Positions 1 through 64,000 of a stretch of DNA of 64,000 nt are shown here, one piece after another. The notes below the pieces were generated by a model. The model was not told the DNA's origin and made no database searches. It saw nothing but the letters and a program-made list of their open reading frames with translations. How positions within the stretch are numbered: position 1 is the first letter of the stretch; each line of letters opens with the position of its first letter. Both the position numbers and the translations under genes were made by a program. Source of the stretch: Quercus robur (lineage: Eukaryota; Streptophyta; Magnoliopsida; Fagales; Fagaceae); assembly GCF_932294415.1 (NCBI RefSeq), contig NC_065541.1, positions 34,133,790-34,197,789 on the forward strand, written 5' to 3'.

Positions 1-10
1 TAAGCAATAC

Positions 11-25
11 TACCATAAATGTCTT
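11..25. repeat. Target site duplication, 3' side of LINE-A
   Basis: TACCATAAATGTCTT is repeated exactly at 6276-6290. The two copies bracket the minus-strand LINE, whose poly(A) tail appears here as a T run just after this copy. A 15-bp duplication is typical of LINE target-primed integration. Confidence 0.93.
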
Positions 26-137
26 TTTTTTTTTTTTTTTGGTAAACATGGATATAACATTAACTAAGAAACATTGCCAATAGCAACATTAGTACAGAGT
101 CTTGGCGAGATACGCCCATCATATTATCATACAGAAG

Positions 138-3100
138 CTAAGATATAGCAGAGGGGGGAGGGGGGGGGGGGGAATCAAAAACTAAAGACAAAACAGCAGA
201 AGTTAATCCCAATTTAGCTAAGGCATCGGCACAAAAATTTGCTTCCCTGAAGCAATGTGATAATTTAGCTTGAGGAAAACGCAACAACAATTCCCTGCAA
301 TCATCAACAAGACCAGTCAAGTCTCCATTAGTATTGACATTGCTAGAAACTAGGGAAATTGGTGTGAATGCATCAAGTTCTATTTCCACAGTAGGAATTC
401 CCCTTTCTAAACACAGCCCTGGCCCATCCCTCAAAGCCCACAGCTCTGCGGCGATACTTGAGCTAACACTGATGGATTTTGCAAATCCCACAACCCACTA
501 TCCCGCGCTATCTTTGAGCAATCCGCCACACCTCGACAGCCCATTAATGCTAACAACTGAGCCATCAGTATTTAGTTTATGCCACCCCTCAGCTAGTTTC
601 AACCATTGAACCTGCTTCACTTGCCTATCCTTCCCCATGTTAGGCTCCAAAACACAGTACATAAGCTCTCGCGTTTGCATTTCCACCACCTGAACTAGAT
701 TTAGGTTAAAGGGTTGCTATTTGAAGGCCCTTCTATTCCATTGGAGCCATAAATTCCACATACCAAGCATGGAAAAATTGCACAAGTCATAATCCTTGCC
801 CAGTGCCATTGTGGATCCTAAAGCATTCTTTTTGATCCATGACTCAAGGTCATCCGAGAAGGACTGCTTGAGACTATCAGGGCAGCTTGAGTGCTCCCAA
901 AAGTTTTTTGCTATCGAGCAGTCCCTCAGTACATGAGTAATGCTCTCCTCCAGTTCTGTGCAACTGTCACAGCCACCCAATCCGCCAATACCTCGATGTG
1001 TCAAGATGGCTTTCACTGGTAAGCTCATGTGAGAGCACTTCCAAAGAAAAATTTTAATCTTAGGCAAAGTTTGGAGCTTCCAAATCCATTTGCCATGAAA
1101 ATCCGGTGCCTCTAGGTTCTCATCAATTGCCAACAAGTACGCATTTCTTGGGTCAAACTCCCCATTTAAGCTGGAAATCCAGCTCTTGTGATCCTCCCTC
1201 ACAACATATCTTCTAATAGGGGTGGCTCTCACTGCCTCCATATGTAATTAGGGAAGACAAATGAAAGGTTGGATAAATCCCAGCCATTGTTCGTAATCAC
1301 GTCCTTAATGCACACCTCACTCTCTCCTTGGTTCAAAGGACCTTCAATGAGGGACCTAATTGTGCCAATGTTCAACCACTTATCATTCCAGAAACTTAGT
1401 AGGCTATTGTAGCCCACTGTCCACTTAGAGCCCTTCACACAAATGTTTCTTCCTATCTTCACTGCCTTCCAAGCTCTAATATAAGCCTTGGGCTTACTAG
1501 CAAACCCAGCCATGTACTTTTTCCTTAACACATCAGCCCAACCACCATTTTCAGAGTTCTCCATTTGCCAACATAATTTAGCAGCTTGCGTCAAATTTCT
1601 TCCTCTAGCTTCCTGAATGCCCAAGCCCCGACGACACTTTGGTTTAGTAACTTTTTTCCAGCAAACCATATGCAATTTTTTATGATCTTTTGTCGATCCC
1701 CACACAAAATTCTTGTTAACCTTATCAAGATTATTTAGAATTCGGGTAGGGAGCATGCACCCCCGCATCACATAGGTAGGGGACTAATTGGGCAATCACT
1801 ACCCTTCCTGCCATCGATAGTAAATTTGCTTTCCAACCTTGCAACTTATTTTGCACCCTTTCCACCAAGAAGTTAAAATTTTAAGATGTTAAGCTCGGAT
1901 GCTTGATTGAGAAGCCCAAGTACTTACTAAGATTCGGGGTCGAGTGAATGCCAAGCACCTCACACAACTCCTCTCTAGTTTTTGGACTAGTATTTAGGGA
2001 GAAATAAACCTTAGACTTATTCAAGCTGACTTTTTGACCTGAAAATTCACAAAAAGAATCCAAAGTCTCTCTCACACTACTACAATTCATCAAATCAGCT
2101 TTTACAAAAAGGACCAGGTCATCGGCAAAGAATAGATGGAAAAAGCTTGCACCCCTCTTGAAGCCCAGACCGAATCCCACATATTTTTCTCATATCTTCG
2201 CAAAATAAGAAAACCAAACACTTCCATACACATGATGAATAAATAAGGGGAGAGGGGGTCCCCTTGTCTAATACCCCTTGATGGTTGAAAAGGCTCAAGT
2301 TTACCACCATTAAGAAGAATTGAGATCGAAGAGCTAGACACATAACTCATAATAAGTTTGATTAGATAGGGGGGTAGCCTGTAAAGCTCAAGAAAATCCC
2401 TAATAAAATCCCACTCAAGTTTATCATAAGCTTTCTCCAAATCAATTTTGATGGCCATAAAACCCATCTTTCCCTTTTTGAGCGTCATTGTATGAATAAG
2501 CTCTTGTGCGATGATCATATTATCTAACCCCATTCTTCTCGAAACAAAAGCGGTTTGGAGAGGAGATATGAGTTTAGGCAAAAAAGGTCGAAGTCTCCTT
2601 ACTATGATCTTGGTGACCACTTTGTACATTGTGTTACATAGGCTTATTGGTCTAAAGGAAGCCAGACAATCAGCCCCTAGATGCTTTGGGATAAGAGTGA
2701 TAAGGGTCTCATTTAGGTGAGGGGGCATGGTGGAACTTTGAAACACCTTGAACACTTCATTCACCACCGAAGTACCAACTTACTCCTAGTAAGCTTGGAA
2801 GAACCCCGCATGCATCCCATCAGGCCCTGGAGCTTTAAGTGGCTTAAGACTCCACAACCTCCTTCACTTCTAATCTGGTCAGATTTGCACATAAGTTGCT
2901 AACATCTTCATTCCCGAGGAAACTAGGCCAAGTGCTCAAACTCCAACTCATTATAGGAACACTAGATGCACTAGTAGAGAAGAGATTTATAAATCTGCTT
3001 CTAATCAGATCAGCAATTTCACTCTTGCCCTGAACCCAATTCCCCAGGTTGTCCTTAAGGCAAAGGATTATGTTCCTTATTCTTCGAATCAAGGCCGAGG

Positions 3101-4183
3101 TATGGAAGAAGCTCGTATTTCGATCCCCTGTATAAGCCAGTTGTACCTGGATTTTACAGACCATGATTCCTTCTCATATTGGAGAACTTCAAAATACTCC
3201 TTTCTAAGTTGACATTCCAGGTTAATGAGGTAATTATTTGGCTCATTAGCAATTCTAGTTTGAATTCCTCTATGTCTAGCCTCAATTCTTTTTTTCCTTT
3301 GAAAGATATCTTCAAACACTTCTCTATTCCAAATCTTGACATCAGTTGTGAACTTCTCAACATTTAATTTCAAGGGTCCATCCTCGGTCCAAGAGTCAAC
3401 TATAACTTCCGGGAAGAGGGGATGTGACATCCACATGGACTAGAATCGAAAAGGCTTACATAAATTAGATGGGCCATGATCATCCAATTTAAGCAGCACT
3501 GGGCAGCGGTTAGAATGTGTGCGAGCCAAGTGGTGAATTGCCGCCTTTGGATGCAGCCCTCTCCAATTAGAATTTGCAAACCCTCTATCCAACCTCTCTT
3601 GAATGAAGTGACCCACCTCCCTTTTATTGACCCAAGTGAATCAAGGCCCACGGAAGCCCAAATCCACCATACCACAAGATTCCAGACAATCCTTAAACAT
3701 TTGAACTCTTCTAGGATTAAAAGGGTTCCCTCCCAACTTGTCACCACTAGATAATAACTCATTAAAATCATCCAACATCAGCTAGGGTAATTCGTGCATG
3801 GGGGCAATAAAAGCTAAATTTTTCCACAACAATTTCCTTTCCTCTAATCTAGGACTAGCATAAATAGATGAAAGAAACCAAGAAGAATTTAGAGCACGTA
3901 CCTTGACCACCACGTGTATTTCCTGTTCAATTTTTGCTAATTGCGTAATTTCAACCGCATTAGACTTCCAAAGCACCCAAATACCACCCGAGTATCCAAT
4001 AGTGTCAACGTGTAAGGCTCCATCAAAAGGAAGCCTATCTGTAATATCCTTTGCCTTCTCTCCCCTAACTCAAGCTTCCATAATAATCACAATTGTGGGA
4101 GTATGGGTATTAATCAAATTCTTCAAAGTGACATGAAAGCGAGGGTTCAGAGCCCCCTTACAATTCCATAGTAAAATATTCAT
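138..4183 (-). pseudogene. LINE-A ORF2 (endonuclease, reverse transcriptase, zf-RVT, RNase H), inactivated
   Basis: ORF2 starts at the ATG at 4183 (MNILLWNCKGALNP, the usual plant L1 endonuclease start with the catalytic Asn). Then come endonuclease pieces (DDFNE near 3770; ERLDRGFANSNW and SDHCPVLL near 3480-3560), reverse transcriptase (FRPISLCNTMYKVV, KIDLEKAYDKLEW and SRGIRQGDPLSPYLF at 2240-2660; FFADDLVLF near 2120), the zf-RVT domain (WKLQTLPKIKIFLWK, CDSC, ITHVLRDC at 900-1090) and RNase H (NTDGS, AELWALRDG, IELDA, ANFCADALAKLG at 190-590). Several stops are present, at least one CGA to TGA, and the frame changes near 3125, 2800, 2150 and 1240. It encodes no active enzyme now. Confidence 0.88.
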
Positions 4184-6251
4184 TGGGACAGATAAGGGAA
4201 GAGCCAGTGTTCCTTCGTGCAGATTCTAAGCTTCCATCTTGCCCAGTAATCTCCATCCCAACTCTCTCAGTGACCTCTTGGAGAATTTCACTCCCTGTGC
4301 AAGGAGCACCATGTGTTCTAGTACTTCCATCTATGTCTCCCTTGATGATATCAGTAGGTTTAAAACCCCCCATGGTTGCTTCGGCCTGAACCAGACTCTT
4401 GGAAATTACGTTTCCTCAACACCTCACTACCCCCATCTTGGACATCCAAATTTTCCTTACCACATCCTTTCCTCCAATTCCAAGCCTTTCAAGCTTTGAT
4501 CCAGAGATTGCGGTGATAGCGCTCTCCACCTGAAAACTTGTGCTTCCCCCTTTGTCGAACCATTTGACAAAAATATCCACTAAAGGCAAGCCCATTCCAT
4601 CCATGTCGGGTCTGATAGCGGAAGCCATCCCTTCTTTTTACTTTCTGGAGTTAGAGGGAAGATATGTTGCCATGCTTGCATCTCTTCCAGATTGTACCAA
4701 CCCCAAATCATAGTAGGGCTTGCTTTTATTTATGCCAGCATGCTCGGAGATACCACCATGATTTTTCCCTTTCGGAAAATTGCCCACTCTTGATTGCTCC
4801 GGCCATCTAGCCCTGCCATCTCCCTTCCCACTGCTTACTAAGCCAAGAGGTATGGTTGATCCAACGAGACTTCTATTGCCAGAGACACAAGTAGCAAAAG
4901 GGGTAGGTGATGTCACATGCTTGGGGTTGCTCTCAGCACCAAAAGAAAAGATAGGAGCACTATTAGAATTGTGAAAAGAAGCTTCTTGAAAGGACTGCAG
5001 GTTCTTTTTCATTAAAAAGGGAGGCTACTTTTTCCTTTCTTTACCTGAGGAAGGGCTTTGTGAAACCCTGTGGCCTGCCTCCTTATTTTCTTTGTCAAGC
5101 CCATGCCTTACAATATAAGGTGGCTTCTCACGTGTCATGTGTACCTGCCTAGTTGAAGCCTTAATATTATGAAAATACCCTTTGTTCGGGCCCACGCCCA
5201 CTCCTTGAATGGGGTTTCGAAATCCCTCAGGCTTAGCTCCTGCTTTTTTCCTCTTAACAAGCAACCATGGGCCATAAGCTTCCTTCCCATCACCTTTCAA
5301 ATCAACCTCCACATTTCCCGCCTCTTGCAAACAGTCACCAGCCTTCCCACTAGTGTCAGCTTTATTGACAGAAGAGACAATCCCCTCCACCACCGAAGTT
5401 TGCATCCTTTCCGTGATTGTAAACGGGCAACCTTCCCGCCGGTGCCCCACCCGACCACTGGAAAAGCATAGTGTGTTAATACCCTAATAGAGCACTTCTT
5501 GGACAACCCCTTTGAGGAGAATGCTCGTGGTCAGTGGCTTATCTAGGTTAACTTGAATGCAAATTCTTGCAAACTGACCCCTCTCCTCTGATACAGTATT
5601 AGAATCCACCCTCAAGACTGGTCCAATGGCATTGCCAATTTCTCTTAGCACCCCAGGATCGTAATATTCAAACAATAGCTCCGGCAACCTAATCCACATA
5701 GCCACCAAATTGCACACTGCATTAGATGGTTTGAAATTTGGCTCCTACGCTCTAATTGTTAAACAATGACCCCCGATGAACCATGGTCCTCCCTTAATGA
5801 CGTTCCCATAATCCTCAACGAGCCCGAACCTCATAAGGAAAAAATCCTGCCTAAAGTTGACACAGTCAAATCGCCCCGCTAGCTTCCATAAGCTCATTAC
5901 CATCATGCGGAGGTAATGGAAACCCATAATCCGTCCAAAAACCTTTACAATCAAGGCATGGTTCCATCTTTCCCTAATGGACCTTCTTGTATCTGGACTC
6001 AAGTTGACAGCCACCATACCATTTATCAGCTCACCCATACTCACCAAAGGGGTAGACATGTCCAGCTCGTAACTATCTAGGTTGAAGGCCTGTGCAAAGG
6101 TGCTTGGCATCCCATCGACAAGCTTATCTCGGTAGGATGGAGGAGAGCCAAACTCCGAGGCTCCCTTCGCATCTTTTACCTTTTTTGTGCTCCATTGGAG
6201 CTCTACCTCTTCTTCTATGGTCTTTTCGCCTTGAGAGAACTCGCACTCCAT
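4158..6251 (-). pseudogene. LINE-A ORF1 (DUF4283 / zinc-knuckle RNA-binding protein), inactivated
   Basis: ORF1 starts at the ATG at 6251. The first 168 residues form a DUF4283-like domain (motifs RWNHALIVKVFG, FRQDFFLMRF, GGPWFIGGHCLTIR). The segment around 5484-5717 (IRLPELLFEYYD, FARICIQVNLDKPL) continues the same frame, followed by a zinc-knuckle remnant near 5415-5480 (CFSSG..GHRREGC), where the second cysteine is serine. All the open pieces from 6251 to 4158 share one frame, about 698 codons, broken only by premature stops near 5745, 5484, 5025, 4638 and 4416. The first is TAG where the family has the tryptophan of a WEPNF motif. The protein would coat LINE RNA. It overlaps the ORF2 start by about 26 bp. 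Confidence 0.82.
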
Positions 6252-6275
6252 TTCCTTAAACCAAAATTTTTAATT

Positions 6276-6290
6276 TACCATAAATGTCTT
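6276..6290. repeat. Target site duplication, 5' side of LINE-A
   Basis: This is an exact copy of TACCATAAATGTCTT at 11-25. It lies just upstream (in element orientation) of the LINE 5' end, and the ORF1 start codon is only about 25 bp away, so little 5' UTR remains. Confidence 0.93.
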
Positions 6291-6728
6291 AATGTTAAGA
6301 CTTAAGACCAATAAATGTTAAACAAATAGTGGCTTAGCAAATTGCAAGAAACCTCCTATCAGAAAATGCAATTAGCTTGTGGGGTCATAATGAAGGACTG
6401 TTTCAAGGTCTTCCTCTACCTCCCTGACTTGAATAGTGGCCTAGGTTGTATTAATAAATAAATAAAAAGAAAAAAGAAAGGACTATCAATTAGTCGACAG
6501 TGTTAGTTGCTGCTATTATTCAGGAAATGTCCAGAATATTTGCTGCTATCCTAAAACGCAGTTACATAACCCAATTGCATGGTGGTCAGACGTTTGAAAT
6601 TTGCAAATCTTTCTAGAGACAAATTCCATTAGCATCTACAAATTGATAAACAAATAAATAGCCTAGGAGACTATTATGGTTCATCAATTTATTTATTGTG
6701 TATACAAAAGCGCGGAAAGTTGGTAATT
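6291..6728. other. AT-rich intergenic stretch, nothing recognised
   Basis: No ORF of note, no repeat ends and no RNA gene was seen. The sequence is ordinary AT-rich plant intergenic DNA. Confidence 0.6.
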
Positions 6729-7122
6729 AGAGCATTCACATCTAAGGTGCTAAAAAATTTAGAACCTCAAAAATATATTTGGACAAATTACAACTTATCC
6801 ACTTGTGGTTTGGTCAAAATTTATGTTACCTACCTATGGTTTGAAATCTAACACTTTACCCACCTGAGGTTAGCTCAGTTAGAATTCTGTAACCCACATC
6901 TGTTAAAAACAAGCTAAATATGTAATTTTGCTTTACTTTTATGTTTCTCTCCTCTAAAAAAATAAAAATAAAAATATAAGATCAAAACGAATCATGCGAA
7001 ACACTTACATCATGGGATTTCAAAACTCAGGTAGATGACTTAAATTTCGATCAAACTGCAGTGGGTAAGTTGTAATTTTCCCAAAATATTTTATCAATTT
7101 TAACTCATTATTTCAGATGTGA
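6729..7122. repeat. Small dispersed repeat with AGAGCATTCACATC end, split by a MITE
   Basis: The left end AGAGCATTCACATCT at 6729 and the right end AGATGTGA at about 7115-7122 are inverted relative to each other. They suggest a miniature element of roughly 90 bp once the MITE at 6781-7082 is discounted. The same left-end motif recurs at 34649. It resembles short non-autonomous hAT-like repeats of plants, but the superfamily is a guess. Its right end abuts the start of the Tat-like LTR sequence. Confidence 0.4.
6781..7082. mobile_element. MITE, about 302 bp, Mutator-like
   Basis: The left end GGACAAATTACAACTTATCC and the reverse complement of the right end (GGGAAAATTACAACTTACCC) are near-identical terminal inverted repeats. 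The similarity continues inwards (CACTTGTGGTTTGGTCAAAATT against CACTGCAGTTTGATCGAAATT). Imperfect 9-bp flanks, aatatattt and aaaatattt (8 of 9 identical), fit the target duplication of Mutator-type elements. There is no coding capacity. It sits inside the small repeat at 6729-7122. Confidence 0.72.
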
Positions 7123-8109
7123 GAGACTGCGCCCCCGGCCCCTTTTTATGATGTTGGGCCAAACCCACGTGAATGGGTGGAGTCGTGTTATTGCCTCTCA
7201 AAATGGAGGTTCGACTAGTTATATTTTCCCCTTTAAATTAAGGGTTTTATAATGGAGTCGTCACTTATTTAATTATTGGAATAAATAAGAAAACCAAAAT
7301 TGAAAAATTCCTCATTTTATTAATTTGTAATTGAATTTACATTGATCATAGGAAAATTATATGGCTTTGATCCTAGATACAATCTAAGATAAAGTACATG
7401 GTTTTGTTTCCTAGTTACAATCTAAAAATTGAAAATTACATGGATAAGCATTTGATCTACTAACCTTTGATCTAAGTTCGAAAGCTATGTTACAAGGTGG
7501 GAAGGTGTTAGGCACCCACCTTGCCCGGTGAAACTGCTCTTCTAGACTATGATGACCAACATTCATATCACATCATCCAATATGTTATCAATTAATTTGT
7601 ATGTTGAATTTAATGTGTGTGCATGTGATAAACCCTAATTTAATTTATTAAGCATTGCATTTGGATTGAAAAATAAATTCTAGTGAATGTGTGTGGATGG
7701 TGATAACTTAGATTCAAGGATTTGAAATAATTATTAAACAAATATGTTTTTCATATTTTTTATGTGGATTTAAGATTAAATCTAGTGATATGCATGAACA
7801 TGTGATGAACAACCAAGAATATGTGATGAACAACCAAGAACATGTGAAGAACACATAAGAACAATTAAGAATATTTAAACATATTCAAGGGAATTATCAT
7901 GCTTTAATCTTAAATTCTCATCATGGCAACATAAACAAACAGTTAGGGAAGGGGATTATACTTTCATGCAAGATTCATATGGTGGAGGAGGGGACTCTTG
8001 ATGAAAGTCCTAAGGGTGGAGGAAAAGAAGAGTTAGGAGAGGGAGAGTGAGTCTCACTCAATACCTTGAGTCTCAAAAAGACCAAGATATGACCAAGATA
8101 TGAGAAGAT
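7119..8109 (+). mobile_element. Left part of a Tat-like Ty3/gypsy LTR (fossil), split by a nested element
   Basis: This is non-coding sequence with the texture of a plant Tat/Ogre-type LTR: a GC-rich start (ACTGCGCCCCCGGCCCC), TGGAGTCGTCACTTA and GGTGTTAGGCACCCACCTTG. The inferred other half is at 10851-11806, where a TATA-like GTTTATATAG and a possible ...TGTCAACA end occur, followed by Tat-like gag. The two halves would make one LTR of about 1.95 kb interrupted by the chromovirus fragment at 8110-10850. No second LTR copy is in the window to prove this, so the boundaries are approximate. Confidence 0.45.
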
Positions 8110-10850
8110 TAATTTGATTCGTAAAAGATTGCAAACAGCACAAAGTTGACAGAAGAGTTATTATGACAACTCAAGAAGGAAAGTAGAATTTGAAGTTGGA
8201 GATATGGTATTTTTGAAAGTCTCCCCAATGAAGGGTGTGATGAGATTTGGGAAGAAGGGGAAGTTGAGTCTTAGATTTGTTGGTCCATTTGAGATCCTGA
8301 AACGTATTGGTAAAGTTGCCTACGAGTTGGCCTTACTGCCTACACTTGCAGGAGTGCATAATGTGTTTCATGTTTCCATGCTGAGAAAGTACATCCCGGA
8401 TCCTTCACATGTCTTGAACTATGAGCCACTCAAGATCAAAGACAACTTGACTTATGAGGAAATTCCAATCCAAATTCTTGACCGCAAGGATCATGTGCTA
8501 CGCACGAAGACCATAACATTGGTTAAGGTTCTTTGGAAGAATCACACATTGGAGGAGGCATCTTGGGAGCGAGAAGATGAGATGAAATCAAAGTATCCAG
8601 AGTTGTTCGTTAACGAAGGTATGTACGATTTCGAGGACGAAATTTTTTAAGGGGGGAAGGATGTAACACCCCATAATTTTGATACCAATTAAATTATTAT
8701 ACGTAAATTTTTAAAGGAGGCCTATAATTAAAATGGATTAAATTAATTTGGGTCTAAGGTATTAAAAAGAAGATAAATACTATGAAATATGAAGCCCAAG
8801 TGAGGTGACATAAGTACATATATGGGCCTTGAAAACCCTAGTCTTTTACCCCTTAAGCTACACGTGCATATTCTTATAAGGCTTCCTTTTTGCTTCAGCC
8901 GCATCAGACTACTGAACTTTGCTTCTCTTCACTGTGGCTGTGAGTAGAGATTACAGGTACGATTTTTATGATTATACTAATAGAGAAAAGGCTCCTAGAA
9001 TTGTTATTATATTTGATTAAAAATTGTATTATGGCCGTATGTCAGGAAGTCTTTGAATTGAACCAATAGAGTTTGTGGTTAATTTGCTTTCACACTAAGC
9101 CTCAATTGTTGACCGATTTATATGCATTCACACTAGTTCAACTGTGTAATAGATTTTGGGTCTTTGGAGTGATGATTACAATATTATAATAGCAATTGTT
9201 TATATAGCCGCAGTGGAATAGTAGTTCTAAGTCCAACATTGAGGCTGAAAAACTATGAATACTGAATACATTCTGACTAATTGTCATGCTATTGCCATGC
9301 TACATCACGTATTGCCATGCTATTCCCTACAAAGTATGGTCCAAGCTTTGATTGATTATATAGCTTTTACTTTTGTTTAATATATATATATATATATATA
9401 ATATTAAGGTCAGTAGATGTCCAGCGGCATCAAGAGGCATTCTAGCACTAGATTGATGGATTAAAGCAATCTCACGTGGCCTTCAATGTTAAGTTGAATA
9501 TATATAGTTATATATATAATGTTAGAGTCAATGGACATCCAGTGCATTAAGAGGGAATGCTAAGCAACAACTTAAGGCAATATGTGGCTTCCAATAGTAA
9601 ATTGGATGGTTACGTGAATAAATGGAGAATTTTAGATATATCATTATTGTCTAGGATAAAACCGTTTAAGTGTGAAAATAAGTTTTGAAGTGGGAAATTG
9701 TGTATTGATGAACCTATTTTTGGTGTTGCTAGGTTCTAATTCTATTGAATTGTTGTGATTCAAGGGAGGTTGATTTCCTTTATTTTTGCAACTAAGAGGT
9801 AAGTGGTGTTTACTAATTTTTTTTTTGGGGGGGGGGGGGGGGTTTCCCAAAACAGTGTTGGTTATTAAACTATTTTATATGAAAGAAATATGTTGATATT
9901 CTATATATAAATGAATATTTTACAAATGTTTGATGTGCACATTAACTATTCATTTTATGAAAAACTTGTGGGACAACCTAAATATATTTAAACTTGTATG
10001 TGTGAATATGTCTTTATATTTTGAGAAGTATGAATGGATTATTTTGTGAGCACATTGAATATGTTTTGAAAACCTATGGCAAGTCGTGATTAGAAGCTCA
10101 GTATGGTATTTAGTCCTTAGCAAGGGACAATCATACTGCAGCTAGTCCTTAGCAAGGGATGGTCACAGAAAAGGGGACACTGCACATTTGATAGCTCCTT
10201 AGCAAGAGAGTATACTATTGAGGATCCAAAAAGGAAGCTACTTAGCAAGGGAGTGCACCTTTAGATTCCAAATGAGCATTCCTTAAGAAAAAGGGATGGA
10301 AAGGAGGTTCTAGTCCTAAAAGGGGACAGCACAACCCTGTCAACGGGGCGTAAACATTGACCACGAGAAAAGCTTAGGAAAGTATTTATATGACGGTATA
10401 TATTATGATGGCTTACAATATAAAGATATTATTTTCTTTTACATGAAATATTTGATGACAAAATATTGATGAGTTACAAGTTGTGAATTTGTTGAAAGAA
10501 TTATTTATTTAAAAGGTTTGTTCTCACACCCCAATGTTAGTGAATTCCACTTATTGAGTTATTTCACCCACCTTTATTTCCCATTACAGATACATTAGAT
10601 GGATTACTGGAGTAGAGATTCTTGGGAGACAGAAGTTACGAACTATTTTTGTGGAACTGAGGATTTTATTATTATTTTATGGCATTAAACATTGTATTGG
10701 AGAATTATCTTTGAGGATGTTTTGTATTTAGTGAATTAGAGCTCTGACTCTTGTGATCAGATTCAAGGTTGCTAGTTTCTTTTATTTAATATTTTTATGG
10801 ATTATTCAGATTAAATAGACTTTTATTGCTTATGATTTTGGGGCGTTACA
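8110..10850 (+). mobile_element. 3' end of a Tekay-like Ty3/gypsy chromovirus (fossil, truncated)
   Basis: The piece holds the C-terminal part of the integrase (8110-8650), a purine tract (AAGGGGGGAAGGA) and one complete LTR at 8662-10850. The protein shows the chromovirus integrase tail (VFLKVSPMKGVMRFGKKGKL, RFVGPFEIL, GVHNVFHVSMLRKYIPDPSH) and a chromodomain-like end (YEEIPIQILDRK, VLWKNHTLEEASWE). Everything upstream, including the 5' LTR, gag, protease and reverse transcriptase, is absent, so the copy is a truncated fossil with additional small breaks. It appears to have landed inside the LTR of the Tat-like element around it. Confidence 0.82.
8662..10850 (+). repeat. 3' LTR of the Tekay-like element, about 2.19 kb
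   Basis: It begins TGTAACACCCC directly after a polypurine tract and ends GGGGCGTTACA, giving the 6-bp inverted ends TGTAAC/GTTACA. The length and the TGTAACACCCC start are typical of plant Tekay/Del chromoviruses. It contains a TA microsatellite near 9380-9400, a G run near 9826-9842 and several short AGCAAGGGA-type repeats at 10120-10260. Confidence 0.85.
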
Positions 10851-11806
10851 ACTTCACTAGAACTTAAGAGAAGAGAAGAGAAGAGAGGGGTTTTTTTTTT
10901 GTCTGTGTCCTGGAATGAAGGAGAGGAAGGGTTTATATAGTAGTGGTGGTGGAAATATGAATGAAATGCCATTTAATGAGGGTTGAAAAAGAATCATGAA
11001 CCTAGACCTCATTTTAGCCTTGGGGAAAATCTGGTGAATTAAATGGAGAGATTGGTGGGAGTGAGCAGCAAGCCCAAATTCGGTTTTCCCGTAGCTTCTG
11101 TAATAGCCTGTAGATCCAACTTCAAAAAATCATATATGACTTAATTCTGATCGGAATTGTCTTGTTCTTGTGCTCAAATTGAAGTCCCAGATGTCTAGTT
11201 TCTGGGAAAATTAACCTCATTCACAAATTCAAAATATTCTGAGAGATATCGATGAAATGGTGAGCAGAGGTCATTTGTTAGAAAATGGTTTCAGCACAAT
11301 TAACATTAATAGGTCCTAAATTAGCTCCCAATTAACATTAAATAGCTCCAATCACTCCCATTTCAGACTTAATTAGTTCCAAATTTACTCTAATTAAAAG
11401 ATAATTGCATAAATTACTTATTGAATAATTAATGTTTAACTATCTAGTTAATTAGGTGTGTGCAACCCCACCATAAAATGTAGTTCTAACCAATCAAATT
11501 ATGACACATCATCGATCTTAAATTGATTATACTTATAACCAATTGAAATCAATTGTTCATAATCACATATAGTCGGACTTAATTTGTGATGGTGCATCTC
11601 AGCCATTAAAACTTGATTTGATAATAACTTTCAATCTAGTGGTCCGATTAGGGCTTATGACCAGTCGATTTGATCGTTACAACATCAAGATCATTTTGGT
11701 GAAATGAGATTAAAGATCTAGAATCAAGATGCATATTTCTAAGGTAAAATTACCCTTTTACCCTCTAGGTGAGGTTAAATGCAGGTTGCAAAATGGAGTG
11801 TCAACA
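10851..11806 (+). mobile_element. Right part of the Tat-like LTR (fossil)
   Basis: Non-coding sequence between the Tekay-like LTR end and the gag-like region. It contains a TATA-like GTTTATATAG near 10931 and a possible LTR terminus (GGAGTGTCAACA) near 11806. I infer that it continues 7119-8109. This rests on position and texture, not on a second LTR. Confidence 0.42.
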
Positions 11807-14460
11807 TTAGAACTCACCTTACATTCCATCTGTTATTTTTCGCATCGCGGTCAAACACTATTTACTTATTTATTCTTCTCTCTTTCTCTCTCTATAAATA
11901 AACCCAACAACCACTAAAACCACCATCGCTAGCAACTGCCACCCAAAATCAACCCACCATCATCACCAACCATCCTAGCTCAAAGCCATGACCTAAAATC
12001 AATTGACAACCACTTTCCACGCCATGAAAGACAAAGGCGGAGAGAATTTGGATGGGATGATTCGAAGGATGGACTCGCCATTCACTAATGAAGTGCTAAA
12101 TCATCCCCTTCCACCAAAATTTCGTCTCCCACAATTGGAGTCATATAACAATTCCAAGGATCCCTTGAATCACATCGAATCGTTCAAGACGTTGATATTG
12201 CTATAGATGACCCCAGACGAAATGATGTGTAGGGCATTTCCAACAACACTAAAAGGAGCGGCCAATGTATGGTTTAGCAAAATACCCCTAGGAACTATTG
12301 CAGACTTCGAACAACTCAGCAAAGGTTTTGTTTGTCATTTCATTGGGGGGCAAAGGCACAAAAAAACCAACTGGCCATCTTCTCAACATTCAGCAAGCAG
12401 AAGGAGAATCACTAAGACAATACATCACTCGATTCAATAAGGAACTGCTGCAAGTAGATGAAGTTGAAAATCAAGTCATCTTAACCACCTTCCAAGTAAG
12501 GTTGTTACCGGGAGATTTCTTCTTCTCAATTACTAAAAATCCACCAAAAACAATCATGAAGTTGCATCATAAGGCTTAAAAGTACATGAATTCAGAAGAT
12601 GCGGTGCTTGCAAAGGAAATGAAGGGAAAGAGGAAGAGAGACGAAGGAACAAGCAGCAATCGCGGTAAGAAGAAGGAGAGACGAAGTGTTGGGCAGGCCA
12701 CAGGGAAAAAGGAGTTTCTAGAAAGGAAACCCAAGTTCACCAACTTCACTCCTTTAAGAATGCCAATTGAGTAGGTCCTTATGCAAATAAGAGACAATCC
12801 TTCCCTACTATGGCCAAAGCCAACTAGCACTCCATTAGAAAGAAGAGACAAAAGCAAGTACTGTAGATTCCACCAGGACCACGGGCATTGTACTGATGAG
12901 TGCAGACATTTGAAAGACTAGGTGGAGACTTTAATCTAGCAAGGGAAGTTGCAAAAGTACATCAGAAAGACGGAACCACACAAGTACCAATGAAAGGATG
13001 ACTGAGACAGAACTCTGGAGATAGGGGATACCAAACCCCCTGCAAGAAAAATAAAGACGATCTCGGGAGGACTAACAGTAGGTGGAATGTTGAAGTCCCT
13101 AAAAAAGGCACAAGGAAGGGAAATAAATAGTGTCCTATGAAGATGCCAAATGAATAACGAGCCTGATATTATCTTCTTAGAGAGAGACAGTCGCGGCATC
13201 AAGCAACCCCATGACAATCCACTAGTAATCATGCTCAGAATGGAAGAATTCAACATCCACTAAGTGCTCATTGACAACGGAAGCTCAGCAGATATCATCT
13301 ACTTGCCCGGGTTTCAGTAGATGAAGTTGTATGAGAAAAGGATCAAGCCTTTCACCTTGCCTCTAGTAAGCTTCATAGGGGATAGAATCATCCCTAGGGG
13401 AATCATCACTCTAACTGTGATCGCAGGAACTTACCCAGCACAGGTTAACAAGGAAATTGATTTCCTCATAGTTGATTGCCCTTCAACATATAACATCATC
13501 TTGGGAAGACCTACACTCAACAGACTAAGAGCAGTGACATCAACATATCACTTGAAGATGAAGTTTCCAACAGCCTATGGAGTAGGAGAAATCATAGGAG
13601 ACCAAGTTCTGACAAGAGAGTGCTATCAAGCTGCCCTAACATCGAGAGAGAACCACACATAGGTAATAAATGAACCAGAACCCATTCCCGAACCTCCAGA
13701 AACACCACAAGAAGTTGAGATCGCCCTAGGAGATTCAACAAAGGTATTAAAGATCATAACAGAACTCCCAACTTCTGAGAAAGAGAAAATGATCTCCTTC
13801 TTAAGGGCAAACCAAGATGCTTTCACCTAGAAACACGAGGATATGCTCGGGATTGATAGGAAGATCATATAGCATTGTCTCAACATCAACCCCAGAATGC
13901 AAACCTGTACAGCAAAAGCAGAGAATATTTGCACCAGAATGTAACAAAACTGTAACTGAAGAGGTAGAGAAGCTGCTAGAAGCTGATTTTATCAGGGAAG
14001 TCTTCTATCCAAATTGTTTAGCAAACATGGTCATGGTAAAGAATAGCAATGGTAAGTGGAGAATGTGCGTCAATTTCATATACCTGAATAAGGCCTACCT
14101 AAAAGACAGCTTCCCCTTGCCATGGATTGACTAGCTGGTAGATTCAATTGCTGGACACAAGCTCTTGAGTTTCATGGATACAACCAAATTCTTATGAATG
14201 AAGACGATCAAGAGAAAACCTCATTCGTCACTAGTCAAGGGTTATACTGCTACAAGGTTATGCCCTTTGGATTGAAGAACGTAGGAGTCACTTACCAAAG
14301 ATTGGTGAACCGTCTGTTTTCTCACCAGATCGGGAGGAATGCAGAGGTGTACGTGGATGATCTGCTGGTGAAAAGCAAGGATGAAGCCAACCACTTGGAC
14401 GATTTGAGTTCCTATGGAGCCCAGACCCGACCTGTGGACAGCCTTGCTCAAAAGTATCAT
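11807..14460 (+). mobile_element. Tat-like Ty3/gypsy gag-protease-RT remnant (fossil)
   Basis: The order is gag (12003-12770; FRLPQLESYNNSKDPLNHIE, WFSKIPLGTI, QAEGESLRQYITRFN, basic tail), a protease region (about 13200-13660; [31 protein letters not shown]) and reverse transcriptase (about 13880-14400; GKWRMCVNFIYLNKAYLKDS, MPFGLKNVGVTYQR, VYVDDLLVKSKDEA). The sequence stops being recognisable soon after the YVDD motif; RNase H, integrase and the 3' LTR are absent. The copy is thoroughly broken, with many interruptions, and looks old. The gag and protease sequences match the Tat/Ogre side of Ty3/gypsy rather than the chromoviruses. Confidence 0.82.
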
Positions 14461-15613
14461 TACTATTTTTTTATAAGGAAATGGTATCCCAACCTTTGAA
14501 GAGAATATTCCACTGAGTACCTATGAAATATCCTAGAAACCCATTAGGTTGATAATGTGGTGGATGAAACTTAAAACTTTAAATTTACGGCATATCCTTC
14601 AATTACACGCTGTTATGGTGAGTGGACAAGTAAAATGCTCAAAAGTTGACCTAGCAAACAAGTCCAGTTGGGTCTAGTTAATTGAGTTCAAGTCTAATAT
14701 GGGTCATCCTAAACAAGTTGCAAGCAAGTCGAGTCAATCGAGTTAATCAGTTTACAAGTTGACCCATATTTTTTCACATGCAAGAATATAATAAATTATA
14801 AATAAACATAAAAATACTAAATGTCAAGAATAAAAGAATACTAAAATATAATAGTTAAATAATACATATTCTTAAGTTTACAGTTGTACACATTTCTAAG
14901 TTCACCAATATTATCATCACCGTAAAAGTTAGGTGATTTGTTGTTAAGTTCCCAAAAATTATGTAATTTTGATTTTTTTCCTTTAATTTCTTAAATTAGA
15001 AAATTATTTTTAGAAAACCATTTAAAAAAAAAAAATTGAACAATAAATGCCTATAATGCTGGTGGCATTCTTAAGCAACAGTGGCACGTTCCTTTGGCTC
15101 TCGTCCTTTCAAATACATACTTTATTCCTCGTCTTTTGGTAACAGTGAAAAAGATGTTGGTTCACTTGTTGTAAATGAGCGTGGCAATCATAAGGATCTT
15201 ATGAGTTTTACTAAAAAAATGTAGATATGTTGTTTCAATCTAAGTTACTTGATGCTCTCAAAATTTATATTAGAAGCTCAACTTCTCATAGTTTTGTTGC
15301 TCTGTGGTCAAATCGGAAAGATTACCTTTTTGTGGCTGCAATTTGATTCAACGTAGTCATTATCTTTGGATGTTTGTGATGTCATGTTACATTTACATGA
15401 TTTAGTATTTATAGTGATTTGCTAGCTTATACGGTTTGATTTAAAAAAATAAATAAACGGTTTAAAAAATGGGTCGTGCCATTTTGCCAGGTATGCTCAA
15501 AAGTGACCCCAGAAATGCCAAACTTGATTTACAGACTTGGCAATTGGCGTTTGATCAACTGAAACCGCGGGAATTGACTATTGGACCCACTAAGATTCAA
15601 AAAAATATAACAA
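14461..15613. other. AT-rich spacer, nothing assigned
   Basis: It lies between the broken reverse transcriptase and the young LINE. Phrases such as GTTGACC and GGGTC recur around 14640-14770, as in many plant repeats, but no ends, ORF or RNA gene can be supported. The last bases carry the 5' copy of the LINE-B target duplication (about 15604-15616). Confidence 0.5.
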
Positions 15614-15767
15614 TTAAAAACTCTCCCTCAGTAGGAGCTTTCTCTCCCTAGGAGCTCTCCCTCTCGGTTTCCCCGAGCCTCTCTCCCTCTTGATAAGGGT
15701 CTTCCCTTCCCCTCAACCCCAAACCCCTGCTCTCCTTACCTCCCTCTTACCTTCTACCTTCAGCAAA

Positions 15768-17204
15768 ATGGACATATCTGTAATAGAGGACCTGCAACAC
15801 CTACGTCTCACAAAGGATGAAGAAGAAGACATCCAGATCTCCTCCATGAACAGATCGGACCTAATGGAGGAGTGCGCTCTTAGTTTATTTGGCAAGCTTC
15901 TCACTGATTGACAACAAAATCAGAGAGCTTTGAAAAATACCCTCAGAGCCGCCTGGAAGATGGGATCGGATCTGCGAATAGTAGATGTGGGGAAAAATCT
16001 CTTTCAATTCAAATTCAACTCAGGGTTTCAACTGGAATGGGTTGAAAGGAACGGCCCCTGGAATTTTGAAAACAACTTGCTTCTTCTCTGCAGATGGAAA
16101 AGGGGTCTCTCAGCCACAAACATCACCTTCACTCATGCCCCTTTCTGGGTTCAAATCTGGGGCCTGCCGTTTGAAAATTTATCTGAAGATGTTGGAAAAG
16201 ACTTAGGCAACAGCTTGGGGCACTACCTTGAAATGGATAAACGAATGTGGCTAATGGAGCAAGCTAGATTTCTAAGAATCAGAGTTAACATTCCTCTCAA
16301 TAAGCCTCTTCGCCGAGGAGGTAATATTCTCAACCTTGACGGGGAGAAAACCTGGGTAAATTTTAAATATGAGAGGCTACCCTCTTTTTGCTATGTTTGT
16401 GGTTTCTTGGGTCATGATGAAAAGCATTGCCCAAATTTTTCTGGTAATTCGGATTCTCCCAAGCAATATGGAGAATGGCTGAGGGCTACAGGCAGCCAAA
16501 AAAGCAGTGGGGATAGGCAAAAATCTTCAAATAGTTGGAGCTTTGAAGACGAACAATCAGGCCGGTCAAGTGGAAGATCGTCTCCGACAATGACAAATCC
16601 ATCGGATTCCACCTCCAAACCAGGGGCACCTACGGAAATTCAAGTAAACCAAGAAAACAGAGACTTTGCGAAGCCCCAAAATCCTGACAGAAAAGAAAGC
16701 TCACGATCTAATGCAGCGGATTTTCAGGGAAAGAACAGTGATAGTTCAAAATTCAAACTCTCCCAGTCAGACCTCGCCTCACGTGACAAGGAAGGGGCTG
16801 TAGGCTCAGGTACTGAAGCTATGGACATGGTTTCTGAAGTGGGCAGCACCTCAAAGTCTCACCAGGAAGCCCAAGAAGTCAGTAGCCCACTCAAACTCCC
16901 CTTGAAAAGCCCAACTCGTCTTAGTAGCCCCACTCATCTACAAAAGCCCAACTCGCCCACTAAGCCATCTCAGCAGAAAGGAAAAACAAAATTAAAAAGA
17001 ATAGCCCGTGAGAAAGCTAGACAAGCCCATGGTGAGCAAAAAGCCAACCTCTCTGGGACTAAAAGACCGGGTAAGTTAGTTTTTGATGATGAATTAGATG
17101 AAACTCACCCTCAAAAAAGACTGTGCGACATGCTCCCACAAAACTCCGACCATACTCTTGCATTATTGGCGGTAGCTGCTAAGCAGCACCGCCGGGCACA
17201 ATGA
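15768..17204 (+). pseudogene. LINE-B ORF1 (DUF4283 / CCHC zinc-knuckle protein), one nonsense codon
   Basis: From the ATG at 15768 (MDISVIEDLQHLRLTKDEEE) the frame runs 479 codons to the TGA at 17202-17204. One internal stop, TGA at 15909-15911 between LLTD and QQNQRAL, looks like CGA to TGA decay of an arginine. The DUF4283 domain covers about residues 25-170 (WKMGSDLRIVDVGKNLFQFK, APFWVQIWGLPFENLS). It is followed by a complete CCHC knuckle (CYVCGFLGHDEKHC) near residue 210 and a long Ser/Pro/Lys-rich tail. The role is LINE RNA binding. Its stop codon overlaps the ORF2 start as ATGA. Confidence 0.88.
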
Positions 17205-20200
17205 ATGCCTTATGTTGGAACTGCCGGGGAATTGGGAACCCCCGGACAGTTTATACGTTGCGCGATTATGTGCGGCGATGGACTCCCTATTTAGTCTTCC
17301 TTGTGGAGACCAAAGTAAAACACAAACGTATGGAAAAAATAAAATTTTCTCTGGGTTTCTCCAATGGTCTCATAGTTCCCAGCCGGGGTCAAAGTGGGGG
17401 CCTTGCTCTCTTCTGGTCTACGGATGTAAATCTCGAAATTAAATCATACTCTCAGTATCACATTGATGCAACCATCACTGAGCAGGACAGCAACTTCACT
17501 TGGAGATTCACGGGGTTCTACGGTCACCCCGAATCCAATTTAAGGAAAGATTCATGGAAACTTCTCTCTTATCTAAATAACCAATTTTCTCTGCCATGGT
17601 TTTGCTGCGGCGATTTTAACGAAATTTTGTCTGTGACTGAAAAATCAGGTGGCCCCCCTAGAACTCAACGTCAAATGGATGGCTTTAGAGAGGCGCTGAA
17701 TTTATGTGGGTTTCAAGACTTGGGCTTCTCAGGGCCCCAGTATACTTGGTGTAATATGCGAGACAATAGTGACTGGGTTTACCTCCGCCTGGATCGAGCC
17801 TTTGCAAATTCTGACTGGTCAAACAAGTTCAGCAATTGCAAGGTTTATCATGTGGTTAATTCTACTTCCGACCATTGCATACTGAAAATTACTGACTCTA
17901 TTGCCTCTCCCCCTCGTCGGAACCGCCGTTTCCATTTCGAAGCTTTGTGGGCCAAGCGTGATGATTGCTATGGCATTGTGGAAGCTGCTTGGAACAGGGG
18001 AAGTCTCGAAAGCACTCTTGAAGGTATTAACTCAAATCTTAGCTTGTGTGCTTCTGCCTTGACCTTATGGAGTAGAGATGTCATTGGTAACATTCCTAAG
18101 AAAATTCAAGAGCATAAGAAATTGCTGAATACTCTAACCACTCTTGATCGGGATGGCTCGCACAGTGTAGAAATTAATGAATTAAGGAAAGATTTAAATG
18201 GTCTTCTGGACAGTGAGGAGATCCTTTTGCATCAAAGAAGCAAAATTCACTAGTATAGAGAAGGGAATAGGAACACGAAGTTCTTCCATACTAGAGCTTC
18301 GGAGAGGAGAAGAAAAAATTCCATTATGGGCTTATGGAACGATGATGATTGCTGGTGTGATGACAGAGACAGCATTGCTCGTACAGCAGTGGATTATTTC
18401 TCAAAGATTTACACATCCAGTTCTCCCAACAGAATTGAAGAGGTCATCAACACCATTCCAACCCGGGTAACAGATGATATGAATGCTGAGCTTACTAAAA
18501 CCTTTACCAGTGAAGAAGTTATGCGGGCCCTCCACCAAATCCACCCGACCAAATCTCCCGACCCCGACGGTATGTCAGCTATATTCTTTCAAAGATATTG
18601 GAATATTGTTGGTAGAGATATTACTAATATGGTGCTGAATGTGTTAAATTTTAATTTGCCCATGACTGAAATAAATAAGACTAACATTGCTTTAATCCCA
18701 AAAACAAGCCACCCAGTAAGAATGACAGAATTTCGGCCTATCAGTTTATGCAACGTCATGTATAAGCTCATCTCAAAAGTTCTTGCTAACCGTCTTAAAG
18801 CTGTCCTTCCCCATGTGATAGCTGAAAATCAAAGCGCCTTTACTGCAGATAGGCTCATAACTGATAATGTCCTAGTGGCATTTGAGCTTATGCACTATTT
18901 GAACCACAAAACAGAGGGCAAAGACGGTTTCATGTCTATCAAGCTTGACATGAGCAAGGCGTTTGATAGGGTCGAGTGGGGTTTCATCAAAAGAGTCATG
19001 GAAAAATTGGGTTTTCATAACAATTGGGTCTCTCTGATCATGAAATGCATCTCTTCAGTCTCTTACTCCGTCATCATCAACGGAGAAGCTTATGGCTGCA
19101 TCACTCCCACGAGGGGCCTTCGCCAAGGCGATCCTCTTTCTCCGGGGCTTTTTCTATTGTGTGCCGAGGGTCTCTCTGCCCTTATCCATCAAGCCACAAG
19201 AAATAAGGCCCTTTCTGGAATTTCAATCTGTAGGGGCTGCCCGGCCATCACCCACCTTTTCTTCGCGGACGATAGCCTTTTATTCTGCAAGGCAAAGGTC
19301 ATGGAATGCAATGTACTCATGAGCATCCTCGGAGTTTATGAATCTGCCTCTGGGCAAAAAATAAATCCCAACAAGTCCTCGGTCTTTTTCAGTCCAAATA
19401 CCTCTCCTGCAGCCAGGGACGAGATCCTAAATTCTTTAGGACCAATGCAAGACTCCCGACACAAGAAGTATCTTGGCCTCCCTTCCTTGATTGGGAAATC
19501 AAAATCTCAAGTCTTTGCTGAAATTAAGGAGAGAGTGGGTAAGAAATTAGCGGGTTGGAAAGGAAAACTTCTCTCCATTGGAGGTCGAGAAATTCTTATC
19601 AAAGTCGTGGCACAAGCGGTGCCCACGTACACAATGAGTTGTTTTCAACTTCCAAAAACCTTGTGCGACGACTTGGAAAGCATGATGAGAAACTTTTGGT
19701 GGGGCCAAAGGAACCATGAGTCAAAACTTGCATGGGTTAGTTGGAAAAAGATGTGTAAGTCCAAATTGTATGGTGGCATGGGCTTCCGGAACCTCCAAGC
19801 CTTTAACCTTGCCTTACTCGCAAAGCAAGGGTGGCGGATCCTCACTAATCCCACTTCTTTGGTTGCAAAGGTCTATGAAGCTAAGTATTTCCCTTTTGAA
19901 GATGTCCTTAACTCAAGAATTGGAAGTAATCCAAGCTACGCTTGGAGGAGCATCTATAATAGTCTTCGGGTCCTAAAGGAGGGCACTCGTTGGAGGGTGG
20001 GCAATGGTAAGCGGATTCACATTTGGGAAGATAGGTGGCTCCCAACTCCAACCACCTATAAAGTGACCTCGCCTCAATTAGATTTTGGCATCTTCCCAAT
20101 GGTCTCTTCCCTCATTGATGAGGATACAAAATGGTGGAGAATGGATTTGGTAAGATCTATCTTCCTGTCCCACGAGGCTGCTGCTATCCTTAAGATTCCT

Positions 20201-21301
20201 ATCAGCTTTAGACTTCCTAACGATCAGCTTGTTTGGGTAGGTAACAAAAGAGGTTCTTTCACCGTGAAAAGCGCGTACTACATTGCTATGCGCATGATAG
20301 ATGATCAAGATCTTGGTGAGTGTTCTGCTGTACACAGCCAAACCTCGTTCTGGAAAGCAATTTGGCATCTGAATATCCCCCCAAAGATCCGGATTTTTGC
20401 TTGGAAAGTTTGCAGAAACGGCCTTCCAACCATGCTAAATTTATGCTGTCGGGGTCTAAATGTCTTTGGTTTCTGCCCTATCTGTGACATGGAAATTGAG
20501 TCTTTCCAACATGCTTTATTTCTTTGCTCTCATGCCAATCTTACTTGGGCTAATTGGCCAGACTGCCTTGTAAGCATCTCTTCCCCAAATGCATCTTTTA
20601 TGGACTCTATATCAAAGGTCATTGATTCAGGCTTATTCAAGGATTTGGCTCTTTTTTTCTTTGTCCTTTGGTCAATATGGGGGAATAGAAATCAAGCCAT
20701 TTATGGTGACTCTGCTCTTCCGCCAGCCATGGTTTGGGAGACCGCAAAAAGAGCCCACTTGGATTTTGTTGATGCTAGGCTCTCCTCTCCCCCTGCTCTT
20801 CCTCCTGCCCGTGCCCATTGGACTGCTCCCCCTACCGGCTTCTTCAAGATCAACGTGGATGGTGCCACTGATGTTGGGGGAGGTAATTCTTGCATTGGAG
20901 CTGTCATTCGGGATTCCTCAGGCTTCCCCATTGGTGCTCTCAGCCTGGTTCTTTCTTCTTGTTTTCCTGCTGAAGTCACAGAAGCATATGCTTTACTTCA
21001 TGGTGTCCTCTTTGCCGCTGAAATGCAAGTCCACCAAGCTCTTTTTGAGTCCGACGCTCTATCTATTATCCATGACTTAACCTCTGAAGCTTCTGGCAGC
21101 GACTTTGGGCACATCCTTGAGGACATTCGGGTAGCATCCATCTCCTTTAGTTTTTGTTCCTTTCATCACTTGAAGCGTGAAGGTAACAGAGCTGCCCACT
21201 ATTTAGCTCTAGAAGCTAAACGCTCAGGCCAAACAAAAATATGGAAAGGAATCCCTCCCCCTTGTATTCAGGAAATTCTTAGTGATGATCTATTGTATTA
21301 G
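17201..21301 (+). pseudogene. LINE-B ORF2 (AP endonuclease, RT, zf-RVT, RNase H), one nonsense codon
   Basis: The frame is 1,366 codons from the ATG at 17201, with a single internal TAG at 18251-18253 (codon 351) where the family has tryptophan (KIH-stop-YREGNRNTKFFH). The endonuclease (1-230) keeps its key residues: Asn7 in WNCRG, Glu36 in LVETK, GDFNE, RLDRAF and SDHC. The reverse transcriptase has FRPISLCNVMYKLISK, KLDMSKAFDRVEW, TRGLRQGDPLSPGLF and catalytic FADD at about 688-691. Next come zf-RVT (FWKAIWHLNIPPKIRIFAWK, CPIC, H, C) and a C-terminal RNase H from about residue 1215 (NVDGAT, TEAYALLHG, FESDAL, REGNRAAHYLA). It would nick and reverse-transcribe at target sites; the nonsense codon probably makes this copy non-autonomous. 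Confidence 0.9.
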
Positions 21302-21397
21302 CAGGCTCCCTGCCACTGTGTACTCCTTTCTTTATTGGAATGAAATCTCTTCCAAATTTCTCATAAAAAAAAAAAAAAAAATATATATAACAATCAA

Positions 21398-21704
21398 GGA
21401 GTGGGACAGATAATAGTTACATAAAAATATAAATAAATAAAACACGTGCAGATAATAGTTTCATTTGCTCTAATCTCTAATCTTAGAAAAATGGTAGGTT
21501 TAACAACTCCTGATTATTTATTTTAATAGCAACAAATGTAGGGGAAATTATTTTAACAAATGGTCAACGGTCCAAAAAATTTAAACAATTGTCACCCTCA
21601 GATTCTCTGTCCGTCACCTCCTCAATCATTCATGTGTTTAAATCAGTGAAACTCCGGTACCAGAAAAACTCAAATCTAGATCGGGGTTTTGAATTTTGGA
21701 CCTG
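21398..21704 (+). promoter_or_regulatory. LYK-A upstream region with a W-box
   Basis: The roughly 300 bp between LINE-B and the LYK-A start hold no ORF. A GGTCAA (W-box TTGACC on the other strand) at 21562-21567 would fit WRKY control of a defence receptor, but one hexamer can occur by chance. The LINE has displaced whatever lay further upstream. Confidence 0.35.
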
Positions 21705-22566
21705 ATGAAACCTGAATTTGGGACATGTTTCTTAGTGCTAGTTTCACTTTGTTATACAGTCAAAGCATCACAGTGTAGCCAAGGGTGTAAGGTAGCTTTG
21801 GCTTCATACTTTGTATTGCCAGTGTCATCAAGCGACCCCGCACCCGTAGCTAAACTTTTTGAAATATCTGACCTTAATGTAATCCAAAACCACAACACGC
21901 TCAATGTAATCCTGTTTCAAAGCTTTTTAAGATATAACTTTCCATTCTCATGTGATTGTATCGGTGGTGAATTCTTGGGTCATGTTTTCCACTACACTAC
22001 TCGGCCAAATGACACGTACGATATAGTTGCAAAAACAAACTATGTAAATTTGACCACGCCAGAGTGGTTGCAAAAGTTCAATAGCTATGACCCCAACAAA
22101 ACACTTCCAAGTAACTCAACTTTGAATGTCACTGTTAACTGTTCATGTGGGAATAGCTCGGTTTCGGAGGATTATGGCTTGTTTATTACTTACCCACTTA
22201 GGCCTTAGGAGACTGCCGACTCAATTGCATATGCGACGAATCTTACTGCAAATTTGCTGCAGATGTACAACCCAGGCGTGAATTTTAGCCAAGAGAGTGG
22301 CATAGTGTATATTCCAGGCAGAGGTAATAAAATTTTTATGCTTTTACTTTATGATTCTTTTTGCAGATATCTGAATATTTTATTTAGTGAGTGTGTGTGT
22401 GTGTGAAAAGTGATAACTAAATGGGAATTGGATATCTTGTTGTAGATAATTCAGATTAGACTTAAGCAGGACAACATCTTAGATTAGTGATAGCATGTTG
22501 TATTTTGATCCTAGATCATCAATATCATCTGTGGCTGTTGAATGATGAGATGGGGATGGTTGGAAT

Positions 22567-23167
22567 TGTTGGTGTGGGTGTGTGTTCCAAACACTTTTAT
22601 TCTTATTTATTTTCTAGCTGTTGGAAATTTATGAGTAAAATAGCCGTTGGGCAATTATGAGAAAAATTGCCGTTAGGCAATAATTGATAATATAGCCATT
22701 AGGCTTTTAAAGGTTATTAGTAACCAATAACTATAGACTATTATCTTCATAAGTAGCCTATATAATACTCATCATAATACACTTTCTAAAGGGTCTTTTT
22801 TACTACTCTATATTTTAGATATACACAAGTCTACTATCTTTCTCTCCCACATATTTTTTCTACAAGAATATTTGTTCTAAGGAAATGCAATAGGAGGTTG
22901 TTCTTAAACCTTTTGTGAGTGGAAGTGTGTGCATCACAAAGGTCGACGTTATAGTTTAATCTTGGGGGGTTGTTTGGCCAAGAGAACCAATTGCACCAAG
23001 TTTTACTTTGGGTGGCATGAATTAACCTTTAAGGACAACGCTTTCGTAGTGTAATTCTATAGCATTGTGAGATTGTTCTAAACTCTTTTTTATTTTATGT
23101 TCTTGCTAATTATTGGGATATTATTTTTTGTATCAAAACTTGTTTATTCACTAAAATATTTCCAACA
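22567..23167 (+). repeat. 5' LTR of the intron-1 copia fossil
   Basis: 601 bp, starting TGTTGGTGTGGG and ending ATTTCCAACA. It is paired with 27213-27813 at about 96% identity and preceded by the GGAAT target duplication. Confidence 0.92.
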
Positions 23168-26100
23168 ATCTTAAAGGTTGATTTCTTGCTTCAAAATGGA
23201 TAAACAAGTTATTGATCATGAAATTTTATATTGTGATATGATATTATGTTTATAAAGAAAAAATGATAGTAGTTATATTCTTAGATATAATTACTTATAT
23301 CTTTTGTGGAGTTTATTTTGGTATCTGGTTTATCTAAACAATTTGGTGGACTAATATTTTAGAAGAAAAATAAATGACGTCCATCCAAATGTGATTTTGA
23401 TTCTCTAATCTAAATCATATGTGAATAATATTATGTAACGTTGTATTGATATGTGGATATCAACTTATTGCATTTGCAATTATGTGATATTATATGTGTA
23501 TTATATTTTGTGAAATTGTTTTATGTTTATTGAAATCTGAGGAACATGAGATTGAAGAAAAACGTATGTGTTTTGAGAAATGTTTTTTGGAATTTTTTAA
23601 AAAAATGTTAGAAATACTTTTTATGAGAAATGAGATAAAACTTTATTTTTTGGAAAAATTCTAATAGAGAAAAAAATGGTGTAAACTTATGGTGAAGGCA
23701 TTCCTATTGTTAAGTGAGAAAAATGGTGCCATATGATCTTGAATACTCCTTTGTATGATGAAGATACAAAGATACTATAATTTAATTGAATATTATCTTC
23801 CTTGCCAAAGTATTCAAATAATCATTTATGGTTGTGTGAAAAAGAAATTATGAATGATTAAACATTTGTATTATACAATTTTGGTATCATGATTTCAAAT
23901 TTTACAAAAATATTAAGTATCTTATTCTTGTAAAATTTTGGACATTTCTAAGAGTGGTTTCTAGTAACTAGAGGCTATCAGCTCTATGTACAAAAGCTAT
24001 TATTTTTACATCTGTTGACACAAATATATGAAATGAGAAATTATGGAAAATAATTAAAAATTTCTTTATATATAAATAATAAAATGATCCAACTAGTATT
24101 TTGGGCTAATGGATAAGATTTAGTGGGAATAAATATTCCTTTTATCCCTCAAGTACAAGAGTGATATTGAAAAATTATATATACATATTTTTATTGGCTA
24201 TATGTGTTGTTTTGAGATGGTGGATAGGTTTTTGTGAATTTGAAATAAATAAATAAAAAAAAACCTTGCAAATCTATAATAAGAGGAACCAAACTCCTTA
24301 GTTTGGTCCATAGCATTTTGGATGATTTAAAACACACAATGATTAGAGGTGGTAAAAGATTTTATGTAATCTTTGTTGATGACAATTCTATATTTATTTA
24401 ACTTTGTGTATTAGGAACCAAAGACGAGGTATTGGAAATTTTATAAAATATAAAAAATGAAATTGAGAATGACATAAGCCTAACTTGGTATACCTCGAAT
24501 TGTGGGGGTAGTTGGCTAAGATATTACCCAAATCTAAAATGAGAATACCTCAAAGTGTGGGGGTACTTGCCTAAGGTCATGCTACATGAACCTAAAAGGA
24601 GGAAACTTGATTCTTAAATATGTGATTGTGTATTTATTGGTTATGTTTGTTATAGTTCATGATATAGAATTATTTTCATCAATAGTGATGTATTTAGAAT
24701 TTAATACTATTGTTAAATCTTAAAAAATACTTTCTTTAAGTATGAGTTTCCTTTGAAAAATAAGGAAAATATGTTTCATGAACCTATTGATGCTTCTAAT
24801 GATCTTATTGTGATGTTCAAGAATTGAGAAGAAGTAAGCGAACTAGGGAGAAAAAGAGTTACGGTAACAATTTTCTTACCTTTATTGTTGAAGATGATCA
24901 TGTAAGTTATTATGATGCAATTAAATTTGTTGATGCACCATTATTGTTGGAAGCTTTTAACAAATTATTAGATTATGTCTAATCACACTTGGAATGGGTT
25001 GAGTTTCCACCTAAGGTTAAGCCTGTTGGTTGCAAGTGGGTGTTTAAAACAAAATTGTATGGTTGCAAGTGGGTTTTTAAAAGAAACTTATAACGGAATG
25101 GGATCATAGATAAGTATAACGCATGTTCGGTAGCTAAAGTCTATAAGCAAAAATATTATGTTGATTATTTTATACTTATTCTTCGATTATTAGAATTGCA
25201 TCTATAAGAATGTTGTTTGTTATTGTATCTATTTACAAACCTATTATATATCATATGGATGTTAAAACTGTTTTTCTAATAGGGGAATTAGAAAGGAGAA
25301 AAAAATTATATAGAGCAACCCAAGGGTTGTGTTGTCCTTGGACAATAACATAAAGTTTGTAAATTGGTTAAATCCTTGTATGGATTAAAACAAGCACCTA
25401 TACAATAACATGAAAATTTTGATATATGATGCTTACATATGGATTTGTGATTTATGGTCATGAGGATAAATGCATATATAATAAGTTAAATAATAATGAA
25501 TGTGTCATTATTTGTTTATATGTTGATGACTTACTTATATTTGGAACTAGCCATAATGTTGTGCATGATACTAAATGTTTTCTTGCCTCTAAATTTGATA
25601 TGAAAATTTTGGTTAGGGCAAATGCCATTTTAGGCATCAAGATCCTTAAGGATAATGATTGCAGTGTATTGTCACAATCTCATTATGGGAAAAAAAAAAA
25701 AAATTAAACACTTTGATATGTGACCTATGCCTATTATGTATGACTTAAAGGTGCACTTGGTCAAAAATGTGGTGATAATGTTTCACAAGACAAATAAGCA
25801 CAAATTAATGGTTATTTAATATTTTTGACAAACTGTAGTCACCCTGATATTTCATATGATGTTGGTAGATTGAGTAGATACATTCATAGTCCTAGTGTTG
25901 AGCATTGAGATACAATATCTATATTATTGATATATTCAAAGGGGACTTTTTATTTTTGTTTGTTATATTGTTGTTATCCTGTTGTTTTAAAAGGATATTG
26001 TGATGCTAACTGGATCTCTGATACAGATTATGTAAAGCCCACTAGTGGATATGTGCTCACACTAGCTGGAAGGGCTGTCTCTTAGAAGTCATCCAAGAAG

Positions 26101-27212
26101 ACTTGCATAGTGAGATCTAATATGGAAATAGAGTTAATGGCTTTAGAGAAGGCTAGGTCCAAAGCTGTATGGCTTAGGAGTTTATTAATTGATATGCCTC
26201 TATTTACTAACTCTGTTGTTTCTGTTTGCTTTCCTTGTGATTGCCAGGCTGCCATAACACGTGTTAAGAGCAAAGTTTATAATGGGAAAAGTCGACATAT
26301 CCAATTGAGGTTAAGACAAATTATTGATAATGATGTTATGTCATTGGACTTTGTGAAATAGGAAAAGTCGACATATCCAATTGAGGCTGAGGCAGCTTAT
26401 TGATAATGATGTTATGTCATTGGATTTTGTGAGGTCTGAAAAGAACTTGGCCGACCATTTGACCAAACCACCAGTAATGAGGCACGCGAGTGAGACATCT
26501 AGGGGGATTGGACTGATACCCAAGTTGCAACACTGTGGCTATGCCCAACCTCTATGATGGGTGATTCCACGCAAGAGGTTAAATGGGTAAAGGTCATTAG
26601 TGGTCCATGGGCACTGTCATTTGTTACGTGTTTTCCGCTATTTAGGTAAGGAAATTAGTGATGAGTCCATCCCTATGGTGTGAGACAGTGCTAAGTTGCA
26701 GAATTTGGTGAGGTTGAGCTTTAGGCTCTTAATGGATCCATATCCCTACCTATTGGGATGGGGTGTATTTGCATGCACTCCTGATGGATGCCACCGATTA
26801 AGTTGCAGATTGTTGGAGGTTGAGCTTTAGGCTTTTAATGGATCCATACTCCTTACTTGTTGGGATGGGGTGTTCTGCACGCACTCCTGATGGATGTCAC
26901 CTATGTGTGAGTGGAAGTTGTGCCGCTTCCTATGAGACTTTTTGGGTAGGTCTTTAGAGCTCTCATGAAATCCAGTGGCACATGGCCTGGATAAGGTGCT
27001 AACCTGCTTAAGAACAACCTTGATAAAGAAAGTTATTTGGGTGGTAAGTTTGGTTTACTAATAGCTTGGTTAAAAGAGTTTTAACTCCACCATTGTCTTT
27101 TAGTTACTACTTATTTATCCTATGTATGGTTAAAACCTTCTGGTACCATATTGATGCATGCTTTCTTTAGTTGCTTGCCTTTCCTATTTTGTGTTTGTAA
27201 CATGTGGGGGAT

Positions 27213-27813
27213 TGTTGGTATGGGTGTGTGTTCCAAACACTTTTATTCTTATTTATTTTCTAGCTGTTGGAAATTTATGAGTAAAATAGCCGTTGAGCAA
27301 TTATGAGAAAAATAGCTGTTAGACAATAATTGATAAAATAGCTGTTAGGCTTTTAAAGGTTATTAGTAACCAATAACTATAGACTATTATCTTCATAAGT
27401 ATCCTATATAATACTCATCATAATACACTTTCTAAAGGGTCTTTTTTACTACTCTATATTTTAGATATACACAAGTCTACTATCTTTCTCTCCCACATAT
27501 TTTTTCTACAAGAATATTTGTTCTAAAGAAAGGCAATAGGGGGTTGTTCTTAAACCTTTTGTGAGTGGAAGTGCGTACATCACAAAGGTCGACGCTATAG
27601 TTTAATCTTGGGGGGTTGTTTGGCTAAGAGAACCAATCGCACCAAGTTTTACTTTGGGTGGCACGAATCAACCTTTAAGGACAACGCTTTCGTAGCGTAA
27701 TTCTATAGCATTGTGAGATTGTTCTAAACTCCTTTTTATTTTATGCTCTTGCTAATTATTGAGATATTATTTTTTGTATCAAAACTTGTTTATTCACTAA
27801 AACATTTCCAACA
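27213..27813 (+). repeat. 3' LTR of the intron-1 copia fossil
   Basis: 601 bp, starting TGTTGGTATGGG after the tract GTGGGGGA and ending CATTTCCAACA, then GGAAT. Differences from the 5' LTR are mostly transitions and no indel was noticed. Confidence 0.92.
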
Positions 27814-30800
27814 GGAATGATTAGATTGTTCATGTTTCATTTTACGATGTGGTGGGAGGTGTTCTGCCCACAAACATGTACAAAAGAAAATGTAAATTGT
27901 GAGCTTGAGCATCCAATTTACTGTATTGGCATCTGTTGTAGACTTTTTCCTTCGGTTTGGTTTGCTTTACTTCTTCTCTTTTTTTTTTTTCTTTCTTTTT
28001 TTTTTTTATTGTCACTCAGACTAAAAGAGGGGTAAAGGGGAACAATGAACCAGTAGGCCTTTAGTTTGTTAAGTTTTTTGGTAGGCAAAGTTATCCAATT
28101 TGAACGATCAGCAGTATTTATAGTCACCAAATGAATTATAGAAAAAGTTCATTTCTTCCTAATTACAAGAAGAAAAGCCGGTCACAGATTCTATCAAGTC
28201 TTAAAATCTGAACATATAAGCCTCCTGCTAAAGCCTTCTTTCAGCACAATAGCCACCTGCAATTATAATCATCTGCCCTGCCTCCTTTCCTGGTCTTATT
28301 CTTTTTTTTTCCAATATCAGCTTTAGTTACAAGGAAGAGTTAAACCAACTTTACTTTTAACATCATTTGGCTACTTCAGTATCCTTTTCTTCTGAGCAAT
28401 CAGAAAAGGTCAGTTTATCAACAATATCTGTGTTCTGGTTAAATTGTTATTTTGGTCATAGTAGAGCTGATTTCATTTTTCACAATGCACATGTTACCAG
28501 ACGATATAAAAAGACATTGAGTCATTTCACTTTTCACAAAGCCAAATGGGAAATAAATGCAATCTTACCAAAGTAAATGATTTGATATCAAGCATCTTGA
28601 GTCTTGCATCAATATTTTTTTCCTAGTAATTTTTGGGTGTAGTGAATTTTTTCATCTTGCCTCACCAATTTTTTTTTTTTTTTTTTTTTTTTTCTTTTTC
28701 AGATCAAAATTTCAAATATCTGCCTCTGAAATTAAGGTATCTTTCATTAATCTTCAAAACCAAATAACTTAAAGTAACATCTTTTTACTGCACTGAATCC
28801 ATTATTAATCTTATAGTTTGTGTAATTTCTTTTCCCTTTTGCAGAACAGGTGGTTTTTCCTTCTTCAAACATTGGTTTTGATGATTATCTTCACTTAAAT
28901 ATTCAGATGAAATAGTGAGATGACAAAGCAGATACCTGATGCCACTTTGAACTTATATTTTCTCATATGAAGCAGGACTATCTGCTCTTGTTATTGCCTG
29001 CATATCCATAGCTGCCGTGATATTATTGGGAGTTGGTATATTTGTATGGTATTACTGAAAGAAGAAGGTGGACTCCAAATTTTTCTCAGTAGCATCTGAT
29101 GATCTATCTGCTGAAGCTATGATTGGTATTTTACTTATTATTCATATCCTTCATTCCTCACCTTCTTCTTTGTTTCTATAGATATTTATGAATGAAAAAA
29201 AAAAAAAAAAAAAAAAAAAAAATTCTTTCATAAACTGATTTCAACAAGAATTTTAAAAGTAATTTAACTCATGTTGGAAATGCTGGAAATCTAAATCAAA
29301 GGAGGTAACTGATGTACTTAAATCATAAGTCATATTACTCCTCACTCTAAACATATCATGCTTACTGTTAACCATTGCCTTTTCCTAACCAATTACAATG
29401 GGTTTCCTATGTAAAATTGATATCAATTAGTTAAAGCATTTAAGTTTTCGCGCACTAGCTTTCTTAAAGTTTTCAACAGATGTTACTCTTTCAAGGTATG
29501 TGATCGTCTGATTTTTTCTGGGAAATTGTTACTCTATATTCTAACTAGTGTAATAATGCTCATCTTAGTTTCTTTGTTCATAAAAGTGAGCCAAATTGGT
29601 CTTAGCAATATCATTAACCAACACAATTAAATTAGTTGACAAGTTTTAAGTTATGAAGTAGTGAAAAATAGGAGCATCCTGTTTAAGCCATTGACACTGT
29701 TTACTTCCTTGCAAACATTAAATTAGTTGAAAACTTTTTTTCACTAGTTATTCTTGCTTGTGCTTCAAATAGAATGAAATCAAATGGATTACTAGACTTG
29801 TGTGCTCTGATTGATTTCCCTCTCTTTTGGGTTTAGCACTTGGAAGTTCCCTGGATAAAGCAGTGGAATCTACCGATCTGGCTGCCAGTGATGGTTCTGC
29901 TTCAGGGCTCACAGGGATGAATATGGACAAATCAGTGGAGTTCTCATATGCAGAACTTGCCAAGGCTACTGATAACTTCAGTATAGCTCAAAAGATTGGA
30001 GAAGGTGGTTTTGGTGCAGTTTATTATGCAGAACTGAGAGGAGAGGTTTGTAGTCACATACATTAATCTGATTTCATAACCGGGTTGTGAAAGAAAAGTT
30101 TCATTCAAATTACTGTGAGGCGTCCTCTATCACATAGCATTGCAACTTGCTGAGTTTCTTAGTCAAGACTCAAGAGTAAGAACAATTAATCTTTACAGTA
30201 AATGATATGCTACCCACTGTATTGCAGAAGTGAAGCATTCGTTTACATATAAAATGGTGAACGCCTTCCTGTTTACCCAATTAAAAAGCTCAGAAAGGTA
30301 ATCTAAAGGTTCATAATGATAATCTATTTTCAACACACATAGCTAGAATGTTGGGGCATTTTAGGAGGTTGATTATAAGGGATTTGTGTCAGATGGACAT
30401 GAATGGTGAAAATAGGACTCTTAGAGTCAGCTCCAAATGGTTATAACTTATCTGTGACTAGTTGGGTGAAATTTAATTTCAATCTGAATGAGAGGAAGCA
30501 GATGTGAGATAAAGCCTACTGAGTGGGAAAAATGTATGAACAATTCAGTCAGCCTTTAATTTTTTCTTCGGTTAGAGCTGAAAAGGTTTCATTGCCTTCA
30601 TAATACAACTTGGCGCAGTTGCATAGTGGTGTTTATTCTGAATTGTATGCAGCACTTGCTAAATCTCTTTGTGGATACTGGATAGATATGCAAGCATCAT
30701 ATTTTTTGGCCGTATTATGCTGTTTCTCTTTGTTTACCTTGTCTTACTATCTAAATATCACCCATTAATCTGTTTATGTAGAAAGCTGCAATCAAGAAGA

Positions 30801-32968
30801 TGGATATGCAAGCATCAAAAAGAGTTTCTTGCTGAATTAAAGGTTCTAACACGTGTTTATCACTTGAACCTGGTAATACACTTTTTTTCCCAACAACAAG
30901 TGAATATGATCATTGCTTGAGAAGATGAAATTTGAATGAAAATGTTTTTTCTTTCTGCAAATAGATATAACTGATATTTTATCTAATTAATTAGTTTGGA
31001 TAATCTCTGGCATGTTACTTACCAAAGAAAAATTGCTGGCATCAGCTAGAAAGCTGTCTAGAAGTGCATGCCTGTCTTATTTTTTTCAGAGAATATCAAT
31101 ATCATCATATCATTGCATTCATCTAAACCTGATACTGAATTTCACATGGTTCCCAAGTGAGGCACAATTGGCCCTTTTTGTCAAAGACCAAAAGCTTATG
31201 TTGTATACTTACATGCACAGCTTAAGTATCCAGTGTATGCTTATGTGACTGTAGAACAGTCTTATTATCTGTTGTAGAGCTACCAATATAGATTACTGTA
31301 TCAATTTAAGCCTTTATATTGTTATAATATATTCCGTTCAGTAGAAACACAGATAATTTTACTGGTTCTTTGCTTAACTGCATAGGACTTGAAACGCTAC
31401 TTCTCTGTACTAATTACTTATTTATTTCAAAGGTTAGCTATGCATTTACTCTATCATGAATACCTTATGTCCCCCAAACCAAGCACAAAATTAGAATTAA
31501 AAGTTGTTGCATCGAATTTTAAATTACAAGTAAGACCTTATGGATTAATTATCAGAGGAGATTATTTTCAGAAGAGATTATTTGAACCTTGTAAAAAGCT
31601 TTATTTAAAAAAAAAAAAATTAAAAACGTTTTTTATTCATGTAAAGTAACCACCTGATAAATAAAATCTTTTGTCTGGGACAATTTTTCTAAGTCCCCTG
31701 CCTATATAATTCCTTGGTCAGGTTATGCAAGCAATGCAGTTGTGCTTTTTTTCTCTCAAGGATGAATGAGTTTTATGAGATTTGGTTACTTCTAAACTTC
31801 CAGATACCATGCATTACTTACAATCACTGCAGGTGCGCTTGATTGGATATTGCGTTGAGGGTTCTCTTTTTCTAGTCTATGAGTTCATTGAGAATGGAAA
31901 CTTAGGCCAACATTTGCGTGGCTCAGGTGAGCATACATGTGCACTGTGGAGATCTATTTTAGCATCATTGCTTTCAAAGAAATGGTAAGAATTATGTTTA
32001 ATTGTTCACAGGGAATAAGCACTCCCTGCCATGGTCTGCTAGGGTGCAAATAGCTCTGGATTCAGCAAGAGGTCTTGAATATATTCATGAGCATACTGAC
32101 CCAGTTTACATCCATCGTGATATTAAATCAGCAAATATATTGATAGACAAAAACTTCAACGCGAAGGTTGTATTTGTACCTCTATTGTCAGTATGGAGCT
32201 TAAAGCCTTCTCACATTTGGTACTGACATACAAATGTTGCAGGTTGCAGATTTCGGATTAGCAAAACTCACAGAAGTTGTTGGAAGTATATCATTCCCCA
32301 CACGTCTCGTGGGTACATTTGGATACATATCACCAGAGTAAGATAATGTTTTTTTCATCTACTTAGGATGTCGGTATGCGCTTAAACCTTCAGTATTGAT
32401 GGTATCTGACATTGTACTTTGGTTGACTTACCAGATGTAAGCTATCAGAATGTGTGAAGAACAGTATCTCTACAATTGGCTATTCTAAAATGCTTCTGAT
32501 AGTTTTCCCCCCAGTATATAAATTTATGACTAATAGGGCCATTAGATTGTAAATAATTGTTTAGTACTGTCCCATATATACAAAACCGGAATTAGTTGTT
32601 TTGGCCTGCTGCTTTCTGAAAATTCATTTGAGATCGTGAATGGTTGTTGGCATGCCTTTAGAATTGCAACAGGCCCTGTCCTGGATTTTTATTTATTTGT
32701 TTGTATTACTAGCTGACCAACAAACAGGTTCAGGATCCACATGGAAATGGGACTAATCTTTTCCCAAAATAGATGTCTATGCTTTTGGGGTTGTTGTTTA
32801 TGAACTTATCTCTGCAAGACAAGCTGTGTGCAAGACGAATGAATTCAATGTTGAATCAAAAGGCCTTGCCAACATGGTAAACCTCCTTGCCATTCCTCCA
32901 CTTACACTCGTATCACTTTTTTTCTTTTTTGCCAATAGCTTTATATGAAGTGATGAGGATGATTTTTG

Positions 32969-33453
32969 ACTGATCGGTATGGGGGTGCCGAACCTTCCTG
33001 GCGACCCCAAAAGGGGATGACCGACCCATGGGCTGATGGATCGAGCAATTCCCAATCCCGACGATCTATCCCCTAGTTTTTCCATGAGGTTTACGTGGGG
33101 CCCACCCACACATCCTTGCATGGAAATTACTTGCACATCACGACCAAAGATCCTACCATGCAATCAGATCTCCTTTATATGGAAAAACGATCCCGAGTAT
33201 CTTGGATTCTTCTCTCTACAAGGAAACCCCCTGCATCAAGAGATTCGGGTCAACTCTCTACTACTATATAAACCACAAACCTTACCCTTCTTGAGGTACG
33301 CGAATTCTCCCTAACTCTTGCACTCTTAAGTTCTTGAAAATTCTTCTATCACTGAATTAACCTTTGGAGGGTCCTTGGCCAATACCCACCTTGGTTCTTC
33401 TCTTTTGTTCTTCAGGTACATTCATTGGCGCGTGTGTGAACGATCAACTCACT
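32969..33453. mobile_element. 485-bp non-coding insertion in LYK-A intron 10, LTR-like
   Basis: This is a block richer in GC than its surroundings, flanked by an exact 11-bp direct repeat GATGATTTTTG at 32958-32968 and 33454-33464. Inside are a TATA-like CTATATAAACC near 33266 and a tail (GGAGGGTCCTTGGCC, TTCTTCAGGTACA, TTGGCGCG) that resembles the end of a Ty3/gypsy LTR plus its primer site. It has no coding capacity. An 11-bp duplication is long for an LTR element, so the class stays open: solo-LTR-like fossil or another non-autonomous element. Confidence 0.5.
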
Positions 33454-33909
33454 GATGATTTTTGTGCATCATCCTGAAGCTTACACTTCCTCCTGTCAAA
33501 TGCTACTCATAAGCTTTAAGAAAGCAACCTGAGCTTACTGCCCTTTTCTGTTTTACAGTTTGATGATGTTCTTAATCAGCCTGACCCTACAGAAGGCCTT
33601 CGCAAACTAGCTGACCCTAGGCTTGGAGATGATACCCACTGGACTCAGTCCTCAAGGTAAAAGATTTTCTGAAAGAACAATCTATCAAGTTAAACTTAAT
33701 GATTCCGATTCTAATAAATTTTTTTGTGACTGTTTTGGTTGCAGATGGCTCAGCTTGCCAAAGCATGCACACATGCGAATCCTCAATTACGGCCGACTAT
33801 GAAGTCTATTGTAGTTGCCCTGATGACGCTAACATCTGCTACTGACGATTGGGATATAGGCTCCTTGTATGAAAAACAAAATCTCTTCAATATAGTTCGG
33901 GGAAGGTAG

Positions 33910-34308
33910 AATCTGTAGAGAAAAAAAAAAATAGCATTAAGAGAGATTTTTTTGTTTAAACCAGACCATATTTATTGTGTTTTGAAGATGTGTGATACTT
34001 TTAACTCTTTTTATTTTTTTTTATTTTTTTAGGGGTAAAATTTTTTACTTGGTTCAAGTGTTAATAAATGTTATAACTAAAAATTATGGAACGGGTTTGT
34101 AAATTGTAATCATGTCAATTTTTTTTTAGTTAGAATTGTGTTTAAACTTTGTCCTAATCAAAATATGAAAAATGTTGTAAGTTTCAATTGGCACAATTAA
34201 TGTAAGTCTCATATTACCAACACAGGACTTGGGATTTGAATTTCATTTTCACCAAAAATCATCTAATAGTATCTTGATCTAATGATATAAAACAGACATC
34301 ATGGAGTG

Positions 34309-34346
<38 letters not shown>

Positions 34347-34648
34347 TGAATAGTTCGAAAAGTGGGGAACTTCGAGTGGTACTCTTGACTTAGTATTGGG
34401 GCGACAATGTTTGCTCTATGTCCATAACATTTCACAACAATTTTTAGTAACAGATTGTTACTAGTGAATAAAAAAGTTATGTCAACAGTGGACTTGTCAC
34501 CATCTAAGATTTGTTGTAAAATTGTTTTGGTGGACTTGCTTATTTACAGTAGTTTATTTGGTGAGACAAAAAGTTAAAAACTAGCCTATTTTTTTAAAAA
34601 ATTAAAAGTTGGATTATTTGAAATAGGGGCCTAGTAATGGATGCCCTT
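33910..34648. other. LYK-A downstream spacer with a (TC)n microsatellite
   Basis: AT-rich, with no ORF of note. A perfect TC dinucleotide run of about 31 bp lies at 34313-34343. The first few hundred bases probably held the former 3' UTR of LYK-A; no poly(A) signal can be assigned with confidence. Confidence 0.55.
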
Positions 34649-34850
34649 AGAGCATTCACATCGGCCTCTACAAAAGTTTAACTACACTAATCCAAAAACT
34701 TCACTTTTTCTAGTTTAACAAACCTATATCCAAAGGGGAATGCATCGGCCTCAATATTTGTTTCTCCACTTTATTTAAATATTATTTTTTCCCTCTCTAC
34801 AAAATAATAAACAAATTAGCATTCTATTTTCTTTTTCTTTTTCCTATTTA
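34649..34850. repeat. Second copy of the AGAGCATTCACATC repeat family
   Basis: It opens with AGAGCATTCACATC, the same end motif as the repeat at 6729, and continues with GGCCTCTACAAAAGTTTAACT. No matching inverted right end was found nearby, so only one end is supported and the right limit is arbitrary. Confidence 0.35.
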
Positions 34851-35099
34851 TCTTCCCCAAACCCCAACCCTTTCCCAACAACCCAACAATTTGAGAGGTG
34901 AAGTTTCTTAACATTGAAGCCAACATTGTCACCAAGAAGAGCCTCTAGGAAAGCCTCATGATGCATTTCAACGGACTTAACTTCAATGGTTAGCCTGGTG
35001 GGACCTGAAAGCTCAATAGTAAAACTACTAAAACTTGTTTAGACCCCTAATTCTTAATTACTACTTGATTAATTTTATGCTTAACATACTTAATGTGGA

Positions 35100-36000
35100 A
35101 TATACGTGATTAACAAATTAATCAATCAAAGCATTCAACAATTGCATGGATGAACATATAATTGCAAGGCAAATATGTAAAGGGAAATAGGGAAAAGGAT
35201 AACAAACCCAAGATAACACGGCAATATGTTATCGAAGAGGAAAACTGAAGAACTCGGTGTAAAAACCTCTCAACGGCCTTCCAAGTTGAAATGATCTACT
35301 AGTGAATAAGTTTGAGTGCAAGGATAACCAAAAAGACCCTTTAACCCTAATCTACCCAAAATACTTGAGTCGTCCAAGCTCCAACTACCAACGGACTTCT
35401 CGGAATCTTATCTTCACTAGCTTTCTGGATCCCGCAATACAGCCCGATTGCATCACCAAACCTCACCGGCTTATTTTGGCAAAGACCCAATACTTCCCAA
35501 GCTCCAAAACACTTTCTATACTTAAATTGAGTGTGAACTGTTTTTGGGTACAAATCTCTTTTCAATGTATGACAATGGAAGAGGGGAAGGGGTAGAGACT
35601 ACAAGGATTTCTCTTTTGAGGGTGAGTAGCTCTTTCTAAAAGATGGGTGTTGTGAAAACCACTCTCTAGGGTTTTTCTTCTGAATAGCTTCTTTACAATT
35701 TTATGGGTAATGAGAATATATATAGTATGGGTGAAGGGTATAAGAGTCACACTTAAAATCCCAGCTGTTAGTGCATTTCGCAAGTCATCTCGAGAGTTAG
35801 CCAAGTCACGAGATTACTCGCGAAATACACTGACTCTTCAACTTCCAACATGTACTCCTCATGTGACTTCAACTGTCTTGATAAAATCTTCATCACTTAA
35901 GACTAAACCTATTACAATTAAATCCCACAAAATATAAAGAAATAAATTAATGAAATTACAACACTTTTTGTCATGGAATAAAACCAACATAAATGTTATG
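35100..36000 (-). mobile_element. Probable LTR-like fossil, minus strand
   Basis: Non-coding sequence with the feel of a retroelement LTR in reverse: GTTATCGAAGAGGAAAAC, AACTCGGTGTAAAAACCTCTC and, on the minus strand, a TATA-like ACTATATATATTC near 35713-35730. No partner LTR or coding part was found. The assignment rests on general resemblance only. Confidence 0.3.
35775..35826. repeat. Imperfect 21-bp inverted repeat (hairpin)
   Basis: ATTTCGCAAGTCATCTCGAGA and TCACGAGATTACTCGCGAAAT are imperfect inverted arms separated by about 10 bp (TTAGCCAAG). It lies in the LTR-like block at 35100-36000, close to the TATA-like run. Confidence 0.55.
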
Positions 36001-37624
36001 TGAAAAACCATTGCTTAACGGGACCAAAAGTCACAAGCATACTAGGCTTTACAAAACCTCCTTTTGCAACCTAGTTGAATCTCCTTCAGCAACACCACCA
36101 AGCAAAATAAAAAATTTTCACATTCCTTTTCACCGAAAACCCAAACCAAAACCACCACACCACTGCAAAAATCAAACTAAAAATAAACACAAACCTAGCA
36201 ACCACCTCTCCCATTATCAGAAACAAACACACCCACCGCATAAAACAACACAAATCCAGCAACCATCGTACCCACCTCAAAACCACCACACCCACTACAG
36301 GAATCCCATCTCAATTCCTCTCTCTAGTTCTCTGTTGAACCTCTGCCCTTGAAGACCCCACTCAAATCCTAATAGAAAATCATAATCCTACTACCCTTCA
36401 ACATCAACGGTGCCTTGATCAAGTCCAAAAGATCCGAACCCTCCTCCAACATGGCCGAATGGAAACTGCTCATAGGCTCATTAGGATCTTTTTCACTCCA
36501 AAGATCCATTCTCTTCACCGTTTGATCTTTTCACCCTCTGCTCTCTCTTCACCTTCCATGAAGCCCACTTTTTCGAATATGCTATTATCGATTTGCTAAA
36601 AGTACAAAATGAAGACTGAGAGTCAGGTGAGAAAAGAGAGAGAGAAAAAAAAAAAAAAAGAAGAAGAAGAAGAAGAAGAGAGAGAAGAGAGGAGAGAATG
36701 AGTCAAAGGGGAGAGAAGAGAGAAAAGAGAAAATAAAAAAATAATTTTCTTAGGAGCAGCGAGGAACATGTCTCCCTGGTTGTGGCGAGTGAAAATTGAA
36801 TGTTAAAAATTTTTGGTAGTATGTTGAGACGGATGTGTAGGTTTTTTTTTGGGTTTTAACTAAAAAGTTTTGATACTACTTTTTATGAAAAATATAAAAA
36901 ATTGTCCAAAAAAAAAAATCAATTGGTTTTTTATTTTTCTACAAAAATTTTTTGAAAATATATTTATTTTTTTGAGATAAAAGATAAACAATTTTTTTTA
37001 TACCAATACTTTTTAGATTATCTGTTAACTTTAAAAAAGAAACAAAAAAATAGTGTGAAACTGGCAAATAGTATATATATATATTATTAATAAGAAGATT
37101 CTCCTGTTTCGTCTTCAATTTTTAGCGTACCAAAATATTCTTTATAAAAGTTCTGAAATAACATACCTTTTAGTTTAATTTTTTTTTTCTTATAAAAAAG
37201 CAAAAAATGTTAAAATAGTAATACTATCTCACATACAAAGGAAAAAAAAGAAAAAAGAAAAAACGTCATTCTCAACCCTTATTTGTATTCAAATGTCTGA
37301 TTCTTATCTGTATTTGTTATCTATTTGAATTCAAGTACTTTAATTATTAAAAAAAAATTACTTTTTCCAAAAAAAAAAAAAAAGCCACTACCTCATGTAA
37401 CATTCTTATTCTGAAAATTTTATGTTTTTTTTTTTTTAATTCTTTAAAAAATTCCAAAATTTATACGTTTCATTACCTCCTTAAAATATATATATATAAT
37501 TTTTAAGTATTATAACACTAAACTAAAAAATTAAAAAAAAAAAAAAACATTATATTACACGCAAGGGCGCGTGTAAAGATTGTAAAGAGGGGAGGGGGTT
37601 ACGCGGGAATGTTCTCTCAGTGAA
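36001..37624. other. Intergenic, low-complexity sequence; no gene supported
   Basis: It contains a CA/CCA-rich stretch (36110-36300), a purine-rich GA/AAG tract (about 36630-36735) and long AT-rich sequence with many A and T runs (36840-37560). The open frames here are short and of low complexity. The last nine bases before the transposon are the left target duplication of the MULE (37625-37633). Confidence 0.55.
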
Positions 37625-37633
37625 AATTAAAAA

Positions 37634-38000
37634 GGGTAATTCTGATGCCACACCCTCTCCCACAACTTTTTGCACAACTTTCATATGTGGCCAGCCACCT
37701 CAGCACCTTGGGCCTACCAACATACCACAGCACTTAACTTTAATTATTTCAAATTTTCAATTAATAAATACCACCGAAACTACCTTTGCTTCTTCTTCCT
37801 CCCAAAGCTCATATGTGAAAAAACTTCAGCCCCAAAACAAATTGCAGCGGTTGGAGTACGGTGGTGCGAAAATGGAAAAATCACCCCGGAAGACACCATC
37901 CCATGCCAGAAAATAAAAACCCAACCTTGAGAAACATTACCTCTCCGCCGAAAAACCAAAACCCACTGCTCCTTGAATCCGCGAAAGACATCGTCCATCT
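37634..38000. repeat. Left TIR of the MULE
   Basis: GGGTAATTCTGATGCCACACC... matches the reverse complement of 43255-43631 over most of its length, including ACTTTCAcATGTGGC, CCACCTCAGCACCTTGGGCC, the CGAAAATG region and the CCAAAACCCAC block. A partial, diverged second copy of the inner part (the GGAAAAT...AAAACCCA phrases) occurs at about 38040-38135. Confidence 0.9.
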
Positions 38001-39657
38001 TAGATTTGCTTTGCAAGAGTACTGGCACGGTGGCTCGTAAATGGAAATCCCACGCCATAAAACGCCATCCCAAATCGGAAAATGAAAACCCATCCTTGCA
38101 AAACATTAATCCATTGCCGAAAACAAAAACCCATTTCTTAATGAGCTTACAAATTTTGTGTGTTTTAAATTCCATCCAATGGACTTAAAAATCTTGTTTG
38201 TGTTTTGAATTCCATCCAAGTAAAGGAATAACTTCAATTGAGCTAATGTAACTTCTGGGCAGATTGGTGCTGCTCTTTTGATATGGACTAGGCATTAACA
38301 AGCTTAAAGGAGGAAAATGGATGCATAGCAACTATAAGATTGCTCTGGTACAGAAGGAAGTCAAATAAAAAATTAAAACTTGTTCTTTGTAATTTGTGGA
38401 ACATTCCTTTTGTTTGTTCTTTGTGTAATATTTGCTTGTTGTTATGTTGATTTGCTCAAAGTATAATTCCAAGTATGTTGTAGTATTGTGTATTGTTGAT
38501 AAGATTCTAGTTCAGTGGAAGAAAGGGAAGAAGAATTGATACTTGGAACAAAGAACAAGGTAGAGAGAAATAATAGGGAAGAAACAATGAAATTCTTATC
38601 TACATGAGCTTTACAATCCTTGCAGCTATATCCGCACCGACATGCAGGCACACACACCCCCTGGCAGCTATATCTGCACCACCTTGCACACACACGCACA
38701 CTCCCCTGCACATCCTAACACACACAATTGTCACACCTACACACTCACACCCCAGCAGATATATAAGCACCACTTGTGCACACCCTTACACTCACTCACA
38801 AATATCTACAAATATCAATAGCCTACAACTGTCAAATACCTATTTACAAATATCAGCAAATATCCACATATGCATACATTTACAAATATCTGCAAATATC
38901 CAGAGTCACACTACAGTACCTATCAATTGTACAAATGCAGTTAACTGTCCAAAAGTCTTCAAAATCCATAGTCTGTCAATTACAATATATACATTCTTTT
39001 TTTTTTTTTTTTTTTTTTTTTAAATACCAGAATTGAAGGAATACAAACTATACAAATGCTGGGTGCACCCAGCAACAAGGACCAGGGAACTTAAGAGCAA
39101 ACTTGGCTGTGTTACAAACTGAGCCTAAGATGACCCGAGGAACAAAAAGGGTCTGTTGCTGCAGAAATGCCAAGTTAGAGAGCAAGGTTATTTGCTGCCA
39201 GTTAGGACTACACTGCAAATTACAAACACTAACTAAACCTTTACTACAACACATGATCAAAATTCTGCAGAATCCCAAACTCTTTGCTTTAATAGCAGAC
39301 ACTACTAAAGCTTCTTGCGTTGCTGCAGTAATTGTAGAAGCTCCACTGCTGGCACAACCTGAGAACATGATCCTTCTTTATTTGAAGCTTCATAAGCAAA
39401 AGAGGTCCTCTTTGGTCTAGCTTTCCTAGCTCTTGCTATTTTGATAATAAGATCCCAGCATCCTCCAATATTCTGGTGATTAAACTGAATTCCTTTGTTA
39501 GGTCTGTCATGGTTTTTCTTTGTTTCAAAAGCTTCCTTGAACCTGCAAGTCCAAGATTGGGCAGTTAGTATAACTTCAGTGGGTTTAGGGGTTTTGCCAT
39601 TCAAATTTGCTATAAATTTATAAAATCTCTAAAATGGTTAAGGGGAAAGAATTATAC
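38001..39657. other. Non-coding 3' part of the MULE, including a CA-rich low-complexity block
   Basis: There is no transposase exon here. At 38604-38900 CACA and ACAAATATC phrases are repeated in a loose microsatellite, followed by a T run at about 38996-39022. The open frame at 39305-39604 on the minus strand lies downstream of the inferred transposase stop and is probably 3' UTR or chance. Confidence 0.6.
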
Positions 39658-42600
39658 CTAAGATTCGTTATCAACTTTCTTCTTTTGATTCATACCAACC
39701 TTTTGATAGTGATGACCCTACAAAATAAAATGAAGGATAATATATATTATAATAAATACACTCAAATTAGCAACGTAAATTTCACTAAAAATTTAAAAAT
39801 AGCTAACTGAAAAAATGCATACCTGAGATACATTATCATGGGAAAGAAAAGGGTGCATACCAAACTTTTGACTTGTTATACTTGTTTGAAATGGAAAAGT
39901 TCCTCCTTGTAACATATTTTGTTGGCCAAAATATGGATGTATCCCAGGGATATTAGGAATTCCACTTATGTTTGGCCACACAAGCGATTGGGGAAAAAAT
40001 TGACAACTCTTATCACCAATATGCTGTGATTGTGACTGTTGCATTTCAAAATCCTACATTTTATATACAATATAATTGCATTTCAGTATACTTAATTTAA
40101 ACCTATTAGCAACATCTTGATAATAGAAAATAAAGAGCCTTACATTAAAGTTCAAACTCTCATGCATTTCAAGCATACCAAATCCTATGGTAGAATTTGT
40201 ATTATGCACATTTCCAACCTTGGCAGAATCCTACAAAAGCACAAAGTACAAAAGTTAATAATGGTAATACCAATGATTAATTATCCAAAAAAATAAGTAA
40301 ATAATATAATTATAGCCTAACCTTCTCACAAATTTCCTCAAGAATTGAATTCTCAACTTGGTTAACTACATTCCTTTCGTTAGTTATAGTCTTCATTTTC
40401 TTTTTCTTTTCCTTTTCCTTTTTTTTCTTCACAGCTTGTTCAACCTTTGACATCTTCCTTTTAAAAGATGGTCGCCCCTTTTGAGAAACAACCACTGGAT
40501 CAAGAATTTTTCTAGCTTCTTTTGATGTTACATGACCATTGTCACATGAGGTGGAATCATTCTGAATATCTATAGAAATAGGCTTATTGCTACCACAAGC
40601 ATTCCCCCCTTCCTTGAGCTCCCCTTTCATTTCACATATTTGTGTCATCACATTCTTATATGCATTTTCAGAATCTGCTGCCAAATTAGCAACCTAGTAA
40701 AAGGCATTACACATCTTTTCATAGCGACATGCTTCAGGTTTCAAAGACCAATTGTCATAACTTATTCGAACTTTAGTGTGCCTCCTTTTGACATCTTTAT
40801 TCCATCTGTCTAAGATGTACTTGTCTGGTATTCGATAAATCTTCCTATGAATAAACACCAATATTTGATGCCTGCATACTATCCCCTTGAACTCAAATAG
40901 CCTGCATTTGCATTTAACTTCACTGTTATCCTCATTAAAATACACATGAAAAATTACGCTCCGCTGACCTTCTCCACGTGATATATCTTCACGTACTTCA
41001 TACTCTGAAAAGTTGTTATGTTCCCTGCATGAAGACAAACTGCAACAAATACTTCCAACTATCTCATTTTGGAAATCTGTAAATTTTTTCAAAGTGTAAG
41101 CACTCTGAAATTGTTTCTCCATATCATAAATAGTTATACAAGAAATGCGTGAATTGAAAGATTTAAAATCTTCAACAGTTTCATTATGCACCTTTGCTGC
41201 CAAAGCATTCTCATATTGTTCAACAAATTGTTTTAAAGTAGTTTTCTTATAAATGTACTTATCAAAGAAAGCATTCATGCTTTCACTTCGCTGCGTTGTT
41301 GACATTCCTGCCCAAAACATATCTTTCACAAAGGCAGGCACCCAACGATGCCACTCATCATACAACCCAAGTAACCATTCATTGCTTTCAAGTTGATATT
41401 TCTTAATGAATCTGCCCCAACTTTCTTCAAATTCTTCTTTTGTCAATGAATCATGAACAACATTTTTCATACAGAATTTTATTGATTCATAATCTTTGAA
41501 CCCTTTAAATTTGTCAGGCAACTTATTCATGATATGCCACAAGCACCATCGATGTCGTGCATTTGGAAAAACAATCTCTATCGCTTTTTTCATGGCTTTG
41601 TCTTGATCCGTAATAATTGCATTGGGAGGACATTCAGACATGCATGCAAGCCAAGATTTAAATAGCCATATAAATGAATTTGTATCTTCTCTTAAGATCA
41701 ATCCACATCCTAGCAATGTTGATTGCCTATGATGGTTCACCCCAACAAATGGAGCAAATGGCATTTCATATTTGTTAACCATATATGTAGTGTCAAATGT
41801 AACTACATCACCAAACTCTTTGAATGCTGCCCTACTCCTTGCATCAGCCCAAAATACATTTTTCAACCGACTATCATCATCAAAATCCATTGCATAGAAG
41901 AATTCAGAATTGTCAGCTTGCATTTTCAAAAAGTAATGGTGCATTGCACTAGCATCTCCTTCCCTAAGATGTGAACGTCTGACTTTTTCCATGTGATTTC
42001 TACAATCCTTTTCTAGAAAAGACAAATTCTCATGTCCCCCTGCTGCAACCACAAATGAATTAAAACTCTTGTTCATTCTAATACTAGCTTTGTCGTGTAA
42101 TTCAAGCTTTTTTTTCACATGTGGTTCTATTATTCTATTGCATTTGTAAAATCTGGTCTTACTAGGACTCAATCCATGATTATGGTCAAGTACCATGGAT
42201 CTAAGTATCCACTTTCCATTTGGGCATAGAGACAACCTAAGTTGAGCTTTGCAATCTGTTTTTGTTTGAGGTTTCAATTGAACTGGATTGGTAGATCTAG
42301 TCCTTTTAATTCCAGGACAGTTTAATCTAATCCTTGGCTTTCCAGCATAACTACAAGCAATGGTCACATACCTCACCACCCCATCGTTCCCCTTTTTAGA
42401 AGTTCTTTTAGCCACTGCAAAACCTTTTTCTTTAGCATATCTTCTATAATATATCACAACATCATCAATGGAGTCAAACATCATTCCCAACTTAGGGTCT
42501 TCTGCTTTGTTTTCCACCCCTTTTGTTTCTACCATTTCATTCAACTCCACTATTTCATTCTCAATATTATTTTCATTCGACTCCACCTCCACCATATCAT

Positions 42601-42700
42601 TCTCAATATCTTCATTTGAATCGCCCTCCATCATATCATTCTCAATATGAACTTCGTTTAATTTCACATGTGAGAAAACATTTGATATTTCATCTGCCAT
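39658..42700 (-). CDS. FAR1/FHY3-like MULE transposase, one in-frame stop
   Basis: Inferred exons on the minus strand: 42700-40322, 40230-40144, 40053-39823 and 39717-39658. All junctions are phase 0 with GT..AG ends, about 918 residues. The start is MADEISNVFSHVKL after a non-ATG extension. Domains: an acidic repeat-rich N-terminus (IENDMVEVESNEN); a FAR1 zinc-binding DNA domain at about 75-190 (FAVAKRTSKK, IACSYAG, DCKAQLRLS, LDHNHGL); a MULE transposase core with DVVTFDTTY, ITDQDKAMKKAI and HRWCLWHIMNKLP; and a SWIM finger (CKCRLFEFKGIVCRHQ). A TAG at about 40694-40696, between CNAFY and VANLAADSE, interrupts an otherwise open frame. It would cut and paste the element. It resembles host FRS genes, but the surrounding TIRs show that it is a transposon gene. 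Confidence 0.87.
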
Positions 42701-43254
42701 GCCTATACAACATAATTCATAACACATTATCAAAATATAAAGTCACTTAATCATAAGAAAATTAATAATTCTAAATATTATAATTTATCCTTTCAAAAAT
42801 TTTGTGCTTCATAATCTCATTTCCAAATGCAATAGAAAAATGGAAAACCCAGTTATTACGGGCAACAAATTCACAACTTCAAGATTGCATTTTTTGTTGA
42901 TATTTCAATTTAGATTTCATTGAAACAGAATAGAGTACAAGGAGAGTATATAAAGCAGTGGAGGACCCTAAAACAAGGAACCTCCCAGCAACAATTTAGT
43001 TGAGAACAGAACAAACAATGGACAAAGTAAACTAATATCACAATAGTACATAGTAAAATAACAGAAATGCACAATAATTTTTACTGAATGAGAGCAATAA
43101 TACAGGGGAAAACAAAGAATCAAAGAGTAACGAAGAAATCTAGAGAAAATACTAGGAAAAGCGGAATGAAAAATCACCTCCTTGGATGGCAGATGGTGAT
43201 CAACTCTGAGATTTGGAAGAGAACTTTTTTTTTTTCCACAATAGATGGAGCTGA

Positions 43255-43631
43255 TACGGACGATGGTTTTCGCGGGTTTGGGGAGCGGTGGGTTTTGGTT
43301 TTTCGGTGAAGAGGTTATGTTTTTCACGGTTGGGTTTTTATTTTCTGGTGTAGGATGGTGTTTTCCGGAGTGATTTTTTCATTTTCGCACTGTAGTTCCA
43401 ATACTCCAGCAGCTGCAATCTGTTTTGGCGCTCAAGCTTTTTCACGGAGGGAGGGAGAAGAAGACTAAAGGAGTAATGTTTACTATGAAATTTGTTTTGG
43501 CGCTCAGGCTTTAAGTGATTGGGTAATTCTGATGCTGTGGTATGTTGGTGGGCCCAAGGTGCTGAGGTGGCTTGCCACATGTGAAAGTTGTGCAAAATGT
43601 TGTGAGAGAGGGTGTGGCATCAGAATTACCC
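43255..43631. repeat. Right TIR of the MULE
   Basis: It is the inverted counterpart of 37634-38000. Its outermost 111 bp (43521-43631) are themselves a fold-back unit, GGGTAATTCTGATGC at 43521-43535 and GCATCAGAATTACCC at 43617-43631, whereas the left TIR has the 15-mer only at its outer end. It also carries a short CTCAAGC/CTCAGGC duplication with GTTTTGGCGCTCA at 43421-43440 and 43494-43510. Confidence 0.9.
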
Positions 43632-43640
43632 AATTAAAAA

Positions 43641-43862
43641 ACATTTCCTCACATTGTGGAATAGTGGAGCAATGACTTGGTCCACCGTATAATTTCTACT
43701 CAGATAGAGACAGTCGTCAGCAGCCAGTGGGAATTAAAAAAATAGAAAAACCAAACTATTCAAATTCATCTCTTTCTTTCCCAATTCCAATGACCAAAAT
43801 CCGAATTCTTGATTTTTCCTAAATCCCACAAATCACATCTGGGTTCCATTTTTGCCAATCCG
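43641..43862 (+). promoter_or_regulatory. LYK-B upstream remnant between the MULE and the start codon
   Basis: Only about 222 bp separate the MULE target duplication from the LYK-B ATG. A TATA-like TATAAT occurs at about 43689. The last 130 bp resemble the same region of LYK-C (CTCTTTCTTTCCCAATT..., CAATTCTTGATTTT). I found no TTGACC W-box here, unlike upstream of LYK-A and LYK-C. Regulatory DNA further upstream has been pushed 6 kb away by the transposon. Confidence 0.45.
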
Positions 43863-45568
43863 ATGAAACCCAAGTTGTGGCGGCTTTCGTTATTGGTGTT
43901 GGTCTCAGTTTGCTTTTCCATAGCTGAATCCAAATGTAGTAAAGGATGTGATTTGGCTTTAGCTTCATACTACTTTTCGGAGACGAATCTCACTTTCATA
44001 GCTCAAGTTTTGCAGTCTAACCTTAATATCAACCCTAGTACAATTGTCAGTTACAACAAGCAAACGATAGCCAATGAAAACAGTGTTCAAGATGGTGTAA
44101 AAACCCGTGTTCCATTCCCATGTGACTGTATCAACGGCCAGTTTCTAGGTCACATGTTTGAGTACACGGTTCATCCAGGGGTTACGTACATGACGGTGGC
44201 ACAGGTGTATTATGCCAATCTGACCACATATCAGTTGTTGCAACAGTATAATAGCTACGACCCCAATGATACCAACACCAATACCAATACCAATACCAAG
44301 TTGAATGTCATGGTCACATGTTCCTGTGGCAGTAGCTCGGTTTCAAAGGATTATGGTTTGTTTATTACATACCCGCTTCGGCCAGAGGACACCATCGAAT
44401 CCATTGCGTCGGCTACGAGTCTTAGTGTGGCGTTGCTGGAGAGTTACAACCCGGGAAAGAATTTCAGCCAAGGAAGTGGTGTGGTGTATATCCCAACCAA
44501 AGGTGAGTTTATTTCAGTGAAACCAAATAGATTTTTTAAGTTTGTTTGTATGAGTTTATTTTTTGGGTTATTCTATTTATTTGAATTTGATCTAAACTCA
44601 ACCTGCGTAGTGTACCTCGCTAAGAGTTTCTTATAGTAGCTCAGAGTCTTACTTTTGTTTCTTTCTAATTGAACGTACGTTTTAAATCCTATTATATCTA
44701 TTAAAAAATAAATAAATAAGAAACCATTTCGGCACTTGCAATCATTTAATTTCATTGCTAGCATTTGTTAGAATATACAAATTTCTCATCCATATAGGAG
44801 GAGAAAAGGCAATATTACCTTGTATTTCATTGAGTTTTAAGCATACCGAGATGATACCCTTTTCCTTTCAAAATAATTTCTGGGGACCATGAATTTCCAT
44901 TTGCTTGACATTTTTTCCCCTTTCTTTTCATTTGCAGATCAAAATGATAATTATCCACCTCTGGTATCAAGGTACCTTCTAAAATTTTTGTCTTCATGCT
45001 AAATGAACCTACAGCTTACTTCTGTTTCTCATTTTCTAATGTTTCTTTTCATTTTGTCCCTTTTGCAGCACAAGCGGTTTGGCCCTCTCCCACAGTTGGT
45101 TTTACAGTGATTAAGTTTTCTTTGATTTTTGGAGACAAATATGAGATTGTATAGTGGACAGCTGACACTACTTTTGTGCTTAATATTTGCTTATCAATAA
45201 GCAGGATTAGCAGCCGGAGTTATTGCTGGCATAGCTATGGGAGCTGTAGCTATTCTGCTGTTACTTGCAACTTGTATATATTTTGGATGTTACCGAAAGA
45301 TGAAGGTGGAGGCATTGTTGCCCTTTACAGCATCTGAGGGTCAGCATGGGCGTGGTATATTTATTTGTTTAGAACTCTTCCCCTCCTGTCTTGTTAACTT
45401 TTATAGATATCTGTCAAAGAGTGATTGCTTCATGGATCTACTGAATGGAAATGCTAGAAATCTCAATTAAATGAAGTGAAAATCTTATTCAATCATCATC
45501 ACATTGCTCATAAATAACTATAGATCTTATCCTTATTTATTGTTAAGCATGCCCTTACAACACCCCCC

Positions 45569-45599
<31 letters not shown>

Positions 45600-48500
45600 A
45601 AAGGCATTATAGTTCTCATTAATTTTTTTGTTTTCATATGTGAATGAATTTATCTGAAGTTGCTGACAGATGTTACTATTTTAATGAATGTGATTGTTGA
45701 TTTTATTTGAAGAGTTTGCAACATGAAACTCTCACTAGTGTCAGTACTTTGATCTATCCTTTTTTCTGCAAAATAGTTAGCAAAGTTAACCTTGGACATC
45801 CTATTTAAGCAGCTCCACTGAATCCATTGTACTGTATATAAAGAATCACTGTGACTCATAGAAACAATGAAATTGTATGGATCTTTCTACTTCTTTTGTT
45901 CAATAGAATGGGAGGTTAGACATGAGTTCACTGATTTCTTTTCCATCAATTTTATATTTAGACCCTAGACCTACCATGGGTAGAAATGCAAAATCAACTG
46001 GTCCTGCTGGTGATCCAGATAAAGCCTTGGGATTTATAGGTATGACTGTGCACAAATCAGTAGAGTTCTCGTATGAAGAACTTGCCACAGCTACCAATGA
46101 CTTCAGCATGGCTAGTAAGATTGGTGAAGGTGGTTTTGGGGCTGTTTATTATGCAGAGTTGAGAGGCAAGGTTTGTAGCCACATGTATTTTTATTCATCA
46201 TAGGCGGAATGCACATTAATCATGCACGGCAGATGCAAATTGATTAAGTAGTTGCTCTGCAACTTGATTGATTTTATTAGTTGAGTTTTGGTCATGTAGG
46301 TCTATATAAAATGATATGTTAGTCCCTCTACATAGCAGGTTTGCAACCTTTCATAACATTTGATGATAAATCTTTTAGGGATAGATGTCAAATAGGAACA
46401 CCATGCCGATCCTTTTAGATGGGAGATGGTGAGAACTTTGAATTTGAATTTGAATTTTTAACCAATTTAGAAGAGTTTGGGAACAAAATTATTAAAGCAC
46501 ATATAAAGGTTCAAGGTGAGGACTACTTTGCAAAATGAATAGCTGAATAGATTAAATGACTTCACGTAACTGTTGTATTCTTATCTTAATATGTGCTCTA
46601 TGACATATTGTTGGATATTTTAGCTACTCTAAACTAGAAATTTTGAGTTTTATTGTAAGAAAAAATTTAGTTCAGAAGTCAAGCTGGACAAAATGGTATA
46701 TATGAAATTTGCAAAGTTAGCTCCAGGTTGGATGCATGAGGGTAATTGAGTAGGGTTCAGCGCCCAATCTGGAGAAGTGGGAGTGGATGAGAAATTAATC
46801 TAACGAGTGAGAAAAATGGATGCACAGTTCAGTCAGTCTTTAGCGTTTGCTCAGGTTAAATATGAAATATACATTTATCAACATCTATGCTCTATGTTGC
46901 GTGTTGCATTTGTCATTACCCTATATGGATGGCTAAACAGGCACATCAGCTTTTAGCCATGTCATCTTGTTGTCAGTTCACTTTCCTAACAGTCCCTCCC
47001 CATCACTCAATTTGTGCAGAAAGCTGCAATCAAGAAGATGGATATGCAAGCATCCAAAGAATTTCTTGCTGAATTAAAGGTTTTAACAAGTGTTCATCAC
47101 TTGAATCTGGTAATATACTTTCTTTCCCAGGAATTTTAAAAATATATTCTTATTAAAGGTTGTACCCAAAGCACAAAGCTCCCATTTTTGTAGGGTCTGG
47201 GGGAGGTCATGGTAGGCTACCTTACCTCCAATATTTTTTTGGAGAGGCTGATTCTGGGTTCGAATTCGCAACTTGTTGCTTTTGGTGGAAGGCACTTGCC
47301 ATCACACTAAGGCCCGACCTCTAAAAATATAATGCTTATTGTTTGGAAAAAAATGAACTAAAGTTTTTCCAATCATAGTCTTTGGAGAATTGTTCACATA
47401 AGCCAGAAGCTTTATATAAATTTTCATTTATGTATCATATATGGGGGATATGATCCTCACCTCATTGCACCTATCTCATTATTATCTCATTTTTAAAGTG
47501 AAGCATCATTGGCCCATGGACCAAAGGTTATGTTGTATGCTTATATAACCAGTAATTGTCTAAATCAGTAAATCATCTGTGCAATTATATCCGTATATAT
47601 GATTTTATTAACTGATCCCTTTACTCCTTTCCATCATGTTTATACATGTACAAACACACACAGGTGAGCTCAATTAATATGTCCATCCAGGGTTAGCCAT
47701 GCCATTTATTTATCCCTTTGCCAATGCCATCCATGCCCTAAATATGACCAAAAGAGTTTTTTAAAAAGTTGAATAATAGAAGCCCTTAGAGTTGTGGTAG
47801 TTGCAAGTAAGACCTTAATGCTGAGGTGTTAGACGCTTGTACGCAGTAGTCATGTTATTTTCTCTGTTATGTAGACAGAGCTTTAAGATGTTTGATTCTT
47901 TTTTATCATCTATACACTATATATTACTTACTATCAACCAATGCAGGTGTGCTTGATCGGGTATTGCATTCAGGGTTCTCTTTTTTTGGTCTATGAATAT
48001 GTTGAGAATGGCAACTTAAAGCAACATTTGCATGGCACATCAGGTGAGATTGTATGTGCATAGTGATGATCTTTTTAAGTGATGTCACATTCAGATCAAT
48101 GGTCATAATTATGTTTATATGTTTCTAGGGAGGGACCCGTTGACATGGCCTACTAGGATACAAATTGCACTTGATTCAGCCAGAGGTCTTGAATATATCC
48201 ACGAGCATACCATTCCAGTTTATATCCATCGAGATATTAAATCAGCAAATATATTGATTGACAAGAACTTCCATGCAAAGGTTGCATTAGTAACTCTATT
48301 CTTGCTATGGATCTTCAAAAATGTGTTCACATTGTTTTATTGCATACATTGTAGGTTGCAGATTTTGGGTTAGCTAAACTGTCTAAAGTTGGAGGTGTAT
48401 CAAGCTCCACACAAGTCATGGGAACATTTGGATACATGCCACCTGAGTAAGTTTACTTTTGTTCGTAAAATTATTAACGTACGGTCATTGTTCACTGATC

Positions 48501-49137
48501 CCCTGGACTGCTTTGTAAATGGGGAGGAAAAACTTTAGCTATGATTTCTGTAAAAAAAATGGATTATTTTTACCTATCTTCTGCGCAGATATGCTTGGGG
48601 TGGAGATGTTTCTCCCAAAGTAGATGTTTATGCTTTTGGGGTTGTCCTTTTTGAGCTTATTTCTGCCAAGGAAGCATTGCTTAAGGCATATGATTCCACT
48701 TCTCAATTTCAGAGCCTTGTCTCCTTAGTAATCTTCTTTCCATCCCACTAATTAAACAGCTGGATGCTATGCTTTTACTAGGCTTACTCATGTCTGGTAC
48801 TATTCTAGGAAACCAACCTTGGACATATATTTATTTTATTTTCTGTGTTTCATAGTTTGAGGATGTTCTTAAGCAGCCTGATCCCAGAGAGGCCCTGTGC
48901 AAAGTAGTCGACCCTTGTCTTGGAGATGACTACCCACTTAACTCAGTCTGGACGGTAAAGCAACTTATACAAAAACCTATTTTTACTTTTTAATGATTTC
49001 ATTTCCCATAATTCTATAGAGTTGTTTGGTTACAGGTGGCTCAGCTTGCCAAAGCATGCACACAAGAGGATCCACAACTACGTCCAAGTATGAGATCTAT
49101 AGTGGTTGCCTTAATGCAGGACAAGCCAACACTTTGA
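43863..49137 (+). CDS. CERK1-like: LYK-B: LysM receptor-like kinase (CERK1/LYK type), open in all 12 exons
   Basis: Exons: 43863-44502, 44938-44971, an 8-nt exon after the AG at about 45068, 45205-45354, 45962-46170, 47020-47109, 47947-48043, 48129-48280, 48355-48446, 48589-48727, 48856-48954 and 49036-49137. Total 1,812 nt, 603 residues. Signal peptide 1-23; three LysM modules with CDC at 87-89 and CSC at 153-155; membrane span about 229-257; kinase with [10 protein letters not shown] (331), Lys352, Glu365, HRD 443-445 and DFG 463-465, so it should be catalytically competent. Family members at the plasma membrane bind chitin or lipochitooligosaccharide and signal to defence or symbiosis. Oddities: the protein ends [11 protein letters not shown], about 28 residues short of the usual tail; Cys replaces the usual Arg in the VRLIGYC motif; and an ACCAATACC-type repeat encodes NTNTNTNT at 137-145. 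Confidence 0.9.
45563..45602. repeat. Poly(C)-poly(A) tract in LYK-B intron 4
   Basis: A run of 27 C followed by 13 A. The same composite tract (23 C then 9 A) sits at the matching place in LYK-C at 58511-58542, so it predates their duplication. The exact lengths are likely to be affected by sequencing error. Confidence 0.85.
47155..47321 (+). mobile_element. SINE-like insertion in LYK-B intron 6
   Basis: About 167 bp, absent from the matching intron of LYK-C. It is flanked by imperfect duplicates TAAAAATATATTCTTATT (47137-47154) and TAAAAATATAATGCTTATT (47322-47340). Inside, GGGTCTGGGGGAGGTC and GGTTCGAATTC (a good RNA polymerase III B box) resemble tRNA-derived plant SINEs, ending ACACTAAGGCCCGACC. 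The clean presence/absence contrast between the paralogs makes it an insertion; the SINE class is inferred. Confidence 0.65.
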
Positions 49138-50206
49138 CAGAAAAATTAAACAATAACAAAAATTAATGATAGAAACCTAGGAATCAGTATCAAGTTTTGC
49201 TTGGAAGGCTTTGTTTGTTTGAGGATGGAAAAATAGGGGATAAAAAATGGTAAGAGGATGAAAAAGTGGGAGGATAGGAAAAAAAAAAAAAAAAGTTCTC
49301 TCTCGTTTGTTTGGTTGGGGGTAGAAAAGTGGAGAGATAAAAAATTCTTTTATTTGGTTAAGAAGAAAAATAAGATTATAGACAATAGAATTTGTATAAA
49401 TTTACTTTAATGCCTTTATTACATAAATTTTTAAAAATATTTTATGAAGGAAAAAGAAGTATTGTTGGAATAAATAAATTAAAAAAAAAAAAAAGCTCAA
49501 ACATTGGTTTAAAAAAAAAAAAAAAATCAATGCACATATGGTTTTAGGGTGTAGATAAGTAATTTTCTTCAAACCATGTCTCCTCCCCCATTTTTTCCCC
49601 AATTTGGGGTGTTGAATTTTGGTGAGTCTAGAAAGAAAACATGAGTCCCACCTCCCCTCCCAACCAAATATCTCCCCTAAATATTATCCCCACAAATTAG
49701 CCCAACCAACCAAACACAACCTAAGTAAAAATAAATAAATAAATAACTACTAAGAGTTGGTACTTTGATTGGTTAGAGTTGGTACTAGATCATGGAGACA
49801 ATCTCAATTGAAACTTTTATTCATCAAAATAAGTTCTTACAATAGGGGTATAATATTTGTTCATACATGAATACTAAATCTTATTTCTAATTCACATAAA
49901 TTTTTTTTTTTTTAAAAATCTAATTGATATAGAAAACCCTAATTAAATAATTACAAAGATAACCCTATCTTTAAATAAATACTAATAAACCCAATTAAAT
50001 GGTATGACCTAAAAATAAAATAATTTACTAGCACACTTAAATGATACTAAATTAAAATAAATATCTCCTTGTGTTTGTCAATCTAATGCTTGGAAAGGTA
50101 GAAACATCTATTTTGTTAGTTCCCAGCTAACTGTGTTAGCTATCAAAAGGATTAGTAATTCACCAAATAGAAGAACTATGTGGTAGTAAAATAAAGAAGT
50201 TGAAAC
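49138..50206. other. LYK-B downstream spacer, possible MITE at about 49205-49725
   Basis: GTTTGTTTGAGG/GTTTGGTTGGGG phrases near 49208 and 49306 and CCAACCAACCAAACACAACC near 49703 are loosely inverted, as in the common GTTTGG-type plant MITEs, but no target duplication could be fixed. The rest is AT-rich with no ORF of note. The normal 3' coding end of the gene family is not found here. Confidence 0.35.
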
Positions 50207-50840
50207 TGTTGGTAGATAACTCGGCTGTTATTCTAAGGAGAAACCAAGCAAACTCTAGAGCATCTCAATGAACCCAAAAGCAACTAGAATTCATCTTTTG
50301 TTCTACCGCATACGGGAAGCTCATGTAGTCAGTTTAGCAGCGACCGCGAACTTCTATATAAAGCTATTCATGTAATAACAAACAAATAAAATAAAATGAA
50401 ATAGCAAACAGTGCGTCCTTTGTTATTAAACACGCTCCTCCTTGCATTGTAGCAAACAAAATTAATTTTCTTTACTTAATAAAAGCATGTTATCAACCTA
50501 CCCGTCCCTATGCTTCTTAACTTAAAAGCATGTTATCTCTAGCCACTTACAATTACAATCTTGCACCCATCTTGGTATCAGAGTAAACTAACCATAAACT
50601 CTGGCAACAAGTTCTAGTGCATTTACATTCACTTTCAACTATGTCCAATACATTGTTCCGGTTTTTACCAATGGGGGCTATGATTTTTTGAGCATACCAA
50701 TGAAGACATTTTTCATTTCACAAGATTTGTGGGGATTTAATTGAAGAAAGCTACGAAGAACGTACAAGTTCAGAAGACTTGTCAACTTGGATAGCTAAAA
50801 CAAACAAAAAAAGAATTCAAGCAAAAAAAAAAAACAATTT
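50207..50840 (+). mobile_element. 5' fragment of a Ty1/copia element (fossil)
   Basis: An LTR-like segment starting TGTTGGTAGATAAC (50207), with a TATA-like CTATATAAAGC near 50355, runs to about 50560. The primer site TGGTATCAGAG at 50573-50583 (initiator Met tRNA) follows, then a gag remnant at about 50640-50800 similar to UBN2-type copia gag (YDF.SIPMKTFFISQDLW). The remainder of the element, including the other LTR, is missing. Truncated and broken; age not measurable without a second LTR. Confidence 0.68.
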
Positions 50841-51449
50841 CTCTACTCTTCATCCACCAAGGGTAAGTAAAACTCCTATTTTTTATAAACAAGTCACACT
50901 TTTTCTTTTTATTTTTTTGTAAACGTATAAAGAATTCATTTGTTTAGGTAAAGAAGGTATAAAATACAAAATCTTCTCAAACCTTATTAGGTTTAAGAAT
51001 GAATTCAAAATTCAAATCCACCTTAAACCCATTTTAAAAAGGTTCTAAACGGGTTGGCTCCAAAAACCCACATAATCAGACCCATTGCCATATTTATTTT
51101 CTTCTTTTAAGAAAAATTATTGATGAAATTGAAAAATTATTAAATATATGCAGTATTTATTTAAGGGGAAAAAAAAGTTAAAACAAAATTTTTAATCAAA
51201 ACAAAAGCAAATGTTGACCGGTGGACCCTTACACACGCTCATGACTCAAGAGACCACTTGACAGCCCCCACGAGTTTTGAAGTTTCAATTTAGTGTAGAA
51301 AACCGCGGGAATTTTCTCTAAGTCGTTGGTAAAAGTAAAAATAAATCAAACTCTTCAGTTTCAATTTCTCTCTTCCTTTCCCAATTGCTATAACCCAATT
51401 CTTGATTTTGCCGAAATTCCACAATCACGGTTCCAATTTTCCCAATAGA
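50841..51449 (+). promoter_or_regulatory. LYK-C upstream region with a W-box
   Basis: An AT-rich spacer followed by the presumed LYK-C promoter. TTGACC, a WRKY-binding W-box core, occurs at 51214-51219, about 235 bp before the ATG. The final 100 bp or so (CTCTCTTCCTTTCCCAATT, CAATTCTTGATTTT) parallel the LYK-B leader. No experimental meaning can be given to a single hexamer. Confidence 0.35.
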
Positions 51450-53067
51450 ATGAAACCCAAGTTGAGATTTTTAGTGTTGGTGTTGATGTCAGTTTGTTGT
51501 TCCATAGCAGAATCCAAATGTAACAAAGGATGTGATTTGGCTTTAGCTTCATACTACATGTGGAAGGACTCAAACCTCACATTCAAAGCTCAACTTTTTC
51601 AGTCCAACCTTAACATCGACGCTGATACTATTCTCAGTTACAACAAGAAAACCATAAACAGCAAAGACAGTGTTCAACAAGGTGTAAGAGCCAATGTTCC
51701 ATTCCCATGTGACTGTATTGATGGCAAGTTTCTGGGTCATGTGTTTGATTACACGGTTCAATCAGGGGACACGTACGAGAAAGTGGCGCAGACTTGGTAC
51801 GCGAATCTGACAACGTACGAGTTGTTAAGGCAGTACAATAGCTATGACCCCAATATGATACCTGATGAGAATGCAAGGATGAATGTGACAGTGACATGTT
51901 CGTGTGGGAATAGCTTGGTTTCGAAGAAATACGGTTTGTTTATTACGTATCCACTACGGCTAGGGGACACTGCGGATGCAATTGCTTCGGTTACAGGTCT
52001 TAGTGTACCGTTGCTGAGGAGTTACAACCCTGGTATATATTTCACACAAGGGAGTGGTGTGGTGCACTTCCCAGGAAAAGGTGTGGCTTGTTTGTCAAAC
52101 CTTTTGAGTTAAAAATTTTTTTATTTATTTATTTTATTTTTGAGATATGAGATTTGGGATTTTGTTCATTAGATTTATTTGGTTAGGTTCAGAGGTGTGA
52201 AATCTTGTCTTCTTTCTTCTCACCAAAACAAAACAAAAACAAACAAACTTGTCTTTTTCTAGATGTATTTGTATTTTTATATGCTACCTTTTTTTAATTT
52301 CTTTTTTATATTTAAAAAAAAAAAAAAAAAAAACCAATGAAAATGACTCACCTCTCTATTGAATTAAAGCAACTAGCAGTAAACAAAATCTGATAAAATT
52401 AAATTTGGTCTTCTCTAAACAAATTCTAGTTAAATTAAACATATATGGTTTTCCTTTTTGATATTATTCTAGCATGATTATCACATTGGTGATTTTGACA
52501 GTGATTCCTTTTTCTTTTTTTTTCTTTTTTTTGTTTACCATGATGCACATTTGTTCAATTCCAAATTCTGTGAAAAGTATTCGCTATATCCTTTGTCTAT
52601 TGCACCAAGGGGCCACAATAATTATGCAAAATTATGCTTTCCTTGAGTTTAAAGCATATCGAGATGATACCCTTTTCCTTTCAAAATAGTTTCTGGGGAC
52701 CATGATTTTTTAAATTAGCTTGACATTTTTATTCCCATTTATTTCCATCTGCAGATCAAAATGATACTTATCCACCTCTGGTATCAAGGTACCTTCTACA
52801 AATTTTATCTTCATACTAAATGAACCTACAGCTTACATCTGTGTCTCATTTTCTATTGTTTCTTTTCATTTTATCCCTTTTGCAGCACAACCGGTTTGGC
52901 TTTCTTCCACAGTTGGTTTTACAGTGATTATGTTTGCTTTGATATTTGGAGACAAATATGAGATTATAAAGCGGGCAGTTGATGGTGCTTTTGTGCTTAA
53001 TATTTGCTTATCAATAAGCAGGATTAGCAGTCAGAGTTATTGCTGGAACGGCTATGGGAGGTGTAGC

Positions 53068-53556
53068 TGTAGGGAATTTAACAAAAAATTCCTAACCTGT
53101 GAGAAACAAAACAAATAGAGAAAACACACGTCAAAGAAAATAATCACACGCACAAGACAATATTTACGTGGTTCGGCAATTTGCCTACGTCCACGGAGTT
53201 GCAGGGATTTCACTATTATCAGGGAAAATACAATAGTGCACAAGAACACTCAAGAAACCCAAATCCCAATTACACCCTAGCACTCTCTCACAGAAAAAAA
53301 TAAGAATAGAAGCTGGCTGCCTCTCTTTTCTCTATTTTCTCTCATGCGGCTTGCTCACTAGGTTAATTAGGATTTCTCTCTTTTTTAATCTCTCGGCATT
53401 GCCGCATATAATGAAGCATATATATATATATATATGTTACTTTATGAAAGTCGGCTGAGTGGATTCCTTTTTCAACTTGTATTAGGTCACCTTTATGGCC
53501 GGATTGGGCTTGGTTGGGCCTTATGGGCTTGTGGTAAAATTCAAGCCACACTAACA
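53068..53556 (-). repeat. LTR of the young copia element (3' LTR in element orientation)
   Basis: 489 bp, TGTAGGGAATTT...CACTAACA as read on the + strand. It matches 57641-58131 except for a shorter A run near its start. It contains a TA microsatellite at about 53417-53436. Confidence 0.95.
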
Positions 53557-56500
53557 AATCTCCACCTTGGCTTGAATTGATCAAGCTACACTAGCAAACT
53601 CCTCCATCAGCTCCACCTTAGCCCTTAAGGGCTCACAAGCTGCAAACATCAGCCACAATCCTCCATAACACAGTCCCTCATCCCTGCAACTCATCCTCCT
53701 GTCCTCAAGCTAGAAGACCAATTGAAGCTGCGCACAGCTTCAACTTCTCAATAGTGACACCCTTAGTCAACATGTCTGCCGGGTTCTTAGATCCACAAAT
53801 TTTCTCAAGCATTACCAGCTTATCTTCAACAAGATAACGGATAAAGTGGTATTTTGTCTGTATGTGCTTCGACTTTGAATGAAAAGCCGAATTCTTGGCA
53901 AGAAAGATTGCACTCTGACTGTCACTGTGTAGAATGCCCATCTCCTGCTTCTTACCCAATTCTTCTAAGAAACCATGTAGCCAAATCATCTCCTTTCCAG
54001 CTTCAGTTGCTGCAACATACTCAGCTTCTGTAGTAGACAAAGTAACAATCTTCTGTAGATTTGAAGCCCATGATATAGCTGTACCACCCAGAGTAAAAAC
54101 AAACCCAGTAGTACTCTTTCTACTATCAATATCACCAGCAAAATCAGCATCTACATAACCCTGCAGTTTCAAACTTGCACCTGTGAAGCAAAGACATGTA
54201 TCTGATGAACCCTTCAGATATCTCAGAATCCACTTGACTGCCTCCCAATGCTGCTTTCCAGGCCTACTCATGAATCTGCTCACAACTCCCACTGCATGTG
54301 CAATGTCTGGCCTTGTACACACCATAGCATACATCAAGCTGCCAATAGCTGAGGCATAGGGCACCTTGCTCATGTGGTCCCTTTCTTCTTCTGTCTTCGG
54401 TGATTGTTCTTTGCTTAGTTTGAAATGACTACCCAAGGGTGTGCTCACTGGTTTGGCTTCATTCATGTTGAACCTGCTGAGAACTTTCTTCACATACTCT
54501 GACTGTGAAAGCTTCAATGTACCATTAGCCTTGTCTCTAATGATTCTCATACCAAGGATTTGCTTTGCAGCTCCCAAATCCTTCATTGCAAACTGTTTGG
54601 AAAATTGCTTCTTCAGATTATTAATCTCCTCAATGCTAGACCCTGCAATAAGCATATCATCCACATATAACAGTAATATGATGTAAGAATTGTCAAAAGA
54701 TTTAACATAGCAACAGTGATCAGCTTCACATCTCTTGAACCCAATTCTATGCATAAAACTGTCAAATTTCTTGTACCACTGTCTAGGAGCTTGTTTTAGG
54801 CCATACAAGCTCTTTCTCAGTTTGCAAACTAAATTCTCTTGTCCTTGAGCAATGAACCCTTCTGGCTGAATCATGTAAAGGTCTTCCTCCAAGTCACCAT
54901 GAAGGAATGCTGTCTTCACATCTAACTGCTCAAGATGTAAGTTTTCTGCAGCCACCATTCCCAGTACTAGTCTGATTGTTGACATCTTCACAACTGGAGA
55001 AAATATCTCTGTGTAGTCAATGCCTTCCTTCTGCTGGAATCCTTTAACAACTAATCTGGCCTTATAACGTTTGCTACCATCATGCTCATTCTTTATTCTG
55101 TATACCCACCTGTTGTGCAAAGCCTTCTTTCCTACTGGCAATTCAGTCAGTTCCCATGTCTGATTCCCCAACAAGGAATCCATCTCATCCTTCATGGCTA
55201 ACTCCCACTTGCTTGAATTCTCATCTTGCAAGGCTTCATTATAACACTCTGGCTCACCACCATCAGTCAACAGGAGATAATTTAGACTGGGTGAATAACG
55301 CTGTGGAGGTCTAATGTTTCTGGAAGATCTGCGGACTTCAGCTACAGGTGTACTCAGATCTACTTGTGAATTTATATTCTCCTTATCTTCTTCACCCCTT
55401 TTCTGGACAGTACCTTCAGTCAATTCATCTAAGTTGACAAACTCAGATTTCTTTTGATCTATCCCTGTAACATCTGACACTACAGTTGACCTGTCCTTGT
55501 ACATAACCTGTTCATTAAATATCACATTTCTACTTTTGATGATTTTCCTGTTTTGTTCATCCCAAAACCTATAGCCAAATTTCTCATCACCATAGCCAAT
55601 GAAAAAACATATTTTAGACTTTGCATCAAGTTTACTACGAGCATCAGAATCAATATGAACATAGGAAACACAACCAAAAACTTTTAAGTGTGAAAACTTT
55701 ACCTCTTTACCGCTCCAAACCTCCTCAGGAAGTCTGAACTCCATGGGAACTGAAGGTCCTCGGTTTATTAGGTAAGCTGCAGTGCTAACAGCATCAGCCC
55801 AAAAAGTTTTTGGTAGTCCAGCATGCAACCTCATACTCCTAGCACGCTCATTGAGAGTTCTATTCATGCGCTCAGCCACACCATTCTGCTGTGGTGTCCC
55901 AGGAATGGTCTTCTCCATCCTAATTCCCTGTGCAGCACAATACTCACTGAACCCTCCATCTATGTACTCTCCTCCATTATCTGACCTCAAACATTTTACT
56001 TTCAAACCTGTTTCTGTCTCAACCATGACCTTCCACTTCTTAAAGGTTTCAAATACATCTGATTTATTTTTCAGAAAATAAACCCATACCTTTCTACTTG
56101 AGTCATCAATGAAAGTAATGTAGTACCTTGAACCTCCAAGGGATGCAACCGGAGAAGGTCCCCACAAATCAGTGTGTACTAACTCCAATTTTTCAGCCTT
56201 CGGTGTCCTGCCAGTTTTCAAGAAGCTCACCTTTTTCTGCTTTCCTAAGATGCAACTTTCACACATGTCAAAATCAATGGACTTCAATTCTGGTAGTTTT
56301 CCTTTTGACAACAGCATCTTCATCCCTTTCTCACTCATATGACCAAGTCTGCGGTGCCATAGGCTTGTATTAGTACTTGCATCAGCAACTGCAATTGTGT
56401 CTCTTGGACTTGAGGTCATGTACAGAGTACCAGTCTTCTTTCCACGAGCCAATACCCTAGCTCCCTTTGTAACCTTCCAAGTACCACCAACAAATAGTAT

Positions 56501-57640
56501 TGCATGTCCTTCATCATCAAGTTGTCCAACAGAAATCAGATTCCTCCTCAGGTCAGGAATATGTCGAATCTTTTCCAGTAACCAAACAGACCCATTGGGT
56601 AACAATATTCGAACATCTCCCATACCCACAACATCCAAGGCTGAACCATCAGCCAAATACACCTTACCAAAATCACCTGCAACATAATTATGTATGATTT
56701 CTCGGTGTGGAGTGGTATGAAACGAAGCTCCTGAATCCAAAACCCAATCATCAAGTGGACTGTCTACTGCAAGAAGTAATGCATCCTGTACCTCTTCTGT
56801 TACAGCATTAGCTGAATCATCTTCATTCTTCTTCTTAGGACTTTTGCATTGATTCCTAAAGTGACCTGTTTTCCCACAATTCCAGCATTGTACTTGTTGG
56901 CCTGATCTAGATTTACTTCTGTTCCGATTAGAATTTCTGGATTTTGATCTGCCCCGATTTGAATTTCTGTTATTACCTCTGCCTCTTGTCTCAAGGTTTA
57001 GGGCAGAACCAGATCCTGAGGATTCACTTGCATCTCTTCTGCGAATCTCCTCAGCCAGAATTAAATCTCGTATATCATTGTACTTGAGTTTTTCCTTTCC
57101 TGTAGAATTGCTTACTGCCATCCTCATTGCCTCCCAACTGTTTGGCAAAGAAGCCAAGACGATCAGAGCACGAATCTCATCATCAAAATCAATTTCTACA
57201 GACGACAATTGATTTGTGATAGTATTAAATTCATTCAGATGTTGTGCTACTGATGCATTCTTTGCCATCTTCAGATTGAACAGTTTCTTCATCAAGTGCA
57301 CCTTATTGTTTGCTGACGGCTTTTCATACATACCAGACAAAGCTTTCATCAGATCTGCTGTGGTCTTCTCCTTTACAACATTGTGTGCAACAGACCTAGA
57401 CAGAGTTAACCTGATAACTCCTAGTACCTGTCTATCAAGAAGAGCCCATTCCTCAGCCTTCATAGCCTCAGGTTTTTCCCCTAGAAGCGGTTGATGCAAT
57501 TTCCTCCCATAAAGGTAATCCTCAATCTGCATCCTCCAATACGCGAAGTCTGTGCCATCAAACTTTTCTATTCCAGACGCCTTTCCTGCTTCCTCTGTCA
57601 TTGCTCCCACTTAAACCTAACCCTAGGCTCTGATACCAGT

Positions 57641-58131
57641 TGTAGGGAATTTAACAAAAAAAATTCCTAACCTGTGAGAAACAAAACAAATAGAGAAAAC
57701 ACACGTCAAAGAAAATAATCACACGCACAAGACAATATTTACGTGGTTCGGCAATTTGCCTACGTCCACGGAGTTGCAGGGATTTCACTATTATCAGGGA
57801 AAATACAATAGTGCACAAGAACACTCAAGAAACCCAAATCCCAATTACACCCTAGCACTCTCTCACAGAAAAAAATAAGAATAGAAGCTGGCTGCCTCTC
57901 TTTTCTCTATTTTCTCTCATGCGGCTTGCTCACTAGGTTAATTAGGATTTCTCTCTTTTTTAATCTCTCGGCATTGCCGCATATAATGAAGCATATATAT
58001 ATATATATATGTTACTTTATGAAAGTCGGCTGAGTGGATTCCTTTTTCAACTTGTATTAGGTCACCTTTATGGCCGGATTGGGCTTGGTTGGGCCTTATG
58101 GGCTTGTGGTAAAATTCAAGCCACACTAACA
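57641..58131 (-). repeat. LTR of the young copia element (5' LTR in element orientation)
   Basis: 491 bp and next to the Met-tRNA primer site, hence the transcription-start side of the element. Its transcription would run antisense through the element and towards LYK-C exons 1-3. Confidence 0.95.
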
Positions 58132-58510
58132 GTAGCTAGCGTGCTGTTACTTGCAGCCTGTATATATTTCGGATGTTACCGGAAGATGAAGGTGGAGGCA
58201 TTGTTGCTCTCTTCAGCACCTGAGGGTGCATCTGCTCAGCATGAGCGCGGTATATATATTTTGTACAGAATTCTTACCCACCTGCTTTTGTGCTTTTAAA
58301 AATAATTGTCAATGAATGATTGCTTCGTGGATCTACTGGTCCTGAAAATCATCTTTGTACTTAATTTACCTCTGAATGGAAATGCTAGAAATTTCAATTA
58401 AATGAAGTGAGAATCTTATTTAATCATCGTCGGCCAGACAGTCACATTGCTCATAGATAACTAAAGATCTTATTCTTATTTATTGTTAAGCATCCCTTTA
58501 CCCACCAACA

Positions 58511-58542
58511 CCCCCCCCCCCCCCCCCCCCCCCAAAAAAAAA
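58511..58542. repeat. Poly(C)-poly(A) tract in LYK-C intron 4
   Basis: 23 C followed by 9 A, at the position equivalent to 45563-45602 in LYK-B. Confidence 0.85.
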
Positions 58543-61500
58543 GAAAAAGACATTATGTTTCTTGTTAATTTATTTTTTTCATTTCTGAATAAAGTTATCT
58601 GAAGTTGCTGACAGATGATACTCTTTCAATGAATGTGATTGTTGATTTTATTGAAAGAGTTTTCACTGGTGTTGGTGCTCTGATCTTTCTGCAAAATGGT
58701 TGGCCAATCTAACCTCAGACATCCCATTTAAGCATCTCCTCTGAATTGTTTGAACTTTATATAAAGAGTCATTGTGACTGATAGAAACAATGAAGTTGTA
58801 TGGATCTTTGCTTCTTCTTCTTTTTTTCAAGTGGGAGCTTAGACATGAATTCACTAAATTTTTTTACCTCTGTTTTTATTTAGGCCATAGACGTACCAAG
58901 AATAGACATGCAGAATCAACTGGTCCCAGTGGTGGTCCAGCTTCAGGTCATATAGGTATAACTGTGCACATATCAGTTGAGTTGAGTTCTCGTATGAAGA
59001 ACTTGCCACAGCTACTAATGACTTCAGCATGGCTAGTAAGATTGGTGAAGGTGGTTTTGGGGCTGTTTATTATGCAGAGCTGAGAGGCAAGGTTTGTATT
59101 CATAAGTATTTTTTTTCATCATAGGTGGATTGTACATTAACAATGTATGGGAGATTTGCAAATTAATTATGTGGTTGACTCTGTAACTTGACTGATTTTA
59201 TTAGTCAAGAGTTTTATTCATTTAGGTCTATAATAAATGATATACTTGTTCGTCTACATGCTAGGTTTGCAACCTTTCGTGACATTTGATGATAATCCTT
59301 TTAGGGAAAGATATCAAATAGGAACACCATAGTGATCCTTTTAGATAGGAGATGGTGAGAACTTTGGTTTTCAATTTTTATTTTTAATCAAGATGATATT
59401 GGGAACAAACTTATTAAAGCACATATAAAGGTTCAAGGTGAGGACTACTTAGCAAAATGAATAGCTGAATAGATCAAATGACTTTAGTAACTTTTGTATT
59501 CTTATCCGAATATGATTATATTTTTTGTGAATTTTAGCAACTTTAAACTAGGAATGTTGAGGTTGATTGTAAGAAAGAATCTAAATACAAAAGTCAAGCT
59601 GGACAGAACGGTATATGTGGAATTCGCAAAGTCGGCTCTAGTTTATATGTATGAGGCTAGTTGAGTAAAGTTTAGGTACCAATCTGGAGAAGTAGAAGTG
59701 GTAATGAGAAAAATGGATACACTGTTCAATCAACCTTTAACCTTTGCTCATGCTAAATAAGAATTTGTACATCCATCAACATCTAAGCTCTACATAGCAT
59801 TTTGCATTCGTGATTACTCCGTATGGATGGCTAAGCAAGCAAATCAACTTTTAGCTATGCCGTCATATTATCAATTTTCACTTTCCAAACAGTCTCCCCC
59901 CATCACTCTTATCTGTGCAGAAAGCCGCAATCAAGAAGATGGCTATAGAAGCATCTAAAGAATTTCTAGCTGAATTAAAGGTTTTAACAAGTGTTCCTCA
60001 CTTGAACCTGGTAATATACTTTCTTTCCCAAGAATACTAAAAGAATATGCTTATTGCTTAAAAAGCTAAATGAAAGTTTCATCAATCATATTCTTTGAAC
60101 ATCATTTCTGGAAAATATAATCTGCCTCCCAAGAATTGAAATGATTGCAGACAGAAGGAAATTTTGGTTGATTTATTTACTTGTAGTTGTGGTTATTGGG
60201 GGAATCCTATATCCATTAACTAATAATAATGATGCTCTGGTAGGATGGATTTTTATCAGTCAGCTGTGTATTAAATACAAGTGTGCATCCAAAAAATGCA
60301 GTAGCCATGTTATTTTCTCTGTAGTGTAGATAGAACTTTAAGATGTTTGATTCTCTTCTTTTTGTCTATACGCTATATATTACTTACTAACAACCAATGC
60401 AGGTGTGCTTGATCGGGTATTGTGTTCAAGGTTCTCTTTTTTTGGTCTATGAATACATTGAGAATGGCAACTTAAATGAACATTTGTGTGGTTCATCAGG
60501 TGAGATTACATGTATATGGTGATGATGTTTCTAAGTGATGTCAAATTCAGATCAATAGACATAATTATGTTTATATGTTTCCAGGGAGGGACCCCTTGCC
60601 ATGGTCTACTAGGGTACAAATTGCCCTTGATTCAGCTAGAGGTCTTGAATACATCCATGAGCATACTCTTCCGGTTTATATCCATCGTGATATTAAATCA
60701 GCAAATATATTGATAGACAGGAACTTTCACGCAAAGGTTGCATTAGTATTTAGTAACTCTATTGTTGCTATGGATCTTCATAAATTTGTTCACATCGCTT
60801 TATTGCATTGTAGGTTGCAGATTTTGGGTTAACTAAACTGTCTAAAGTTGGAGGTGTTTCACTCCCCACAAGTGTCATGGGAACGTTTGGATACATACCA
60901 CCTGAGTAAGTTTACTTTTGTCTGTAAATTTATCAAGAGAGTAACAATTTCAGCAATGGGAGATGGAATTGGGGTGTTTTGCAGATGCGAGCTGCTGTTA
61001 GAAGGACCCTATATAAGCTCAATGAGTGGCTATCTAGAGTTTTCTCTGCCAGTCTATAATTTTCTGACCAGAGGACTTGCATTGTGTGTGATTGATAAGC
61101 AATGTCCAACATTTGATACATATCTATGAGATTGTTTGGGCTTGACGATTTATTAATTTCACTAGTGGTTAATGGCATGGCAGCTGCCATCAAAAATTTG
61201 AGAGACCTTTCGTTAGTGATAATTTATGCTTTTTTAGGTGCCAGGATATGCCTCTCTTTTTTCCCCTATTTCTGCCAATATTTTATCCTGTGTTACTGTT
61301 GATATTTTGTTCTTCTGGCCACTGATGTTCTCCTTGGAAATGGATTTCACAAAGATGAGTTCGCTACTCATTGTTTACTGATCCCAGGGACTCCTTCCTA
61401 ATATGGGAGGAAAAACTTTAGCTACAATTTCAGTAAAAATTGGATTATTTTCTATACCTTCTTTGCAGATATGCTCGGTATGGAGATGTTTCTCCCAAAG

Positions 61501-62101
61501 TAGATGTATACGCTTTTGGTGTTGTCCTTTATGAACTTATTTCTGCCAAGGAAGCTGTTCTCAAGGCATATGATTCCACTTCTGAATCTAAGAGCCTTGT
61601 CGCTTTAGTAATCTTCTTTCCATCCCTCTAATTAAACAGCTTGATATGAAGCTTTTATTAGGCTTACTCCTGTCTAAAACCACTTTCAAAGAAATCAAGC
61701 TTGGACATATATTTATTTTATTTGTTGTGTTTCACAGTTTGAGGATGTATTTAATCAACCTGATCCTAGAGATGACTTGCGCAAAGTAGTTGATCCTCGT
61801 CTTGGAGATGACTACCCCCTCGACTCAGTCTGGACGGTGAAACAATACTCACACAAAAACCATTTAAGTACTTTTTTGTGATTAATTTCATTTCCAATGA
61901 TTCAATAGAGGTGTTTGATTGTAGGTGGCACAGCTTGCCAACGCATGCACACAAAAGGATACGCGACTACGTCCAAGCATGAGATCTATTGTGGTTGCCT
62001 TGATCATACTTTCATCGACGGCTGAGGATTTGGAGGTTAGCTCTGTTTATGAAAATCAAGCTCTCGTCAATCTAATGTTCAGAAAGGTAGAATGCAGATA
62101 G

Positions 62102-63332
62102 TGCAATATCTTTAAACGTCAGGGTTTTTCTTTCTGTGAGTATTATTAAGCCATTTCAATAATAGCACCCTCTGAATCACTTTAATTATTTCTTTTATAG
62201 ACGGAATCAATCTCCATGCTAGGAACATAATTCCAGCCCCTTAGGGCTAAACCAAATATAGGTTTTGCAATAGCTGACTGCTGACCCTATTCTTGTTCCC
62301 AGCCATCTGTTAAGAGTCTGAAAGTCTATAAATTTGTAATGAGATTTGATTATCATGATAATATCTTTAAAAGAATGAGAAATTGAAATAATTAATTTGA
62401 AACTTAAAAGAGATTAGTTTTACAAAAAAAAAGACAACTCACTATATCACTGCGCACCCTTGATGCGGTGGTTACTTCACAAGTATAAATACTTGTGGGG
62501 TGTGGGAAGTAATAAAAAACTTTTAAAAGTAGTTCAATTTTTAAGGAGAACAAATTGTCTTCACTAAATTTTAAAGAATAAACTATATATTATACCACAT
62601 ATTGTGAGTTTTTTTTTTCTTAGAAAGTTTCAACTTATAGTGTCCACTTTTGATGATAATTCTTTATTATCAAATTAAGACACTAATCAGTTTTTGGTGT
62701 AGGCGAGAACACATATTGGGAGATGAAAAGGTAAAAAGGGGGAGAAAAATTGAAGAAAGTGTAATAATAAGTTAAGAAATTAATAATAAGAAGAGTTAAA
62801 AATAAGAAAGAGATGATATTTTGACTATTATATATTGGAGTTTTAATTCACCTAAAGTGAGTAAATGTTTAAAAAAAATTAGGAAAAATTAGAAAGAAAA
62901 AGGATAATGACATTGCAGCTAATATGGCTAAATTGGAGTAACGATAATAAATGTTAAAATTAATTAATAATAGAAAATAAAAATTAATTGGAAAAGACAA
63001 TCTAATTATCTTAAGGAGAAAACTATATTAAGAATAAGAAGATTACATGATTATACAAAAATTCTTATAATGTTAACAATTGTGAAAATACTTTGTGAAT
63101 AATGATAACAATGGTTAACAATGTAGTCAACCATATAATCTTCTTCTTTTAAAATATTTTACATCAGAAAATATTATAGGAACAATATGAATGGATGAAT
63201 ACAATCAACACAAAATTTATTTTTTGTATAAAAAATAAAAGAGTTACATTCATCATGAGCCACCTTTTGGATTGTAGGGTAGAACAAATTGGCCAAATTT
63301 TCCATATTATACTCATTTTCAAACATATTCAT
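62102..63332. other. AT-rich sequence downstream of LYK-C, nothing assigned
   Basis: It presumably begins with the former LYK-C 3' UTR. From about 62560 to 63230 the sequence is very AT-rich, with no ORF of note and no repeat ends I could pair. Confidence 0.55.
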
Positions 63333-64000
63333 TAGTTAGCATCGTTTCCAAACTTATTAGCAAACTAACATCTCGAATCTCTTAGACTTGAGTTCACTGT
63401 AGCAACTCGAATCTTAGAGCCTCGAGTTCTATGTGTTGGCAGAGTTGAGATGGAATAAAATCCATGTGGAACTCGAGTCTAAAAAGACTCGAGTTCCTAC
63501 TCTGCACAAATAACAAATCTAATTCATGCAATTGATCAAAGAAGAAGAAGAAAAAAAAAATTAAGGAATTAGAGGAAAACCTTCACTTGGAGCATTTTTT
63601 GCCTGGGTTCAGTCTGAACCGCTGCTTGGAGCCTTCTTTGTGGTTTGTGTTTTTGATCTCTTTGGGTTTGTTGCTTCATGTTTCTGTTTTTCATCTCTCT
63701 GGGTGTTCGTGGTTTCTGTTTTGATCTCTTACTTCGTGTTCCTGTTTTTGTTGTTTCTTTGATCTTTTGTAAGAACTCGTGGATCTTTTTCAGAGGGAGA
63801 GGAAGAGGTTCAAAGAAGAAGAAGAAGATACCCACGTTTTTTTTATATCTTCTTTTGGTTTTCTTTTGTGGAACTCGAGTCTTAGAGACTCGAGTTCCAC
63901 ATGAATTTTTATTCCACTTTAGCTTTGCCACCTCATGGAACTCGAGTCTTAAAGACTCGAGATACTAGTTTCTTAAATAATTTCGAAAACATGCTAACTA
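63333..64000. mobile_element. Non-autonomous TIR element with CTCGAG palindromes, reaching the window edge
   Basis: The left end TAGTTAGCATCGTTTCC and the last bases of the window (reverse complement TAGTTAGCATGTTTTCG) are terminal inverted repeats of about 50 bp, continuing through ATCTCGAATCTC/ATCTCGAGTCTT. The interior repeats a palindromic unit with arms ACTCGAGTCT and AGACTCGAGT at about 63468-63498, 63868-63900 and 63938-63962, with a degraded one at about 63400-63430. No coding capacity is evident. The target duplication cannot be checked because the element ends at base 64000. Confidence 0.6.

Follow-up and report, generated by a model that had tools for sequence, protein, structure and literature searches.

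The window, a stretch of 64,000 nucleotides from Quercus robur, contains three collinear copies of a LysM receptor kinase gene on the + strand, starting at 21705 (LYK-A), 43863 (LYK-B) and 51450 (LYK-C). Their presence and collinear order had been claimed in an earlier note on this DNA together with their assignment to the CERK1/LYK receptor family, and both claims are upheld, as are the exon plan and the lengths given for LYK-B exons 2–11 (34, 8, 150, 209, 90, 97, 152, 92, 139 and 99 nt), which are identical to ours. Four additional LysM exons (D–G) lie downstream, beyond the window, and their coordinates continue the window numbering past 64000: the LysM-only exons D (87372–87999), E (106239–106875) and F (108693–109332), and the first exon, with its donor at 114110, of gene G (113474–120292), about 50 kb past the window end. 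The array has seven LysM first exons (A–G) and four kinase modules, standing behind A, B, C and G only; beyond the window, kinase exons follow G alone, and no complete LYK gene other than G was found in the 303 kb examined. The best explanation is that the window covers half of a larger LYK-I array of the CERK1/LYK3 type, namely its upstream half, which is decaying; here LYK-A and LYK-C are inactivated whole genes and LYK-B is a whole gene that lost its C-terminal tail to inserted DNA.

The copies in the window

LYK-A was said to carry several independent lesions, and we found at least five, in exons 1, 4, 6, 10 and 11. Exon 1 (21705–22323, + strand), which encodes the LysM ectodomain, is inactivated by an in-frame TAG at 22206. 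Exons 2–12 (28703–33909, + strand) are degenerate: exon 4 contains a TGA near 29056 and lacks its GT donor, exon 6 (30782–30872) has gained 1 nt, exon 10 (32745–32876) has lost 7 nt and lacks AG at the aligned acceptor, and exon 11 (33559–33656) has lost 1 nt.

LYK-B, on the same strand, begins with an open exon 1 (43863–44502) encoding a hydrophobic start and the LysM ectodomain, with the donor GTGAGT, followed by exons 2–6 (44938–44971, 45069–45076, 45205–45354, 45962–46170 and 47020–47109) and exons 7–11 (47947–48043, 48129–48280, 48355–48446, 48589–48727 and 48856–48954). The 12-exon model gives an open translation of 603 aa with GT-AG at 11 of 11 introns. This copy had been described as open throughout, with an overlooked lesion named beforehand as the finding that would speak against it. 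The frame is open, but such a lesion is present: LYK-B is not whole because exon 12 (49036–49137, + strand) is interrupted, and the view that LYK-B is the cluster's intact gene is ruled out as stated. Alignment with the family ends after VVALM (49116), and the codons QDKPTL and a stop follow. About 60 nt of the exon is replaced by about 960 bp of repeat-bearing DNA (49117–50076, strand not assigned), the left half of which (query 76–493 of the 957 bases searched) contains a repeat matching 12 contigs. The displaced end of exon 12 is probably the 27-bp segment at 50077–50103 (+ strand; 88.9% identity to LYK-C 62066–62092, E 4e-4), a short match amid low-complexity matches of similar E-value; the loss of the tail stands independently of it.

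The C-terminal tail after the kinase is present in G, lost in LYK-B and altered in its last codons in LYK-C. The kinase fold seems not to need this tail, since the solved 9gb9 kinase chain likewise ends at VALMTLSS. Within a limited literature search covering partial texts, we found no function described for the CERK1/NFR1 tail in CERK1, and roles of C-terminal tails are described, in the sections available, for BAK1 and BRI1 (PMC10317173, PMC11970910). Taking a complete tail as a mark of the LYK-I family is our own reading and not a published criterion. MPPE instead of APE was considered as a kinase lesion of LYK-B and ruled out, the same MPPE being present in G and in the best solved match. 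With a nearly full-length Pfam kinase domain and a kinase under purifying selection (omega 0.41, 2dlnL 5.99 versus omega = 1), LYK-B may still be expressed.

LYK-C consists of an open LysM ectodomain exon (51450–52080, + strand, donor GTGTGG), exons 2 and 3 (52755–52788 and 52886–52893, + strand), a transmembrane exon 4 holding a full-length Copia-like LTR retrotransposon on the - strand (53068–58131), exon 5 (58884–59091, + strand), and the open exons 6–12 (59921–60010, 60403–60499, 60585–60736, 60814–60905, 61469–61607, 61738–61836 and 61925–62101, + strand). The retrotransposon, whose Copia type is read from its single open 1301-aa frame, has LTRs at 53068–53556 and 57641–58131 and a target duplication GTAGC. 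It and the frameshifting 5-nt duplication in exon 5 (GTTGA repeat near 58980) are the damaging lesions, two in number as had been claimed. One extra nucleotide in the last codons shifts the stop to 62101, the end point of the earlier note; because the displaced LYK-B end has the same extra base, this change probably predates the inactivation of both copies. The LTR pair has no substitution in 489 aligned bases and two gap columns. The element is very young, with an upper bound of roughly 0.3–1.5 million years if substitution rates of 1e-8 to 2e-9 per site per year are assumed. An old pseudogene is ruled out for LYK-C by the substitution-free LTRs and by the lowest kinase omega (0.18, not significantly below the others).

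The estimate of dN/dS per copy, proposed earlier as a check for relaxed constraint, was carried out on 286 kinase codons of B, C and G, with omega values of 0.41, 0.18 and 0.27. Relaxation is undetected in the LYK-B and LYK-C kinases because giving any of the three branches its own omega brings no significant improvement over a single shared value (2dlnL 1.91, 1.86 and 0.02 for B, C and G). Both B and G have 12 exons, the LYK-I family plan, with identical phases. LYK gene structure is described as highly conserved in the part of the source seen (PMC7536700). G, too, has a nearly full-length Pfam kinase domain, both kinases are predicted to be active from their active-type motifs including MPPE, and the best match of the G kinase is 9gb9 (E 3.2e-168). 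Symbiosis-competent LYK-I receptors carry a YAQ (dicot) or YAR (monocot) kinase motif, according to excerpts of PMC6207691. The corresponding motif is YAQ in G (YAQYGD), YAW in B and YAR in C, and by this motif G would belong to the symbiosis-competent subtype.

The LysM first exons

The CxC motifs CDC and CSC, which set apart the three LysM domains encoded by the single first exon of LYK-I receptors, occur in all seven exon-1 translations, hydrophobic N-termini are visible, and residues 23–213 of LYK-B exon 1 align to solved LysM receptor ectodomains. The five proteins scanned (B, G, D, E and F) all matched Pfam LysM_RLK (PF23577, 3.2e-19 to 2.7e-24) and four of them LysM2 (PF23472), B falling below the cut-off (23.4 versus 27.4); none of the five reached the cut-off of the Pfam LysM1 models. 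Exon 1 has a length of 1 modulo 3 in 7/7 copies. In D, E and F it is open and keeps its start, donor and phase, with GT donor scores of 8.2, 7.0 and 8.8 bits (E the lowest of the seven) under a matrix built from the 22 donors of B and G, which themselves range from 2.8 to 9.8 bits. If unspliced, these exons run into a stop two codons past the donor in D and E and six in F. In all pairs among B–G the sequence ahead of the ATG can be aligned over about 14 to 240 nt, but not for A, and homology to G intron 1 ends at about +960 (E), +1200 (D) and +1730 (F). The possibility that D, E or F is followed by concealed kinase exons was considered and dismissed: from 62005 to 115943, neither tblastn using B as query (E up to 10) nor blastn using the G locus matched any kinase sequence, and the 34- and 8-nt exons are short enough to escape such searches. 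Further exon-1 fragments with stops lie on C5 and C39.

Exon 1 shows seven indel events among the six pairs of D–G, none of which breaks the frame. The same comparison gives 26 indels in the 5' flank, 23 of them with a length not divisible by three, and 41 in the intron, 36 of them likewise (59/67 together). Under the codon model, the terminal branches of D, E and F together have an omega of 0.52, equal to the background of 0.52, and omega = 1 is rejected (2dlnL 9.12); branch by branch, only F rejects neutrality (2dlnL 3.12 for D, 2.83 for E, 4.64 for F). The LysM1 part alone gives 2dlnL 2.13 on these branches, and the remainder 8.12, with omega 0.48 versus a background of 0.34. The probability of staying stop-free in neutral simulation is 0.36 for E, 0.61 for F and 0.04 for D. 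As judged from these patterns, the kinase-less, or orphan, exons D–F look maintained and not dead. The birth-and-death proposed earlier fits A–C, but instead of three whole genes the array comprises seven LysM exons and four kinase modules.

Exon 1 of G is a mosaic, its LysM1 being the same as that of E and the remainder F-like. E and G are 100% identical over 259 bp (LysM1 and the start of LysM2) in segments 72–88% alike, and F and G are 96% identical over LysM2/3 within near segments of 79–88%. We compared runs of concordant polymorphic sites in 10 pairs over 412 polymorphic columns, with 10000 shuffles for every pair, a test that assumes exchangeable sites and is indicative only. The E–G run of 71 sites was reached in 0/10000 shuffles; the counts per 10000 were likewise 0 for B–F and D–F, 24 for F–G, 37 for B–D, 65 for E–F, 388 for D–E, 407 for B–E, 6620 for D–G and 7541 for B–G. 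The D–F run is intronic, and we do not take it as a sign of conversion.

Explanations of the orphan exons

We lean towards the reading that alternative LysM first exons feed one CERK1/LYK3-type kinase, that of G, and consider it somewhat probable. At least E and F, and perhaps D, would serve as alternative first exons, each initiating its own transcript; a LysM ectodomain would be read from one exon and, having the same end phase, be spliced to G exon 2 (115680), with several ectodomains on a single kinase as the outcome. Transcription of the orphans, splicing onto G exon 2 and differences in ligands would all be implied. The sequence supports this reading by the anatomy, frames, donors and phase of the exons, their joint purifying selection, the absence of detected kinase exons and the mosaic exchange among E, F and G. 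D would be the least likely to splice to G exon 2 because it lies 27.7 kb away with retroelement-like frames between. The orphans could also have lost their kinases recently, in which case some of the constraint may predate that loss. It is doubtful, though conceivable, that the locus works as a cassette, in which several LysM exons with their own promoters are spliced as alternative first exons to one kinase and exchange LysM1 among themselves through domain-sized gene conversion; if true, one receptor gene would explore many ligand specificities within a plant and over evolution.

Ordinary birth-and-death would make D, E and F dead truncated duplicates that are open by chance, and G the sole working gene with debris. 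A and C are clearly dead, stop-bearing exon-1 fragments occur also on C5 and C39, branches as short as those of E and F often stay stop-free by chance, and neither D nor E singly rejects neutrality. We nevertheless regard this explanation as unlikely: E, F and G are not young, since they are about 18–28% apart in most flank and near-intron segments, yet every exon indel is in frame, and omega = 1 is rejected jointly. The hydrophobic start, the above-threshold LysM_RLK and LysM2 matches of D, E and F, and the natural stop two (D, E) or six (F) codons past the donor might point to independent genes for secreted LysM-only proteins, soluble co-receptors or decoys. However, the early stop requires no selection because kinase-bearing G has it too, and the splice donors are kept, which makes such genes quite improbable. 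Very unlikely, in our judgement, is that the orphans serve mainly as a sequence reservoir, resembling donor cassettes, with domain-sized conversion from E and F to the LysM domains of G or from G to E and F. The E–G identity and run and the F–G similarity over LysM2/3 agree with it, but either direction of conversion is compatible with the data, passive conversion is common between tandem copies without any function, and conversion alone would not hold the orphan frames open.

The alternative first exons favoured here would matter because LYK-I receptors stand where immunity (chitin) parts from symbiosis (lipochitooligosaccharides). LysM1 has been mapped, in the portions of the reports seen, as the part deciding between chitin and lipochitooligosaccharide (PMC7728800, PMC13331592). 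With more open LysM exons than complete kinases and LysM1 moving as a block, it becomes directly testable whether glycan sensing in plants is diversified by first-exon swapping and not by whole-receptor duplication. Counts of whole genes and pseudogenes in LYK clusters can overlook functional parts, and within a window the apparent 'one good copy' can be misidentified.

Comparison with known receptor systems

In sequence, G and B come closest to the solved kinase 9gb9 and the ectodomains 9h6v and 5ls2 ('LysM type receptor kinase'), which we take to be Lotus CERK6. G and B share their motif order with these structures, and MPPEYAQYGD is found in both G and 9gb9. Unlike the solved receptors, B has YAW and a truncated tail, and C has YAR. 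The legume NFR1/LYK3 clusters (LjNFR1-LYS1-LYS2, Medicago LYK and pea Sym2) are similar as tandem LYK-I arrays in which exon 1 encodes the receptor domain, and two of the pea paralogues bear signs of balancing selection in their LysM1 parts (PMC6025957, PMC6207691, PMC5694491). The parts of these reports seen describe whole genes, whereas most downstream units in oak consist of exon 1 only. In Populus x canescens, LYM2-2 has alternative first exons with three LysM domains each and common downstream exons, but, as far as the excerpted text describes it, it is a GPI-anchored LysM protein without a kinase and with two first exons only (PMC13402948).

No comparable orphan-exon array was found among the matches listed in the open-licence literature. 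The closest likeness is to LYK3 of Parasponia and Trema (PanLYK3.1/3.2), a LYK-I receptor with additional exon-1 copies; in PanLYK3, exon 1 is duplicated and both variants are spliced to a common exon 2, as the available part of that paper reports (PMC7536700). The same features, kinase-less exon-1 copies with a matching splice phase and a donor predicted to be usable, are present in oak. Compared with what is described there, the oak array, known from genomic sequence, has four LysM exons before or in one kinase gene, adjoins three decaying LYK copies and shows domain-sized exon exchange. Relative to the PanLYK3 precedent, the oak array is best read as larger and as reshuffled by gene conversion.

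A receptor array running past the window

The earlier note recognised three collinear LysM receptor kinase copies, and both the family and the collinearity held; blastn among three parts of the window aligned LYK-A, LYK-B and LYK-C (exon 1 starting at 21705, 43863 and 51450, plus strand) in the same order. Its observations were largely accurate, except that LYK-B is not lesion-free; what is most interesting here sits beyond the coordinates that it gave. We searched the 786 Mb assembly (42 contigs; window G000:C37:34133790-34197789, positions here being genome coordinates minus 34133789) with the LYK-B ectodomain. Among 20 matches listed, seven strong ones lie on C37: the three copies and four downstream, namely the LysM-only first exons, or orphans, D (87372-87999), E (106239-106875) and F (108693-109332), and the gene G (113474-120292). 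Over the 303 kb analysed, kinase exons were detected behind A, B, C and G only, and G is intact over 12 exons (626 codons including the stop, all introns GT-AG); G is thus the sole complete LYK gene found there. It carries a YAQ motif, where B has YAW and C has YAR; one study describes YAQ as important for nodulation (PMC6207691). E, F and G are closely packed, and the D-E interval holds frames whose translations look Gypsy-like and LINE-like.

LYK-A bears several independent lesions, as proposed: a TAG at 22206 in exon 1, a TGA at about 29056 in exon 4, which lacks its donor, one extra nucleotide in exon 6, seven missing in exon 10, which has no AG at the aligned acceptor, and one missing in exon 11. 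Just upstream lies a long plus-strand element (15912-21301), which we take to be LINE-like, with gag-like, endonuclease-like and 1015-aa reverse-transcriptase-like frames; a 682-aa minus-strand frame between LYK-A and LYK-B (40694-42742) presumably encodes a FAR1/Mutator-type transposase-derived protein. LYK-C too has two disabling lesions, the number given in the note, and one extra base in its last codons. Exon 4, encoding the transmembrane helix, is interrupted by a full-length minus-strand Copia-like element (53068-58131; GTAGC target duplications), and exon 5 has a 5-nt duplication. Because the LTRs show 0 substitutions in 489 aligned bases (2 gap columns) and the element retains one open 1301-aa frame, its insertion is probably very recent. 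The extra base recurs in the probable displaced end of LYK-B and therefore probably predates the inactivation of both copies.

The 12-exon model of LYK-B is open (604 codons including the stop, GT-AG at every intron), with exons 2-11 exactly as long as previously described, but its supposed integrity fails at the tail. The alignment of all four copies, A, B, C and G, extends through a stretch ending identically in B and G, after which G reads TLSSATEDWDVGSFYNNDALVNLMSGR and stop, and B reads QDKPTL and stop. At 50077-50103, B has a 27-bp match to the end of the LYK-C coding part (88.9%, E 4e-4); some 960 bp have thus probably taken the place of about 60 nt of coding end. The left half of this segment has dispersed matches on at least 12 contigs (42 listed matches, counting the segment's own; best 40 of 1312 candidates scored). 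As the solved 9gb9 kinase chain terminates at VALMTLSS, the kinase fold of B should survive. In a kinase codon model (286 codons; branches B, C and G), omega (dN/dS) was 0.41 for B, 0.18 for C and 0.27 for G (2dlnL 5.99, 19.7 and 21.4 versus omega=1; 1.91, 1.86 and 0.02 versus one common omega). LYK-B exon 1 also has a short in-frame Thr-Asn repeat just before the second CxC motif (44265-44300), absent from the other six of six copies.

Mosaic ectodomains

A 259-bp tract of exon 1 (positions 75-333) has the same sequence in E and G; it spans LysM1, the CxC hinge and the beginning of LysM2. Outside the tract, E-G identity is 84% for the signal-peptide part, 88% for LysM2/3 and 72-77% for the intron. 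Identity between F and G is 96% in LysM2/3, against 88% in LysM1; it is 80-82% across the 5' flank and signal-peptide part, 79% for the near intron, and 39% at intron +800 to +950, a segment in which the alignment fails. Of 10000 shuffles, none reached the E-G concordance run of 71 polymorphic sites and 24 reached the F-G run; B and F are identical over 84 bp of LysM1, with a run of 18 (0/10000). E, F and G have thus exchanged sequence, and with an E-like LysM1 and F-like LysM2/3 the G ectodomain is a two-part mosaic of neighbouring exons, the exchange having possibly run in either direction.

Evolution is fast in LysM1, whose omega of 0.89 cannot be told apart from 1, and slow in the remainder of exon 1 (0.39; 2dlnL 35.0 versus omega=1). 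Published domain swaps map chitin/lipochitooligosaccharide discrimination to LysM1 (PMC7728800, PMC13331592), and signs of balancing selection there are described for two pea paralogues (PMC5694491).

Constraint on the orphan exons and their possible role

D, E and F have the anatomy of first exons, each with an ATG within alignable flank, an open frame, the same end phase and a GT donor. Among D-G (six pairwise comparisons, which are not independent), none of seven exon 1 indels breaks the frame; 23 of 26 indels in the 5' flank and 36 of 41 in the intron are not multiples of three, less sequence being aligned in these two regions than in exon 1. A codon model of exon 1 (205 codons, B-G with A left out, two partitions) gave a single omega of 0.52 (2dlnL 24.3 versus omega=1), with branch values of 0.58 (2.75) for B, 0.38 (13.44) for C and 1.2 (0.05) for the G branch, which is too short to be informative. 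The orphans are jointly constrained: their terminal branches as one class have omega 0.52, equal to the background (omega=1 rejected, 2dlnL 9.12), although part of this constraint may be older than their kinase-less state. Single branches gave weaker tests (D 0.62, 3.12; E 0.45, 2.83; F 0.26, 4.64). Taken by partition, orphan omega was 0.56 for LysM1 (2.13) and 0.48 for the remainder of exon 1 (8.12), where the background value is 0.34 and the tree is poorly supported (bootstraps 34, 43 and 64). Under neutral substitution the probability of escaping stops is 0.04 for D, 0.36 for E and 0.61 for F, so that E and F would often stay open by chance; the joint rejection of neutrality speaks against the view that the orphans are debris still open, which is rather unlikely.

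That the orphans are genes for secreted LysM-only products, against which their retained donors speak, we consider improbable. Equally doubtful, or slightly more so, is a pure gene-conversion reservoir, which would account for the exchanged tracts; such a reservoir can coexist with the reading that we modestly favour, in which E, F and, with less confidence, D are alternative first exons of G. They would be transcribed and then spliced to G, with a choice of ligand as the possible outcome.

Comparison with other loci and known systems

Exon 1 pieces occur on other chromosomes too, as LysM first-exon fragments with in-frame stops (G000:C5:67614385-67614813 and G000:C39:26465815-26466156). A second LYK-like cluster (G000:C5:74252668-74338467) has four matches to juxtamembrane/kinase exons (about 74260328, 74297787, 74319821 and 74337843) and one matched LysM exon (74252668), although more diverged LysM exons may have escaped; its ratio is the reverse of that in the C37 array, kinase matches outnumbering matched LysM exons. 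The alternative-first-exon reading draws on precedents. The closest known arrangement to the D-G array is LYK3 of Parasponia and Trema, in which exon 1 alone is reported to be duplicated, both copies having a putative start of their own and being spliced into a common exon 2 (PMC7536700). The same arrangement is described for Populus LYM2-2, a LysM gene without a kinase (PMC13402948).
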